Virus record (IMG/VR): IMGVR_UViG_3300034198_014586
Coordinates: 1 to 53,325 of that record
DNA from: a virus
Strand: one strand, 5' to 3'
DNA: 53,325 nt
Shown: positions 1 to 53,325 of the stretch, in pieces
How positions within the stretch are numbered: the stretch's first letter is position 1
How the letters are laid out: the number at the start of each line of letters is the position of its first letter
Notes under the pieces: generated by a model
Seen by the model: only the letters and a program-made list of their open reading frames with translations
Database searches by the model: none
Told to the model about the DNA's origin: nothing
Translations under genes and position numbers: made by a program

Positions 1-1
1 A

Positions 2-469
2 ATGTTGCCATTGAGCGTGATCTCTTGGCAGGACTCTATCCGTTATCTTGTCCTAGACAAGGTAAATGTTATTGAATGGCACGATGACTGGGTGGTGCGT
101 TCGGCTACGTGGGAAACTCGTGTTCCTGCTGTGATCATGTTGAAAGAATACTACAAAAAGAACAACTACATTCGCTATTCAAAGATGAATGTGTTCCTGC
201 GTGATCTGTTTGAATGTCAATACTGCGGTGTTACCGTAAACAAGCGTACAGCTACACTAGATCACGTGCTGCCACAAAGTCACGGTGGTCGAAGTACTTG
301 GGAAAATTCAACTACATCATGTGCTCACTGTAATTCAACCAAAGGCAACAATTGTAAGATTAAACCCAAGACTGTACCACATAAGCCTACATATTGGGAA
401 TTGGTTGAAAAGCGTAAACAGATGACGTTTGAAATACGTCACCCTAGTTGGAATATGTTCTTAAGCTAG
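2..469 (+). CDS. HNH endonuclease, 5' end cut by window edge
   Basis: HNH-family nuclease of the kind common in T4-like marine phages. The zinc and catalytic region is clear: CQYCG (about residues 73-77), the LDHVLPQSHGG stretch holding the catalytic His, then WENSTTSCAHCNSTKGN with the second Cys pair and the Asn-Lys end of the motif. Family members normally have some 10-20 residues before the SVISWQDSIRYL block (beginning like 'VLNADYxP'), so the first Met here is probably internal and the gene probably begins upstream of the window. It converges on infA with one base between the stop codons. It could be a free-standing homing nuclease or a phage DNA-processing nuclease; the sequence does not decide. 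Confidence 0.85.
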   Translation: MLPLSVISWQDSIRYLVLDKVNVIEWHDDWVVRSATWETRVPAVIMLKEYYKKNNYIRYSKMNVFLRDLFECQYCGVTVNKRTATLDHVLPQSHGGRSTWENSTTSCAHCNSTKGNNCKIKPKTVPHKPTYWELVEKRKQMTFEIRHPSWNMFLS

Positions 470-470
470 A

Positions 471-689
471 TTATTTGGTACGGTAAGTAATTCGGCCCTT
501 GCTTAAATCGTAAGGACTAACTTCTACTTTAACTTTGTCGCCCAGCAGAATCTGAATTCGATGCTGACGCATTTTACCGCTGACTATCCCTGTAAGCAAA
601 TAGTTCTCGTTGATTCTAACACGAAACATTGCGTTGGGTAATACTTCTTCTACTACTCCTTCTAACTCTATAATTTCTTCTTTTCCCAC
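471..689 (-). CDS. infA: Translation initiation factor IF-1
   Basis: 72-residue S1/OB-fold protein, the length of bacterial IF-1. It matches the family from end to end: [18 protein letters not shown], then [20 protein letters not shown] and the C-terminal [13 protein letters not shown]. From memory of E. coli IF-1, the residues that enter the ribosomal A site (the KMR and SKGRI regions) are kept. The start is GTG at 689-687, directly after the TAA of the upstream gene, with an AAGGAG ribosome-binding sequence inside that gene about 11 nt before it. It is the last gene of a ligase / 80-aa / infA run. IF-1 stabilises 30S initiation complexes with IF-2 and IF-3; in a phage it could tune initiation on viral messages (inference). 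Confidence 0.93.
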
Positions 690-932
690 TTATTGTTGAT
701 CTCCTTTAAGGGTTTTTAATATTATTTCTTTTGAACGGGCATTGAGCTCGTCGTTCTCCGTTTCTATCATCTTCCAACTGACCAAATTCATATACTCCAC
801 CAGAGCCTGTTCGCCTTCTTCAGTAAAATGACTGTAGTCCTGGCCCGAGCTACTCTTATAGTAGTACTGACGGTTGTTCATTATTTCCAACAGGCCACCA
901 TATAAGAAATCCTTGAGTGCGCCCTTGTTCAT
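690..932 (-). CDS. Hypothetical 80-aa phage protein
   Basis: Small acidic/polar protein beginning MNKGALKDFLYGGLLEIM. The ATG at 932-930 lies one base after the ligase stop codon, so the longer reading frame that runs into the ligase gene is not needed. It contains NNRQYYYKSS and a helical C-terminal half (FTEEGEQALVEYMNLVSWKM). No known domain recognised and no membrane segment. It lies between DNA ligase and infA with no gaps, so it is probably cotranscribed and translationally coupled with both. Function unknown. Confidence 0.75.
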   Translation of the reverse strand: MNKGALKDFLYGGLLEIMNNRQYYYKSSSGQDYSHFTEEGEQALVEYMNLVSWKMIETENDELNARSKEIILKTLKGDQQ

Positions 933-933
933 G

Positions 934-2241
934 TTAAATCTTCTCACCTTTAGCAAAACCGCGGAATTGTAAGAAACGCGGAAAGCGGAGTGAATACGTG
1001 TCTGTACTATCTTGGCTGATAGTTGCTGCGTCTGCACGGACTTCTACGATTTGACCCACCATTGCTTCTTTACCCTGCCAATAGTCTGCTCGCTGATCGT
1101 CACTGAAGCCCGATCCAACATTGACCACAATCTTTTTACCATCGTCTTCGCCTTCGCAAATTAACGCACCTAGTTTGCCTTCATTGCGGCCAGTGCCTTC
1201 TTCAAAGCCTGTTACAGTTAGACTGACTTCGATAAATGGCTTTTGTTTGAGCCAGCTCACTGAACGCTTACACTCGTAAACAGCGTTGGGATCTTTAATC
1301 ATTATTCCCTCAAAGCCTTTTTCAATAGCATCTTTGTTAAATGCCTTAAATTGCACTTCGCCTACAAACTCGTCCAGGTTTACTTCAGTTTGGGGAATGA
1401 TAGCCACATGCCCTGTGCGATCAAATGTGTGTTTGAATGATTTAAGTAGAACGCTGCGGCGACGTTGGCCCATTGTGCTCTTACCCGCTTGAAATTCCAC
1501 TAATGGAATAATATCAAACACCATCAGTTGAGCATCACTTGCTTGAACATCGTCTTTACGATGTACCTGCTTCATCAGTGCTTGGAAAGAGCTTGATACT
1601 ACTTCTCCGTCGAGGACATAGCTTCTGCCCAAGTCATCGATGCAGTCCAAAAGGCCATCTGATATGTGGCTAAAATTTTCCAGTACCTTGCCATTTCTTG
1701 TGTACTGTACAACAGTACGGGCTTCATAGTTGACGATGGTGATACATCGTACTCCGTCCAACTTTGGTTCAAGCAGTTTAACACCCGTAATTTTCTTCTC
1801 ATGGTTGGCTCCGTCATGTGCCAGCATACACTCAAATACAGGGACCTGAGGAATTGCTGTGCCTTTTAATACCTTGTTTACAGTTTTTTCACTTACACCG
1901 CAACGTAGATCTTTGATAAGAATACGACGATACCAGTAGTTCCACTGATCTGCTGTGCTTGCTGACAGGGCTAATTCAATTGCCGCTTTGGCATCGTTGC
2001 CTGTAAGCTGACGTGTGTATAATAATTCAGTAAGTTCTTTAAATGCTTCCCAAGGCAGACCCTGTCCATCTGGACCGCTGAACGATGGCACTTTCTTAAC
2101 GCCAAAGGTAATGTAGTTGTCAAGAGCAAGCCTAACACCCTCAAAAAATTCTGTGTTGTTTGCGGCCGCTTCACGCTCAAGGATTGCTTCCTTGGCCAGT
2201 CGACTGTTGTCTGCTTCAAGTTCTTTAATGATGTTAAACAT
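934..2241 (-). CDS. ATP-dependent DNA ligase, T4 gp30 type
   Basis: 435-residue ATP-dependent DNA ligase that seals nicks in replication and repair. Motif I (the adenylated lysine) is EPKLDGVR with Lys about 160; DGEVVS (motif III region), EGIMIKD (motif IV) and WLKQKP (motif V) follow in order, then a C-terminal OB-like part ending with LRFPRFLQFRG. The N-terminal about 130 residues, including RQLTGNDA and RRILIKDLRCG, resemble the T4 gp30 N-terminal domain; T4 ligase is somewhat longer. The ATG at 2241 has an AAAGG ribosome-binding site seven bases upstream and a consensus promoter at 2270-2298. First gene of the lig / 80-aa / infA unit, so probably early or middle expressed. Confidence 0.93.
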   Translation of the reverse strand: MFNIIKELEADNSRLAKEAILEREAAANNTEFFEGVRLALDNYITFGVKKVPSFSGPDGQGLPWEAFKELTELLYTRQLTGNDAKAAIELALSASTADQWNYWYRRILIKDLRCGVSEKTVNKVLKGTAIPQVPVFECMLAHDGANHEKKITGVKLLEPKLDGVRCITIVNYEARTVVQYTRNGKVLENFSHISDGLLDCIDDLGRSYVLDGEVVSSSFQALMKQVHRKDDVQASDAQLMVFDIIPLVEFQAGKSTMGQRRRSVLLKSFKHTFDRTGHVAIIPQTEVNLDEFVGEVQFKAFNKDAIEKGFEGIMIKDPNAVYECKRSVSWLKQKPFIEVSLTVTGFEEGTGRNEGKLGALICEGEDDGKKIVVNVGSGFSDDQRADYWQGKEAMVGQIVEVRADAATISQDSTDTYSLRFPRFLQFRGFAKGEKI

Positions 2242-2269
2242 TGGATACCTTTCTAACTATGATACTAAT

Positions 2270-2298
2270 AGTATAACAGATCATATTGGTTTTGTCAA
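2270..2298 (-). promoter_or_regulatory. Consensus sigma70-like promoter for the ligase-infA unit
   Basis: On the minus strand TTGACA (2298-2293), a 17-base spacer and TATACT (2275-2270) lie about 30 bases before the ligase start. This matches bacterial housekeeping promoters almost perfectly, as expected of a phage early promoter read by host RNA polymerase. The -35 box overlaps the stop codon of the upstream 82-aa gene. Confidence 0.8.
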
Positions 2299-2543
2299 GC
2301 AAGATGGACAAGTTGGAATAGGGCTTCAGCATCTAGCCCATTGGTTAATTGTACAAGACCTGTAATTTGGGTAGGGGCAGTTATGGTATAGGTTGAGCGT
2401 AGTTTGCCAGTAGGGTTATGCCAATGAGCGTATAATTTACACTCATTTTGTGGCATTAAAACAACACCCTTGCCACATTCCCATTGTAGGACTGCTCGCC
2501 CTTCCAGGCGAATTGGAGTGGTTTTAAGAGCCTGGTATAGCAT
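2295..2543 (-). CDS. Hypothetical 82-aa protein
   Basis: Small protein beginning [20 protein letters not shown]. The start ATG (2543-2541) shares a base with the TAA of the erpA-like gene (TAATG), a typical translational-coupling junction, so it is probably the last gene of the iscU/erpA unit. It contains YAHWHNPTGKLRSTYTI and a hydrophobic C-terminus, but no signal peptide or domain I recognise. The overlap with the ligase promoter at its 3' end suggests that the unit ends here. Confidence 0.6.
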   Translation of the reverse strand: MLYQALKTTPIRLEGRAVLQWECGKGVVLMPQNECKLYAHWHNPTGKLRSTYTITAPTQITGLVQLTNGLDAEALFQLVHLA

Positions 2544-2872
2544 TATGCTGAAAAGCTGCTACCGCATCCGCATGTTGATGTTGCCCCGGGATTTTTTATA
2601 AAAAACTGACTACCGTATTGATCTTCTTTGTAGTCCACGGTGGCTCCTACAAGATATTGATAGCTCATAGCGTCTACAAGTACCTTGACGCCTTCTTTAA
2701 CTATTTCAAAATCATCTTCTGCTTGAACATCATCAAAGGTAAATCCGTATTGGAATCCACTACATCCACCGCCCTGAACAAATACTCGTAGGGCAAGTGC
2801 AGGATTATTTTCTTCTGCTAGTAAATCTGCTACCTTGGCTAGGCAAGGTTCAGTTATTGTTATTGGATCCAT
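2543..2872 (-). CDS. erpA: A-type Fe-S carrier, ErpA-like
   Basis: 109-residue HesB/IscA-family protein closest in pattern to ErpA. The three cluster ligands are present: Cys37 in [13 protein letters not shown] and Cys101/Cys103 in [11 protein letters not shown]. The segments [23 protein letters not shown] and [13 protein letters not shown] match bacterial ErpA almost word for word (from memory of E. coli ErpA). ErpA passes [4Fe-4S] clusters from the IscU scaffold to apo-enzymes. Its start overlaps the stop of the DUF2061 gene by one base (TAATG) and it lies in the same minus-strand unit as iscU. A horizontally acquired bacterial gene kept intact is the simplest reading. Confidence 0.9.
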
Positions 2873-3132
2873 TATTTCTTACCCCAAGTTATTTTATTCC
2901 ATACCCGCTCATGACACCAGTAGACCGCAGGTTTAACTATCATCTCTACAGCGCCAATGCCTAAACTAACAATTAACTTACCTGTGATGCAATAAGAGAT
3001 TATAATTGTTGTTATAGTCCCACAGCATCGATAAGAGTAGGCTTTGACAAGACTGCGCCAGGCAGTCTCGCCGTTATTTAAGCCCCAGCTCTTTACGAAT
3101 CTTTGTAGCACTGATGTCGGTGATGCTTTCAT
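2872..3132 (-). CDS. DUF2061-type small membrane protein
   Basis: About 86-residue protein with the DUF2061 pattern: [20 protein letters not shown], then [20 protein letters not shown] and a C-terminal [17 protein letters not shown]. Two hydrophobic segments flank a short polar turn, so an inner-membrane location is likely. I chose the ATG at 3132, which has AGAGGA eight bases upstream, over a TTG one codon earlier; this overlaps the preceding kinase gene by 59 bases. DUF2061 proteins are often found beside CysC/CysN sulfate-activation genes (from memory), and here the neighbour carries a CysC-like kinase domain. Biochemical role unknown. Confidence 0.75.
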
Positions 3133-3913
3133 CAAATGTTTCCTCTGCGTGTGTGTATCCTACTCCGCGACCCCAACCGATGTGTACAATGTTAGGAACT
3201 ACTTGTATTTCGTACTGTCCTTGATAGATAGGATCTAGGTCACGTCGAATAAATGCTTTAACTTTTTCTACTTCAAACGGATTGCTACCTTGCCAGCCTT
3301 GTACATCACGTATTTGAATAACCACTTGTCCAGTACGTGCTATTAGTCTTTCAAATAGCGCACGGTGTCCATCATGCCATGGTTGCCAACGCCCCAGCAT
3401 CTGTACAGTTTCTTTACGCCAATCAAATGTGGGACGACGACGATTATCAATGATGTGTTGCCCAATGAACTCTGCCCACTTTTCTGCGTTTTGTTCTGTA
3501 ATACGGAAGTCATATACTTCGGGCTCAACAAAAGCCGCATTAGTATCTGCGTAGCGGCCTTCACGGATAGTGTCTACCCAGATAGTCCAATCAGCTTTGA
3601 AGTTGTTACGCATCTCTACGAGCGGAGCAACAAAGTCACAAATAACATAGTCGCCACCTGATTCCATACTGAACTGGAACATACGAATACTTTGACGGAT
3701 ACGACCATCGTTAGAGAAGTCCCAGTCATTATACTTGCGACGGATATCGTCGGCATTGAACCAATTTACCTGGCACTTGTAATCACCAATATGCTCTTGT
3801 AGGGCGCGAGCATAACTAATTTCACCGTGTAGTTCTAGATACTTTTTAAGAGCACCCGCAAGTGTTGTTTTACCTGAGCCGGGCAAGCCCATGATCAAAA
3901 TTCTTTGTGTCAT
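3074..3913 (-). CDS. CysC-like P-loop kinase fused to nucleotidyltransferase
   Basis: 279-residue two-domain protein. Residues 1 to about 165 form a P-loop kinase with Walker A GLPGSGKTTLA, a CysC-like NADDIRRKYNDWDFS segment and YVICDFVAP. About 170-279 form an HxGH nucleotidyltransferase of the NMNAT/cytidylyltransferase type: LGRWQPWHDGH, then [10 protein letters not shown]. The kinase half resembles adenylylsulfate kinase, which makes PAPS, the donor for sulfotransferases; four sulfotransferase-like proteins occur later in the window, so a PAPS role is attractive but not shown. The transferase half lacks the QxRNP motif of ATP sulfurylase as I recall it, so this is not simply a PAPS synthase. 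It sits two bases after iscU. Confidence 0.8.
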   Translation of the reverse strand: MTQRILIMGLPGSGKTTLAGALKKYLELHGEISYARALQEHIGDYKCQVNWFNADDIRRKYNDWDFSNDGRIRQSIRMFQFSMESGGDYVICDFVAPLVEMRNNFKADWTIWVDTIREGRYADTNAAFVEPEVYDFRITEQNAEKWAEFIGQHIIDNRRRPTFDWRKETVQMLGRWQPWHDGHRALFERLIARTGQVVIQIRDVQGWQGSNPFEVEKVKAFIRRDLDPIYQGQYEIQVVPNIVHIGWGRGVGYTHAEETFDESITDISATKIRKELGLK

Positions 3914-3914
3914 A

Positions 3915-4295
3915 TTATCCTTGGTGTTTTTTTCTATAGTCTGCTACCGCGGCTTTGATTGAATCTTCTGCAAGTATTGAGCAATGAATCTTAACTGGTG
4001 GGAGTGCAAGTTCCTCTGCAATCTCTGAATTCTTAATTGCTCCAGCCTCATCTAGCGTTTTGCCCTTGACCCATTCTGTGACTAGTGAGCTCGATGCGAT
4101 TGCTGACCCACATCCGTATGTTTTAAATTTTGCATCTACAATGATTCCGTCTTCTACTCGAATCTGTAATTTCATCACGTCACCGCAGGCCGGGGCCCCG
4201 GTGAGCCCTGTGCCAACAGTTGGATCAGTAGGATCCATACGACCAACATTCCTGGGGTTTTCATAATGATCAATAACTGCATCGCTATAAGCCAT
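3915..4295 (-). CDS. iscU: IscU Fe-S cluster scaffold
   Basis: 126-residue IscU, full length for the family. Cluster ligands: Cys37 with Asp39 (GAPACGD), Cys62 (YGCGSAIASSS), His104-Cys105 (KIHCSILAED). The LPPVK motif (98-102), the docking site for the chaperone HscA, is intact, so this scaffold could plug into a host ISC machine. From memory the sequence is very close to E. coli IscU over its whole length. No iscS, hscA or hscB is seen here, so sulfur and the chaperone would come from the host. An AGGAG site precedes the ATG. A diverged N-terminal fragment of a second iscU lies upstream beyond a homing endonuclease. Confidence 0.95.
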   Translation of the reverse strand: MAYSDAVIDHYENPRNVGRMDPTDPTVGTGLTGAPACGDVMKLQIRVEDGIIVDAKFKTYGCGSAIASSSLVTEWVKGKTLDEAGAIKNSEIAEELALPPVKIHCSILAEDSIKAAVADYRKKHQG

Positions 4296-4296
4296 A

Positions 4297-4941
4297 TTAT
4301 ATCTCCTCTAACTTCCTACAATACTTACCTTCTAATTTGACAATATCTTCTACAATTTTGTCAAGCCCTTGTTCTTTTACAGTTGATTCCCAATATCTGA
4401 ATATTTTGTGACCTCTTTTAATAGCCTTGTTTGTGTCTTGTAAATCTTTTTCTAAACTATCTTTATGCCAGTAGTCGCCGTCATATTCTACAATGAGATT
4501 TAACTTTGGTATGTATATGTCATAGACTCTATGATAATTTTTTACTGTAAATTGATGTTCAACATTTTCAAAAATACTAGATAGTTTATTATATAATTCT
4601 AACTCGCCTTTTGAATATGATTTAGAAAACACACCGTTTTTAAATTTTTCTATGTTGCCTTTGCCACCGGTATTTGGGTTATCTGGTCCAGACCAGCGTT
4701 CTCTTTGTTTTTCATTTGGGATGCCTTTATTCCATCCCCAACCTTTTGCTAAGCCTTCTAAATTCATTTTAGTCTGTTTAAACTCTTCAGACATCTGTAA
4801 TCCTTTATTCCACGGAATGTGTCCTGGACGATTGTTAGGATTTTTACAGGCTTGAGAACAATAATCTTTAAATCGAGGACGGGTTTCAAATTCGTTCTCG
4901 CAAAATAAACATTTTTTATTTAGACCATACTTGTTTTTCAT
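4297..4941 (-). CDS. Vsr-like free-standing homing endonuclease
   Basis: 214-residue predicted site-specific nuclease. The N-terminus has a CxxC zinc-ribbon (CLFCENEF ... YCSQACKN), then two WNKG repeats (HIPWNKG, WGWNKG) of the NUMOD3/DNA-binding type, and a C-terminal Vsr/DUF559-like nuclease core: LNLIVEYDGDYWHKDSLEKD with candidate catalytic Glu/Asp, followed by RGHKIFRYWESTV. This resembles Vsr-fold (EDxHD-type) phage homing endonucleases. It is wedged between an intact iscU (one base downstream) and a truncated iscU fragment upstream, and has its own late-promoter-like box five bases before the ATG, as phage homing genes often do. Its target is probably iscU or nearby DNA (inference). 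Confidence 0.75.
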   Translation of the reverse strand: MKNKYGLNKKCLFCENEFETRPRFKDYCSQACKNPNNRPGHIPWNKGLQMSEEFKQTKMNLEGLAKGWGWNKGIPNEKQRERWSGPDNPNTGGKGNIEKFKNGVFSKSYSKGELELYNKLSSIFENVEHQFTVKNYHRVYDIYIPKLNLIVEYDGDYWHKDSLEKDLQDTNKAIKRGHKIFRYWESTVKEQGLDKIVEDIVKLEGKYCRKLEEI

Positions 4942-4946
4942 ACAAG

Positions 4947-4954
4947 TATTTAGC
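4947..4954 (-). promoter_or_regulatory. Variant late promoter of the homing endonuclease
   Basis: GCTAAATA on the minus strand, one base off NATAAATA, followed by five bases (CTTGT) and the ATG. The spacing is the same as in several exact boxes elsewhere in the window. Confidence 0.4.
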
Positions 4955-4981
4955 TTCTTGGCGCACCCGCGGTTAGTTTAA

Positions 4982-5140
4982 TTATTGGCGGCGCTTCATT
5001 GCTGACTTGGCATTGCTGTCTACTACAGCACGGGCTTGATCCACACTCATTCCGGTCCCAACTTGCGCATTCTCCTTATCAAGTGTTCCTACATTTCGTG
5101 GATTTTCATAATGATTCAATACTTCTTTAGAATAAGCCAT
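4982..5140 (-). pseudogene. Broken second iscU: N-terminal 31 residues on a foreign tail
   Basis: A 52-codon reading frame. Residues 1-31 (MAYSKEVLNHYENPRNVG ... QVGTGM) are an IscU N-terminus; 19 of these 31 residues match the intact IscU by my hand alignment, so it is a diverged lineage rather than a fresh copy. After Met31, where IscU should continue VGAPACGD, the frame goes into an unrelated SVDQARAVVDSNAKSAMKRR and stops. All cluster ligands are missing, so it cannot work as a scaffold. It keeps a GGAG site six bases before the ATG and the strong promoter at 5207-5235. It is probably a relic of the original iscU left after homing or recombination. Confidence 0.75.
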
Positions 5141-5206
5141 CTATATCTCCAATTATACTTCTTACTACATCAAGTGGCTGGTATGTATCCCACTTCTCAC
5201 TATAAC

Positions 5207-5235
5207 AGCATAATGTATTTAGATGTATTTGTCAA
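5207..5235 (-). promoter_or_regulatory. Consensus sigma70-like promoter of the iscU/erpA unit
   Basis: Minus-strand TTGACA (5235-5230), a 17-base spacer and TATGCT (5212-5207), about 67 bases before the iscU fragment start. It would drive the fragment, homing endonuclease, iscU, kinase, DUF2061 and erpA genes as one early unit. Confidence 0.7.
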
Positions 5236-5253
5236 CCTCTGTATTATTTAACT

Positions 5254-5269
5254 GTATTTAGCTAAATAC
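5254..5269. other. 16-bp perfect palindrome
   Basis: GTATTTAGCTAAATAC reads the same on both strands. Each half carries GCTAAATA, the variant late box seen before the homing endonuclease at 4941. It lies in the divergent region between the iscU fragment and the HNH gene, so it may be a bidirectional promoter or an operator. Confidence 0.4.
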
Positions 5270-5273
5270 CAGC

Positions 5274-5336
5274 ATAATAAAAGGTATACTAATGTAGGAA
5301 ACAATAAAGGGTATATGTAAGTTGTCTATTTTACAA
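5274..5336 (+). repeat. Decayed copy of part of the HNH homing gene
   Basis: Bases 5274-5291 are identical to 5496-5513 in the coding sequence of the next gene (18 nt), and 5294-5336 closely match 5453-5496 with a one-base deletion and five or so substitutions. The order of the two blocks is reversed relative to the gene, as if the end of one repeat unit were followed by the start of the next. The deletion creates a TAA where the gene has TTA, so it is non-coding now. Confidence 0.6.
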
Positions 5337-5347
5337 AGGAGAAAAGT

Positions 5348-5770
5348 ATGATAGAAGTATGGAAAAAATTGGAAAGATTTCCCGGGTACGAAGTTAGTTC
5401 ACAGGGTCGAGTAAAATCACATAAATTAGGAAAATCTAAATTAATGAGTATTGTAGAAAACAATAAAGGGTACATGTTATGTTGTTTATTTCACAATAAT
5501 AAAAGGTATACTAGTTATATTCATCGTTTAGTTGCCGAAGCATTTATTCCAACAAAAATAAACATAAATTTTGCACATATTAATCATAAAGATAAAAATC
5601 CAAAAAATAATAGTATAGAAAATCTGGAATGGGTGTCACCTATAGAAAATCTTTTGCATAGAGATAACAGTTCAAGATACTGTCAATATCAGGAACTTGC
5701 TGAACTTTGTGACCATATGACTGACGAACAACTTACCGCGTTTATTTCACTGGGAAAGACTATTAGTTAA
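5348..5770 (+). CDS. NUMOD4-HNH homing endonuclease
   Basis: 140-residue free-standing homing nuclease. NUMOD4 region: EVWKKLERFPGYEVSSQGRVKS (about residues 3-24, quoted here in two parts as EVWKKLERF and PGYEVSSQGRV). HNH core: YIHRLVAEAFIP, INHKDKNPKNNSIENLEWV, then SPIENLLH. An AAAGGAG site precedes the ATG. It ends eight bases before an iscA-like gene in the same direction. It is unrelated to the Vsr-like nuclease on the other strand, so two different homing genes flank the broken iscU. The base composition is richer in AT than its neighbours, fitting recent arrival. Confidence 0.88.
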   Translation: MIEVWKKLERFPGYEVSSQGRVKSHKLGKSKLMSIVENNKGYMLCCLFHNNKRYTSYIHRLVAEAFIPTKININFAHINHKDKNPKNNSIENLEWVSPIENLLHRDNSSRYCQYQELAELCDHMTDEQLTAFISLGKTIS

Positions 5771-5778
5771 ATATTAAC

Positions 5779-6099
5779 ATGATCACAATAACAGAACAAG
5801 CCCAAAAGAAGATTATCCAAAATCTTGCCAAGCGTGGCAAGGGGATTGGTATAAAACTAGGAGTGCGGACAACTGGTTGCTCAGGGCTTGCGTATGTGTT
5901 AGAGTATGTAGATAATCTATGGGAAGGATCTACGACATATATACAAGACAAAGTTACTATAGTTGTCGACAACAGAGATTTACCATATCTAGATGGTATG
6001 CACGTTGATTATGTACGTCAAGGGCTTAACGAAGGATTTGAATTTACCAATCCCAATGCTAAAGATTCATGCGGGTGTGGTGAATCATTTAGAGTTTAA
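5779..6099 (+). CDS. iscA: A-type Fe-S carrier, IscA-like
   Basis: 106-residue HesB/IscA-family protein, clearly IscA rather than ErpA in pattern: RGKGIGIKLGVRTTGCSGLA with Cys34, LNEGFEFTNPNAKDSCGCGE with Cys98 and Cys100. From memory it follows E. coli IscA closely along its length. IscA-type carriers hold Fe-S clusters or iron and deliver them to client enzymes. With IscU and ErpA on the other strand, the window holds three successive parts of an ISC pathway. The start follows the homing endonuclease stop by eight bases; no strong ribosome-binding sequence is seen, so it may rely on coupling to that gene. Confidence 0.92.
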   Translation: MITITEQAQKKIIQNLAKRGKGIGIKLGVRTTGCSGLAYVLEYVDNLWEGSTTYIQDKVTIVVDNRDLPYLDGMHVDYVRQGLNEGFEFTNPNAKDSCGCGESFRV

Positions 6100-6105
6100 T
6101 AAATA
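6098..6105 (+). promoter_or_regulatory. Late promoter box AATAAATA
   Basis: Exact NATAAATA, 21 bases before the ATG of the virion protein gene at 6127, with an AAAGGA site between. It overlaps the iscA stop codon. This is a standard spacing for a leadered late gene. Confidence 0.65.
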
Positions 6106-6126
6106 CACAGTTAAAGGAACAAAGAA

Positions 6127-7011
6127 ATGACAGGAACAGCCGGCAGTTTGCCAAAAAATTTAGGTGACACTATATATGGTGCCGACTACAATGCCGTACG
6201 CACCAAAATTAATGGAGTATTAGGTGACGGTGCTGGATACTCATCTACTTATGGTTACGGACAACCCCTAGCTAGTTCTGCGGTTGCGGCTGATCAGAAA
6301 ATCGACAACACCGAATGGAACAATTTGTTTAGTGATATCGATAAAGCATACACACATCAAAATGGTGTAGCATATTCTGATACAAATCCAACAGCCGGAC
6401 TTACTATTTCTAGACTCCATCTTAATGCGTTTAATACATCTTGTGATACCCTACTTACAAATCGTTTAGCGGTTGCTGCCGGACAACAAACATCTGCGGC
6501 ACTTAGTAGTCCAAGTCGATCTACAGCATGGGGTGGGGGTAATAGCTCAATCACTGCGTCCGTCAACCTAAATCTTGGTGGAAGTCTGCGTAATGCTCAA
6601 TATTTCTTTAACCAAGGAGGGTTTGTAACTATCCAAGGTACTATGAGCGGTGGAACTTCTGGAACTGCTAGTACACAAGATTATAACTGGGCACAGCTTA
6701 TGGCCGCATTTTCTAGTAGTATTACCTACGGTGTTTACGATAGTATTGTAGCCGGAGGTGGTGGACTGGTTAATCTTATTAATACCTCAGCACCAGCATC
6801 ACCATATGAACTTAATGACGCAATTTTAAATGCGTCTACAACAGATGGATTTAATATAACTCTAGCATTTACCTTTATTGATGGACACGTTGGTAATTCT
6901 GGAGGTTTTGATACTGTAGGTGGTACGATTGGAGCAAATATAACATCATACTACGCAACCGGAGCATTTACCGGTATTCAACCTAGTTCAACAGTTACAT
7001 CTAACTTCTAA
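6127..7011 (+). CDS. Virion structural protein
   Basis: 294-residue protein, rich in Gly, Ser, Thr and Asn, with no signal peptide or catalytic motif. The N-terminal part (DTIYGADYNAVRTKINGVLG, then GYGQPLASSAVAADQKID and EWNNLFSDIDKAYTHQNG) matches a pattern I know from virion proteins of T4-like marine phages. The rest is Gly-rich beta-type sequence (GGGNSSITASVNLNLGGSL, FIDGHVGNSGGFD). A late promoter box and ribosome-binding site precede it. It may be a tail or neck decoration protein; the exact place in the particle cannot be told. Confidence 0.7.
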   Translation: MTGTAGSLPKNLGDTIYGADYNAVRTKINGVLGDGAGYSSTYGYGQPLASSAVAADQKIDNTEWNNLFSDIDKAYTHQNGVAYSDTNPTAGLTISRLHLNAFNTSCDTLLTNRLAVAAGQQTSAALSSPSRSTAWGGGNSSITASVNLNLGGSLRNAQYFFNQGGFVTIQGTMSGGTSGTASTQDYNWAQLMAAFSSSITYGVYDSIVAGGGGLVNLINTSAPASPYELNDAILNASTTDGFNITLAFTFIDGHVGNSGGFDTVGGTIGANITSYYATGAFTGIQPSSTVTSNF

Positions 7012-7017
7012 TTAGTC

Positions 7018-7046
7018 TTGCTTACATCTTAAGAATGCTATATAAT
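7018..7046 (+). promoter_or_regulatory. Promoter with dyad around the -10 box
   Basis: TTGCTT (7018-7023), 17-base spacer, TATAAT (7041-7046), about 24 bases before the ATG at 7070. The -10 box is the loop of an inverted repeat: 7030-7040 pairs with 7049-7059 over 11 bases with one G-T. That layout suggests a repressor site or an RNA hairpin at the 5' end of the message. Confidence 0.6.
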
Positions 7047-7069
7047 AGTAGTATTCTTAGGAAAAACAA

Positions 7070-7420
7070 ATGGATCAATACTTAGAGAAGGCCCTCGAAA
7101 TCTCCAATCTGCGAATGACGCAGAGCATTGAGCGGAGACGTCTTAAAGAAAAAATTAAAACAGATTTAACCTATGCCTACAACGGAGGGATTTTCTTTGT
7201 TGACAGGACCTTGCTGTCTTTTATACAACCACTTAGAGAAAAGTTTCAATATGGATCAGCAGTTATTCTTGATGATAAAATGAATCCTGTTGAAATTAAA
7301 AATGTTATAGAATTTGCTGATGCTATTTGGGATTTGTATTTTGCAACAACAAAGCAATACCTTTGGGATCTAAACACACTAAAACAAAAACGCAAGGTAC
7401 AGGACATTGTTGGACTATGA
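7070..7420 (+). CDS. Hypothetical 116-aa phage protein
   Basis: Charged, mainly helical N-terminus (MDQYLEKALEISNLRMTQSIERR) followed by YNGGIFFVDRTLLSFIQPL and a helical C-terminus (EFADAIWDLYFATTKQYLW). No recognised domain. First gene after the promoter at 7018-7046; its stop overlaps the next start (ATGA). Proteins of this look occur in T4-like marine phages, but no function is known to me. Confidence 0.65.
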   Translation: MDQYLEKALEISNLRMTQSIERRRLKEKIKTDLTYAYNGGIFFVDRTLLSFIQPLREKFQYGSAVILDDKMNPVEIKNVIEFADAIWDLYFATTKQYLWDLNTLKQKRKVQDIVGL

Positions 7421-8253
7421 ATAAAGGTTGTTTGATCTTTGCTTATAATGCCGACATTGATTATGGTAGTCAGGCTGTACTCGCTGCCAAGTTAGCAAAC
7501 AAATATTTAGGTGTTCCAGTTAGTGTGGTTACCAATCAAGAAACCTTAGATTTTCTTAATGAGAAATTTAGTGAACTACCGTTTGATCAAATCGTATTAA
7601 CAGGTACTCCGCCTGAAAAGAACCAGCGAGGATTGCGAGATGGCCAGAAATCACAGAAAGTTGTTTCTTTTATTAACGGCAATCGTGGAAATGCTTGGGA
7701 GTTAACTCCGTATGATCGTACCTTAATTATAGATTCAGATTTCTTGGTGTTTAGCAATAAATTAAATCAATACTGGGAAAGCAAGCATTCTTTCTTAATT
7801 AATCCGGGAATGATTGATCTAAGCGACATTGAACGAGACGCTAGAGACTATCATCTTAACAAGTATTCAATTAATCTGCTGTGGGCAACTAATATAATGT
7901 TTAGTAAAAATGCAGAGGCTAAACTATTTTTTGATATGGTACTACACGTTAAAAACAACTATTCTTATTACGCAGGATTATATCAATTTCCGTCTGGGCA
8001 GTATCGTAACGACTTTTCTTTTTCAATCGCATGCCATATTTTAGGAGAGTACGGAGAATTGCCGTGTCCTGTGTTTATTAGAGATGTAGATGATATACAC
8101 CAAGTTGATACAGATCAAATAACATACGTTCTTAAAGACTATTCTAAAAATGGTAATTCGTTATTAGCACGTACAAAAGACCAAGACGTTCACATTATGA
8201 ACAAACATAGTATTTTAAATAATTTTGAAGGACTAATTGCTCTTGCCAACTGA
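7417..8253 (+). CDS. Glycosyltransferase, GT8-like GT-A fold
   Basis: 278 residues from the ATG at 7417, which overlaps the previous stop as ATGA; a longer in-frame extension into the upstream gene is not credible. The protein starts with a Rossmann-type strand (MNKGCLIFAYNADIDYG) and carries the metal/nucleotide-sugar DxD in RTLIIDSDFLVF (about residues 101-112). It probably transfers a sugar from a nucleotide donor in the cytoplasm. It begins a run of four glycosyltransferases ending at a carbamoyltransferase, and is most similar in layout to the next gene but one strand later in the DxD (DSD here, DAD there). Confidence 0.75.
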   Translation: MNKGCLIFAYNADIDYGSQAVLAAKLANKYLGVPVSVVTNQETLDFLNEKFSELPFDQIVLTGTPPEKNQRGLRDGQKSQKVVSFINGNRGNAWELTPYDRTLIIDSDFLVFSNKLNQYWESKHSFLINPGMIDLSDIERDARDYHLNKYSINLLWATNIMFSKNAEAKLFFDMVLHVKNNYSYYAGLYQFPSGQYRNDFSFSIACHILGEYGELPCPVFIRDVDDIHQVDTDQITYVLKDYSKNGNSLLARTKDQDVHIMNKHSILNNFEGLIALAN

Positions 8254-8254
8254 T

Positions 8255-9082
8255 ATGGAAAAAGGTTTTGTTCTTATTGCTTTGGATAATAAAATAAATT
8301 ATACAAAGTTAGCTTATGCTTGTGCTCTCAGCATTAAGCACAGCCAACCCACAACGTGCAATCACGTAACTGTAATTACCAATAATATCAATGCATTTGA
8401 TCAATACCCAGTCAAAGCCGTAGATAATGTTGTGTTGTATGACGGACCTGATGGCATGGACTCTAGATCACGGGTATATGACTTCACACCATACGAACAT
8501 ACTATATTTTTAGATGCTGATATGTTAGTACTCGAATCATTAGAAGATCAATGGCTTCGGCTTAGTAATCACTATTTGTATGTTGCTAGCCAAATAGTAA
8601 ATTTTAAAAATGAGATAGTCAGTGGATATGGGCCTTATAGAGAAGTATTCGAGCAGTACGAATTACCAAATCTGTATAATGCGTTTACTTACTTTAAAAA
8701 ATCAGATCCAAGAACTAAAGATTTTTTTGATTTGGTTAAAATTATAACTGACAATCCTAGAGAGTGTATTAGTAAATTTTTGCCTGGTAGCATTTTAATG
8801 ACTCTTCCTACCGATGAAGCCTTTGCACTAGTATCTAAAATATTAGACATTGATGACGAAATAACAGACGATGTTGTTAAAATAACACATATGAAACCAC
8901 TACTTCAAGGGTGGACTCATACAAATCGTTGGGCATCTCAGGTTCGCCTTTCTGTATCTCCGCAAGGGCTAACTAAGATTGGAGTATGGGCACAAACTGG
9001 TCTACTGCATTATGTAGATAAAACTGCAATAAACAATCTTGTATTATCAACATTAGAGGAGTTAGCATGTCAGAAGATCTAA
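8255..9082 (+). CDS. Glycosyltransferase, GT8-like GT-A fold
   Basis: 275 residues from the ATG at 8255, one base after the previous stop; an upstream TTG start would overlap and has no support. N-terminal FVLIALDNKINYTKLAYACA, DxD motif in TIFLDADMLVL (about residues 84-94). A C-terminal HMKPLLQGWTH may include the His found late in GT8 proteins. It is probably the second sugar transferase of the plus-strand run. The last 16 bases overlap the next gene. Confidence 0.75.
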   Translation: MEKGFVLIALDNKINYTKLAYACALSIKHSQPTTCNHVTVITNNINAFDQYPVKAVDNVVLYDGPDGMDSRSRVYDFTPYEHTIFLDADMLVLESLEDQWLRLSNHYLYVASQIVNFKNEIVSGYGPYREVFEQYELPNLYNAFTYFKKSDPRTKDFFDLVKIITDNPRECISKFLPGSILMTLPTDEAFALVSKILDIDDEITDDVVKITHMKPLLQGWTHTNRWASQVRLSVSPQGLTKIGVWAQTGLLHYVDKTAINNLVLSTLEELACQKI

Positions 9083-9663
9083 CTCGTAAAATAAGAGAAC
9101 TCTTATTACAAATACCGTGCTATGTGTTGTTTAATAAAGATACGTTAGAACCAGTTAGCACCAGTGGAAGCGAATACACCCCTATCCCAGAAGGATTTTC
9201 TCAAGCAGTAATAAAATATACCGACCACGAAGACCTCATCAACGGAAAAAAGAAATTACATAATTATTTTATAAAGATTAGTGATGATGGTAAAGTAGAG
9301 TTTAAACCACTTGAAGAAATGTCATTGCCGTCTGTGTATATTGATTCTTCAAACACCATTAGGGATCTAAATCCTAGTCAAGCATTTTTTGATTACCTAG
9401 GAATTCCATTCTCGTTAGTAGACGATCAATTAATTGTAGAATTTAGTGAAGATAAGTTATCAGCAGAAAGTGTAAAGTATTTTGATGTTCGCATTAATAA
9501 TACAGGACTTAAGGTTAATCTATGTGTAACAGATTACGCAGATCCTACTAGATTTTACGAAATTCATGGAATAAATTTAGGAGAACTGTACTCCAAAAGA
9601 AAAATACAGTATCAATTATTAAAACCTTATAAGAGAGTTAGTGTATGGGCCACAACAAAATAA
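9067..9663 (+). CDS. Hypothetical 198-aa protein in glycosyltransferase run
   Basis: Not recognised. ATG at 9067 overlaps the upstream glycosyltransferase by 16 bases and the next gene by 19, so it belongs to the same operon. Visible features: N-terminal helix (EDLTRKIRELLLQIP), a charged centre (KYTDHEDLINGKKKLHNYFI), a conserved-looking VYIDSSNTIRDLNPSQAFFD and a basic end. No signal peptide or membrane segment. It could be a partner or scaffold of the glycosyltransferases (inference only). Confidence 0.6.
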   Translation: MSEDLTRKIRELLLQIPCYVLFNKDTLEPVSTSGSEYTPIPEGFSQAVIKYTDHEDLINGKKKLHNYFIKISDDGKVEFKPLEEMSLPSVYIDSSNTIRDLNPSQAFFDYLGIPFSLVDDQLIVEFSEDKLSAESVKYFDVRINNTGLKVNLCVTDYADPTRFYEIHGINLGELYSKRKIQYQLLKPYKRVSVWATTK

Positions 9664-10568
9664 ACCTATCAGAAATAGACTGCGTGTTCATTTCCTATGA
9701 CGAACCTAACGCAGAAAAGAACTGGATTGACCTAGAAGAGAAATGCTTTTGGGCTCAACGAGTTCATGGAGTTAAAGGATCAGACGAATGCCACAAAGCG
9801 GCAGCAAACTTAGCTAACTCAGAATGGTTTATTACCGTTGATGCTGACAACATTGTAGATCCTAAATTCTTTGAGCTTGAATTAGATTTAGATACATTTC
9901 CAGAAACGGTGACATTTAGTTGGCCGGGCCTTAATATTGTTAACGGACTACGCTACGGTAATGGTAGCCTTAAGGTGTGGCGTAAAGATTTTGTGTTAGA
10001 TATGAAAAGCCACGAGGCAGCCGATGTTGATACCAGTCAAGTAGATTTTTGTTGGGAAGAACGATATCGTCCAATGGTAGACAGTTATAGCAAAACTTAC
10101 ATTAATGGTAGTCCTTATCAAGCGTGGCGGGCGGGATTCCGCGAAGGTGTAAAAATGAGTTTAGTAGGCGGAGTATTACCTAAAGAACGATCTGTTGATG
10201 ATTTGTTAAAGAATGCCTGGCACAATGTTCATCGTTTAAAAATATGGATGAGTTTAGGCTCCCATGTCGATAACGGAATGTGGGCTATGTTAGGTGCTAG
10301 ACATGGTTGTTGGAAGGCCAATTGCACTGATTGGAATTACGTTGATGTGCGTGATTTTGAAAAACTTAAAGAGATATGGAAAGAGGTAGCCGACACCGAT
10401 GTGTTAGATTCTGTTGTACACTATGGTAAGTTACTAAGCAAAGACTTTGGATTAGATGTTCCAATGTTGCCGGCCGATGCTAGCTCTTTTGTAATACACA
10501 CATTTGATGAACAATACAAGCAAATAGTAGAACAAATTACTTGGACTGTAAGAAGAAATCGTGTTTAG
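9645..10568 (+). CDS. Phage glycosyltransferase, GT-A (GT2-like)
   Basis: 307 residues. Starts with the CVFISYDEPNAEKNW block, then FITVDADNIVDPKFF carrying the DxD-type motif (about residues 66-80), NGLRYGNGSLKVWRKD and a WAMLGARHG segment. This is a glycosyltransferase type common in T4-like marine phages. The next gene is a paralogue: both share VFISYxEPNAxxNW, VNGLxYGxGxxK and WAMxGARxG. A nucleotide-sugar transferase acting on a phage or host glycan is likely. Confidence 0.75.
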   Translation: MGHNKINLSEIDCVFISYDEPNAEKNWIDLEEKCFWAQRVHGVKGSDECHKAAANLANSEWFITVDADNIVDPKFFELELDLDTFPETVTFSWPGLNIVNGLRYGNGSLKVWRKDFVLDMKSHEAADVDTSQVDFCWEERYRPMVDSYSKTYINGSPYQAWRAGFREGVKMSLVGGVLPKERSVDDLLKNAWHNVHRLKIWMSLGSHVDNGMWAMLGARHGCWKANCTDWNYVDVRDFEKLKEIWKEVADTDVLDSVVHYGKLLSKDFGLDVPMLPADASSFVIHTFDEQYKQIVEQITWTVRRNRV

Positions 10569-11337
10569 AATAGTATTCATTTCATATCAGGAACCCAATG
10601 CCGATGAGAATTGGGCAAAACTAAAGCACAGATTTCCGGAGGCATTGCGAGCACACGGTATTGTTGGAATACATAATGCACACAAGGCATCGGCTAGCAA
10701 CTTGTTACATTATAGAGATTATCTAAAATCTTTAATCATTGAAAACCCTACAAGTACTCCGGCATTTGATCATTATAACTACAGCCACTTTTGGGTAGTT
10801 GATGGAGACAGCGTAGTAGCTGATGATTTTAATTTTGAAGTTCCTGACGACTTATGGGACGATGCAGTTTACGTATACAGAGCGGAGAATCCTGTTAATG
10901 GACTGTCATATGGATACGGTGGCATTAAATTATTGCCTGTCGAAGCAACTGCTCAAATGCCGCTTGGTAATGTTGACATGACTACTTCTATTAGCAATCA
11001 CTTTTTTCCAGTTGATCGAATTGCCAGTATAACAAATTTTAACACAGATCCCTTTAATACATGGAAATCCGCGTTTAGAGAATGTGTTAAGTTAAGTAGT
11101 AAAGTAATTGATGGACAAGTAGACACAGAGACAGAACATCGATTAGATGTATGGTGCAATACCATAAACGATGAAGTTCCTAATGCTGTCTGGGCAATGG
11201 AAGGTGCTAGAGATGGTAAGGAATACGGAGCAGGTAATAAAAACAACACAGAGGCGTTAAAAAATATTAACAACTTTGATTGGTTGAAAAATAAATTTAA
11301 GGAATTATATGATCAAGAAATTATATTACAAAATTAA
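10561..11337 (+). CDS. Phage glycosyltransferase, paralogue of the previous gene
   Basis: 258 residues, GTG start at 10561 overlapping the previous stop. VFISYQEPNADENW, FWVVDGDSVVADDF (DxD-type DGDS), NPVNGLSYGYGGIKLLP and WAMEGARDG match the upstream protein, showing tandem duplication and divergence. Shorter than its neighbour by about 50 residues at the C-terminus. Same predicted role; different acceptor or donor possible. Confidence 0.72.
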   Translation: MFRIVFISYQEPNADENWAKLKHRFPEALRAHGIVGIHNAHKASASNLLHYRDYLKSLIIENPTSTPAFDHYNYSHFWVVDGDSVVADDFNFEVPDDLWDDAVYVYRAENPVNGLSYGYGGIKLLPVEATAQMPLGNVDMTTSISNHFFPVDRIASITNFNTDPFNTWKSAFRECVKLSSKVIDGQVDTETEHRLDVWCNTINDEVPNAVWAMEGARDGKEYGAGNKNNTEALKNINNFDWLKNKFKELYDQEIILQN

Positions 11338-11404
11338 AAACTATTTTATATATAAGAAGCGTATCAAAGAATTAAAGAAACGAGACCCGTTTATCTATAA
11401 ATGA
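11309..11404 (+). CDS. 31-aa basic micro-protein
   Basis: ATG at 11309 inside the end of the upstream glycosyltransferase gene, stop TGA at 11402-11404 overlapping the carbamoyltransferase ATG (AATGA). The sequence is very basic with Tyr/Ile/Lys clusters and ends KKRDPFIYK, a C-terminal tag I associate with tiny proteins beside sugar genes in cyanophages. It fills an otherwise empty 63-base gap and links two genes by overlaps at both ends, which argues that it is translated. Function unknown. Confidence 0.55.
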   Translation: MIKKLYYKIKNYFIYKKRIKELKKRDPFIYK

Positions 11405-12879
11405 ATATCTTAGGGATATCAGCCGGATTCCACGATGCAGCCGCTACTGTTATTAACAGTCTTGGTGAAATAGTATTTGCTGGACATTCAGAACGTTACA
11501 GTAAGATTAAAAACGATCCTAATATCCACACTGATTTAATATGGGATTTAGCAGATGGCCGACACATAGATCATATTGCCTACTACGAAACTCCGTGGAA
11601 AAAACAACTACGCCAGCTGTATAGCGGACAAGGAATTGAGTGGAGCAAACTAACTACCCGGCAAATAATTAAAAAACAATTACAAGGTTATTTTAGTAGC
11701 ACACCTTTTAGCACACATAATCATCACTTAAGTCATGCCGCCGCAGGATTTCAAACAAGTCCATACAAACGTGCTACTGTGGTAGTCATTGATGCTATAG
11801 GTGAATGGGATACCATTAGCATCTGGGCCGCAGAATATGTCAACGGGCGGGCGGAATACAAACGTATGTGGGGTCAAAAATATCCGCATAGTATAGGACT
11901 ATTCTATTCAGCAATGACTCAAGAGGCAGGGCTAAAGCCTATGGAGGATGAATATATTCTAATGGGTATGGCGGCATATGGATCAACTGTGGCTAGTGCT
12001 TCAATGGAAACACTATTAATAGAAGATCCATACGATATTATCTTTAAAGAAAATTTACATATCGGATCAAGTGTTCCTTGGAGTATGCATTTTGATGATC
12101 GGGATATAGCTGCCTCTTCACAAAAGATATGCGAAGAATTAGTTTATAACGTAATGGGCAAGGCTCGAAGTTTTGATTGGAGTCCAAATCTAGTTTACAT
12201 GGGTGGCGTTTCTCTTAACTGCCTGGCTAATAGAAATCTTGGTAGATACTTTGATAATATATGGATTATGCCTAATCCGGGAGATGCCGGAAGTAGTTTA
12301 GGTGCCGCCGCATTAGTACATGGCGGTCCGCTACAGTGGAAGGATGCTTATTTAGGTTATAACATTCCTGGAGAGTATCCTGTTAGTGGGTTACTGAATG
12401 AACTGCTTACTAATAAGATCGTCGGAGTAGCAAGCGGACGAGCAGAGTTTGGGCCTCGAGCATTAGGTAATCGCAGTTTGCTAGCTGACCCTAGAGGACG
12501 CAATATAAAGGATTGTGTAAACACAATTAAACAACGACAACAGTTTCGGCCATTTGCTCCAGTTATTCTAGAGGAGTATGCTAACGAGTATTTTGATATG
12601 CCTAGTAGTTGGAGTGATAGTAGGTATATGCAAATTGTTGGTCGATGCAAGAATCCAGATCTATTCCCTGCTATTGTCCATTACGATGGTACTAGCCGTA
12701 TACAGACAGTACCGGCAGACGGATCGGGTATTAGACAATTATTAGAAGCATGGTATGCGGAAACAGGATGTCCTATGCTATTAAACACAAGCCTAAACAT
12801 CAAAGGTGAACCTATGGTCAACGATCGCAAGGATGCAGACAGGTTTGAAAAACAATATGGTGTTAAGGTAGTATCGTAG
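11401..12879 (+). CDS. Carbamoyltransferase, NodU/CmcH/TobZ family
   Basis: 492 residues. N-terminal Kae1-like domain: MNILGISAGFHDAAATV, then THNHHLSHAAAGF (His106-His112, the metal/adenylate site) and VVVIDAIGEWDT. C-terminal YrdC-like region: GVASGRAEFGPRALGNRSLL, then NTIKQRQQFRPFAPV and MLLNTSLNIKGEPMV. These enzymes transfer carbamoyl groups from carbamoyl phosphate via carbamoyl-AMP to a hydroxyl, usually of a sugar or antibiotic. It closes the glycosyltransferase run, suggesting a carbamoylated glycan. Slightly short against full-size NodU proteins but all key motifs are present. Confidence 0.9.
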   Translation: MNILGISAGFHDAAATVINSLGEIVFAGHSERYSKIKNDPNIHTDLIWDLADGRHIDHIAYYETPWKKQLRQLYSGQGIEWSKLTTRQIIKKQLQGYFSSTPFSTHNHHLSHAAAGFQTSPYKRATVVVIDAIGEWDTISIWAAEYVNGRAEYKRMWGQKYPHSIGLFYSAMTQEAGLKPMEDEYILMGMAAYGSTVASASMETLLIEDPYDIIFKENLHIGSSVPWSMHFDDRDIAASSQKICEELVYNVMGKARSFDWSPNLVYMGGVSLNCLANRNLGRYFDNIWIMPNPGDAGSSLGAAALVHGGPLQWKDAYLGYNIPGEYPVSGLLNELLTNKIVGVASGRAEFGPRALGNRSLLADPRGRNIKDCVNTIKQRQQFRPFAPVILEEYANEYFDMPSSWSDSRYMQIVGRCKNPDLFPAIVHYDGTSRIQTVPADGSGIRQLLEAWYAETGCPMLLNTSLNIKGEPMVNDRKDADRFEKQYGVKVVS

Positions 12880-13069
12880 GTATTGGATTGCCAGCGGTAT
12901 AGGTAATTGTTTTATCCCCCCACTTAATTACAGCTTTGTCATAGATATTGTTGTCATTTAATCTCAATTTTTCTTCTTCGTGTAGACAGAGTAAATTGGT
13001 CCAAAATCGATCCAATTTATAATTACCTTTCCATAGAGTTACTATGCAGTCTAAATCATTTATCGCCAT
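12863..13069 (-). CDS. Hypothetical 68-aa protein
   Basis: Small protein (MAINDLDCIVTLWKGNYKLD at the start), ATG at 13069. Its start overlaps the end of the next upstream gene by 10 bases and its stop overlaps the convergent carbamoyltransferase by 17 bases. No domain recognised; Trp/Lys-rich with a short IKWGDKTITY beta segment. Probably cotranslated with the preceding kinase-like gene. Confidence 0.5.
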   Translation of the reverse strand: MAINDLDCIVTLWKGNYKLDRFWTNLLCLHEEEKLRLNDNNIYDKAVIKWGDKTITYTAGNPIPTILP

Positions 13070-13722
13070 TGCTGTCTCGCTTGTTCTAATAAATGAAGTT
13101 TATCTATAGATTCAAATACAGGGTTATTTAGAACATATTGAAAATATTCTAATTGTATGTTGATAAAATCTGCCTTGGCTGAATTAAAGTTTATAATGTT
13201 AAAATAATAATATCCAACATCATTCTTTAATCTATTTTCAAATCCGACAAACGTATCTGGATAGAAGCATTGTAGTGTTGATAAAGATTTAATAAGGGTA
13301 GCTATTTCAATTATATATTGTTCTACGTAAGCATCATCAAATTTTTTATTAATAAAATATTCAGCTGTAAACGGAATACCTATTTGATCGTTGAGAGATT
13401 TATATAGCGTGTATTCTAAATTATCTTCTATTGCAGTTTCAATTGGTTCAACTATATTAACCCCATTTTTGTATAATTGTGTTATAGTATTAAAGTCGTG
13501 CTCAGTGGAATTCACTGATTTTAAATCGATCAACGTTGCAATAGTATTATCGTTATTATATGCAATAACCTTGTATTTTTTAATAACATATAGGCCCGAC
13601 TCGTCAATTTCATAAAACCCTACATTTCGGTCTCCCAGCGGTGCTATAGGAAGATATTGAGCATGCTCAATAAGTCTAGCGTGAGACCAAGATTTTATTT
13701 TAGATTTTAAAATATCGAGCAT
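13060..13722 (-). CDS. Unknown protein, weakly kinase-like
   Basis: 220 residues from the ATG at 13722; the frame is open further upstream but that would cross the divergent promoter region. The N-terminal part has a pattern like the small lobe of an aminoglycoside/choline-kinase-like fold: GLYVIKKYKVIAY (candidate Lys), HDFNTITQLYKNGVNIVEPI (candidate Glu helix). I do not see a clean HxDxxxxN catalytic loop, so this is a low-certainty idea. An AATAAATA box lies four bases before the ATG. Confidence 0.55.
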   Translation of the reverse strand: MLDILKSKIKSWSHARLIEHAQYLPIAPLGDRNVGFYEIDESGLYVIKKYKVIAYNNDNTIATLIDLKSVNSTEHDFNTITQLYKNGVNIVEPIETAIEDNLEYTLYKSLNDQIGIPFTAEYFINKKFDDAYVEQYIIEIATLIKSLSTLQCFYPDTFVGFENRLKNDVGYYYFNIINFNSAKADFINIQLEYFQYVLNNPVFESIDKLHLLEQARQQWR

Positions 13723-13726
13723 ATGG

Positions 13727-13772
13727 TATTTATTAATAGAAATTTTTGGTAAATTATATACGCAGTTAAATA
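13727..13772. promoter_or_regulatory. Divergent late-promoter boxes
   Basis: Minus: AATAAATA (13734-13727), four bases from the ATG at 13722. Plus: GTTAAATA (13765-13772, one base off), five bases from the ATG at 13778. The 5-base gap is the reason I choose ATG 13778 over ATG 13772 for the plus gene. No ribosome-binding sequence fits on either side. Confidence 0.5.
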
Positions 13773-13777
13773 TGTGT

Positions 13778-14746
13778 ATGAATATCCCGTGGCACGAAAT
13801 TAAACAGTTTGGACAACAAACAATGTTAGATACTGACCTGTTCAACATTAGTTGGATACTTGGTCGCTTTTGTAACTATAAATGCTCTTACTGTTGGCCG
13901 TATGCTCGTAGCGATAAACTAGACTATCAGAGTTTAGAAGTTTATAAAAAAACTATAGATAGTATTAAACATCAAGCAAGGGCAAACGGATATAATAAGT
14001 TTGCTTGGAGTTTTTCTGGTGGTGAGCCTACAGCATACAAGCAACTACCAGAATTAATTAAACATTTAGACGAACAAGATAGCACATATCAAAGCATACA
14101 TATGACTACTAATCTATCGCCGGGTAGTAAATGGTGGAAGGGTTGGTGTGGTGCTACAGAACTATTACAACGAAGAAGTATAACAGCAAGCTATCATGCA
14201 GAATTTGCCAGAGAACAAGAGTTTGGAGACAAGTGTCTACAACTCATGCGTGAAGGAGTACACGTAACTGTTAATCAGGTTATGGTGCCAGATCAGTTTG
14301 ACGAGTTGTATGCTCGTTGTGAAAGATTTAAAGCCAAGGGCATTAATGTAACGCTAAAGCCTCAAAGTAATGAAACAGCATCGGGCATTGTAGATGGTTA
14401 TACTGATGTGCAGGTTTCTACCTTGCGTACAGAGTTTGCCCAAACTGTCGAAGGAGAACCGTTGTATCAAGTTAGACTAACAGATGGTAATACCAATTAC
14501 TATGTTGATCAAGCAGAACGATTTAATGCTTTTGGTTTTAATCAGTTCAAGGACTGGACTTGCAATAGTGGCTATCAAAGTGTTATAATAAGAGGGGACG
14601 AAGTCAAGCGTGGATATAGTTGCCACGATATCCCATTAGGAACATTAACACAAGGATTTGATTTGTTTGCAGAACCAAAAATATGTGTTACACCTAGATG
14701 TGTAAGTTCAGCTGATTCAAAGGTCCCAAAGGTTAAAAATGGATAA
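13778..14746 (+). CDS. Radical SAM protein with C-terminal Cys cluster
   Basis: About 322 residues. The SAM-binding [4Fe-4S] motif is CNYKCSYC (about residues 32-39), followed by the GGEP motif in WSFSGGEPTAYKQL. The C-terminal third carries DWTCNSGYQSVII, YSCHDIP and CVTPRCVSS, a set of Cys consistent with an auxiliary cluster (twitch/SPASM-like). It resembles two other proteins of this window (21875-22780, 28293-29240) in having WxCNxG plus a late CxxxC. Radical SAM enzymes make a 5'-deoxyadenosyl radical; substrate unknown. Its stop overlaps the next SGNH gene by eight bases. Confidence 0.85.
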   Translation: MNIPWHEIKQFGQQTMLDTDLFNISWILGRFCNYKCSYCWPYARSDKLDYQSLEVYKKTIDSIKHQARANGYNKFAWSFSGGEPTAYKQLPELIKHLDEQDSTYQSIHMTTNLSPGSKWWKGWCGATELLQRRSITASYHAEFAREQEFGDKCLQLMREGVHVTVNQVMVPDQFDELYARCERFKAKGINVTLKPQSNETASGIVDGYTDVQVSTLRTEFAQTVEGEPLYQVRLTDGNTNYYVDQAERFNAFGFNQFKDWTCNSGYQSVIIRGDEVKRGYSCHDIPLGTLTQGFDLFAEPKICVTPRCVSSADSKVPKVKNG

Positions 14747-15485
14747 GCATTGTGATAATATATTAGATCTAATTGAAAAAAATATATTTCTTCCATCTGG
14801 TCATCTTGATGGAAATAAATTTGCGGCAACAGATAGTAAAGAATTATTTGAACGTAACCTTAAAAAACAGGCATTAGATTGGAGATATAGAACTAAAGAT
14901 ATAACATATACCTTAAATTCAAACGGATATAGGACCGACGAATTTGATTCAATTGATTGGGCCGAAGCAGTTGTTATATTTGGATGCTCGATAGTATTTG
15001 GAGTCGGAATCACTGACGATGAAACTATTAGTGCAACACTTAGTAAGATTCTTGATAGGCCGGTCATTAATATGGGAGTATGTGCTTCATCAGTTACGTT
15101 TGCCACGCATAATGCATTGATATTAAATCGAGGATACCCTACACCTAAAGCAGTTGTAAATATCTGGTCTTCAATTGATCGTAGTGTATTTTATAGTAAA
15201 GATTATGTGCGACATGCTGTGTTTGAACCTAACGAAGATAGTTTCTTTGCTCAATGGAATAAAAATGACTGTAACCCGCAAGTAAATGCGTTATTTTCTC
15301 AGATGACTAATAGAAATCTATGGAAAGATATTCCATATTACGAAGCGTCATTCTTTGAGCATACTGCTAATTGTCTTGACTGCGAATATATCCATTCAGT
15401 CGACGGCGGTCGTGATTTACAGCATCCAGGACATATTACAGCAAATATTGTTGCTCAAAAGATAGCCTACAAGTTAAAATTATGA
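14739..15485 (+). CDS. SGNH-hydrolase-like protein
   Basis: 248 residues. A GDS-like block I (VVIFGCSIVFGVGITDDETI, about residues 68-87) with Ser in GCS, then RPVINMGVCASSVTF and INGxx-like IWSSIDRSV. A C-terminal QHPGHITANIVAQKIA supplies the usual late His. SGNH proteins are esterases, deacetylases or acyl hydrolases, often acting on glycans. Directly downstream of, and overlapping, a radical SAM gene, a pairing seen four times here. Its stop overlaps the methyltransferase start (ATGA). No signal peptide, so probably cytoplasmic. Confidence 0.65.
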   Translation: MDKHCDNILDLIEKNIFLPSGHLDGNKFAATDSKELFERNLKKQALDWRYRTKDITYTLNSNGYRTDEFDSIDWAEAVVIFGCSIVFGVGITDDETISATLSKILDRPVINMGVCASSVTFATHNALILNRGYPTPKAVVNIWSSIDRSVFYSKDYVRHAVFEPNEDSFFAQWNKNDCNPQVNALFSQMTNRNLWKDIPYYEASFFEHTANCLDCEYIHSVDGGRDLQHPGHITANIVAQKIAYKLKL

Positions 15486-16087
15486 ATATTAATACAACTC
15501 ACCTACACTATTGGATGTGTGCCATCCGCGAAAGCAAAGATCCAATACGTACAATGGATGCTTTCTGGAAAGGACAGATTAGCAGTAAGGAATGGTTAAT
15601 AGAACAACTGCGACCGCATGTATTCTTAACTCCTGTCAGCATAGATATCCACGGTGGTTGGATAGGTACACTGGCCAGTATGCTATTTCAAAGCGGTATT
15701 CCTATTAAGAATATTCGTAGCGTTGATCTTGATCCAGACTGTCAAGCAACCGCTACTATGATGAACAAGCAAGAAGAGATTGCAGGCAAGTTTTGTGCTG
15801 TCACTGCTAACATGTGTGAGATTCGTAGTGATGCTGATATTGTTATTAATACCAGTTGCGAGCATATTACACAAGATGATTATGACCTATGGTTAAGCGG
15901 ATTACCACATAATAGTCTAATAGTACTACAAAGTAACAATTATGATATCCCTGAACATATTCGTACAGCAGATAGTTTAGAACATTTTAAAGAACAAAGC
16001 CAGTTAAATGTATTATGGGAAGGCGAGCTTGAGAATGATTTATATACACGCTATATGATTATTGGGTCAAAACTGACTAGTTTTTAA
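15482..16087 (+). CDS. SAM-dependent methyltransferase-like protein
   Basis: 201 residues. Class I Rossmann features: SIDIHGGWIGTLASMLF as the glycine-rich nucleotide loop (about residues 53-69), IRSVDLDPDCQATA as motif II with acidic Asp, ADIVINTSCEH as motif IV. This type is common in T4-like marine phages with unknown target. It ends the rSAM / SGNH / methyltransferase run and overlaps the convergent radical SAM gene by 21 bases. Confidence 0.65.
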   Translation: MNINTTHLHYWMCAIRESKDPIRTMDAFWKGQISSKEWLIEQLRPHVFLTPVSIDIHGGWIGTLASMLFQSGIPIKNIRSVDLDPDCQATATMMNKQEEIAGKFCAVTANMCEIRSDADIVINTSCEHITQDDYDLWLSGLPHNSLIVLQSNNYDIPEHIRTADSLEHFKEQSQLNVLWEGELENDLYTRYMIIGSKLTSF

Positions 16088-17143
16088 ATTATCAAATTCT
16101 GCTGGATCATTATATCTTCCATCAAAGGAAGAACAAGTACCAGCACACGTACCTAATCGCCCATTAGAATAGTCTTTAGTCCAGCTATTACTAATTCCAT
16201 TAAAAAAATCTCCTGATACAATACTATCCCAAGTTTTTAAATGTAGATTAGCATTTGGGCCACCAGAAGTTTCCCATAGTTCATCCCACCCGTCAGGAAA
16301 CTTTTTATTGTGTCTCACCCACAACCCAGCACCTAGATAACAACACGGCCATAGATGTCCTAGATAATCAATGTATGCGGCACGATCTTTTTGTGCATAA
16401 CAGGATACACAAGTATGTTCTGATTTTTTAAACCATTCAGTGATATCTAAAGGTTTTGGTTGCATAACTACTTTATGTATTTTAGTAACTTCACCCGGTG
16501 GCTGTATTAACACGCCTCCCTCGCCAAATCTTTGTACTCCCAATAATTCGTCAAGAAAAAATCTATGGCTAGGTTTAACTATAAATTGTTTAAACCCTAG
16601 TTCTTTTGCTAGATCTCTTGCTTCTTCAATCTGATGTTCATTGTGTTGAAAAACAATAAATTGCCAAGTAGCAGTTCCGCCCGCCTGAATAAATGCAGAA
16701 CAGTTTTCCATAACTTTACGCCAGTTAACGTTTATACGATAGATATGATTTGTATCTTCTAACCCGTCAATTGCAAATTGTACCGTGTCGTCTGGTCCTA
16801 GATTTCTTGCTAATTTAGCCCACCAGACAGCCCCTTTCATTCCGCCATTGGTGCTTACATTAATTTTAAATGTGCCTTTATTTCTTACCGATGTGCATAC
16901 TTCTAAAAAATTAGGTGCGGCGCATGGGTCTCCAATTGTTCCAGCAAATCTTATTAATTCTAAATCTTTGTATACATGGGCAGGAATTCGATCAAAAAAA
17001 TCGACTGTTAGGTAACTTTCCTTAAACCATGAATGATCATTTGGTATTAATTCTCTAACACATTGCGGGCAGGCAGCATTACATATTCCGCTATTTTCTA
17101 TTTCTATTTCTCTTATAGGGGTGGAATAAAATGCTACGCCCAT
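16067..17143 (-). CDS. Radical SAM / SPASM protein
   Basis: 358 residues. CNAACPQC at residues 21-28 binds the SAM cluster; FAIDGLEDTNHIYRINVNW in the centre is a block shared with the paralogue at 26284-27357. The C-terminal HTCVSCYAQKDRAAYIDYLG and PCCYLG followed by GTCAGTC look like SPASM auxiliary-cluster ligands. SPASM proteins often modify peptides or proteins (known family fact); the substrate here is unknown. The ATG overlaps the stop of the upstream gene by 10 bases. Confidence 0.87.
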   Translation of the reverse strand: MGVAFYSTPIREIEIENSGICNAACPQCVRELIPNDHSWFKESYLTVDFFDRIPAHVYKDLELIRFAGTIGDPCAAPNFLEVCTSVRNKGTFKINVSTNGGMKGAVWWAKLARNLGPDDTVQFAIDGLEDTNHIYRINVNWRKVMENCSAFIQAGGTATWQFIVFQHNEHQIEEARDLAKELGFKQFIVKPSHRFFLDELLGVQRFGEGGVLIQPPGEVTKIHKVVMQPKPLDITEWFKKSEHTCVSCYAQKDRAAYIDYLGHLWPCCYLGAGLWVRHNKKFPDGWDELWETSGGPNANLHLKTWDSIVSGDFFNGISNSWTKDYSNGRLGTCAGTCSSFDGRYNDPAEFDNLKTSQF

Positions 17144-17832
17144 ACATGCTCCTGAATAATATTATCTATTAGATCATTTGGGTAATTAGATCTAAAACTA
17201 TTAAATGCAACTACTTGCAAATCTTTAATAGGATATGGAGTATCTATGTTTAACCCAACCTTTTCTAATTCTATCTTCATTTTTTCTTGTCGACTGCTAC
17301 TGATTTGTTTAAGCATATCTCTGATGACGGCAGTTTCATTCATATCATAAGAATAGAACCAGTTAAATGGAATAAGTTCTCCATCTTTAACAGTCCAGCT
17401 ATTAGGATGTAGACTAATTTTTATTATATCAGCCGACCACATTTTTTTAATAAGAGTAGTCCATTGCTCTTGCCAGTTAGGCAATACCCGATCGTATCCT
17501 CCAGCTTTAATAGCCTGCATATAAAAGTCATCACCGTGCCATTCAAAGAACAATGTTCTTTTATCCTCGTCTATATCTTTCATTTTTAAAACAGGCATGC
17601 TATTGCTTGCCCGTTTCCAGAAATCAATTTCTCTATAGAAGCGACCTGTTAGTGAATCAGTATTCCATTGGGAGTTTTCTGTTAAGTTGGTATGATATCC
17701 TGGATCTCTATTAAAACTCATGCAGAATGTTTTACCATCTGGACTTATATAGGGAGTGTACACCAAGTTTGCTCGAACTTGCTCGTCCCCTTCTAAATTG
17801 TAATAATAATTCCATTTGGTGAGGTCTGTCAT
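17134..17832 (-). CDS. Unknown protein, possibly kinase-like
   Basis: 232 residues, Trp- and Tyr-rich. It contains RTLFFEWHGDDFYMQAI and, later, ISLHPNSWTVKDGELIPFNW followed by a YSYDMNE acid cluster. The HPNSWTV ... F(N)W ... D spacing recalls the catalytic/Mg loops of phosphotransferase-fold kinases (HxDxxxxN ... IDF), but the catalytic Asp is replaced, so an inactive or diverged kinase is only a suggestion. Cotranscribed with the SPASM radical SAM gene that it overlaps. Confidence 0.55.
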   Translation of the reverse strand: MTDLTKWNYYYNLEGDEQVRANLVYTPYISPDGKTFCMSFNRDPGYHTNLTENSQWNTDSLTGRFYREIDFWKRASNSMPVLKMKDIDEDKRTLFFEWHGDDFYMQAIKAGGYDRVLPNWQEQWTTLIKKMWSADIIKISLHPNSWTVKDGELIPFNWFYSYDMNETAVIRDMLKQISSSRQEKMKIELEKVGLNIDTPYPIKDLQVVAFNSFRSNYPNDLIDNIIQEHVWA

Positions 17833-17868
17833 TGCGATAAGTAATATATAACTTTAATTATCCTTTAT

Positions 17869-18648
17869 ATGATACGTGGCATAAATTCTCAACCATACAT
17901 AAACTTAGATTCCTATATAGACCTCGAAGGGTTTAAAAAATTACATTATAAAATTTGTAAGGGACTAGTGTTGGCCCAATACAAGAAAGAAGGTAATATG
18001 GTTAAACCGGGAGGATGCAAAGCAGGCATGGAACAAGGTATTAAACCTTTGTTTCAGGCACTAGAAGAATATCACGCATTACCAGAGGATCATGATCTAC
18101 GTGTATTAGGCAGAGAGATTGGTGAGTACAGTAATAGAGATCAATTTATGCTGTTTCTTAAACTAAGCATGGGCGCATACGACCCTTATCAATTTGTGTT
18201 TCTTAAAACTGAAGACGGTGGATGGGAAAGTCGCTTTGATGAAAAAGCATGGACTCCCGATGCGACACTATTCCCAGAACTTAAGATTTGGTTGGAAAGT
18301 CTTGTGGGCACAGTATTTGAACACCTGGGTCGTATTATATTCTTTAAAGCAGAACATGACTGTTTAATGCCCTTACATAGAGATTTAATACTGCCCAATG
18401 AGCATGATTACTTTGATCATAGACACGAATTTATACACCTACGCACAAGTTTAGATAAACCTTTTTATATTTGGGATCCAGAAACTGACACAAAGATCTT
18501 AACAGAAAGTCATGCTACATTCTTTAACGATCAAGATTGGCATGCTGGCGGACGTACAAATAAACAAACATATAGCCTACGGGTTGACGGACCTTTTACA
18601 GAAGATTTTAGAAAAAAACTTGGCTTGTCACAAATCGTAGCATACTAA
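17869..18648 (+). CDS. Putative Fe(II)/2-oxoglutarate oxygenase
   Basis: 259 residues. A double-stranded beta-helix signature is visible: MPLHRDLILPNEHDYF with the HxD pair (about residues 167-170), TSLDKPFYIWDPETDTKIL, FFNDQDWHAGGRTNKQTYSL with the distal His and YSLRVDG with the 2OG-binding Arg. A second window protein (32741-33526) has the same order (HRD ... distal H ... GEF/GPFTEDFRKKLGL end). Such enzymes hydroxylate or otherwise oxidise substrates. Starts 36 bases from the divergent gene; the 3' end overlaps the convergent oxygenase by 21 bases. Confidence 0.7.
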   Translation: MIRGINSQPYINLDSYIDLEGFKKLHYKICKGLVLAQYKKEGNMVKPGGCKAGMEQGIKPLFQALEEYHALPEDHDLRVLGREIGEYSNRDQFMLFLKLSMGAYDPYQFVFLKTEDGGWESRFDEKAWTPDATLFPELKIWLESLVGTVFEHLGRIIFFKAEHDCLMPLHRDLILPNEHDYFDHRHEFIHLRTSLDKPFYIWDPETDTKILTESHATFFNDQDWHAGGRTNKQTYSLRVDGPFTEDFRKKLGLSQIVAY

Positions 18649-19149
18649 TTGAAAACTAATTTTAGGTTCATAACTGATATTCCCAGCACCGTGCCATGCG
18701 TAAGGATTAGTAAATTCATATATATCACCTGCTTTATACTGTGTAAGCATTTCGTCTTCATATATAAAAATATGTCCCGAAACATAATCTTGCATTGGAA
18801 TCCAGAAACGTCTAAAGTTCTTACTTTCAGTTTTAAATGCATCAACGTGCATAGGAAAGGTCATTGTGGGATTTATTTTTACAAACCACCACTCAATGGT
18901 TCCAGGCAGATCTATAGGCAAAACCATATCTAACATTGATGTCATTCCAAGGTCTCGGTAATAGTGCATACTCCACCCGGCCCCTTTAAGATCGTATCCT
19001 AAACTATACCATTTCTCAAATTGTTCTTTTTTATATGCTTCGTCTTCTTCGTCATTCCTTGGGCGTTGGTCCCCTTGTCCTTCTAAGACCATCTTAAGAT
19101 ATTCTTGATTGACCCAATTTTGTTTATTGCCGTGATAGATTACACTCAT
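18628..19149 (-). CDS. Putative Fe(II)/2OG oxygenase, AspH-like cupin
   Basis: 173 residues. TFPMHVDAFKTESKNFRRFW has the HxD pair, ending in a basic stretch; SGHIFIYEDEMLTQYKAGDI is the central beta sheet; TNPYAWHGAGNISYEPKISF has the distal His and a Lys in place of the common Arg for 2OG binding. This pattern is frequent in marine phages as '2OG-Fe(II) oxygenase'. A CATAAATA box lies five bases before the ATG. Confidence 0.7.
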   Translation of the reverse strand: MSVIYHGNKQNWVNQEYLKMVLEGQGDQRPRNDEEDEAYKKEQFEKWYSLGYDLKGAGWSMHYYRDLGMTSMLDMVLPIDLPGTIEWWFVKINPTMTFPMHVDAFKTESKNFRRFWIPMQDYVSGHIFIYEDEMLTQYKAGDIYEFTNPYAWHGAGNISYEPKISFQLVCYDL

Positions 19150-19154
19150 AAAAA

Positions 19155-19183
19155 TATTTATGTGATACGTTAATGGATAATTA
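19155..19183. promoter_or_regulatory. Divergent late-promoter boxes
   Basis: Minus: CATAAATA (19162-19155) then TTTTT and the ATG at 19149. Plus: GATAATTA (19176-19183, one base off NATAAATA) then CTAAT and the ATG at 19189. Both gaps are exactly five bases. Confidence 0.5.
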
Positions 19184-19188
19184 CTAAT

Positions 19189-19803
19189 ATGAATAAATTT
19201 TTAATTAGCACACCGGGTAGAACTGCCAGTAGTAGTCTTTTTAATTATATAAAAAACAGCCTTAAAGAAACAAGTGAAAACGTTGCGGCAATAGATCGCG
19301 GGCAATATTCTTCCAAAGAATGGGAAGACTTTAATAATGCCGAATATGCCGCATTTACTAATTTCAACCCATACCAAATGCCAAATATACTAAAAACTAT
19401 CAACCCTAAAGATTGGTGTTTAATAGTTTTATCTAGGAACGACCTAAGCAGTTGGTTATTAAGTATTAATGCCCTTAATGCAACAAACGAATGGCATCCG
19501 GGAAAGTCGTATACAGCTACTAACTTAACATTTGAAAAAGATGCTGTATTGTCTTCTTATTGGTATTATAAGAGCTGGCAACGATTAATTGCAGATCGAG
19601 CAGATGAGTTTGGGTTTGGAAAGGTAATTCGTATAGATTTTAACGAGATTATTAGTAGTTGGAGTAGTGTGGGCAAAAAAATTAACAACTGGACCTGGGA
19701 ATATGATTCTTCTAAAATGATGATGGGAATGACTACTTCGTGGTCTGCTGTAAAAAACGTAGATGAAGTAATAGAGTGGGTTCCGGAGAATATTCTTGAT
19801 TAA
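19189..19803 (+). CDS. Sulfotransferase-like protein
   Basis: 204 residues. The N-terminal KFLISTPGRTASSSLFNYI is a 5'-phosphosulfate-binding P-loop of sulfotransferases (TPGRTASSS), and LIVLSRNDLSSWLLS matches the 3'-phosphate-binding RxxxxxxxS region. The C-terminus is short, so the acceptor lid is reduced. It would move sulfate from PAPS to a glycan, lipid or protein. It overlaps the next radical SAM gene by eight bases. Confidence 0.7.
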   Translation: MNKFLISTPGRTASSSLFNYIKNSLKETSENVAAIDRGQYSSKEWEDFNNAEYAAFTNFNPYQMPNILKTINPKDWCLIVLSRNDLSSWLLSINALNATNEWHPGKSYTATNLTFEKDAVLSSYWYYKSWQRLIADRADEFGFGKVIRIDFNEIISSWSSVGKKINNWTWEYDSSKMMMGMTTSWSAVKNVDEVIEWVPENILD

Positions 19804-21223
19804 TAAAACATTCTGGTTACAACCAATTGACACACAATTGGGAGATTGGCAAAAACAAATTACAGACTTAACAAATAGTCCTAGTTTTTGTGTACTGCCT
19901 TGGATACATCTGGCGACTCGCCCTAATGGTGACATGCGTATATGCTGTGTTGCCAATGCGTCTGGTGCAGACAGTGGAGAATATGATGTAGGCCTTGTTA
20001 AGATGGAAGACGGTGAGCCTGCTAATTTTTCACACAATCTACCTACACAGGTATTTAACAATGACTATATGAAGTCAGTACGTAAGACTATGTTGGAGGG
20101 TAAAGTACCTGCCAGTTGTGTTAAATGCTTTAAAGAAGAAAAAAGAGGTATTGTTAGTAAACGTATCTGGGAAACAGGTACCTGGCATAAAAAAGAAAAC
20201 ATTGATATTCCAGAGTTAATTGCTCAAACAGCGGAAGATGGAAGTGTTCCTTATAAATTACAATACTTAGATCTACGGTTGGGACACACTTGTAATCTAA
20301 AATGTATTATGTGTAGTCCACATGATAGTAGTATGTGGGTTCCAGAACATAAAAAAGTATTCCCTATATTCAAGAGCTCGTTAATCAAAAAACAGATGGG
20401 CTGGGAAGCAGACAGTTTTAATAATAAATGGCATGAGAATCCAGCATTTTGGGAAGAAATATATGATCAGATTCCTAATATCAAACAACTGTATTTTGCC
20501 GGGGGCGAGCCGCTGTTAATTAAAGAACATAAAACTTTTCTTTTAGAAATTATTAAACGCGGCTATGCTGGACAGATTAGTTTGAGATACAATACTAACG
20601 GAGTATTAGTTAATGATGAAATTATTGAAATATGGAGTCAATTCTACAAAGTAAAAGTAGGTGTTAGTTTAGATGGCATAGGGCCTCGAGGGGAATATAT
20701 ACGCTATCCATTAGAGTGGAAACAGGTAGAGGCTAATCTAATAAAATTAGACAATGCTCCGGACAACATACAAACTAATATTGCTATGGCTGTGCAAATA
20801 CTAAACATCAAACATGTGCCAGAGTTTATTAAATGGAAAGTTGGCATGAACTTTAAGAAGATCAATATGGATAACAATGCCGCTGATCAAATAATGGGCG
20901 GCGGGCTTATCGGAGTTCATCTCTTATGGATTCCAACTTGGCTAAGTTTAAGAGTGTTACCTAAAAAAGATAAATTAGAAGTAAGAAGATTATTCGCCGA
21001 ACTTCAACGATGGCTATGGGACAATCATACCCAAGACTTAGAATTTTGGAAAAACAATCCGTATGGGTGGAAGCGTTGGGAAAGCATATTAGATTGGATG
21101 GATGCTGAAGATCATACTAACTTGTTGCCAGACTTTAGAGAATATATTAATACAATGGATACACAACGTCAAACTGACTTTAAGACTGTATTTCCTGAGA
21201 TTGCTCATCTATTGCAGTTTTAA
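19796..21223 (+). CDS. Radical SAM protein with N-terminal Cys (twitch) domain
   Basis: 475 residues. The N-terminal domain has SFCVLPWIHLATRPNGDMRI followed by CC (Cys50-51) and ASCVKCF (Cys108, 111), auxiliary-cluster-like. The radical SAM core starts at HTCNLKCIMC (Cys166, 170, 173), then FAGGEPLLIKEH and SLDGIG. This N-twitch layout is the 'twitch domain radical SAM' type that occurs in marine phages; three relatives are in this window. The start is TTG at 19796, supported by GGAG seven bases upstream and an eight-base overlap with the sulfotransferase gene. Function unknown. Confidence 0.85.
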   Translation: MINKTFWLQPIDTQLGDWQKQITDLTNSPSFCVLPWIHLATRPNGDMRICCVANASGADSGEYDVGLVKMEDGEPANFSHNLPTQVFNNDYMKSVRKTMLEGKVPASCVKCFKEEKRGIVSKRIWETGTWHKKENIDIPELIAQTAEDGSVPYKLQYLDLRLGHTCNLKCIMCSPHDSSMWVPEHKKVFPIFKSSLIKKQMGWEADSFNNKWHENPAFWEEIYDQIPNIKQLYFAGGEPLLIKEHKTFLLEIIKRGYAGQISLRYNTNGVLVNDEIIEIWSQFYKVKVGVSLDGIGPRGEYIRYPLEWKQVEANLIKLDNAPDNIQTNIAMAVQILNIKHVPEFIKWKVGMNFKKINMDNNAADQIMGGGLIGVHLLWIPTWLSLRVLPKKDKLEVRRLFAELQRWLWDNHTQDLEFWKNNPYGWKRWESILDWMDAEDHTNLLPDFREYINTMDTQRQTDFKTVFPEIAHLLQF

Positions 21224-21878
21224 TCCAATTAAACACAGTCTCGTTTTTTTCTTTACTAGACAAATGGTTTGGACCCCAATCATTATTAAAATCTTCTAAT
21301 GTGCTAGTAGTTGAAGTGCTAAGACTAACAGTTATAAGAGGTGGGCGTATTTCAACACCGGTTTTCCAATTATAATAATAACTTACATTTTCAGGGCTAA
21401 AGCCTTTTACATTCCACTCGGTAGGATTTCCAAATGACCACAAATGTATAATCTTAATATTTTTAGGTAACGAAGATAGAACTGTATTATCAAAGTAGGA
21501 TAATAGAGCTGTATATTCAAATTCAGAAAACTCATGGTCATACAGGTGTTCGTAATAGTTTTTAGCCGCCGTCCATATCGGATTCTTTGATGAACATTCT
21601 TTTACTGAAGCATAATTTATATTTCTAATTGTTCGGTGAAACAATCTTGCTGGGTCTGTCCAGACAAACACACAAATATCTGGGACTGTATTATTTTTAA
21701 AAAACGGCATGAATTGATGTATGATTGTATCAGAAATTGAAGAGCCGTCACAACCTAAATTAACTATTTTAGCATTGTAATGGTGTGATAACATCGAAAT
21801 ATATGTTTTGTAGTTGCTCCAGAATTTTGTTTCTTTGGCACAAAAACTATCACCAAAAAATCCAATTGTTTTTTTCAT
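21180..21878 (-). CDS. SGNH-hydrolase-like protein
   Basis: 232 residues. Block I is TIGFFGDSFCAK with the nucleophile Ser in GDS (residue about 11); NLGCDGSSISDTI follows as the Gly block; ICVFVWTDPAR is a block III-like segment; a late NHLSS supplies His without the usual DxxH Asp. It overlaps the upstream radical SAM gene by ATGA and ends 44 bases inside the convergent plus-strand gene, the longest tail-to-tail overlap in the window. Likely a cytoplasmic esterase or deacetylase-like enzyme. Confidence 0.65.
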   Translation of the reverse strand: MKKTIGFFGDSFCAKETKFWSNYKTYISMLSHHYNAKIVNLGCDGSSISDTIIHQFMPFFKNNTVPDICVFVWTDPARLFHRTIRNINYASVKECSSKNPIWTAAKNYYEHLYDHEFSEFEYTALLSYFDNTVLSSLPKNIKIIHLWSFGNPTEWNVKGFSPENVSYYYNWKTGVEIRPPLITVSLSTSTTSTLEDFNNDWGPNHLSSKEKNETVFNWIKTAIDEQSQEIQS

Positions 21879-22780
21879 GATTTTACACTTTTAGTTAATG
21901 GAATATCTGCCGCACAGGTACACCAATCTCTTGTGCAGGTAACCTGTTCAACCGGCAAAGTAAATGTATTTTCGTAGATATTTCCTAAACTGCCGCCTAC
22001 ACGACACGTAGCACGATATACATCACCGTCCCAGTTAATCATAAGGCTTTCAATGCCAGCGTTACAAGTCCAACCTTTGTATTTGTTTAGGTGTAGTTTT
22101 ATAATATCGTTAGCATGTATAATCTGTTCACCTAACTCGCCTTTATCTATTATACAGTTACCTTTTACAGTTGCTTCCTGTTCAACAAGCCATTTGTAGT
22201 CGTCTGGATGATACCGCATATCATCAAATAGATCGTGGTCACCGTCAGTCCAGCGTATTCTGCGTATTGCATAAGGGACTTTGACCATATCAAAATATCC
22301 TGCAACATCTTTAACTTCGTCCATCTTATCATGATGTGCCATAATGTTTACCATCATGTTTTGTTTTTGTTTTAATGAACTAACTGAGGAAATAGTATTA
22401 GCTATGCGATTCCAATCGTATTCAAAGTGTAGGCTGAATACCCAATAGTCAGCACGTTGGTTGATGTACCACTCAGGTTTTCGTGTGCCATTAGTCGTAA
22501 CGCTTACCCAACTAACGCCTACATGCTTGCAATAGTTTACAAGCTCTTCAAAGTTTGGATGTACTGTGGGTTCACCACCTGTAAAACTTAAACGGATAGG
22601 CTTACCTAAGGTTATTAGTTTGTCTACTGTGGCTTTAAGTATCTTTATATCTATAGGCTCGCTTGTGTTGTCGTGTATGCTACTTGGGCAATAGGAGCAG
22701 TCGTAGTTACAGCGTTTGCCAAGGTTCCACTCTACTTTAATAGAGTTTTGATGTGGCCAGCGACTTGTTACTTTATACAT
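21875..22780 (-). CDS. Radical SAM protein
   Basis: 301 residues from the ATG at 22780 (a longer frame overlaps the upstream gene). CNYDCSYC at Cys24/28/31, RLSFTGGEPTVHPNF with the GGEP motif, VTTNGTRK. C-terminal GWTCNAGIESLMINWDG, RATCRVGGSLG and CTRDWCTCAA give at least five further Cys, consistent with one or two auxiliary clusters. Same architecture as 13778-14746 and 28293-29240. It is the fourth gene of a PLP-enzyme / PP-loop / rSAM / rSAM / SGNH operon in which every junction overlaps. Confidence 0.87.
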   Translation of the reverse strand: MYKVTSRWPHQNSIKVEWNLGKRCNYDCSYCPSSIHDNTSEPIDIKILKATVDKLITLGKPIRLSFTGGEPTVHPNFEELVNYCKHVGVSWVSVTTNGTRKPEWYINQRADYWVFSLHFEYDWNRIANTISSVSSLKQKQNMMVNIMAHHDKMDEVKDVAGYFDMVKVPYAIRRIRWTDGDHDLFDDMRYHPDDYKWLVEQEATVKGNCIIDKGELGEQIIHANDIIKLHLNKYKGWTCNAGIESLMINWDGDVYRATCRVGGSLGNIYENTFTLPVEQVTCTRDWCTCAADIPLTKSVKS

Positions 22781-24038
22781 ACGGTTTAAACTCTGGAGTA
22801 ATATCAGTAAAACTTTGATTTCTGCTAACATCTAATCTGCGATTAAACTCTACACAGTCTGCCCATAGATTGTTTTGATCAATCGCTTGTATAAAGTTAA
22901 TGTTATCTTGTATTTGTCCAAGGGTATAGTTTAGTAGCTCAGGATATTTTTTAACTAATTTAAAATTAGCTACGCGATCTTTAACTGCTTCTAATCGCAT
23001 AATAGCTAACTCTTTTAATGGCGCAGGCAATACCTGTACCGACAGTAATTTAGGATACGCTACTCGATGTGTATGGAATATAATTTCTAATTTGTCTAAA
23101 AAGAGTTCAATCATCTTGTCTAATATCAACACATTGCTAACCTGTACTGTACATGCACCAACAATTCGATTAATGTTTGGAATAGTTTTTATACGATCAA
23201 TATTAGATACTAACGTGGTCCAATGTGCATTGCCACGAATATATTCATAACTATCGCCAATACCATCAATACTCACATTAACTGCAACACTTTTAAATCT
23301 GGGCCAATACTCCCAAACAGTTCTATGGTGTCCTTTGCCTAATATACTTAAATTGGTAGCATACTTAATTTCTATCTGACTACCGTATTCTGCTAACATA
23401 TCTAATATACGATAATGTTGCGGGTCCATTAGGGGTTCTCCACCTGCAAACTCTACCCGTCTAAAGTGCGGTACTAACTTTTCTAAACTTGCCCACCATT
23501 CTGGATTGTCCTGAAATTTATCAAGATGTGGTTTACGCTCTAAATTGTGTTCTTCTACAATAGCATACATGATATTGCCTTCTTTCTTGTAGAAATCTTT
23601 AATTTCACTCCAATCAGTCCAGCTGGTACTATCCATAGGATGACACATGCGACAAGCAAGATTACATAGGTTGTTTAGTTTAAGTTCCATAGTAGGAATC
23701 TTAAAAGGCATAGAGTAATCATCTTGTAGACTATCTAATGCGTTAGGATATAAGTTTATACGACTCTCAGGTATTCTATTTGCAATATGTCGTTGGCGTA
23801 GACTTTCTACACCCTGATCCTCTAATTTGAAGCAAGGCTCGCATTCTAGAGGACGCTCATTGTTGAGCACACTCTTGCGAATACGCTTCATGGTATCGTT
23901 ATTCCATATTTCTTCGAGCGACTGCTTGTCTATAAAACCAACAGGGTGGCTACGACAACAAGCACAAATGGCCCCGTCTTCTCTAGTTGCTAATCCTGTA
24001 AAGGGATGCATACAAAACGTGTTACTTTGATTGTTCAA
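22773..24038 (-). CDS. Radical SAM protein with N-terminal twitch domain
   Basis: About 421 residues. N-terminal NTFCMHPFTGLATREDGAI with CACC, then LECEPCF (auxiliary Cys); radical SAM core NNLCNLACRMC; VEFAGGEPLMDPQHY; VSIDGIG. The frame stays open to 24140, but that would overlap the PP-loop gene by over 100 bases. Relatives start just before the TFC motif, so I chose TTG at 24038; ATG at 24089 is the alternative. It probably works with the other genes of its operon; the neighbouring QueC-like and PLP enzymes hint at amine or amide chemistry (inference). Confidence 0.82.
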   Translation of the reverse strand: MNNQSNTFCMHPFTGLATREDGAICACCRSHPVGFIDKQSLEEIWNNDTMKRIRKSVLNNERPLECEPCFKLEDQGVESLRQRHIANRIPESRINLYPNALDSLQDDYSMPFKIPTMELKLNNLCNLACRMCHPMDSTSWTDWSEIKDFYKKEGNIMYAIVEEHNLERKPHLDKFQDNPEWWASLEKLVPHFRRVEFAGGEPLMDPQHYRILDMLAEYGSQIEIKYATNLSILGKGHHRTVWEYWPRFKSVAVNVSIDGIGDSYEYIRGNAHWTTLVSNIDRIKTIPNINRIVGACTVQVSNVLILDKMIELFLDKLEIIFHTHRVAYPKLLSVQVLPAPLKELAIMRLEAVKDRVANFKLVKKYPELLNYTLGQIQDNINFIQAIDQNNLWADCVEFNRRLDVSRNQSFTDITPEFKPYV

Positions 24039-24750
24039 TTGCCCACTCTCGTTCTTTACACCAAAAACATTCACCACATATAGGAACATGCTGTCCTGAA
24101 GTATATGATTGATAATTAATATCGCTAAATTCTCCTTCACAACTTCGAGTTAAATTAAACAACTCCATGAGATCCGACCGTCTATATTGTTCAAGTATCC
24201 ATTTCTTGTCTATAAATCTAAAAGGATGTAGAGCCCACTTATCCATGTGTTGCATTATTTCTAAATGAACATTTTCTTCTGTGCGCTTTACATCTCTCTC
24301 TTTCATTCCTCCTAATTCAATGGGGGGATTGCGTGTAACTGCGTTATAATATGCAGGTATGTCATGTTTATGACAAATAAACTCGGCATATGCACGTTGT
24401 TGTATATTGTCTCCGCTTACCTGTTTGCCGTATTCATCGGTGAGACTAGGTCCAATGCTGCCATACTCTAGTTCTGGTGCTATAAAATTAGTATGCCTTA
24501 CGAACTGTGTTTTGTAGAACTTGTGAGTCAACCATTTATACACTTGTTCAGCATCGTGTTGTTGCCAAGGACGTGTCTTCCACATGCGAATATGATTGAT
24601 AATATGAATAGTTGTGTGGTTATTTCTATTTAAGTTACAAATTAAAAATGCCAATAGAGCAGAGTCTGCTCCTCCACTGATGCTAATACCAACAGACGAC
24701 CAGTTAGGGTCAAAAGGAACAGTAACTCCGTCAATATTATATTGATTCAT
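24022..24750 (-). CDS. PP-loop ATPase, QueC-like
   Basis: 242 residues. The PP-loop SVGISISGGADSALLAF (SGGxDS at about 25-30) binds ATP and the C-terminal RSCEGEF ... HVPICGECFWCKERE reproduces the Cys4 zinc site of QueC (7-cyano-7-deazaguanine synthase). QueC turns a carboxylate into a nitrile through an amide. No queD, folE or recognisable queE stands nearby, so a deazapurine pathway is unlikely; an adenylating amide- or nitrile-forming enzyme on another carboxylate fits better (inference). It overlaps both neighbours (14 and 17 bases). Confidence 0.75.
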   Translation of the reverse strand: MNQYNIDGVTVPFDPNWSSVGISISGGADSALLAFLICNLNRNNHTTIHIINHIRMWKTRPWQQHDAEQVYKWLTHKFYKTQFVRHTNFIAPELEYGSIGPSLTDEYGKQVSGDNIQQRAYAEFICHKHDIPAYYNAVTRNPPIELGGMKERDVKRTEENVHLEIMQHMDKWALHPFRFIDKKWILEQYRRSDLMELFNLTRSCEGEFSDINYQSYTSGQHVPICGECFWCKEREWAIEQSK

Positions 24751-25594
24751 TTTCTTCTAGATATCTTATTAACGGACTAACACCTACAGGATGACCGTCC
24801 TTTAATGCCAGATAAATGCTACGGGTTGGAGTAAGATTAAAATCCTTACATACTTTATAATACCGTTCTCCGTGCGTATGCCATAAGTAATCTATAGGTA
24901 AATTACGTATAAAATGTAAACCAATCATAACAGGTGCACGTAGATTCATATTAAAATCATTTTGTATTGTAACGGCATCCACATTTGTTTCTCGAGTCCA
25001 TCGTAGCCCTACCCTATTCCACCCAAGCCCTAGTCCCTTACTTAGGCTAATACCTACACTTTTAATTGCTGGATGAGAAAAATCAAAGTCAATATCTCGA
25101 GAACAAGTGACCCAAGCCCCGTCTATGTGAACAGATATGTTTTTTTCAAAGGCTTCATCTAATATTTCCTCCATTTCTTCATGTATATCACCTATGCTAG
25201 GAAAAGGAAGAGCAATAATTAATGGAACACTTTCCTTAAGTATTTTTGGATAACTCCATTGATTACCCAATCTAGCATGATATCGATAGTCCCCGCTAAG
25301 TGTTTGCGGCCGGCCACCCATGTAAATTGTATCAATAAATTGTGTACATCCGTTGATAACATCTACACGTAAAAACTTCTCAAGGCCTTTTAAGTTATTA
25401 AGAGATGAGCCTGCGATGTATTGATTAAATTCAGATTTAAAGTTATCATATACTGTATTACTAATATCTTTATCTAACTTCCCGTCAAGGACATCTTGTT
25501 GCAACTGCTCTATCTTACGATCAGCAAGCGGTTGTGGCCTATCTATCTCAAGATATTGGTCATTGTATGTAGGGGCTATTCTTTGTCGAGTCAC
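24737..25594 (-). CDS. PLP-dependent aminotransferase-like enzyme
   Basis: 285 residues, fold-type I PLP pattern: ISVHIDGAWVTCSRDIDFDF with the Asp that contacts the PLP ring nitrogen and VGISLSKGLGLGWNRVGLRW with the Schiff-base Lys in SLSKG. It is shorter than usual aminotransferases (about 400), so the small domain is trimmed. A paralogue (27395-28300) shares CTQxIDxxYM, IDGAWxT and SxSKGxGL. Start GTG at 25594, four bases after a CGTAAATA box. It heads an overlapping five-gene operon with PP-loop and radical SAM enzymes. Reaction unknown: transamination, decarboxylation or dehydration are possible. Confidence 0.72.
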   Translation of the reverse strand: MTRQRIAPTYNDQYLEIDRPQPLADRKIEQLQQDVLDGKLDKDISNTVYDNFKSEFNQYIAGSSLNNLKGLEKFLRVDVINGCTQFIDTIYMGGRPQTLSGDYRYHARLGNQWSYPKILKESVPLIIALPFPSIGDIHEEMEEILDEAFEKNISVHIDGAWVTCSRDIDFDFSHPAIKSVGISLSKGLGLGWNRVGLRWTRETNVDAVTIQNDFNMNLRAPVMIGLHFIRNLPIDYLWHTHGERYYKVCKDFNLTPTRSIYLALKDGHPVGVSPLIRYLEENESI

Positions 25595-25598
25595 AAGC

Positions 25599-25629
25599 TA
25601 TTTACGAGAGTTATGCTAGTATATAAATA
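25599..25629. promoter_or_regulatory. Divergent late-promoter boxes
   Basis: Minus: CGTAAATA (25606-25599, one base off), four bases from the GTG at 25594. Plus: exact TATAAATA (25622-25629), five bases (TTTCT) from the ATG at 25635. Confidence 0.55.
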
Positions 25630-25634
25630 TTTCT

Positions 25635-26303
25635 ATGCTAATACTTACAAATTATACTATATCTGACAAACTTTTGCAAGAAGCACAAGAGAAATTACCA
25701 AATGTAGATTCGCGCCTGGCGTTAAATACGCCCACTGGCCGATTCTTCAATGATCCGTGGGTAATTAAGTCAGAGTTTAAAAACACAGTTTGGGAACAAA
25801 TCCTAGATAGCCTTAGTGATTTTAAAGGGGAAGCTCGCCTAATCAAATTAGAGCCAGGCGAAGCATATCCAAGCCATGCCGATATTGATGATCGCTGGCA
25901 TTTAACCATACAAGGTAATCATTCATATCTTATTGATTTAGAATTGCAAGTATTACATCCGACTATTCCGAATGGAAAATGGTATGAGATGAATGCCGGA
26001 ATTAGACACACTGCCGCAAACTTTGGTAGCACAGAGAGAGTGCAGTTGGTCGTGCGCAAACTTCTTTCAACTCCTAGTATTACTAATCCAAAAAACGTTA
26101 TAATCACACTAAAGGAAGAAGTTGCAGATCGTAGATTTATATTTGATGATGTCGTTAGTCCTTGGCTTAATTACGCATATAAACAAGGTATTATCGATAA
26201 CTTCAATGGGGAAGATCTAAAAGCAACATTTACCGTAGAAGAAACTCACATAGACAACTTAAAAAATGTGCTGTCTAGAGATTTTATTTTAACTGTTTTG
26301 TAA
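25635..26303 (+). CDS. Putative Fe(II)/2OG oxygenase, AspH-like
   Basis: 222 residues. GEAYPSHADIDDRWHLTI contains the HxD pair (about 81-83), the central sheet follows, and MNAGIRHTAANFG carries the distal His with RVQLVVRK giving the Arg. This matches the Asp/Asn beta-hydroxylase-like cupin type; those enzymes hydroxylate protein side chains or small molecules. About 60 C-terminal residues are an extra helical part. The TATAAATA box is five bases upstream. The last 20 bases overlap the convergent radical SAM gene. Confidence 0.72.
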   Translation: MLILTNYTISDKLLQEAQEKLPNVDSRLALNTPTGRFFNDPWVIKSEFKNTVWEQILDSLSDFKGEARLIKLEPGEAYPSHADIDDRWHLTIQGNHSYLIDLELQVLHPTIPNGKWYEMNAGIRHTAANFGSTERVQLVVRKLLSTPSITNPKNVIITLKEEVADRRFIFDDVVSPWLNYAYKQGIIDNFNGEDLKATFTVEETHIDNLKNVLSRDFILTVL

Positions 26304-27357
26304 CAACAAATTGTTCAGCAGGTGTTGAAAACTGTGGATTAACTCCGCACGTTCGAGTGCAGGTAATTAATTTCTTTTCGTCCCAATATTGCTTCCATAC
26401 TGTTTGGTATTCATTGGAATTTATGATAGACTTAATGCTTGCAACGTTCGTATCAATTTGTCCTAAATCTTTTAGAAGTGCCCTATATTCATTTAATATT
26501 TCTACTCTAATATTGGTAATTACTGGATCAGTATCTAATGGAATATACGGAATCATTGCAATATAGCAACACGGAAATAATCTTCCAAACGCATCAATGT
26601 ATATTTCTTTTTGTAATATGGCCTGACAGTTGATATCGCTAGTTGCTACGATTGACCGATAGTTATTAATAGCATTTCGATCAATAAATTTTATCTCACT
26701 ATATTCGCTGGGCTCCAAATGATAAGTTGTATTTCCTTCTTTGTTATATACTGGAAATTTTAAGTCTAATAAAAATCGACTACTATCCTTAACTGAAAAA
26801 CTTAGAAAGCCAACATCTTTAGCAATTTCTTTAGCAAGATCAACTTGATGCTGATTATGTTTGAATCTAATGTATGCCCATTCGGCTCGACCACCTTCAG
26901 AAATAAACGCTTTAGCATTTTCTACAATCTTATTATAATCCGTGCCTATTCTATACAGGTGATTAGTATCTTCTAGACCATCTATAGCAAATGTTACTAG
27001 ATGATCCTGCGGTAATGCTCTCGCGAGATGTCGCCACCAACTTGTTGATCGAAGACTGCCGTTTGTGTGTATTCTTATACTAGTGGTTGAATTAGTAGCA
27101 ACGCTATATTCAATCATATCTATCAATTCATTGTTTAATAATGGGTCCCCAAAATTTCCACAAAAATAGTAACTATCGATTTGTTCTAACACCTCAACAG
27201 TCATTACCTGTTTAAAATGTTCTAAAGACCAATTGTTAATCTTCAACAAGGGATTTTCTAAGCCGCCGTGTATATTACGACTGCACATTGGACAGGCAGC
27301 CTGACAATTATTAGTAATTTCTAAATGAATAGAGCGTAGTTGAGAAAAGTTGAACAT
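26284..27357 (-). CDS. Radical SAM / SPASM protein
   Basis: 357 residues, paralogue of 16067-17143. CQAACPMC at Cys18/22/25; GNFGDPLLNNELIDM; FAIDGLEDTNHLYRIGTDY shared nearly identically with its paralogue; C-terminal CQAILQKEIYIDAFGRLFPC plus CYIAM and a late CTRTCG as auxiliary-cluster ligands. SPASM enzymes commonly act on peptides. It stands as a single gene between two divergent/convergent neighbours. Confidence 0.87.
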   Translation of the reverse strand: MFNFSQLRSIHLEITNNCQAACPMCSRNIHGGLENPLLKINNWSLEHFKQVMTVEVLEQIDSYYFCGNFGDPLLNNELIDMIEYSVATNSTTSIRIHTNGSLRSTSWWRHLARALPQDHLVTFAIDGLEDTNHLYRIGTDYNKIVENAKAFISEGGRAEWAYIRFKHNQHQVDLAKEIAKDVGFLSFSVKDSSRFLLDLKFPVYNKEGNTTYHLEPSEYSEIKFIDRNAINNYRSIVATSDINCQAILQKEIYIDAFGRLFPCCYIAMIPYIPLDTDPVITNIRVEILNEYRALLKDLGQIDTNVASIKSIINSNEYQTVWKQYWDEKKLITCTRTCGVNPQFSTPAEQFVVTKQLK

Positions 27358-27394
27358 GGCGTTATAATGTATTAAATACTTTATCTATTTACTT

Positions 27395-28300
27395 ATGAAA
27401 CAACTTCTAGCCCTTCCTCTTGAGTACAGCGCATACTATCTAAAATTTGATAGAGTGTTCCCTCTCATAGACCGTAAGCTTCAAGATCTCATTATTATTA
27501 CCAACAAGGGACGACAATCTTGTTTAGATATATCGTCTAAGATTATGAATGTAGACGATGAATACATAGATGATTTGTTTTTTCAGTTCAAAAGATTGTT
27601 TCAAACTGCGATCGAAGCATCTTCATTAAACACAATTCTTAATCTTAACTCTGCGGTTAGAGCAGATATTTGCCTAGGATGCACTCAGTATATTGATTCT
27701 CTATATATGAGATATGGACCGACCGGAATACAAGTGCTGGAAAGAGAGTATACCTATCATCAACGATTAAATCCAACGCTGAATCCTGTAACTATCAAAA
27801 ATCTAAAACCAAGAGTTCCGCTGATTATAAGTCAGCCATTCTTTTATGGAACTACGCATTTACAAATGAATGAGATATTAGATCAGTGTTTAGAATTGAA
27901 CATTCCTGTCCACATAGACGGAGCATGGATTACTGCCTGCCGCAATATTTTTGTAGATTTTAATCATCCTGCTATCAGCAGTTTTGCTATCAGCATGAGT
28001 AAGGGATATGGTCTTAGCGGGTGGAATCGTATAGGAGTTCGATGGACTAAAGAAACAATTGAAGACGCGATCACCGTAATGAATGATTATACACAAATTC
28101 CAACGCAGGCAGTTACAACGGGGATCTATTTTTTAAACTCAGTTCAGCCTGACCATCTTTGGTTGACACATAAAAATCGATACAATAAGATATGTGCCAA
28201 TTTTGATCTAGAGACAACTGACAGTATTCATCTTGCTATGAAAGATGGAAATCCAATAGGAATAGAATCATTAATAAGATTTTTAGAAGACAATGACTAG
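27395..28300 (+). CDS. PLP-dependent aminotransferase-like enzyme
   Basis: 301 residues, paralogue of 24737-25594. CTQYIDSLYMRYG, NIPVHIDGAWITACRNIFVD (Asp to the PLP nitrogen) and FAISMSKGYGLSGWNRIG with the candidate Schiff-base Lys in SMSKG. The ATG at 27395 has no good ribosome-binding site. Its stop overlaps the next radical SAM gene by eight bases, repeating the PLP-enzyme plus radical SAM pairing of the minus-strand operon in the opposite orientation. Substrate unknown. Confidence 0.72.
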   Translation: MKQLLALPLEYSAYYLKFDRVFPLIDRKLQDLIIITNKGRQSCLDISSKIMNVDDEYIDDLFFQFKRLFQTAIEASSLNTILNLNSAVRADICLGCTQYIDSLYMRYGPTGIQVLEREYTYHQRLNPTLNPVTIKNLKPRVPLIISQPFFYGTTHLQMNEILDQCLELNIPVHIDGAWITACRNIFVDFNHPAISSFAISMSKGYGLSGWNRIGVRWTKETIEDAITVMNDYTQIPTQAVTTGIYFLNSVQPDHLWLTHKNRYNKICANFDLETTDSIHLAMKDGNPIGIESLIRFLEDND

Positions 28301-29240
28301 AAAAATCATTTCAATTAAGCGGCAGAATACAAATAATCTACAGGTAACTCTACAGTTAACTACAGCATGTCCTTACGCATGCAGTTATTGTCCAGAGTTT
28401 TTACATACAGGTACTAACTTAGACTTTAATTTAGATAACTTAAAAATATTTTTTACTAGGTTTAGCAATCGACAAATCCTGTTAACTGTAACAGGAGGCG
28501 AATGCACAACACATCCACAATTTATAGATGTGCTAACATTGGCTAGAAACTTAAAGATTAAAACTATCGTTGATACAAATTCTGTTCGAACCGCACGATT
28601 TTATAGTGAGGTTGCTGGACTTGCCGATGTTTGGAACGTTACACTACACCCTAGTCAGCACAAGTTTGATTTAGAAAAGATTCGTGTTCTTACCGATCAT
28701 AGTTTTGTTGTTGTATATATTATGATGGATCCTAGGCATTGGGATGTTGCTATTGACTGGTGGAGGCAAACAGAAACATTAAACAACATAAAAGTAATCC
28801 CTCTTCAGACTATCAGCAATTGGGCAGGCGCAAACTTTGAATCGATGTATACTCCCGAACAAACTACCTGGCTCAAAACAACGGCAAGTAGAATGCAGTT
28901 AACTCTCGCACATTGGGAAATACTAAAGCCAACGCATAGCTGGTTAATAACTACAGAATCAGATGTGATATTTGACAATGGAGACATTGAAGAATTAGAC
29001 GGATACATGTTTGTTAAAGAAAATCTTAATCAATTTTATAATTGGCAATGCATGGCTGGCAACGAAACAGTTGCAATCAACGCAAACGGTTCTGCTGTGT
29101 GGGCTAATTGTGGAATCAAAAGATATGACAGTTTACTTGATATAACACCTGAGGAATTATTGATTCCCATGACCTGTAATCGATTATCTTGCGAATGTAT
29201 CACTGATATTAGAGCCAGTAAGATAAATTATGCAAGGTAG
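28293..29240 (+). CDS. Radical SAM protein
   Basis: 315 residues. CPYACSYC at Cys26/30/33; LLTVTGGECTTHP has GGEC where other family members have GGEP; C-terminal NWQCMAGNETVAINANG, WANCGIKR and CNRLSCEC as probable auxiliary ligands. Related to 21875-22780 and 13778-14746. The start overlaps the PLP gene. A 21-residue micro-frame starts 11 bases before its stop codon. Confidence 0.83.
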   Translation: MTRKIISIKRQNTNNLQVTLQLTTACPYACSYCPEFLHTGTNLDFNLDNLKIFFTRFSNRQILLTVTGGECTTHPQFIDVLTLARNLKIKTIVDTNSVRTARFYSEVAGLADVWNVTLHPSQHKFDLEKIRVLTDHSFVVVYIMMDPRHWDVAIDWWRQTETLNNIKVIPLQTISNWAGANFESMYTPEQTTWLKTTASRMQLTLAHWEILKPTHSWLITTESDVIFDNGDIEELDGYMFVKENLNQFYNWQCMAGNETVAINANGSAVWANCGIKRYDSLLDITPEELLIPMTCNRLSCECITDIRASKINYAR

Positions 29241-29295
29241 AAAACTAATTAGTTCTACAATAGAACAAACAAACAGCTATTGGTCAGAGACATAA
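29230..29295 (+). CDS. Possible 21-aa micro-ORF
   Basis: ATG at 29230 inside the radical SAM gene end, TAA at 29293-29295 sharing its last base with the ATG of the GNAT-like gene (TAATG). The peptide starts MQGRKLISSTIEQTNS and ends in a Trp-containing tail (YWSET). It fills the only gap between the two genes and makes overlaps on both sides. It may be only a coupling leader, or a tiny peptide substrate for the upstream radical SAM enzyme; the sequence cannot decide. No ribosome-binding site seen. Confidence 0.35.
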   Translation: MQGRKLISSTIEQTNSYWSET

Positions 29296-29855
29296 TGTTT
29301 AAAGTAATTCCGTGGACTCCCGAGTTAGACTTATCTGAATTCTATAAGGAAGCAGATCAACGAGGCTTTAACAATAATAACAGTCAAAAGGCTATGGTAG
29401 ATTGTTTTTGTAATGAGCAATTAAAGCAAGTCTGGATATTATATTATAATGATCAAGCAGTAGGAAGTGTTGCGGCACATTCATTTCCAGAAATGGGAGG
29501 AAATTCCTTTAGAATTGCCGCACGTACTTGTGTGTTTACAGATTTATTACCCGGAGCATATGGCTCAGCATTAAGAACAGTAAGTGTGATTACCAAACAT
29601 CAAAACCCTACAGCACAATTTTTAATTCCTGCGTGTATTGATTGGTGCCCGCCAGATGCTAAATTGTATATTACTTCAAACAATAGATCAGTAGGAACTC
29701 AGCGATTAGTTCATAAGATATTTGGTCCAGCAATGGAAACACAAGGCGTTATGAAACGTATTAAAGAGTTAGACTATAGAGGAACTATGCAGACCGCATG
29801 GCAGTTTTTTCCTAGTGTATTCTATGATCAACTAAACAGCTACAGGCGATGGTAG
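29295..29855 (+). CDS. GNAT-like acetyltransferase fold protein
   Basis: 186 residues from the ATG at 29295 (an in-frame TTG further up lies in the intergenic part). QVWILYYNDQAVGSVAAHSF and FRIAARTCVFTDLLPGAYGS look like the beta4-beta5 part of a GNAT fold, but the classical RxxGxG/A loop is not clean, so the call is tentative. This type recurs in marine phages. It overlaps the convergent TauD-like gene by 24 bases. Confidence 0.5.
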   Translation: MFKVIPWTPELDLSEFYKEADQRGFNNNNSQKAMVDCFCNEQLKQVWILYYNDQAVGSVAAHSFPEMGGNSFRIAARTCVFTDLLPGAYGSALRTVSVITKHQNPTAQFLIPACIDWCPPDAKLYITSNNRSVGTQRLVHKIFGPAMETQGVMKRIKELDYRGTMQTAWQFFPSVFYDQLNSYRRW

Positions 29856-30911
29856 TTTAAAATCCTTAATGCCGGCTAGATTTACGTAGTAGGCAATTTC
29901 TTCTTCATATTGTTTTGCTGTAGAGTTGTGTAGGTATGGTTGCCAGAACCCTGTCTGTAAATTACTGTAATCGTGTTGAATACGATAGCATAACCGATCT
30001 TTAATATCGCCCAGTCTACGATGTAAGGTAATTGAATTATCAAACAAGCAGAAATCATTATTTGATTGATACCAATGATCGTATATGTATTTGTCTACAA
30101 ATAGTTCTTTGTTAATTTTCTTAAAGACTGCATCACTTTCTTCTTTAGTCATACCTTTGATACTATAGATAGTATTAGCACTATAATGTAATCCTACAAT
30201 TCCTCCAGGACTGCGCATGACCATAGGAATCTCAACATCATCTGTTGGACACATATTAGCATGCATGACCTCATCCTGCTCTACTCGTAATCCAGGATTA
30301 ATTCGGCCAGGTGTAAATCTATGGATAAGAATCATTTCGTCTAGCTCTGAACGGAATGCGTTGCTGACATTCTCATAATAGTCTGGAGTAGTCAAAAAAC
30401 CAGTACTCGACCCGATCATATTCTCAGCACCCAATAATGCTACTCCAGGAGTAAATGTTAAGGTGCCGCTTTCATTGCTATGCCACAACAACTCGCCTTC
30501 AGCAAACATACCTAAAGGATTGCCACTAGAATCTCGTTTACCAGTTACTCGCATAACATGACGACCTTCAGGACTAACTTCTTGCATACGTGCTATATTT
30601 GTAAGTCGTATTCGATCTATTTCATCTATGATAGGATCATCGTTTAATGCTAGATTAACCACTTGCGTCCATGTCATTCCCGGATATTTTTTAAGCATTA
30701 GATAGCGTATACCATAACGAGTGTCGCCCCACTTCATACAGAACTCGGTTTGTTTATCCCAAGTCAATTTGCAGTCACGTATGATAGTAACTAAATTCTG
30801 CATGTGGAGATTTCCGATCTCTAGCCATTCATCATTAGTAATATTGATAAAATCTACATCGTCAATGAATATGCCGAATCTTCCTAGTCCTGGTATCTTT
30901 GTAATTTTCAT
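29832..30911 (-). CDS. TauD/TfdA-type oxygenase with altered metal motif
   Basis: 359 residues. TauD-like order of blocks: ELLWHSNESGTLTFTPGVAL (metal block), MIGSSTGFLTTPDYYENVS, then DFCLFDNSITLHRRLGD with the distal His and Arg. The first metal motif reads His-Ser-Asn, where HxD or HxE is usual; the codon is AAT, so the change is in the DNA. Either Asn is a ligand here or the neighbouring Glu (HSNE) takes over. TauD relatives hydroxylate taurine, amino acids or betaines. An AATAAATA box is five bases before the ATG. Confidence 0.78.
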   Translation of the reverse strand: MKITKIPGLGRFGIFIDDVDFINITNDEWLEIGNLHMQNLVTIIRDCKLTWDKQTEFCMKWGDTRYGIRYLMLKKYPGMTWTQVVNLALNDDPIIDEIDRIRLTNIARMQEVSPEGRHVMRVTGKRDSSGNPLGMFAEGELLWHSNESGTLTFTPGVALLGAENMIGSSTGFLTTPDYYENVSNAFRSELDEMILIHRFTPGRINPGLRVEQDEVMHANMCPTDDVEIPMVMRSPGGIVGLHYSANTIYSIKGMTKEESDAVFKKINKELFVDKYIYDHWYQSNNDFCLFDNSITLHRRLGDIKDRLCYRIQHDYSNLQTGFWQPYLHNSTAKQYEEEIAYYVNLAGIKDFKLPSPVAV

Positions 30912-30916
30912 ACCAA

Positions 30917-30950
30917 TATTTATTAACCCCTAACTACAGATTTATAAATA
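30917..30950. promoter_or_regulatory. Mirror-image divergent late promoters
   Basis: Minus: AATAAATA (30924-30917), TTGGT, ATG at 30911. Plus: TATAAATA (30943-30950), TTGGT, ATG at 30956. The whole of 30909-30923 is the inverted copy of 30944-30958, start codons included. No ribosome-binding sequence on either side. Confidence 0.65.
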
Positions 30951-30955
30951 TTGGT

Positions 30956-31516
30956 ATGATACTTTATCAAAAAATTAAAATTGACAACTTTGAAATTATA
31001 CAGAAACAACTACTGTCTTTTTTAAACAAACAATTTAATGGTCTTGAAAAAGAAATACTATCTAGTGTTTCAAAGGATGAAATATTAGATGCCGTACCAT
31101 TATTAAATGACTTTTTCGTTAAACACAACTTAACTCCAAATATGGTTGCAGTATTTGTAAGGTCACCTAAAGTACGTGCACCGATACATGTAGACGGGGA
31201 TAGTGAAGATAAACTTCGATTCCTTGCTATTAACATACCTATTACTAATTGTGAAGGAACATATCAAAATTATTATGCTATTCCTACTTCAGATTTAGAA
31301 TTTATTGAAGACAGAGGAAATAAGTATAGAGCATATACAAAGGAACCAAGACCCAACGTGTTTGATAGAGTTGAAATTATAGAGCCATACCTACTTAGAG
31401 TAGATATGCCACACGATGTAGATAACGATAAAGATACTTATAGAGTTATGTTGAGTGTTAGATTTGAACAACAACCATACCATCTATGGAGTGGATCTAC
31501 TGAGCTTTGGAAATAA
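30956..31516 (+). CDS. Putative Fe(II)/2OG oxygenase-like protein
   Basis: 186 residues. VRAPIHVDGDSEDKLRFLAI carries an HxD pair, INIPITNCEGTYQNYY the central sheet, and YLLRVDMPHDVDNDKDTYRV a distal His with RVMLSVRF as the Arg strand. This fits the small phage 2OG-oxygenase pattern seen elsewhere in the window. Starts directly after the TATAAATA-TTGGT promoter. Overlaps the convergent gene by 20 bases. Confidence 0.62.
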   Translation: MILYQKIKIDNFEIIQKQLLSFLNKQFNGLEKEILSSVSKDEILDAVPLLNDFFVKHNLTPNMVAVFVRSPKVRAPIHVDGDSEDKLRFLAINIPITNCEGTYQNYYAIPTSDLEFIEDRGNKYRAYTKEPRPNVFDRVEIIEPYLLRVDMPHDVDNDKDTYRVMLSVRFEQQPYHLWSGSTELWK

Positions 31517-32000
31517 GTAACCTTTCTAATTCTGTAAATGCTATATTATTTCTGTGAGTTGCTGTGTGTGGAGCATATTCGAATATAGGAGTAATGTTTA
31601 CTTCTGTTATATCTTCAAAGTATATGTCACCTTGCATATCAGTGATCCAATAATTTGGGCCGTTAACAATTAAATGATCATACTCAAATGTTTCTCCTGC
31701 ATTAATCACAATATTAGATAGTTGTTCAACACAATAGTTTGAATGTATTTTGCCTATAGAGTTCATTGGTATAGGAAAGGTAATTGTTCCTACATTAGTA
31801 GGGTACCTAACCAATACCTTTCCTAATGCAACTTGTCCTGCGATAACTTTTATACTAATTGGCACACTTCCATGGAATTTACTTGGAGAAGTAAACGAAA
31901 AAATACAGTCATTTATTAGTATATTATCACATACTATTCCGCCAGCGGTTATTGTAACAGTAGCATTACTCCACGTTCCTTGTATCCTAATTTCTCTCAT
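31497..32000 (-). CDS. Hypothetical beta-rich 167-aa protein
   Basis: Not recognised. From ATG at 32000: MREIRIQGTWSNATVTITAG, then many short beta strands (VPISIKVIAGQVALGKVLVR), NAGETFEYDHLIVNGPNYWI and a helical end. It looks like an all-beta sandwich such as a carbohydrate-binding or virion-decoration domain (inference from pattern only). A GTG at 32015 is a possible earlier start, but a TGTAAATA box four bases before the ATG favours 32000. Confidence 0.5.
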   Translation of the reverse strand: MREIRIQGTWSNATVTITAGGIVCDNILINDCIFSFTSPSKFHGSVPISIKVIAGQVALGKVLVRYPTNVGTITFPIPMNSIGKIHSNYCVEQLSNIVINAGETFEYDHLIVNGPNYWITDMQGDIYFEDITEVNITPIFEYAPHTATHRNNIAFTELERLLISKAQ

Positions 32001-32004
32001 ACCG

Positions 32005-32024
32005 TATTTACACACTCATAAATA
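32005..32024. promoter_or_regulatory. Divergent late-promoter boxes
   Basis: Minus: TGTAAATA (32012-32005, one base off), four bases from ATG 32000. Plus: CATAAATA (32017-32024), 26 bases before ATG 32051 with AAAGGA between, i.e. a normally leadered transcript. Confidence 0.5.
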
Positions 32025-32050
32025 CCAAGATTACATTTTAAAGGAATAAT

Positions 32051-32734
32051 ATGGAAGTCAAAAACATTTATCGAGGTAAAGAACTACTACATTATGATTA
32101 TCTAATGAGTTTACGTGACGATCTACGAGAAGACTTTTTTAACGCACATCCAGAATATAGTAATTTAGATGATTGGGCTGGGGATCACTATACCAAAGAT
32201 GGGTGGAAGATTTCTATAATTCAATATGATAATGTTAACGATAAAGAAGACAAAGCGGGAATGAGAGCTGAGATGGCTGCCGCCCAATTACGAGCAGCCA
32301 AAGAAAAATACCCAACGGTGCATGATAACATCTTAATGAAATGGGGTAAAGATTGCATTGTCTGCGGATATGCGGCATTAATGCCTGGTGCGGTGATTGC
32401 TAGACACACCGGAGATGAAAATCGCCACGCTAAAAATATTAGAATACATATTCCTTTAGTAGTGCCAGACGGCGATATCGGTATGGAGATATATGGCGAA
32501 GAAGTTGATTGGTCTGATCTATTTTGTTTTGATAATCAAAAAGTTCACAGCGTATGGAACTTTACAGATAAGCCTAGATTAATTCTGTTATTAGATTTGA
32601 AAAGATCAGTATGCGGATTGCCACAAGGAATTCCCTGGACTAAAGAAAGTGAAGATACTGCACCAGGATTTGCTAAACTATATGGCGAACAAATTGGAGT
32701 ATGCAAATACAATTTGCCGACCGATGTTAAGTGA
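32051..32734 (+). CDS. Aspartyl/asparaginyl beta-hydroxylase-like oxygenase
   Basis: 227 residues, AspH family pattern (Pfam Asp_Arg_Hydrox type). GAVIARHTGDENRHAKNIRI with the metal His, IHIPLVVPDGDIGM, and QKVHSVWNFTDKPRLILLLD with the second His and the 2OG-binding Arg. The HTGDENRH arrangement matches AspH-type enzymes, which often use two His without a carboxylate ligand. Good AAAGGA ribosome-binding site. Six bases separate its stop from the convergent next gene. Confidence 0.82.
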   Translation: MEVKNIYRGKELLHYDYLMSLRDDLREDFFNAHPEYSNLDDWAGDHYTKDGWKISIIQYDNVNDKEDKAGMRAEMAAAQLRAAKEKYPTVHDNILMKWGKDCIVCGYAALMPGAVIARHTGDENRHAKNIRIHIPLVVPDGDIGMEIYGEEVDWSDLFCFDNQKVHSVWNFTDKPRLILLLDLKRSVCGLPQGIPWTKESEDTAPGFAKLYGEQIGVCKYNLPTDVK

Positions 32735-32740
32735 AATAAC

Positions 32741-33526
32741 TTACTCTAGATTTAATATTTTTTTAAATTCTGGAGTAAATTCTCCTTCAACTTTTACATA
32801 AAACCAAACCGGTAAGTGATCGTTTAATTTTCCGTGGTAGTTTCTATCATCAAATGTTAATGAGTAGCAGCCTGCAGTATCATATTCTGCAATTACATTA
32901 TTATTTTGATCAACATCATACATACAAAATCCGTCGCCTAAATTCCATCTAATTAATAATAGATTTCTATTTAAAACTTCTGGAAGTGGTTGTGTTCCTT
33001 CTGTATATGGGAATAGATTATAATCTCTATGTATACTTGGCGCAACATCTGCTGGTTTGTAAAAAATATCAACATTAGTCACATTAAGAAATGGTAATTT
33101 ACTCACCCATTTTTTAAAATCTGCAAATTCATCTGTAACAAAATCTAACCACTGCATTTTATTATGATCACCTGTAGTTAGATGCAATACAGTTATAGGA
33201 GTAGTTCCAAACATTAATGCCATATAAGTTGCTAAATTATTACCTTTGTCGTAAGGTGAATTAGATTCTAATTTTGCAACGTGCTCTTGAATTTCAGTAG
33301 ATGCGGTTGGTATATCTTCGTGATACACATGGTACAAAGATTTTTTATTTCCACTAAATTTTCCCCAATCAGCTGAGGTATCATACCCCCCGGCTACCCA
33401 AGAAGAAATAGATTTTTCAGTATTGGATGCATAAAGATATGCAATTTTAGATTTAAAAGTTAAAAAGGTATCAATGTTAATATGTTTGTCTAATGGTAAA
33501 AATGGGTTACCAGCAAGTGTAAACAT
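32741..33526 (-). CDS. Putative Fe(II)/2OG oxygenase
   Basis: 261 residues, similar to 17869-18648. VAPSIHRDYNLFPYTEG carries the HxD (HRD), LLLIRWNLGDGFCMYDVDQN the central sheet, LTFDDRNYHGKLNDHLPVWF the distal His and FYVKVEGEFTPEF the end strand shared with the paralogue; the 2OG-binding basic residue is Lys here (VKVEG) against Arg there. AAGAGA lies 8-9 bases before the ATG. Confidence 0.68.
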   Translation of the reverse strand: MFTLAGNPFLPLDKHINIDTFLTFKSKIAYLYASNTEKSISSWVAGGYDTSADWGKFSGNKKSLYHVYHEDIPTASTEIQEHVAKLESNSPYDKGNNLATYMALMFGTTPITVLHLTTGDHNKMQWLDFVTDEFADFKKWVSKLPFLNVTNVDIFYKPADVAPSIHRDYNLFPYTEGTQPLPEVLNRNLLLIRWNLGDGFCMYDVDQNNNVIAEYDTAGCYSLTFDDRNYHGKLNDHLPVWFYVKVEGEFTPEFKKILNLE

Positions 33527-33555
33527 TACAATTCTCTTTTATTATTCAGTCGGTA

Positions 33556-34509
33556 TTAACTTAGGTCGACCCAACCAGTACCATTATGACCTTGAAATTT
33601 TCCAGTAGTATTATTGAAAATAATCATACCTTTACTACCGTTAGGAACTTGGGCACTGTTATATATTCCTGTTTGAACAACTGGAGCAGTTAATACTCCG
33701 TTCCCGTCAAATGAAAGAATTTTAGGTATCTGTGATTCGTTGAATACTATTAATTCTAATAAGCCATTCGGATGTAGATTTGTTATATCTGCATCAACAT
33801 CCCATCTAACTGCTAAACCGCCGGCAGGTTTAAAATCTTCTCCAGTATATCCAAGAAATATCATTCCGCCCAGGTAATCACCAGGTTGAGTTGTTTCTCT
33901 GTTAGTTAGAGTTCCTCTTGATGACTGAAAAAGTAAACGACGAACTGCATCGGTAGATCCGTCAGTGAGAGAATTTAGAGTTATTGATGAGTTATCCGTA
34001 GCGTTTGCATTAATTCTAATTTCTTTATTAAAAATTCCAGCGTCCATCCTTGTTTTAAGATCAGCCATCCTACCGTAAACATCAACAAGCGATTCATCTA
34101 GTTTTTGATCTAATAAATTACTAAAATTCCGTTCAAGAATTGGTTTTAGATCTTGTATTCTTTGCTCTACTACTTCAGGAACTCCATCAAACAATTCATT
34201 AGATAACTTATTAGATAGCTCAATAGCCAACCTATTAAACAGTTGAGTAATTAACTCATCAATTTTTGATGTATTAACATCTAATCGAATTTTTTGAGAA
34301 TCTGTATCATAACTAAAGTTTATACAACTAGCGTTAACAGTAGACGTAGAAAAGAACGTAGAAAGTTCGTCTTTTAATACGCTTCTTCCGCCCGGAGTAA
34401 CTCCGTCTCCGTAATATAATGTTTGAGTATCTTTAGTAAAGATATATTCGTCTATAGCGGGGGTTAACGCCAACCGTTCTGAATTCATGAGGTATTTTAA
34501 AGTAAGCAT
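33556..34509 (-). CDS. Tail fibre / receptor-binding protein
   Basis: 317 residues. The N-terminal LTPAIDEYIFTKDTQTLYYG followed by DGVTPGGRSVL is the short beta module common at the start of phage fibre proteins (YxGDGxTPGG). The middle (about 80-150) is heptad-like coiled coil (FNRLAIELSNKLSNELF). The C-terminal GMIIFNNTTGKFQGHNGTGW is a widespread fibre-tip repeat. It lies at the end of a radical SAM / glycosyltransferase / UDP-sugar dehydrogenase run, with its own AATAAATA box. It is the most obvious protein in the cluster that could be the target of the modifying enzymes (inference). Confidence 0.78.
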   Translation of the reverse strand: MLTLKYLMNSERLALTPAIDEYIFTKDTQTLYYGDGVTPGGRSVLKDELSTFFSTSTVNASCINFSYDTDSQKIRLDVNTSKIDELITQLFNRLAIELSNKLSNELFDGVPEVVEQRIQDLKPILERNFSNLLDQKLDESLVDVYGRMADLKTRMDAGIFNKEIRINANATDNSSITLNSLTDGSTDAVRRLLFQSSRGTLTNRETTQPGDYLGGMIFLGYTGEDFKPAGGLAVRWDVDADITNLHPNGLLELIVFNESQIPKILSFDGNGVLTAPVVQTGIYNSAQVPNGSKGMIIFNNTTGKFQGHNGTGWVDLS

Positions 34510-34517
34510 AATATGTT

Positions 34518-34525
34518 TATTTATT
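34518..34525 (-). promoter_or_regulatory. Late promoter box AATAAATA of the fibre gene
   Basis: Exact NATAAATA on the minus strand, eight bases before the ATG at 34509 and overlapping the stop codon of the dehydrogenase gene. The fibre can thus be expressed apart from the long upstream run. Confidence 0.6.
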
Positions 34526-35753
34526 AAGAAAATCTAGGGTTGCCGTAATGTATTACACGTAGCCCATCAATGCTTGGAAACTGTCTCCAGGGGTCAACAA
34601 CAACGCTACCTTTTGGTATATCACAATATAAACTATCTGGTTGTAGTTCAACCCCTGTTCCAGAATATGTTACTTTTGCGTTATGTGCCATTAAGAAGAT
34701 TGAAGGTAGCCCATTGTAGTGCATATCATCAGTAAGAGGATCAACATAGGTTAACGGAACATTACTTGCTTCTACAAAATGTCCTACTAACTCTGAGTAG
34801 CTGCCAATAGTGTAAGGTACGTATGGCTTGTATGCTCTGCCATGTATCACTACAGGCAATCCTGTTTCATTGTGTAGGTCTATTAGTCGCTGTGCCATAC
34901 GTTCTGCTTGCTTGTCTCTACTGTGCATGATAGCGTGGAACAAGTCATAGCCTAAGTCTAGTTTTTCTGCAAGGAATCGTAGAGCAATATTATCGCGAGG
35001 ATGGCAAGCACCTGCGTCACCTAACCCTGCTGTTAGATACTTAGGTCCTGTAATACGCTGTGTTGCTGCCTTGAGGGCGTCTGTTACTACATCAACATTG
35101 ATATTGCCGTTAACTTCTGCAACATCCTGTATCATATTAACTAGACCAATCTTAGCACTAATGAATGTGTTGTAAAATACTTTGATAGCTTCTGCTTCGT
35201 CCCATGTACCTACATTGATCTGTGGAGCATTCTGCATGATAGGTTTATAAAAGTCTATTAACAGTTGTGCATCGCCTGTGCGTGTTCCGTCCTCTGTACC
35301 AATGATAAGACATTCTGGATTGACCATGTCCCATTTAACAGAACCCATGGCAATAAGATACGGATTGTATATAAAGCGAGCATTGGTAATACACTTAACT
35401 AGGTGCTCGCGAACTGTGCCAGGCAATACTGTACTAATCAAAACAACTAACTGATTTTGATATACATGTCTATTAATTTCTGTCAATACTTTCTGTACTG
35501 TACTGTAATCGAAATCTTTAGGAGGCATATCAGCAATGGGAGTACTGCCACCGTAGGCAGGATCATGGGGAGTTGGCACTGCTACAAATATAATATCAGC
35601 ATCTTCTACTGCATCTTTAACAGTTTTCTTAATGGCTACTGACACTGTAGGTTCTACTAAGGCTATATCATAACCTGATACATTGTAATGGTCTGCCATT
35701 ACTTCTGCACAAGGCAATCCTAGTTTACCTAATCCGATCATTGCGACTTTCAT
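34524..35753 (-). CDS. UDP-glucose/GDP-mannose dehydrogenase family
   Basis: 409 residues. N-terminal NAD-binding MKVAMIGLGKLGLPCAEVMA; IIFVAVPTPHDP; catalytic Cys in LGDAGACHPRDN (about residue 250), the counterpart of GxCFPKD. The C-terminal UDP-binding region is present (VVIHGRAYKPYVPYTIGSYS). The family oxidises a nucleotide sugar's C6 alcohol to the uronic acid in two NAD steps. Overlaps the upstream SGNH gene by ATGA. It would provide an acidic sugar donor for the glycosyltransferases nearby (inference). Confidence 0.87.
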   Translation of the reverse strand: MKVAMIGLGKLGLPCAEVMADHYNVSGYDIALVEPTVSVAIKKTVKDAVEDADIIFVAVPTPHDPAYGGSTPIADMPPKDFDYSTVQKVLTEINRHVYQNQLVVLISTVLPGTVREHLVKCITNARFIYNPYLIAMGSVKWDMVNPECLIIGTEDGTRTGDAQLLIDFYKPIMQNAPQINVGTWDEAEAIKVFYNTFISAKIGLVNMIQDVAEVNGNINVDVVTDALKAATQRITGPKYLTAGLGDAGACHPRDNIALRFLAEKLDLGYDLFHAIMHSRDKQAERMAQRLIDLHNETGLPVVIHGRAYKPYVPYTIGSYSELVGHFVEASNVPLTYVDPLTDDMHYNGLPSIFLMAHNAKVTYSGTGVELQPDSLYCDIPKGSVVVDPWRQFPSIDGLRVIHYGNPRFS

Positions 35754-36550
35754 GGTATTCCTTTTAAGTTAAAATCCCAACTGGGAATATATTTCTTGAT
35801 TATGTCTACAATAGTTATTTGTGTTTTTTGATAATCCATATTTTTGTTTACTTTATTAGATATATCTTGTTGCATCTTATGTAACATATCTCTATTATCA
35901 CCGAGGTCTAAATTAAATTTATCACTGATGTAGTTATCGAAAAAAGCTAGGTGTGAAGCAATATCTGGGTGGCCATCACTACAATTATCATTAAACTGAG
36001 TATTTGATTTCATTGGCCAGCAATCTAATTGAGGTAAGTGCGGCACCCAATATTCAGCAATAGGATATGTATATTCACCCTCATATGGACTATTCAAAAA
36101 ACCTAGATAATGTGGGATACCGGATTCCATTTCAAGATAGGGAAACATATTAAATTGATAGGGAATGTTATAAGCTCTATTAGCAGTTAATATAGCTGTA
36201 GAATTTTTTATAATGTCGTTTTCCCAACTCCAGTATTTTCTAACAAAGGTTTTATCATAAAATGGATTGTTGAATATATTACCGTGGAATCTCCAATGGT
36301 CCTTATATCTATCTTCTCGAGTCCAACTACTCCATTGTACTATAATAGCATCTCGATCGGTGAATTTATACTGTGCATCAAATTCTGCAAGACGGCATAG
36401 GATTCCCATATTGCCTATCCCAGGTCTACCTAAATTATGTACTGGTCGATCAGTAGCCAGGGCAATTATATCAGCCCAAGTAGGCCAATAGTATTTGGTC
36501 CAACTACACCCAAAAATAAAATATCTATCATAGTTTATAGGAGTAGTCAT
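35750..36550 (-). CDS. SGNH-like protein, GCS type
   Basis: 266 residues. RYFIFGCSWTKYYWPTWADI (GCS in place of GDS; nucleophile Ser about 16), NLGRPGIGNMGIL as Gly/Asn block, IIVQWSSWTREDRY, and DGHPDIASHLAFF with the late Asp/His. Paralogue of 39888-40655 (shared FGCSxTxYxWPTWADxIA and SxxREDRY). Marine phages carry such proteins next to radical SAM genes. Overlaps B12-type radical SAM gene upstream and the dehydrogenase downstream by ATGA each. Confidence 0.65.
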   Translation of the reverse strand: MTTPINYDRYFIFGCSWTKYYWPTWADIIALATDRPVHNLGRPGIGNMGILCRLAEFDAQYKFTDRDAIIVQWSSWTREDRYKDHWRFHGNIFNNPFYDKTFVRKYWSWENDIIKNSTAILTANRAYNIPYQFNMFPYLEMESGIPHYLGFLNSPYEGEYTYPIAEYWVPHLPQLDCWPMKSNTQFNDNCSDGHPDIASHLAFFDNYISDKFNLDLGDNRDMLHKMQQDISNKVNKNMDYQKTQITIVDIIKKYIPSWDFNLKGIP

Positions 36551-38688
36551 TCTTTTACTTTCTTCATAAATTTAATAGGCTGTATGTCTATAGCTCGGTC
36601 AGGTACAGAGACTTCGTACTGCAATAAATTACTCCAATCGCCGATATCTTGCCACTCATAGTTAAATGACCAATCAATTGTTTTATTCAATTGTCGTTCT
36701 TCATCGATTAGATCTCTAAATTCTTCATTGCTACGTCCATCCATTCCCCAACTTGGTTTGCCAAGCTGTCTTGCTCGCAACGCAGGATTGCTGGTCATTC
36801 TAGAAAAGTCTTGGGCAAAGAATGCTCCCCAGCGGTCTTCTGTTCTATATGGATCCGGTTCTACGTGTTGTTTAAAATCAAAGTTAAAGTCCGCTGTCCA
36901 TGTACCTTCATCTGTTATAGTAAAATTATAATCGGCTGTAAACTTTCCAGTACCATATTGGTCACCAAACTCCGTTGTATCTAGGTCGGGACTGAATTTA
37001 ATATTAGCAGTATATCCACCGCGAGTTTTCCATAACATACGCAGAAATGGCCAGATTTCATTAACCAGCGAATCGGCATAAGGATTAATGTCTGTTTTAA
37101 TTATATTATAATCAAAGTCTTCGTAGGTAATTTCTTTTTGATATCTTATATTGTTAAATTGTATTTTGTAATGACTATGTTTAAGATTAGGTCGTACAGG
37201 ATAACTTATCTTTTTTTCTGTAATCATTTGATCTAAAAACATACTAATACACTTTACACGAATTAGAACATGAGATCCACCCATTCTAAAGTCTTTGGTT
37301 ATCCAGTGCCCAAGATATTTGTGATATGATAGGTTAAACTTGTCTGGATTTTGTCCTGTAATTGTTTCTGGACCTTGCCCAAAGCCAATGCCAGTAGACA
37401 TGTTGTTTATGCTCATGTTTCTATTACGCCAAAGGAATGTCATTGTATCGGCATAGTCCTGGCCTGACTCTGTAGGGAACCCAACAATCCAATTAGTTGC
37501 GGCTTCAATTCCTACTGCCTTGCCATCGCGAAAGTTCTGTTCCATTTCAGCAATAGTAACACCTTTGGCCATGGCATCCAATACATTTTGACTGCCTGAT
37601 TCGCACCCGTAGTTCAACATCATACATCCAGAGTCTGCTAGATCTTTAAGGTATTCTAAATCCATGCGGCCATCACAACGAGCATAACCGGTCCATTTGA
37701 TTTTAAAACCCTTTTCAATGATACCTTTAGCAAATGCTCGAAGCTCTTTTAGATTACCGTTTACAAGACTATCGATAAACCAAAATACTGTAGTTCCTTT
37801 ATTGTTATACAAGTACTCTACTTCTGATAAGATACTCATTGCCATGCGTTGACGATACTTCCAAAAGTGTGTTTCTTCGCAGAACGTACATTTGGCAATA
37901 CACCCTCTACTTAGTTCTGTTGTAACTCCGTTAGGTATCTTGTATTCGTTAAAGTCAATACCAGCATAGTCGGGCATAGGGAAGTTGTTTAGATTGAGTC
38001 GTTGATCTAAAGGTTGAGTAAGTCGTTGTAAATCAACGTGATCGATATTGTTTTCTATTTCTTCCAATATCTTTAGAATAGCTTCTTCGCCTTCTCCGCT
38101 AACAACGTAGTCATAATAGGGTTCTGTAACAAAATAACCTTTCTGTACATTAGGACCACCTACAGCAATTTTTACATCTGGTAGCCGTTCTCTCAACTTT
38201 TGTATCATCCATTTGGTCGGCTCTTCATTCATTTGGTAGATACTGAACCCTACAATGGTAGGAGCATACTCAACTATTACTTCTAGAGATTCTAATAACA
38301 CTGGTTCAATTAAAGGATGTATAACTTTATAGTTGTCTCCATTCCATCGCCAGATTGTTGTAGGATCCCAAAGTTTATAATTCAGCAGATTATTTGCTTC
38401 AATGTGTTTTTTATAGTATTGATATGCTTTGATATTGATATCAATTATCTTACTTTCGTAGCCTGCTTCTTTAGCAACTGCCGATAGCCTACATAGATTA
38501 AATGGCGGGAACTCTGCGGCCCACTGCGGACATATTACCAACATCAACTTGGTATTTCTTACAGCGTGATGTATTTCTACATCTGTGAGATTCTTTTGCT
38601 GAGTAGGTTTAGCATATTGAGCAATAGCATTTAACGTGGTTAAATGTTTGTCGTTGGCTAGTTCGACTAGGCTAATATCTTTAGACAT
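36547..38688 (-). CDS. B12-binding-type radical SAM protein
   Basis: 713 residues. Residues about 45-200 form the cobalamin-binding-type Rossmann domain (MLVICPQWAAEFPPFNLCRL, IVGFSIYQMNEE, VKIAVGGPN). The radical SAM cluster motif is RGCIAKCTFC (Cys263/267/270), then VFWFIDSLVNGN and NYGCESGSQNVLDAM. A C-terminal part of about 200 residues has no match I know. The usual DxHxxG cobalamin His is not evident, so B12 may be absent or bound base-off. Such enzymes often methylate unactivated carbons or rearrange skeletons. Overlaps both neighbours. Confidence 0.85.
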   Translation of the reverse strand: MSKDISLVELANDKHLTTLNAIAQYAKPTQQKNLTDVEIHHAVRNTKLMLVICPQWAAEFPPFNLCRLSAVAKEAGYESKIIDINIKAYQYYKKHIEANNLLNYKLWDPTTIWRWNGDNYKVIHPLIEPVLLESLEVIVEYAPTIVGFSIYQMNEEPTKWMIQKLRERLPDVKIAVGGPNVQKGYFVTEPYYDYVVSGEGEEAILKILEEIENNIDHVDLQRLTQPLDQRLNLNNFPMPDYAGIDFNEYKIPNGVTTELSRGCIAKCTFCEETHFWKYRQRMAMSILSEVEYLYNNKGTTVFWFIDSLVNGNLKELRAFAKGIIEKGFKIKWTGYARCDGRMDLEYLKDLADSGCMMLNYGCESGSQNVLDAMAKGVTIAEMEQNFRDGKAVGIEAATNWIVGFPTESGQDYADTMTFLWRNRNMSINNMSTGIGFGQGPETITGQNPDKFNLSYHKYLGHWITKDFRMGGSHVLIRVKCISMFLDQMITEKKISYPVRPNLKHSHYKIQFNNIRYQKEITYEDFDYNIIKTDINPYADSLVNEIWPFLRMLWKTRGGYTANIKFSPDLDTTEFGDQYGTGKFTADYNFTITDEGTWTADFNFDFKQHVEPDPYRTEDRWGAFFAQDFSRMTSNPALRARQLGKPSWGMDGRSNEEFRDLIDEERQLNKTIDWSFNYEWQDIGDWSNLLQYEVSVPDRAIDIQPIKFMKKVKE

Positions 38689-39859
38689 AATTCACCGGTT
38701 GAGAAAAAGAATTCTTTGTAATAAGCATTGTGTGATTATATCGGCATATCTTTACTGCCTCTTCTAAAAATACACATAGCTCATCGGTTGTTAAATTACA
38801 AAGACGCTCTATTTCGTTGGCAATCATTATCATACGTTTCCCGTCATCGAGTTCGAGATCGTAACTTTCGTCAATGATTCCACTAAATGTTCTGTACCCT
38901 AAAGATCTTACTGCGTCTAAACTATGCGGAACCGATACTAAAACAAAAGGGTGGCTACAGGTAATTGCTTTGTATATTTTTTCACTTAGAAATCTAACTT
39001 TTGGATACCAACGCCGTGTATGGAATGTTGTTTCAGAAACCACACTGAAGTAGCTGTTTAGATAATACTGGTCAGTGGTTTTTGTTAAGTCAGCACGATT
39101 AATAAACAATTCGTCAGTATCAAGATACAAAGGAGGCAATGTTTTAACACCTTCACATTCTTTTAATAATGACATAGTTTCTTGATCATTTTGATAATAA
39201 TGTGTTAGTTCTTGCCACCTTTTATCCCAGTTATCTTCTGCATCGCACGGTCCAAAACTTACATATCCGTTATCCAGCAATTTCTTTTTATATAGTAATG
39301 CTGTTAGAAAAGGACGATGTAGTCGCCAACGTCGATTAAGGTTTAGAAATTTCTTAGGATATTCTTTACGACGCAACGTAGATAGCGGTACTCCCCTATT
39401 CACATGTAGTGCTTTTGAATTTAGTTCATATTCAAAGACATTACACCACAAAACCTTAATTGGCTTTTTATTCAGTTTATCAGCAATTTGAGATACGTAA
39501 TCGGCCATGTCAAACACCACAGTTAACAGAATAATTTGCTCTTCTGGAATGTTTTCTTTTACTACAAGATTTTCATATATACCGTCAACGCTGTCTAGAA
39601 ATGGTTCAAGAGAATTATCTAATACTAAAAATACCTCACCGGCACGTATCCTGAGTAATATATCTGGAGGAACTATCTCGTTAATGTTGTAAACTTTAAA
39701 ACTATTGCGGCACGAAAATAAACAATACCATGCGGTGGCGGTGTCTTGAACTTTTCTCAAGATTGTCATTGATGCCGTATCCTCAGTAGTCCAACGAATT
39801 GATGGATTATTTGGATCGTAGGTAGCAACTAACGGAACAGTGGTATTCAGAAACTCCAT
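38681..39859 (-). CDS. Glycosyltransferase-like protein, GT-B type
   Basis: 392 residues. The C-terminal block VVSETTFHTRRWYPKVRFLS, EKIYKAITCSHPFVLVSVP, then LRSLGYRTFSGIIDESYD is shared with 40643-41914 and 48895-50088 (SExxF/Y ... LSEKxxKxxxxxHPxxL ... LGxxT ... IDxSYD). These look like GT10/exostosin-type donor-site halves. The N-terminal half is less conserved, fitting different acceptors. Overlaps the B12-type gene by eight bases. Confidence 0.65.
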   Translation of the reverse strand: MEFLNTTVPLVATYDPNNPSIRWTTEDTASMTILRKVQDTATAWYCLFSCRNSFKVYNINEIVPPDILLRIRAGEVFLVLDNSLEPFLDSVDGIYENLVVKENIPEEQIILLTVVFDMADYVSQIADKLNKKPIKVLWCNVFEYELNSKALHVNRGVPLSTLRRKEYPKKFLNLNRRWRLHRPFLTALLYKKKLLDNGYVSFGPCDAEDNWDKRWQELTHYYQNDQETMSLLKECEGVKTLPPLYLDTDELFINRADLTKTTDQYYLNSYFSVVSETTFHTRRWYPKVRFLSEKIYKAITCSHPFVLVSVPHSLDAVRSLGYRTFSGIIDESYDLELDDGKRMIMIANEIERLCNLTTDELCVFLEEAVKICRYNHTMLITKNSFSQPVNYV

Positions 39860-39887
39860 ATCTAATTATAAATGAATCAATCCTATT

Positions 39888-40655
39888 TTACAACCGATGT
39901 GGAGGAGTAGTGTGTTTATGTTTTTGAATTTCTGTTAACACCCAAGCATCGGTAATTATTGTTTCCCATTTATCAATAAATTGTTTAGTTGATTCTTCAA
40001 AAGTCAGACCAGGAAATACCTTTTGGAGATAGTTAGCATGTGATCTAGTAGATGGGTGGTAATCGTGTGTTTGATACCCGCCTGGATTTGCGATTGGATG
40101 CTGTGGCCATTTGCCATTCAACTCCGCAGTTAATATATCTGTTTTAATTGCACTAGTAGTAGATTCAAAATGCTGGAGTACATCGTCGACCCGCATATTA
40201 GGTTGTTCTGAAGTGTTTTGAAGATGTGTAAATGGTGCCATGTTTAACATATAATAGTTAGTATCAATATTATCTAACATTCCTTTACACATTGTAATCA
40301 ACGAAAGATCTCTTAAAAGATATCCCCTTGTGTCGGCAAACTTTTTAACAAACTCGTCATCATACCATCCTTGTGAATATATATTGCCAGGAGTTAGCCA
40401 ATTGTTGTTAACATATCGATCTTCTCTAGAAACTCCGCTCCACATAATTATAACCAAGTCATCTTTATTAAATTGATGTCTTACATTGGCTTCGGTTACT
40501 TGACAGGAAATAAACAAATTGCCGCCACCCGACTGACCATAGTTGTAGGACTCGGGTATTTCCTGTGCTATAACATCTGCCCAAGTTGGCCAAAAGTATT
40601 GAGTCATGCTACAGCCAAACGCAAAAAATCGTTTATATTGTTTTAAGTCAAGCAT
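39888..40655 (-). CDS. SGNH-like protein, GCS type
   Basis: 255 residues, paralogue of 35750-36550: RFFAFGCSMTQYFWPTWADV, QSGGGNLFISCQV, IIMWSGVSREDRY, and DYHPSTRSHANYL with the late Asp-His pair. The start overlaps the upstream glycosyltransferase by 13 bases. A role in removing or adding acyl groups on the glycan is possible; GCS in place of GDS keeps the Ser. Confidence 0.65.
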   Translation of the reverse strand: MLDLKQYKRFFAFGCSMTQYFWPTWADVIAQEIPESYNYGQSGGGNLFISCQVTEANVRHQFNKDDLVIIMWSGVSREDRYVNNNWLTPGNIYSQGWYDDEFVKKFADTRGYLLRDLSLITMCKGMLDNIDTNYYMLNMAPFTHLQNTSEQPNMRVDDVLQHFESTTSAIKTDILTAELNGKWPQHPIANPGGYQTHDYHPSTRSHANYLQKVFPGLTFEESTKQFIDKWETIITDAWVLTEIQKHKHTTPPHRL

Positions 40656-41914
40656 TGGAAATATTCCTTTGATTTTTGTAGTACTTCATTGATTGACACT
40701 CGATAAAAATCATTTTCTTTATAAAAATTAAAATTATGAATAATGGCAGGCATCGAATGTTCAATTCTAATTAGTTTTTCTTCTTTGGATAAATTAATCC
40801 ATTTAACTAGTTCTTTATGAACAGCATCAAATCGCTTTCGATTATCTACAATGCTATCGTACGAAGTATCTATACCACACCAGTCAGTCTTAAACCCTAG
40901 GTTTTCTATTACCTTAAGAGTGCCTGCACCAGCAAACAGCAACATTGGGTGTCCCATCATTAAGGGTTTAAAAACCTTTTCTGATAGAAACGCAACATCT
41001 TCAAGGAAGAGGGTTTCTGTAATAACAGTTAATAAACTATTTTTATATATGTCAGTATTAAATTGAGGACCTGCATTGTGCGTTTCCCAATTGCCGTCAA
41101 TAAACCTAGGATAGTATTCATTCATAATACTGTGAAATCGCTTGTCAGCATCTTCTCGAGTTTCGGTTTCTTTTCTAATTAAATCAATTGCCGCCCAGTC
41201 ATGTTCAGTTGCTTTTTGGTTAGCACTTACTAGTCCCTTGTCTAATATACCATCGCTTGCTAATTGGCAAAGGTGAGCACCTCTATGTGATCGATAAACT
41301 CTATTCAAACTATTATAATCTAACGCTGTTGGATTATTAATAGCATCTAAAATAACAGGAGTTTTAGGAACAGCGTCCCAATTACTTCCGATGAATACTC
41401 GAGCAAAGTGACAGCAATACATAACATCAAACAATTTTGGCTGATTAGTTTTTAAAAGCCAATTGTTATATTGCTGTTCTATTTTATTATTACCATGGGT
41501 AATTAGTATCGAGCCAGAGGGCAGTCCTCTTTCAAGCATTGCATCAGTTGTTAATTTAAAACAATCAAACTGCCCTTCTACCACCATAGGGCCGCCTTCT
41601 CGATCAGCTGATATAATAATACGCAATTTGTAGTCTTTTGCCATATCAATTATACGCTGTGGAATTTCTTTGATAATATGATCAACTGGGCCGCCCGAAA
41701 CTGCACCGCACCACCAGTTAGGATCTCTAGTAACATCAATAAAATAACAGCCCGGAGTATCATAATTTCTTAGAATATCAACTTCTTCGCCCCATGTCTG
41801 AAGCTGGTGTTGTATTGGTGCACCGGCAGCTACTAACCATCCAGGATTATCGTCCCCAATTAAAAAACTAAGATTACTAGTATGTTTGTTTAAATTGTCA
41901 AAATATATTTTCAT
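40643..41914 (-). CDS. Glycosyltransferase-like protein, GT-B type
   Basis: 423 residues. C-terminal VITETLFLEDVAFLSEKVFK, PLMMGHPMLLFAGAGTL, LGFKTDWCGIDTSYDSIVDN matches 38681-39859 and 48895-50088. RVYRSHRGAHLCQLASDGIL in the centre and an N-terminal HQLQTWGEEVDILR are specific to it. Probably a nucleotide-sugar transferase. Overlaps radical SAM and SGNH genes on either side. Confidence 0.65.
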   Translation of the reverse strand: MKIYFDNLNKHTSNLSFLIGDDNPGWLVAAGAPIQHQLQTWGEEVDILRNYDTPGCYFIDVTRDPNWWCGAVSGGPVDHIIKEIPQRIIDMAKDYKLRIIISADREGGPMVVEGQFDCFKLTTDAMLERGLPSGSILITHGNNKIEQQYNNWLLKTNQPKLFDVMYCCHFARVFIGSNWDAVPKTPVILDAINNPTALDYNSLNRVYRSHRGAHLCQLASDGILDKGLVSANQKATEHDWAAIDLIRKETETREDADKRFHSIMNEYYPRFIDGNWETHNAGPQFNTDIYKNSLLTVITETLFLEDVAFLSEKVFKPLMMGHPMLLFAGAGTLKVIENLGFKTDWCGIDTSYDSIVDNRKRFDAVHKELVKWINLSKEEKLIRIEHSMPAIIHNFNFYKENDFYRVSINEVLQKSKEYFQCLT

Positions 41915-43092
41915 AGTAAGGATAATTCGGGAAAGGTTGTGGCAAATGTTCTATTTCGTATTAGATCAAACTTAGTGTTTTCTTGTTTGAATTCTTCAAG
42001 TAACTTTGCATCATATACGGAATTCTCTACGTATTTAATTATGTTTTGTATTTCTTGATTAAGGTGATCACTGTCATAGGTATTAGCACGTAATTTGTTA
42101 ATCAATTCTAATTTTAGCTGGTCATTAAAAATGTTTGCACTAAAATGGTGCGGGTTGATTAAATTGTAAAATGATGGATAGAATTTATGTTTATCAAACA
42201 GATTGTTTGTAAAAATATAATCTAAAAACTCTGGCAATGTAAATAAATTGAACGCAGATATAACGGAACTCATTTGTAATTGTACATGCGGAGTTTTTTG
42301 TTTTATTAGTCGAATATTCTTTTCAATTACAGACCAATCAGTTCCTTCTCGTATATATTCAGCACGGTCTTTCCAACTATCTAAACTAGCAAACACTAGT
42401 ATATTAGTGAATTGTTTCCATAGATCAATTACTGATTTATTTTTATAAACTAAGTTACTAAGGTTGGTATTATAGCGAAGTCTAACATTAGTCTTACCAA
42501 TACTAATAAGATACTCTAGTATTTCGTAGTGCTTATCGGTAAGTAGAGGCTCGCCTCCAGCAAAATAGAATTCTTCTATACCATCGAAGTGCGGCAAAAA
42601 TTGCTCGTACAAATCATCATTATTAATACCGCCTGCAAAAATGAATACCTTTTTATCTTGTCCATTTTTGTTATCTTCAGTAGCCCAACTTGACGAATAA
42701 GTGCTACTGCATGATCTACATTTAAAATTACAAATGTTGCTCCATCGAACATCAAAGTATTTTAAATCCATTGTTTCTAAAGACCCATCAGCTAGAGTTT
42801 TATTAGCCAATGGTAGGTACTTGCTAAACTGTACTGTTTTACTTTGTCTAAAACTTTCTGCACCATTATCTTCAGTAGAATAACAAGCAGAACATTCGTC
42901 ACATCGTTCTCCTGCTAACATACGACGCCGCATGTTTTTATACTTTTCTGAATTCCATATATCAATAATTTTATTGTGTTGAACATTACCCAACGATCTA
43001 TGATGTTCGCCAATACAACAAGGTAAGACGCTACCATCTGCGTTTATATACATATGAATCCACGGTAAGATACAGAATGTCTTAGATGTCAT
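41911..43092 (-). CDS. Radical SAM protein with N-terminal twitch domain
   Basis: 393 residues. MTSKTFCILPWIHMYINADG, SVLPCC, then CDECSACY (auxiliary Cys); radical SAM core SNICNFKCRSC; FYFAGGEPLLTDKHY; ASLDSWKDRAEYIREG. Same family as 19796-21223, 22773-24038 and 44013-45377. Overlaps the upstream SGNH gene by 11 bases and the downstream glycosyltransferase by four. Confidence 0.87.
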   Translation of the reverse strand: MTSKTFCILPWIHMYINADGSVLPCCIGEHHRSLGNVQHNKIIDIWNSEKYKNMRRRMLAGERCDECSACYSTEDNGAESFRQSKTVQFSKYLPLANKTLADGSLETMDLKYFDVRWSNICNFKCRSCSSTYSSSWATEDNKNGQDKKVFIFAGGINNDDLYEQFLPHFDGIEEFYFAGGEPLLTDKHYEILEYLISIGKTNVRLRYNTNLSNLVYKNKSVIDLWKQFTNILVFASLDSWKDRAEYIREGTDWSVIEKNIRLIKQKTPHVQLQMSSVISAFNLFTLPEFLDYIFTNNLFDKHKFYPSFYNLINPHHFSANIFNDQLKLELINKLRANTYDSDHLNQEIQNIIKYVENSVYDAKLLEEFKQENTKFDLIRNRTFATTFPELSLL

Positions 43093-44032
43093 TTACCCAC
43101 CCCGATTGTCTAGCCAGATATTGCGACCAAAGTAAGTGACCGTATACGTTAGGATGATTGTTGTGTAATGGATTGTATTTTATAAATGCATTACATTTTT
43201 CGATCTTATCTAATTCGTTATTTAAAAATTCAAAATCAAATTGAATTGATTTTTTATAAAACAATTGCATAGTATCTAGCCAACCCATTGAATAAAACTG
43301 TGGCATTTCTATATCTTTGCCTACTATTTTTCCAGAGTATCTAATCCAAGAGGTGTCTACTATTTTAAAATTGTAATCTCTTTTAGGAGTATTAACACTA
43401 CAGAAATTTTTCCAAAGAACCGCATCAATAGGAAGTCCACTGTTTTTTATAATATTATTATATAGTTCAAAAAATATTTCATCATACGCTGTTAACCAAT
43501 CAACAAAAGTCATTGGAATTAAATCATCAGATCGACTGTATATTTTACTTAATGGGTGGCTACCTAATTTAATTCTAATTGCATCTTCCCTACCAGGTTC
43601 TGTCATTTGGATTGCGATATATATTTTTTTATATCCTAGATCTTTTACATATTCTAAAATACGTTGTAGTTCTTGAAACATATAAAAATTACAATTGCCA
43701 GGGACCGCATACTGATAAAAATCGCTATCTAAGGTTGTTGCTAATCGTGGACCAAATGAGTTTGTTAGTTGAGAAATTAAGTCATATTTTTGAATTGCTG
43801 TTGCAATATTAGGAAGAGTTTCTCCGTATGTCCAGCTTTCTCCAATGTTGATCAATAAGGTGTCTCTGCCCCGTTTTATAAAAATTTCGCTATATTTTGC
43901 ATGATGCTCGATCCAGTCAGGTTTTAAATTATTGTCGTTTAATAAAACTTCGGAGGCGCCGGATATTATGCTCAAATTGCCTAGAGATTGGCGGATGTTG
44001 TCAATTGGAAAATTATACATTTGAGCAGTCAT
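43082..44032 (-). CDS. SGNH-like protein, GES type
   Basis: 316 residues from the ATG at 44032; ATG at 44020 is an alternative and the frame beyond 44032 overlaps the radical SAM gene too far. LLINIGESWTYGETLPNIAT has GES in place of GDS, YAVPGNCNFYMFQELQRIL the Asn block, KIYIAIQMTEPGRED block III, and NNHPNVYGHLLWSQYLA the late His. A larger SGNH than the other four. It overlaps the radical SAM gene upstream (20 bases) and downstream (11 bases). Confidence 0.62.
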   Translation of the reverse strand: MTAQMYNFPIDNIRQSLGNLSIISGASEVLLNDNNLKPDWIEHHAKYSEIFIKRGRDTLLINIGESWTYGETLPNIATAIQKYDLISQLTNSFGPRLATTLDSDFYQYAVPGNCNFYMFQELQRILEYVKDLGYKKIYIAIQMTEPGREDAIRIKLGSHPLSKIYSRSDDLIPMTFVDWLTAYDEIFFELYNNIIKNSGLPIDAVLWKNFCSVNTPKRDYNFKIVDTSWIRYSGKIVGKDIEMPQFYSMGWLDTMQLFYKKSIQFDFEFLNNELDKIEKCNAFIKYNPLHNNHPNVYGHLLWSQYLARQSGWVNDI

Positions 44033-45377
44033 TATAAAAATCTGTGAGAAGGGGAAATGTCTTGATAAAATCTGTATTTCTGCGACGATCGTATTCTGTA
44101 AACCAATTGTAAAAGTCTCGGCGGCCCTCTTGTAATCGCATATTATCGTATGTAGTTGCTTCCATATAATCAACTACCCTACGGAACTTTTCGTATTCAA
44201 TATCGCTAAACTTTGTGCGATCCGTGTCATCTAAATTGGCTTCAATGAATGCTAAGTGCTGTTTCATGTAGGGCATAAACGTATCTTTGGGCAGTATGTT
44301 CATGTCGTATTGTAGGGGTTCTTTAAGGAAAGGAGTATCAAAGCGAATACGTTGCCATTTGTTTTGGTCAGTACCGTTATACTTGCCTCGCCATTCTAAT
44401 ATCTTTTCTAACAGACTTTGAAAATTTGTCACAGATAGAATACTAAATGTAATCATAAAAGTTATAGGCAAACTGGTCTTGGTTAGATAGGTGTCCAAGT
44501 TACGTTCCCATACTGTTATGTCCAATCCTGTGCGTATGTACTCTGCGGGCTTGCCCCAAGTATCTATGCTGGTGAATATCTTAAAGTCTTTGATAGCACC
44601 TTTGGCTATTAGATTGTTTACTTTTTCTACAAGACGATCAACAAGGATAGGTTTAACTCCAAAATTAGTGTTGATGTTGAGTTCTAAATTAGGCAAGGGG
44701 TTAGATTCTAAATCTTCTAACAGTCGCCAGGTTGATTGCTGTAGCAATGGCTCTCCGCCTGTAATGCGTAGGATAGTTAGAGTCTTGCGTACTTTAGGCC
44801 ACCAAGACCACCAAGCATCAACATAAGGATTTGATTCTTCTTCGTATGTAGTAAACCAATCAATGTCGTTGCGATGATTCTTAACCATTGTGTAAGGACC
44901 GTGGTCTTTTATTTCTTTGTAGTAGGCAGAACTATGTTTAGGATGGCAGTAGCCGCATTTGAAATTACATTCATTGCCAAAAGATATTTCTATATATTGC
45001 GGATTAACAGGCATTAGCGGCGATGCTTTAATAGCTTCAAAACGAGCAGGAGTGTAGATGCTGGCATTGCGTTCTTTACGATCACTTACATAGTCTTCAC
45101 CCATGGCTTCAATGTTCCAACAGTAATTACATCCTGCGGGTTTTTCGCCTACAATCATAGCTTGCCGTTCAGAGATCTTTTGTTTAGTATTGTGTAAGGC
45201 ACTAGGATCTACCGCTATTTCCGATAAAGGAATCTTATGTGGGCTAGGATGATAACAGCTATGAGTTTCACCTGTTTGTAGATAGATAGTCGTGTGATGC
45301 CATTTGGCCATGCAGAACGTAGGGCTAATTTCTGCCATTATGGGTATGAATTTTTTAATACGAGCTAAATCGTCCAA
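44013..45377 (-). CDS. Radical SAM protein with N-terminal twitch domain
   Basis: 454 residues. N-terminal PTFCMAKWHHTTIYLQTGE, SCYHPS, then GCNYCW; radical SAM core GNECNFKCGYCHPKHSS; LRITGGEPLLQQSTWRLL; FTSIDTWGKPAEYIRTG. The TTG at 45377 has AAAGG six bases upstream; the ATG at 45338 is the alternative start. First gene of the long minus-strand run that ends at the fibre gene. A 39-bp repeat copy lies just upstream. Confidence 0.85.
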   Translation of the reverse strand: MDDLARIKKFIPIMAEISPTFCMAKWHHTTIYLQTGETHSCYHPSPHKIPLSEIAVDPSALHNTKQKISERQAMIVGEKPAGCNYCWNIEAMGEDYVSDRKERNASIYTPARFEAIKASPLMPVNPQYIEISFGNECNFKCGYCHPKHSSAYYKEIKDHGPYTMVKNHRNDIDWFTTYEEESNPYVDAWWSWWPKVRKTLTILRITGGEPLLQQSTWRLLEDLESNPLPNLELNINTNFGVKPILVDRLVEKVNNLIAKGAIKDFKIFTSIDTWGKPAEYIRTGLDITVWERNLDTYLTKTSLPITFMITFSILSVTNFQSLLEKILEWRGKYNGTDQNKWQRIRFDTPFLKEPLQYDMNILPKDTFMPYMKQHLAFIEANLDDTDRTKFSDIEYEKFRRVVDYMEATTYDNMRLQEGRRDFYNWFTEYDRRRNTDFIKTFPLLTDFYNDCSNV

Positions 45378-45411
45378 GGCAGCCTTTAAGGTATAGATGT
45401 TACATTAACAT

Positions 45412-45450
45412 TAATTATACAGCCTTATTTGGGTATTTGCTATAGTCTGG
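45412..45450. repeat. 39-bp direct repeat, left copy
   Basis: 33 of 39 bases match 50094-50132, same orientation, with the first 16 bases (TAATTATACAGCCTTA) identical. It sits directly after the stop of the 99-aa gene. In the right copy the same bases are the last codons of a small gene plus its downstream spacer. Confidence 0.8.
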
Positions 45451-45455
45451 TTAGA

Positions 45456-45755
45456 TTATATAGTTTCTTTTGTTACGACTGCTGTGATATTATTTGTAGT
45501 ATTGTATATATCAAAAGCTGAAAATGCTGCCTGAATTTTCGGGTCAGCCATGTATGCGTTAAATGTTGCCTCGTCTGGCCACGTTGAACGTAATACTTTT
45601 TCCAGCTCATTATCTGATAATTTTGACTGCCGGGTGATGCGTTTTTTAGGTATATCATATGTAGACTCTATGTATTCTAGTACAGAAAAGGGCCAGACAT
45701 AAAAATCTGTTTGTTTGGTTTGACGTGTAAATGTTCTGGTTACTTGAAACGGCAT
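45456..45755 (-). CDS. Hypothetical 99-aa protein
   Basis: Not recognised. Begins MPFQVTRTFTRQTKQTDFYV, followed by EYIESTYDIPKKRITRQSKL and a helical DEATFNAYMADPKIQAAF. The ATG has GGGAGA upstream and a CATAAATA late box 21 bases before it. It has late-gene signals of its own, unlike the upstream genes of its run, so it may be virion-linked. It ends five bases before the left repeat copy. Confidence 0.65.
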   Translation of the reverse strand: MPFQVTRTFTRQTKQTDFYVWPFSVLEYIESTYDIPKKRITRQSKLSDNELEKVLRSTWPDEATFNAYMADPKIQAAFSAFDIYNTTNNITAVVTKETI

Positions 45756-45776
45756 GTTAATTCTCCCGATGACTTA

Positions 45777-45784
45777 TATTTATG
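45777..45784 (-). promoter_or_regulatory. Late promoter box CATAAATA
   Basis: Exact NATAAATA on the minus strand, 21 bases before the ATG at 45755, with GGGAGA in the leader. Confidence 0.6.
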
Positions 45785-45799
45785 TTGTGTTATATGCTA

Positions 45800-46927
45800 C
45801 TATAATTTATAAAATTTACTATTTGTAGCCAAAAACCCTTTGGCAATATTACCATCTCGTAAGTAGGTATTATCTATTTTATGAGATAGATAGTTTAAGG
45901 TTTCTAAATAATTGTTTTTTGCTTTATCAGATGCAGTGTCCCAAAACCACTGATCCATTGGACGTACTATATCAGTACTGGGTTTTTCAGTTTGAAATTG
46001 TGGTTGATAAACATTTGGGTATATAATTGGGCTCATCATTTGCCTATATTCACCAACGTGCATTTTTAGAGATTGTGCCCACACATCTTTTGCAATTGGA
46101 TTAACTTCGCATATTTTTTTAATTTCTTGCGCTTGCTTAATTACTATTTCTGGTAAATCTGGAGTCCAGTAAAAGAATTCAGTTTGATATCTATTGTAAA
46201 ATATCTCTTGATAGTTTAAATCTACTGGAGGTGCATGCATTGCCGATAAATCTGAAAAATATGCGTAGTAATCGGTACCATCAAAATATACCAAAGGTTT
46301 ATCAACTCCTAATATTTGACAGGCTGTTTTTCCTGAATAACAAATATCAATTATGTGATTTTCTTTAAGTTGTGATGCTTGTCGTCCAAGTCCGGCAATA
46401 TTAAAGTTAGTACCAAACGGATTAGTTTCAAACCAATCATCTTGGCTTAAAAGTTCAACAACTGGTTTTGAAAAATCCTGTGTTCTAATCTTTGTTTTAG
46501 GATTTATCTTATTTTTTATATGATTTAAATAAGGAATAGCCACAGCATCAATTTCTCCGTAGGCATTTCTACTACTTGTATCGTAATTGTTAAAGTTTTT
46601 TCTATCAAGTTCCGGTAACTGCATAACAATTTCATCTAATAAAATGTTGTTATCAATAAAGGCGTGTAGTATATTATTACTGTCAACTCCGCCACTGTAG
46701 TATAATACCAAATGGTCGTACTGATCTCTTAATTGCTGTGCCCGTATTCTGTACAATTCTGTCAACGAAGTTTCAATTAGTATGGTCCAATCAAACTTGC
46801 TGTAAACTGTATCGTTAAATAACCAGTTAAACTCATAGCCGGTTTTTTTAGATTCTATTAATGCCAAAGACTTATTAACAAATGTTTTCCAACCTACCTG
46901 ATAAAACCCTAATTTGTAGTCTTTCAT
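45800..46927 (-). CDS. Asparagine-synthetase-like PP-loop protein
   Basis: 375 residues. The PP-loop HLVLYYSGGVDSNNILHAF (about 73-91) is of the N-type ATP-pyrophosphatase kind. No N-terminal glutaminase with Cys2, so ammonia or another amine must be supplied otherwise. Long C-terminal part rich in Tyr/Asn/Pro. Such enzymes adenylate a carboxylate or amide and attach nitrogen. It overlaps a sulfotransferase-like gene by four bases. Not close to the QueC-like protein at 24022-24750. Confidence 0.65.
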   Translation of the reverse strand: MKDYKLGFYQVGWKTFVNKSLALIESKKTGYEFNWLFNDTVYSKFDWTILIETSLTELYRIRAQQLRDQYDHLVLYYSGGVDSNNILHAFIDNNILLDEIVMQLPELDRKNFNNYDTSSRNAYGEIDAVAIPYLNHIKNKINPKTKIRTQDFSKPVVELLSQDDWFETNPFGTNFNIAGLGRQASQLKENHIIDICYSGKTACQILGVDKPLVYFDGTDYYAYFSDLSAMHAPPVDLNYQEIFYNRYQTEFFYWTPDLPEIVIKQAQEIKKICEVNPIAKDVWAQSLKMHVGEYRQMMSPIIYPNVYQPQFQTEKPSTDIVRPMDQWFWDTASDKAKNNYLETLNYLSHKIDNTYLRDGNIAKGFLATNSKFYKL

Positions 46928-47592
46928 TCTTCAATCCAAAAGTTTTTATTAACAGCATCTTTCCATTCGGTTATCATGGGCAATACTTCTTTGTTTTCTA
47001 AAAGGGCAAAATAGTTGATATTGTTAGGTTCTAACTCTGTATCAAAATCATTTACAGCAAAATCAGTAGATAGGCCGTGTTCTAAAGATTCATATTCGTA
47101 GTTGTATATATTTGTCTTACAGACGTTTTTAATATAGTCAGTTAGAATTTTAAAAACTACATATCCTCTACTGAGATAATAGACTTTATTTTTTAATAAG
47201 GTATATGCCCGCTGATCTATTGTTTGACCTTTTTTTCTATGCCACGACGATTGATCAGCTGGATTCATATATGCGTAGCTGAGAATAGCATCAACAAAAT
47301 TTACTCTGGTTAGAAATACTATCTTATCAAATTTATTATAATTAATTTGTTTGTAGTATTCTGAAATCTCTTTACGTGTTAGATCAATGAAATCATTTCC
47401 ATTTATCTTAACACATATATTTTCTTCAGTGTTAATTTTATCAATAAGAATATTGTATTCACTAAAATTTTGGTTAGCTATTCTAGATAACGTTAATGTA
47501 TCTACAACCTCCGTTAGACCATATTTTTTAGCTAACACTTTACAGGCAAATGTGCTTTTACTTCTTGGAGTATAAACTATAAGTATATTCAT
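46924..47592 (-). CDS. Sulfotransferase-like P-loop protein
   Basis: 222 residues. NILIVYTPRSKSTFACKVL has the PSB-loop (TPRSKST) at the N-terminus; KIVFLTRVNFVDAILSYAYM matches the 3'-PB motif (LxR ... S). A C-terminal lid with WHRKKGQ may grip the acceptor. Likely PAPS-dependent sulfation, on an acceptor that cannot be told. No signal peptide. Confidence 0.68.
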   Translation of the reverse strand: MNILIVYTPRSKSTFACKVLAKKYGLTEVVDTLTLSRIANQNFSEYNILIDKINTEENICVKINGNDFIDLTRKEISEYYKQINYNKFDKIVFLTRVNFVDAILSYAYMNPADQSSWHRKKGQTIDQRAYTLLKNKVYYLSRGYVVFKILTDYIKNVCKTNIYNYEYESLEHGLSTDFAVNDFDTELEPNNINYFALLENKEVLPMITEWKDAVNKNFWIEE

Positions 47593-47617
47593 TGCTTTTT
47601 AAACTTGTCATTCATAT

Positions 47618-48235
47618 CTAATATAGTAAATTGTTGTATGTCTCTGAGACTGCTTTTTTTATTTCATTAATATTATTAGGCATGTGGGTTTTAACATAAC
47701 GTAAATTAGGAATATATCCCAGTGATTCATACGTAATAACTTCATCATAATCATAGTCCAAATTATGTAATAAAAAATTATTTTGAGTTATGGCAAAAGC
47801 AGAACCTGCAATATGACCATTATCTACATCTAATATGTAATCTTCAGTTTTTTCCCCAAATTCTGTCCACCACTTTTTCCTCATTTTTCCAATGTAATGA
47901 CTAACAATACTGTCAATTTCATTTTCTCGATATAATTTTATTTTAAAGGAATCACTTTTTAATAATATGTCATATGGTGTGCATTTGCTAATTTGCTCGG
48001 GCATAAGTTTAAGAACATACCTATTATCACCGCTATGATAGTGGTCATAAAAGTTTTGTTTCATTCCATTTACGTGCGGTCCATAATTACTGTTTCGATC
48101 TACGGATCGTTGCCACGGCTCTAAATAATATGGTACATTATGTGTTTCTGCTAAGTGTGTGGCATAAACTGTTGATCCAGTTCTGTAGTTTGCAACAATA
48201 ATTGCAGGCCAGCGAGTAATTTTAATATCTTTCAT
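47618..48235 (-). CDS. Sulfotransferase-like protein
   Basis: 205 residues. AIIVANYRTGSTVYATHLAE is the P-loop (NYRTGST); LYRENEIDSIVSHYIGKMRK takes the 3'-PB position. Closest in layout to bacterial Stf0/sulfotransferase families. Second of three consecutive sulfotransferase-like genes; spacing of eight bases to the upstream gene. Confidence 0.7.
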   Translation of the reverse strand: MKDIKITRWPAIIVANYRTGSTVYATHLAETHNVPYYLEPWQRSVDRNSNYGPHVNGMKQNFYDHYHSGDNRYVLKLMPEQISKCTPYDILLKSDSFKIKLYRENEIDSIVSHYIGKMRKKWWTEFGEKTEDYILDVDNGHIAGSAFAITQNNFLLHNLDYDYDEVITYESLGYIPNLRYVKTHMPNNINEIKKAVSETYNNLLY

Positions 48236-48243
48236 TATATATT

Positions 48244-48891
48244 TTAAAAAATGTAACTAAATCTCTTTATGTCTTCGGCAAATATTTCACCTATGATGTT
48301 TCTAGTTTCGTCAGTATAATACTCACGATACTCTGGTAGTGCTTCGTCTAGTACTAATGGTTCGTTGGTACAAAAGTAATCTTGAATTGGTTTAAAATCT
48401 TCAATAATGTTTTCTGCCCTTAATATGTATGTAACTTCTCTGTGTTCTCCGTTTGCGTCATATTCTACCCAACGAACCTGTGGAGTAATTGGAGTAAACC
48501 AATAATTAGTCTTTTGGTCCATTGTTGGTAGTTGACGAACAAAAGATTCAAAGCTATCAAGATTTAAATTAAAAAGATCAATAAGTTTTTTATTTTTATC
48601 TATTTTATTTTGATCATCTAAATTATTTAGAGTTTCTATAATTTTCAAATAGCTAAATTTTGCCCGTAACCAGGGATTCATTACGATTGCAAATGTATTA
48701 ACTCCCGGATATAACTCGTCAAGTTCTTGTAACCCTAATCGGTTTACTTCAATATCAGTATCTCTAATAAACCTGAATGCCGCAGTTGGTACTTGTTTCA
48801 TCCATTGGAAAATTGGATACATGCCGTAACCAGTTCCGGCCACAGCTACATAGGATAAAAAGGCGTCATCATTTTTATAGGTTACGGTCAT
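48244..48891 (-). CDS. Sulfotransferase-like protein with degenerate P-loop
   Basis: 215 residues. The C-terminal EYREYYTDETRNIIGEIFAE, ending DIKRFSY, is the typical end of the sulfotransferase family 2 fold. FAIVMNPWLRAKFSYLKII replaces the R..S region, and the N-terminal VAGTGYGMYP is a weak P-loop without the usual Lys/Arg. It may have changed cosubstrate or be inactive. Three bases after the glycosyltransferase stop. Confidence 0.6.
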   Translation of the reverse strand: MTVTYKNDDAFLSYVAVAGTGYGMYPIFQWMKQVPTAAFRFIRDTDIEVNRLGLQELDELYPGVNTFAIVMNPWLRAKFSYLKIIETLNNLDDQNKIDKNKKLIDLFNLNLDSFESFVRQLPTMDQKTNYWFTPITPQVRWVEYDANGEHREVTYILRAENIIEDFKPIQDYFCTNEPLVLDEALPEYREYYTDETRNIIGEIFAEDIKRFSYIF

Positions 48892-48894
48892 ATG

Positions 48895-50088
48895 TCATTC
48901 ATTAAGCAAATTGCTAATAGCTGTCATTTTTTGTTCAGCCCTATCTGCATAAAAATTATACATGTTATTTTTTACAAAGTCAACATTTTTAATAAAACGA
49001 TGCTGGTTGTCTAGCCATAGTTGCTTGATCATTTGATTGTTAGTCAGCAGTTCCTGATTGTCAACAAGTGCTCGATACATTCTATCAATAGGGTTTTCTA
49101 TTGTATCATATGAGTGATCAACTATGTCATCAAACATGTCTAAACCCATATCTCGTAAAAAACCAACTGCACCTTTGCTTGATAACAGTATTGGGAAAGA
49201 GCATCCATATATCGAATTCAATGTTTTTTCTGTTAGGTTAAATGCTGCCTCTGTGTAAGATGTTTCAGAAATTATCTCTACAAAAGTATTTTGATAGTAT
49301 GCAGATAGTTTTTTTGTAAAATTATATACATTGTTGTTAGGGTCAGTATCTGGGTATATCTGGTTATCATCGTTAATTAGTAACTTTGCATTTTTTAATA
49401 AATCAAATCCATTATCTAACAGTTGTTTAATTGATTGTTGTTCTGGAGTAAATTGCCAATTAGTATAACCAAATAAATTTTCTAATTCATCTTGGAATAT
49501 ACATGATATTAATCCATGATCCTGAAGACCCAGTCCGTATTGCATACAAACAGACATTGCTCTATGACTTCGCTTGCCGCGGTTTAGGCTAAGGAAATTA
49601 ACAGTACTATCTAAGTTTTTTTCTAGGATAGGATCAATTGCTCGATACTCCTGTTGTTGATTGGTAATGTCGCCTCCCCAAGGAACAATGTGCAAATTTT
49701 TATTAGTTAAATATGTGTCAAGATTTTCTAGAGAAGTAAGTAATACAAATTGTTTATTGCTATAATAATCAAAGAGATCCCCGAAGTAGGTCATTAAATT
49801 GGCTTGTTTTTCAACCCAAGGGTTGAAATTCCCAGCAGTTAAATGATCTTTAAGACCAATCACTACAATGTCTTGTTTAATATCATCTAATACTAGTTGC
49901 CGATATTTGAACTCAGTTTCTTGGTTCCAATCGTCGTTGGGTCTAGGTGATCTCCATCCTTGATATGTAGGGTCAAATACATGTGACCACATGTATAAGC
50001 AACTCTTTGGTTTTTTAATTTTACCAGATAGTTTGAAGAATAATTTATATGTGAAGGTGTCGCCAGGCGGCCGTATTAAAATACTCAT
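48895..50088 (-). CDS. Glycosyltransferase-like protein, GT-B type
   Basis: 397 residues. EIISETSYTEAAFNLTEKTL, CSFPILLSSKGAVGFLRDMG and FDDIVDHSYDTIENPIDRMY match the C-terminal block of 38681-39859 and 40643-41914. NFLSLNRGKRSHRAMSVCMQ parallels LNLNRRWRLHRPFL in 38681-39859. First gene of the repeat-bracketed run, about five bases after the right repeat copy. Confidence 0.65.
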   Translation of the reverse strand: MSILIRPPGDTFTYKLFFKLSGKIKKPKSCLYMWSHVFDPTYQGWRSPRPNDDWNQETEFKYRQLVLDDIKQDIVVIGLKDHLTAGNFNPWVEKQANLMTYFGDLFDYYSNKQFVLLTSLENLDTYLTNKNLHIVPWGGDITNQQQEYRAIDPILEKNLDSTVNFLSLNRGKRSHRAMSVCMQYGLGLQDHGLISCIFQDELENLFGYTNWQFTPEQQSIKQLLDNGFDLLKNAKLLINDDNQIYPDTDPNNNVYNFTKKLSAYYQNTFVEIISETSYTEAAFNLTEKTLNSIYGCSFPILLSSKGAVGFLRDMGLDMFDDIVDHSYDTIENPIDRMYRALVDNQELLTNNQMIKQLWLDNQHRFIKNVDFVKNNMYNFYADRAEQKMTAISNLLNE

Positions 50089-50093
50089 ACTAC

Positions 50094-50132
50094 TAATTAT
50101 ACAGCCTTACTTAAGGATTAGCTATAATCTGG
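50094..50132. repeat. 39-bp direct repeat, right copy
   Basis: Matches 45412-45450 at 33 of 39 positions. Includes the C-terminal codons of the 72-aa gene (DYS and stop) and the spacer before the glycosyltransferase gene. It contains CCTTA/TAAGG arms of a small hairpin that the left copy has lost. Confidence 0.8.
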
Positions 50133-50336
50133 AACGTCGCCACCGTATTGGGTGGACTTCTTTTTCTTACCTTTTAGGTAATTGCCCTTGCCATCAGTAT
50201 GGCCTTTGCCTTTAGAAGTGTGAGCCTTGAGCCCTTGGCTCACACAGCTGGAGTAATCACTCCTTCCTAGTCTACGACCAGAACGGCATAGGCTAGCAGG
50301 TGTCTTTCTTTCTGTTATAAATTCATGGGCTCTCAT
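50118..50336 (-). CDS. Small basic phage protein, MRAHEF type
   Basis: 72 residues: MRAHEFITERKTPASLCRSG, then a very basic Gly/Lys part (KGKGHTDGKGNYLKGKKKK). The MRAxEFI start is common among small structural or processing-related proteins of T4-like cyanophages. Function unknown; the charge suggests nucleic acid or virion binding. An AATAAATA box lies five bases before the ATG. Confidence 0.65.
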   Translation of the reverse strand: MRAHEFITERKTPASLCRSGRRLGRSDYSSCVSQGLKAHTSKGKGHTDGKGNYLKGKKKKSTQYGGDVPDYS

Positions 50337-50341
50337 AACAG

Positions 50342-50349
50342 TATTTATT
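50342..50349 (-). promoter_or_regulatory. Late promoter box AATAAATA
   Basis: Exact box on the minus strand, then CTGTT and the ATG at 50336. It overlaps the stop of the cell-wall hydrolase gene. Confidence 0.6.
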
Positions 50350-51013
50350 ATCTATCTTGATAGAACCAATGTCCGCCTACACGAGCAATGGCTTCTTTCT
50401 GTTTAGCCCACGCTGGTCTCACAGCCGTTGCATGGAAATACAATGCACCGTCATATTTGGATCTTAAATCCGCATATACACCTGGGTTAGATAACAACTC
50501 ATAGGCAACACGCTGGCTTTCTATCCAACGCTCATCCTCACTCTTTGGGTTCTTAACAAACATACAACGCCAAGAGAATTGGCAGATGGTTAGTTTGCTC
50601 CAAACAGTTTGAGTTTCGGTTTTGGTTCCCCAGAATGTTTTTTTGCTAATTTCATTCTGACGAGCTATGTCACGAGTGACCTTTTGATCTATAACCCCAC
50701 ATACTGTCTTGGGAAATCGGGGATCCTGCGACCTATTGATAGTAACTAGCCCTACTGCAACTTTGCCCTCTTCGGGTTCATTGCCAGCTTCAAAGAAAAT
50801 GTTCCTTGCTAGGCATGCTACTTCTTTTACATCAACTACTGGATTGATCAGCGTGGCAACTAGGCCATCTAATCTATCACTAGCAGACTTAACTACTGCC
50901 CCTGCTATTCCGGGCTGACCCTCTGAAGCTTGGGTCTCGGCTTGACTAACTGTTGTGAAAGCCATCACCGATAATACTACTAGCGCACATACTGCCTTGC
51001 GTATTATAGACAT
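50348..51013 (-). CDS. SleB-type cell-wall hydrolase with signal peptide
   Basis: 221 residues. N-terminal signal peptide (MSIIRKAVCALVVLSVMAFT, cleavage probably after VSQA). Hydrolase_2/SleB domain: CLARNIFFEAGNEPEEGKVA with the catalytic Glu, VGLVTINRSQDPRFPKTVCG, ICQFSWRC, and GALYFHATAVRPAWAK near the end. The family cuts glycan strands of peptidoglycan. Export by the host Sec system would place it in the periplasm as an endolysin. ATG with AAGGAGG ribosome-binding site, about 135-nt leader and a perfect consensus promoter. Confidence 0.88.
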   Translation of the reverse strand: MSIIRKAVCALVVLSVMAFTTVSQAETQASEGQPGIAGAVVKSASDRLDGLVATLINPVVDVKEVACLARNIFFEAGNEPEEGKVAVGLVTINRSQDPRFPKTVCGVIDQKVTRDIARQNEISKKTFWGTKTETQTVWSKLTICQFSWRCMFVKNPKSEDERWIESQRVAYELLSNPGVYADLRSKYDGALYFHATAVRPAWAKQKEAIARVGGHWFYQDR

Positions 51014-51122
51014 ATCGTTGTCCTCCTTGTTTTTTACTACAACTGCAAAAATACTTACTGTATCTGTGTGTGATATTTTAATGCGTAAGTTTAGTTACTA
51101 CTATCCTACTAAATGCTCAAAG

Positions 51123-51146
51123 AAACAGGCCTAAAACAGCCTGTTT
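51123..51146 (-). other. Stem-loop at the 5' end of the hydrolase message
   Basis: AAACAGGC and GCCTGTTT form a perfect 8-bp stem with an 8-base loop. On the minus strand the stem starts close to where transcription from the promoter at 51152-51180 should begin. After the stem comes TTTCTTT-like sequence, so it may be an attenuator or a 5' stabilising hairpin. Confidence 0.55.
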
Positions 51147-51151
51147 TGCCT

Positions 51152-51180
51152 ATTATATACTAGTATAATGACTATGTCAA
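51152..51180 (-). promoter_or_regulatory. Perfect consensus sigma70-like promoter
   Basis: Minus-strand TTGACA (51180-51175), 17-base spacer, TATAAT (51157-51152). The best promoter in the window. It drives the cell-wall hydrolase through a leader of about 135 nt and overlaps the stop of the 66-aa gene upstream. Confidence 0.85.
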
Positions 51181-51372
51181 GTCCACTGACTCTGCACCAT
51201 TAACAGGACGACTGCCTTCTTTGCGTGGCTCACGTTTTGGAACAATGGCTGCCGCTAGTTCTGCTTGAATGTGTCCGGCTTTGAGTAGGCCACGCTTTTG
51301 AGCATTGGGTTCTGTGGCCAATTGACGTTTGGCTGATTTTGATAGTTTGAAATTACCATTTGATTTTAACAT
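51172..51372 (-). CDS. Hypothetical 66-aa basic protein
   Basis: Starts MLKSNGNFKLSKSAKRQLAT; rich in Lys, Arg and Ala. AAGGAG precedes the ATG by eight bases or so. No domain recognised; possibly DNA-binding judged from the charge only. Divergent from the 91-aa gene. Confidence 0.65.
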   Translation of the reverse strand: MLKSNGNFKLSKSAKRQLATEPNAQKRGLLKAGHIQAELAAAIVPKREPRKEGSRPVNGAESVDLT

Positions 51373-51425
51373 CGCTTCTCCTTGTTAGTATTATGTATCT
51401 CTAGCCAGAACCTAGAGGTGCGATC

Positions 51426-51701
51426 TTGAGTCACTTAAATATGTGTATGTTTAATATCAATAAAATCCGTGCGCATATCAAGATGCTGGAGTTTGAACAG
51501 AAGAAACTGGAAATGTATCTAGCTGAAGCTCATGCCTTGACAGAACCCAATCCCAAGCGTGTACAAGACATTGAACGGGCTCTGACCAGGGTAGTTCGCA
51601 ACAAGGAAGCCTATCAGCACAAGATATCAAAGTTTGAAACTGCTGTTCCAGAGGCCCCAGCTAGACCCCCAATCAATTCCAACATTGGTGGTGTTCTCTA
51701 A
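51426..51701 (+). CDS. Hypothetical 91-aa coiled-coil protein
   Basis: KIRAHIKMLEFEQKKLEMYL and VQDIERALTRVVRNKEAYQH are heptad-like helices, followed by a Pro-rich tail (PEAPARPPINSN). A TTG at 51426 with AGAGGTG just upstream is a good start; ATG at 51441 or 51447 are alternatives. Function unknown. Confidence 0.55.
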   Translation: MSHLNMCMFNINKIRAHIKMLEFEQKKLEMYLAEAHALTEPNPKRVQDIERALTRVVRNKEAYQHKISKFETAVPEAPARPPINSNIGGVL

Positions 51702-51712
51702 GACCCCAACCC

Positions 51713-51964
51713 GTGATCACCTTGAACAACAAGAAACACACTCATGTGATCGAGCTGGAACAGGGTACCGAGGAAGAAATAGCCTGGTTAGCCAGCCTGG
51801 ATCCCAGCATGGAGCATCACCCTGCCTGGCTCTGGTCCAGTCATGTTGTGGGCTATACTGTAGGCGCCTATGTGACTCTTAGCCCAACCCCTGCCCAAAT
51901 AACCATGTTGCACGTCAAGTACGGCAGCCTGATGACCATTTATACACCACCTAGCCTACACTAG
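51713..51964 (+). CDS. Hypothetical 83-aa protein
   Basis: GTG start at 51713, no clear ribosome-binding site. Contains HVIELEQGTEEEIAWLASLD and a hydrophobic VVGYTVGAYVTLSPTPAQIT. GC-rich codons compared with the main part of the window. Ends four bases inside a convergent gene. No function known. Confidence 0.45.
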   Translation: MITLNNKKHTHVIELEQGTEEEIAWLASLDPSMEHHPAWLWSSHVVGYTVGAYVTLSPTPAQITMLHVKYGSLMTIYTPPSLH

Positions 51965-52257
51965 CTCCAGCGCAGTAGAAACATGCTTCGATCACGTTCA
52001 AGTCTAAAGGCCACAGCACAGGCCCCATGACAGGGGGTATCCATACAGGTCCACTCCCACATGACCAGATGTACTCCCACTGATGTGGTTAGCCAGGCTT
52101 CCATTTGATCTATTGAGTTGACCCAATCACAAGTGGCACCGCCGTCAGCATGAGCGTCTTGAGGCCAGGGTACCCAAGCTGTGTAGGGAAATGGATGGAC
52201 GTGGGGAATCTCACTGGGACTGGAGTCAACCAACATGGATTGGGGATTGCCTTGCAT
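51961..52257 (-). CDS. Hypothetical 98-aa protein
   Basis: Starts MQGNPQSMLVDSSPSEIPHV; Trp-rich (VPWPQDAH, WEWTCMD) with four Cys, which may be paired. No ribosome-binding site that convinces. GC-rich like its neighbour. Not recognised. Confidence 0.4.
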   Translation of the reverse strand: MQGNPQSMLVDSSPSEIPHVHPFPYTAWVPWPQDAHADGGATCDWVNSIDQMEAWLTTSVGVHLVMWEWTCMDTPCHGACAVAFRLERDRSMFLLRWS

Positions 52258-52292
52258 GGACAGATCAAGTGGTCTAGGCTAGATACTGGGGC

Positions 52293-52406
52293 TTATTGTA
52301 GAGTGCTGAGGATTTTGAGATAGCGGACGGAATTGACGATCTCGATTATGGTAATCAAACTGGTAAAGCAGGTAAACGGTACTGCTAGTGTTAGTATCTC
52401 TTGCAT
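52293..52406 (-). CDS. 37-aa single-span membrane protein
   Basis: ATG at 52406 with AGAGAGG eight bases upstream. The sequence MQEILTLAVPFTCFTSLITI is followed by a few more hydrophobic residues and a short basic end (SVRYLK), i.e. one membrane-spanning helix. It lies about 1.3 kb from the cell-wall hydrolase on the same strand, so a helper role in lysis is possible but unproven. Confidence 0.45.
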   Translation of the reverse strand: MQEILTLAVPFTCFTSLITIIEIVNSVRYLKILSTLQ

Positions 52407-52477
52407 GATCACAGCCTCTCTTGTGTAGATATTTAGTGAACCGGCTGAGGTCTTTTAAACTAGCAGATAATGATCAA

Positions 52478-52711
52478 TTAGGGCAGTCTGATGCGAGCGT
52501 CTCGAGGACCGGGACTAACTTGGCCACTCTCCAGCCACTGAGCCCAAGCCACAGCTGAATCAACATCTGCCCATTCAATAACTGTGGGATCCTGAGTAAA
52601 ATCCACGGTGTATCCAATGGCCACATTCATAGCGGCTAGTTGTGCCTTGATAACGGCGACGTCTTTTTTGCGTAGGGTGCGACCCCAAGTTGTTGTAGTT
52701 GTAATGGCCAT
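52478..52711 (-). CDS. Hypothetical 77-aa protein
   Basis: MAITTTTTWGRTLRKKDVAV start; ATG at 52711 with GGAG nine bases upstream. A longer frame to 52831 would run across the dyad and the divergent promoter and is less likely. Acidic C-terminal half (ADVDSAVAWAQWLESGQVSP). No domain recognised. Confidence 0.6.
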   Translation of the reverse strand: MAITTTTTWGRTLRKKDVAVIKAQLAAMNVAIGYTVDFTQDPTVIEWADVDSAVAWAQWLESGQVSPGPRDARIRLP

Positions 52712-52772
52712 AGAATAGTTCTCCTTGCAGTTATTTAACCCGAGATCAGCGGATTCCTCCAAAAACAGTAAC

Positions 52773-52805
52773 TTGGCTATACCACTAGGCGTTAATATGG
52801 TATAG
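52773..52805 (+). promoter_or_regulatory. Promoter overlapped by an operator-like dyad
   Basis: TTGGCT (52773-52778), 17-base spacer, TATGGT (52796-52801). The perfect arms CTATACCA (52777-52784) and TGGTATAG (52798-52805) cover both boxes. It lies 25 bases before the tiny HTH gene, fitting autoregulation. Confidence 0.5.
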
Positions 52806-52829
52806 TAGTCAATAATCCAAGGACTAGAC

Positions 52830-52961
52830 ATGCTGAATAGAATGTTGATACAAGAAGTACGAGCAATGATGGAACGCCACTGGACAGAGCTGGAAATAGC
52901 TCACAAGCTGTGCATATCACAGACACAGCTACAGGCAATCATCGCCGCCTTGCCAAGCTAG
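52830..52961 (+). CDS. 43-aa HTH-like protein
   Basis: ATG at 52830 with AAGGA six bases upstream; TAG at 52959-52961. MERHWTELEIAHKLCISQTQ followed by LQAII reads like a helix-turn-helix: E-I-A-x-x-L as the first helix, CIS turn, Q-T-Q-L-Q-A-I-I as the recognition helix. It is shorter than known repressors, so it would need to dimerise by itself. The dyad in its own promoter supports a repressor role (inference). Confidence 0.5.
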   Translation: MLNRMLIQEVRAMMERHWTELEIAHKLCISQTQLQAIIAALPS

Positions 52962-53325
52962 TTGCCAGGGCTCTTGTACTTTAGTACTAGATAGAACAGC
53001 CAACATGTTGGTAAAACCAAAGGCAGCTAGAGCCCAACCAAGAGAGCACGAAGTGCGACGCGGAGCGCAGAAATTTTGCCCATAGCAAAGCTCACAGTGA
53101 CCACACCGCGGGATCTAGGTCTATATACTATATACTATATACAACATACTAGAATCCTAGCCAGTGTATAAGTGCTGAATCTCAAAGACGCCTGCTACTC
53201 ACTGACTAGATAAACTATAGATAAACTACCTAGTGAGTATAACACCCTAGACCACAGTAGAGCAAGAGTATATATTGAATTAACTAGCGTTGTAGTATAG
53301 ATGGAAGTGGCTTGATCACTGCTGA
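52962..53325. other. Gene-free segment with symmetric repeats
   Basis: No credible gene. It holds GTACTTTAGTAC, a perfect 12-bp palindrome CCAACATGTTGG (53000-53011), a GC-rich double hairpin region (53044-53068; GCAC-GAA-GTGC and GCG..CGC), three tandem CTATATA units (53121-53141), and two tandem TAGATAAACTA units (53207-53228) inside an 8-bp dyad TACTCACT / AGTGAGTA (53196-53203 and 53232-53239). Confidence 0.6.

Follow-up and report, generated by a model that had tools for sequence, protein, structure and literature searches.

Does the long run of modification enzymes in this viral DNA form one system, and if so, what do its enzymes modify? In the 53,325-nt window (the whole stretch of DNA analysed), the original prediction had placed an uncharacterised battery at positions 13060-50088 and had likened it to a natural-product or glycan-maturation pathway. 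Here, we describe that in uncultured giant relatives of T4 the tail-tip genes are directly followed by conserved genes for sugar-transfer-like and radical enzymes and then by swappable enzyme cassettes (Table 1), whose products most probably decorate the tail tip or the host surface chemically.

Composition and extent of the island

The presence of four radical SAM layouts together with Fe/2OG oxygenases and further enzymes within about 37 kb was confirmed by Pfam, NCBIfam and motifs. Ten intact radical SAM genes lie between 13.8 and 45.4 kb (of 10 matches across the record, 7 exceed the Pfam cut-off), and CX3CX2C is kept in all ten proteins: four of the N-terminal-twitch type (g30, g33, g53 and g55, matching NF033640 at 320-396 bits against a curated cut-off of 170), two with a SPASM-type C-terminus (g37 by Pfam SPASM, g25 by its cysteine pattern), three short ones with invariant C-terminal cysteines (g22, g32 and g39) and one of the B12 type. 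A reading of the short proteins as viperin (pVip) was rejected: g22 scores 38.7 bits against an NCBIfam cut-off of 180, the PADLOC matches of g22, g32 and g39 span only about the first 100 residues, and the invariant C-terminal cysteines are extra to that family. About seven Fe/2OG oxygenases are encoded; g41 (TauD) and g44 (Asp_Arg_Hydrox) are above the Pfam cut-off, as is the UDP-glucose dehydrogenase, g36 is sub-threshold, and g27, g28, g42 and g45 are called from HxD...H motifs only. The PLP, PP-loop, SGNH, sulfotransferase and glycosyltransferase calls hold at the level of motifs and mostly lack Pfam or PHROG matches (none at all for the PLP, SGNH and sulfotransferase proteins or for most of those read as glycosyltransferases), with a predicted GT-A fold for g17 and a weak TilS_N match for g34; profiles for the PP-loop and PLP proteins, the GNAT-like g40, g17/g18 and g24 gave nothing useful against PDB sequences. 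Many genes have paralogues within the island. All island enzymes look soluble, and no membrane protein or signal peptide was found in the island, whose GC content is 0.357 as compared with 0.431 and 0.455 in the flanks.

The left boundary at 13,060 cuts off core genes g12-g18: the system starts at about 6.1 kb, where g12 opens the run g12-g13-g14-g15-g17-g18. The tail-fibre gene assigned within the predicted range, g46, has no family match, and the better-supported tail protein is g12, outside that range. Gene overlaps had been taken as a sign of operons, and 14 of 26 same-strand neighbours do overlap by 1-20 bp, but the strand switches 14 times in 41 genes.

Table 1. Features of the island and of the preceding Fe-S supply genes in the window.
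Feature	Position	Strand	Basis
A-type carriers g5, g11 and IscU/NifU_N g8	2543..6099	mixed	Pfam Fe-S_biosyn, NifU_N; phrog_8429
g12 tail-tip (virion) protein, fast-evolving, candidate substrate	6127..7011	+	homologue of PA5oct EST35_0123
g13 small conserved soluble protein, 116 aa	7070..7420	+	between g12 and g14 in 24/27 loci; alignment
g14, g15 glycosyltransferase-like pair	7327..9082	+	motif reading only; conserved position
g17, g18 GT-A-fold glycosyltransferase-like pair (g17 modelled)	9645..11337	+	AF2 and Foldseek
g19 NodU/Nol-like carbamoyltransferase	11401..12879	+	phrog_1601 E=1e-94; Pfam Carbam_trans_N/C
g22 short radical SAM, C-terminal Cys, module A core	13772..14746	+	Pfam
g24 methyltransferase-like, module A core	15482..16087	+	alignment
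g25 radical SAM, C-terminal SPASM-type cysteines, g37 paralogue	16067..17143	-	Pfam Radical_SAM; NCBIfam sub-threshold
g26 kinase-lobe-like	17134..17832	-	profile matches protein kinase TTK, E ~1e-4; 24/40 module A loci
g27, g28 Fe/2OG oxygenase-like	17869..19149	g27 +, g28 -	HxD...H conserved in g28 alignment; motif in g27
g29 sulfotransferase-like	19189..19803	+	motif only; no Pfam or PHROG match
g30 N-twitch radical SAM, module A core	19796..21223	+	NF033640 396 bits
g32 short radical SAM	21875..22831	-	Pfam
g33 N-twitch radical SAM, module A anchor	22773..24140	-	NF033640 328 bits; 113 IMG/VR relatives
g34 PP-loop ATPase-like	24022..24750	-	SGGADS invariant in alignment; TilS_N E=1.7e-5, sub-threshold
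g35 PLP-enzyme-like	24737..25594	-	invariant S-x-SKG in alignment; paralogue g38
g36 Asp_Arg_Hydrox-like Fe/2OG oxygenase	25635..26303	+	Pfam E=0.0013, sub-threshold
g37 SPASM radical SAM, g38 PLP-like, g39 short radical SAM	26284..29240	g37 -, g38 +, g39 +	Pfam
g38 PLP-like, g35 paralogue	27395-28300	+	
g41 TauD oxygenase, g42 and g45 Fe/2OG-like, g44 Asp_Arg_Hydrox	29832..33526	mixed	Pfam (g41, g44); motif (g42, g45)
g47 UDP-glucose/GDP-mannose dehydrogenase, module B	34524..35753	-	Pfam 62 bits
g49 B12-binding radical SAM, module B anchor	36547..38688	-	Pfam
g50, g52 glycosyltransferase-like, g51 SGNH-like, module B	38681..41914	-	function by motif
g53 N-twitch radical SAM, module B	41911..43092	-	NF033640 387 bits
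g55 N-twitch radical SAM, last core gene	44013..45377	-	NF033640 320 bits
g57 PP-loop-like, g58-g60 sulfotransferase-like, g61 glycosyltransferase-like cassette	45800..50088	-	motifs only

A fixed core behind the tail genes

The core order g12-g13-g14-g15-g17-g18-g55 is kept in 24 of 27 non-redundant relative loci; g55 follows g18 in relatives and is displaced from it in this window. Tail-fibre genes lie upstream of the core in 17 of 20 loci, the preceding order being baseplate wedge gp6 (phrog_10646), an ORF of 5,300-6,300 aa, a protein of about 205 aa, the fibre genes and then g12. In IMG/VR, g55 has at least 454 relatives and g49 has 177. Among the 50,697 isolate phage records neither g49 nor g55, the window's g12 or a g14 homologue gave a match, and megablast of the window DNA against isolate phages gave none either.

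The protein g12 matches the PA5oct virion protein EST35_0123 (116.8 bits, same gene order), a tail protein detected in virions by mass spectrometry; EST35_0123-0126 are marked ESI-MS/MS, and the homologues there stand in the same order as the tail run here. It is the most divergent core gene (mean identity 40.6% versus 55-75% for the others). Its AF2 model (pLDDT 84.8) retrieved only three uncharacterised phage proteins in Foldseek, and the fold has no significant match in the PDB. The pair g14/g15 has no Pfam match, and g14 may in fact begin within the stretch that it shares with g13. For g17 (AF2 pLDDT 93) the best Foldseek matches are the S-glycosyltransferases SunS/ThuS and other GT-A enzymes (E ~1e-4, low TM); the predicted similarity to peptide S-glycosyltransferases is weak.

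Interchangeable modules and phage identity

Two sets of enzyme genes recur downstream. Around g33 (module A, n=40 loci), g30, g32 and g36 are present in every locus, members of the g37 family in 39, g24 in 37, g22 in 34, g27 in 33 and g28 in 30. Around g49 (module B, n=44 loci), g53 is found in 32, g55 in 26 and g47 in 25, and the order g54-g53-g52-g51-g50-g49 is conserved; the g57-g61 cassette is rare in the relatives examined. A scan with g22 gave only 9 loci. Random gain and loss of single genes with no shared core, named in the original prediction as the pattern that would refute it, is not what the relatives exhibit, since they share the core. The gene content further downstream correlates weakly with the divergence of g12 (partial r 0.24, p=0.0005, given g55; 0.12, p=0.012, given all core genes), and g18 is a better correlate of module content than g12 is.

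The phage identity is taken from relatives, as the window carries no capsid or tail-sheath gene. Judged by sequence, the relatives with the same genes are T4-superfamily jumbo phages: gp23 is present in 7 related records, gp17, gp18, gp20 and others were also found, and one relative has a gp55 sigma homologue. The tail sheath model PF04984 gave no match, yet tblastn with HTVC008M gp18 did, so that absence by this Pfam model means little. ATAAATA, which matches the T4 late promoter core, occurs within 70 bp upstream of 7 of 24 cluster gene heads, versus 0.6% of random 70-mers. Homologues of g8 and g11 also occur in three relatives (G003, G013 and G023).

A homologous cluster in Bdellovibrionota

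Adjacent homologues in the arrangement g30-g22-g37-(g24)-(g17/g18) were found at 10 chromosomal loci of Bdellovibrionota. The g30 homologues are 45-52% identical to the phage protein, g22 has an orthologue of about 50% identity in 9 genomes, g24 is 38% identical to Bdellovibrionota proteins, and the relative of g35 shows a weak Aminotran_1_2 match. While these adjacent enzymes are common to both, the bacterial cluster differs from the island in its chromosomal neighbours, in that gp23 was not found in these genomes and in usually lacking g12. Phage g30 forms a clade separate from the old bacterial one, and a recent phage-bacterium transfer is thus not supported. As g12 occurs in only 1 of 57 Bdellovibrionota genomes, it was rejected as the substrate on which every module A core acts; this core does not need g12 itself. 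Of the pathway originally envisaged, a coherent, non-random modification system stands, with a conserved core, modules and a module A core on bacterial chromosomes; a natural product is neither shown nor needed.

Relation to known systems

The island occupies the position that the host recognition cluster (HRC) has in pelagimyophages; such clusters are known from pelagimyophages and cyanomyophages, for example Pelagibacter phage Mosig EXVC030M (PMC7029224). Common to both are T4-type phages (here via gp23 of the relatives, the window being a fragment without such genes), an island of 30-45 kb, close to the genes for baseplate and tail fibres and coded on both strands, and a repertoire of glycosyltransferase, Asp_Arg_Hydrox, TauD, carbamoyltransferase, aminotransferase, methyltransferase and MoaA-like radical SAM genes; the combination of fibre genes, glycosyltransferases (g17 with its predicted fold) and accessory enzymes is likewise present. 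Unlike an HRC, which is described as non-syntenic (PMC7029224), the island keeps its core order and is variable only downstream; it has a fixed core g12-g18-g55 plus two conserved modules, and N-twitch and B12 radical SAM enzymes dominate. The HRC borders VrlC and neck gp14 gave no tblastn match, gp6 and the giant ORF preceding the island.

The T4-like ocean genome TARA_ERS488813_N000010 resembles the island in uniting many radical SAM genes (12) with Fe-S assembly, namely an A-type carrier, in one phage (PMC5332604). The Campylobacter phages CP220, CPt10 and F379 have 11-12 radical SAM genes and an exchangeable radical SAM cassette (PMC2853527), but identity for the SPASM-type radical SAM enzyme is only about 23%, the N-twitch core was not seen there and the cassette carries an amidinotransferase instead. 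The PA5oct-like Pseudomonas jumbo phages (Arenbergviridae) have a homologous run of tail-tip genes, whose fibres and g12 homologue were detected in virions, and differ in having no enzyme battery behind g12. The label uncharacterised fits the function and not the kind of island (PMC5332604, PMC7029224, PMC2853527): radical SAM-rich T4-like islands were already known, whereas the fixed tail-linked core, the modular logic and the homologue in a predatory bacterium appear new.

What the enzymes may act on

We give about even odds to a late-expressed, cytoplasmic modification of tail-tip proteins by this tail-linked island, which we assign to a T4-superfamily jumbo phage. The observed gene order, conservation, g12 homology, late-promoter-like motifs and lack of membrane segments are consistent with this reading. 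The fixed core (g12, g13, g14/g15/g17/g18 and g55) closes the tail/baseplate gene run and would attach a glycan-like group to g12 and/or neighbouring fibres late in the host cytoplasm. Behind it, interchangeable modules, A with three radical SAM types and Fe/2OG, PP-loop, PLP and methyltransferase-like enzymes, B with the B12 and N-twitch radical SAM, SGNH-like and UDP-sugar dehydrogenase proteins, may functionalise C-H bonds and cap that group with hydroxyl, methyl, carbamoyl and possibly sulfate. The phage-encoded IscU and A-type carriers would help to load the many 4Fe-4S enzymes. A module swap would change tail-tip chemistry and hence adsorption or evasion. Several points count against this proposal: PA5oct-like phages retain the tail genes without the enzymes, the module A core exists in Bdellovibrionota without g12, g18 is more closely tied to module content than g12, and the g17 model is only weakly similar to peptide S-glycosyltransferases. 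Sugars, lipids or host proteins would be equally plausible targets.

Remodelling of the host surface, which the authors of PMC7029224 proposed for the equivalent pelagimyophage island, ranks second here and is less likely than not. The enzymes would change precursors of LPS or capsule (UDP-sugars, lipid-linked or core glycans) and thereby prevent adsorption by released or competing phages, a superinfection exclusion. The carbamoyltransferase, the UDP-sugar dehydrogenase and the glycosyltransferase-like genes fit, as do the GT2 enzymes and the membrane glycosyltransferase-like protein that adjoin the module A core at one Bdellovibrionota locus (L248). The soluble character of the island speaks against it; the Wzx flippase PF01943 was absent from 15 records, which may be fragments, with 13 of 14 controls positive; and late-type promoters with tail-tip coupling would leave little time for a surface change.

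We regard a diffusible RiPP-like peptide or small molecule made during infection as improbable. Such a product would suit the SPASM/twitch radical SAM and Asp/Asn-hydroxylase-like enzymes, and g49 resembles RiPP C-methyltransferases, but at 109.9 bits against TIGR03975 (cut-off 281.85) it is below the curated threshold for a RiPP maturase; neither an exporter nor a conserved precursor peptide was seen, relatives contain no match to the small ORFs g20 and g56 and few to g62, and g13 is conserved but tied to g12. Fe/2OG, PLP, radical SAM and glycosyltransferase enzymes occur in known phage base-modification pathways, and thymidylate-synthase-family genes are present in 5 of 15 related records. 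Decoration of phage DNA bases is nevertheless very unlikely, given the coupling to tail genes and the related core on bacterial chromosomes; TET/JBP had no match in the 15 records, where controls were equally silent. Equally remote is mere accretion in a hypervariable landing zone that gathers unrelated enzyme genes: strand switches, low GC, cassette swapping and paralogues would be expected of it, but the core and the module cores are conserved and the module A core is kept together in Bdellovibrionota.

The tail-tip reading can be stated more specifically as a phage system of post-translational modification, whose radical SAM and Fe/2OG enzymes would act on tail-tip proteins of the phage itself and whose interchangeable modules would alter adhesin chemistry rather than sequence, with a homologous, previously undescribed system in predatory Bdellovibrionota; we put this forward tentatively, as less likely than not. 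Should the tail tip be the target, phages would have chemistry in addition to sequence as a means of diversifying host recognition, and the unassigned N-twitch radical SAM family of g55 would acquire a substrate open to testing. With the Bdellovibrionota homologue, the system can be approached in bacteria instead of uncultured phages. Were the host surface modified instead, the fixed core and its modules would still make of a 'hypervariable island' a defined set of genes, testable as one pathway.

A tail-linked core run precedes the variable modules

Scans with g17 and with g55, a radical SAM (rSAM) gene of the N-twitch type, together with profile annotation uncovered a core run that almost all relatives share. 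Its order is tail fibre(s), g12 (in one copy or two), g13, g14, g15, (g16), g17, g18, g55 and then variable modules. At least 454 relatives of g55 were found. All six genes g12-g13-g14-g15-g17-g18 were ordered ahead of g55 in 24 of the 27 non-redundant loci that extended far enough upstream, and a fibre gene lay farther upstream in 17 of the 20 loci with >9 kb. The system had originally been placed at 13060-50088, which misses its beginning, the run g12-g18. In the window, module A (the enzyme set around g33) and other cassettes stand between g18 and g55, which is inverted and heads module B (the set around g49).

Upstream of the run, two large relatives carry baseplate wedge gp6, an ORF of 5,300-6,300 aa, a ~205-aa protein and fibre genes. 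Homologues of the ~205-aa protein, of the fibres and of g12 stand in the same order in the Pseudomonas jumbo phage PA5oct, whose record marks all of them as ESI-MS/MS-detected; homology and synteny therefore identify g12 as a virion tail protein. As expected for a host-contact protein, g12 diverges more than any other gene of the run (mean identity 40.6% versus 55-75% for its neighbours, 51 loci). Its predicted model is confident (pLDDT 84.8) and resembles uncharacterised phage proteins only.

Enzyme inventory and module structure

The window is a virus fragment of 53,325 bases from IMG/VR, and its genes are numbered g1 to g66. Ten rSAM genes lie between 13 and 50 kb, all ten with an intact CX3CX2C motif, alongside about seven Fe/2OG oxygenases. 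Two of the latter, TauD (g41) and one Asp_Arg_Hydrox (g44), exceeded Pfam cut-offs; the remaining assignments rest on motifs and conserved alignments. The UDP-sugar dehydrogenase is a solid assignment, as are a NodU-like carbamoyltransferase, IscU and two A-type carriers in the flank of the island. For the PLP, SGNH and sulfotransferase proteins and most of the glycosyltransferases, the assignment comes from motifs and neither Pfam nor PHROG supports it; the kinds of enzyme originally listed were thus correct but uneven in certainty. g26 weakly matches the catalytic lobe of a protein kinase; by eye, the aspartates of the catalytic loop and DFG are replaced, which suggests a pseudokinase-like protein or a different transferase. 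In g7, a P-loop kinase domain (APS_kinase-like) is fused to a nucleotidyltransferase-like part, and a NadR-like or PAPS-related function is a candidate.

Scans with g49 and g33 returned 80 loci each, and mapping the window proteins onto them revealed two recurrent modules; as the loci were picked by these anchors, the figures describe anchor neighbourhoods rather than all phages. Around g33 (40 loci with full flanks) we found g30, g32 and g36 in 40/40, the g37 family in 39, g24 in 37, g22 in 34, g27 in 33, g28 and g35 in 30 each and g34 in 25; around g49 (44 loci), g53 in 32, g55 in 26, g47 in 25 and g51 in 22. The neighbourhoods barely mix, with no g49 near g33 and no g33 near g49. Relatives therefore do not show random turnover of single genes without a shared core, the outcome that would have counted against the original reading. 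Convergent gene pairs repeatedly overlap at their 3' ends by 20-24 bp, perhaps a footprint of cassette insertion.

Coordinates and gene classes of the features discussed
Feature	Genes	Position (strand)
First gene of core run	g12	6127-7011 (+)
Last gene of core run	g55	44013-45377 (-)
Anchor of module A	g33	22773-24140 (-)
Anchor of module B	g49	36547-38688 (-)
N-twitch rSAM (NF033640)	g30, g33, g53, g55	
SPASM-type rSAM	g25, g37	
Short rSAM with C-terminal cysteines	g22, g32, g39	
B12-type rSAM	g49	
Kinase-like protein	g26	17134-17832
P-loop kinase fusion	g7	3074-3913
Convergent 3' overlap		16067-16087
Convergent 3' overlap		18628-18648
Convergent 3' overlap		26284-26303
Convergent 3' overlap		29832-29855
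Convergent 3' overlap		31497-31516
ATAAATA upstream	g28	19150-19161
ATAAATA upstream	g36	25623-25634
ATAAATA upstream, divergent gap with inverted repeat	g41, g42	30912-30955
Phage-type run in Bdellovibrionales MAG	g12-g13-g14-g15-g17	L261:9983-21301

Expression and phage type

ATAAATA corresponds to the core of the T4 late promoter. It precedes 7 of the cluster's 24 gene heads, compared with 0.57% of random 70-mers, and 16-32% of gene heads in four relatives (versus 0.6-1.3%), pointing to late expression of the island. Two distances between motif and start codon are preferred, about -34 to -23 and about -14 to -10, and recur in the related records G003, G013, G019 and G023; the nearer position would give leaderless late transcripts. 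All four window genes with the nearer motif are Fe/2OG oxygenase-like. The g41/g42 gap forms an inverted repeat (ACCAATATTTAT...ATAAATATTGGT), and late-type motifs there face in both directions. A simple hydropathy scan predicted no membrane segment or signal peptide in the island enzymes, and their chemistry is accordingly assigned to the cytoplasm.

Relatives reach 335-364 kb. The T4-type major capsid protein gp23 was found in 7 of 27 related records, and the four large contigs examined all encode gp17, gp18 and UvsW homologues, some gp20 and gp21, and one gp55. The window carries none of these genes because it does not extend beyond the island and a short stretch of flank; relatives that share the island's genes indicate that it probably derives from a T4-superfamily phage.

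Related clusters in Bdellovibrionota

When genomes were searched with the N-twitch profile, most matches fell in Bdellovibrionota; within one order of these bacteria the N-twitch family exceeded its cut-off in 30 of the 99 genomes, versus 0 of 14 controls. In ten loci g30 (45-52% identity) adjoins g22; g37 is usually present as well, and g24 or g17/g18 frequently. One Halobacteriovoraceae locus also has PP-loop, Asp_Arg_Hydrox-like, PLP-like and GT2 genes, i.e. most module A enzyme classes. Neighbours in the loci read were chromosomal, and gp23 had no match in these genomes. In the g30 tree, phage and bacterial sequences form separate well-supported clades; the sharing is therefore old. g12-g17 were also present in 1 of 57 genomes, in an assembly that may be chimeric. 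On a 139,884-base contig of a Bdellovibrionales MAG, a phage-type run followed by N-twitch genes adjoins pheT- and trmD-like genes and is either a phage transfer or an assembly chimera. Some Bdellovibrionota genomes hold dense N-twitch arrays (loci L226 and L227; genome G031, 50 candidates at first look).

Relation to known islands and proposed function

Phage islands rich in rSAM genes are already known: some T4-like phages carry a dozen rSAM genes with Fe-S assembly genes (PMC5332604), Campylobacter phages exchangeable rSAM cassettes (PMC2853527) and pelagimyophages a 45-kb host recognition cluster with rSAM cassettes (PMC7029224), a type of island also present in the isolate Mosig EXVC030M. 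We found no description in the open-access literature of a tail-linked core of fixed order that includes N-twitch enzymes, of its module structure or of the Bdellovibrionota cluster, and these three appear to be new.

Host-surface remodelling, which has been conjectured for the corresponding island of pelagimyophages (PMC7029224), is a serious rival to the function we favour, decoration of tail-tip proteins; that the enzymes modify DNA or make a diffusible product is less likely. Two points speak against tail-tip decoration: the module A core operates in some setting that lacks g12, and module content is tracked even better by g18 than by g12. For it count the gene order, the co-direction with tail genes, the soluble enzymes, the failure to find a Wzx-type flippase in 15 records and a slight trend for module content to vary with g12. 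On the best reading, tail-tip proteins would be decorated in late infection: the core enzymes would attach a group to these proteins and the module enzymes would tailor it.
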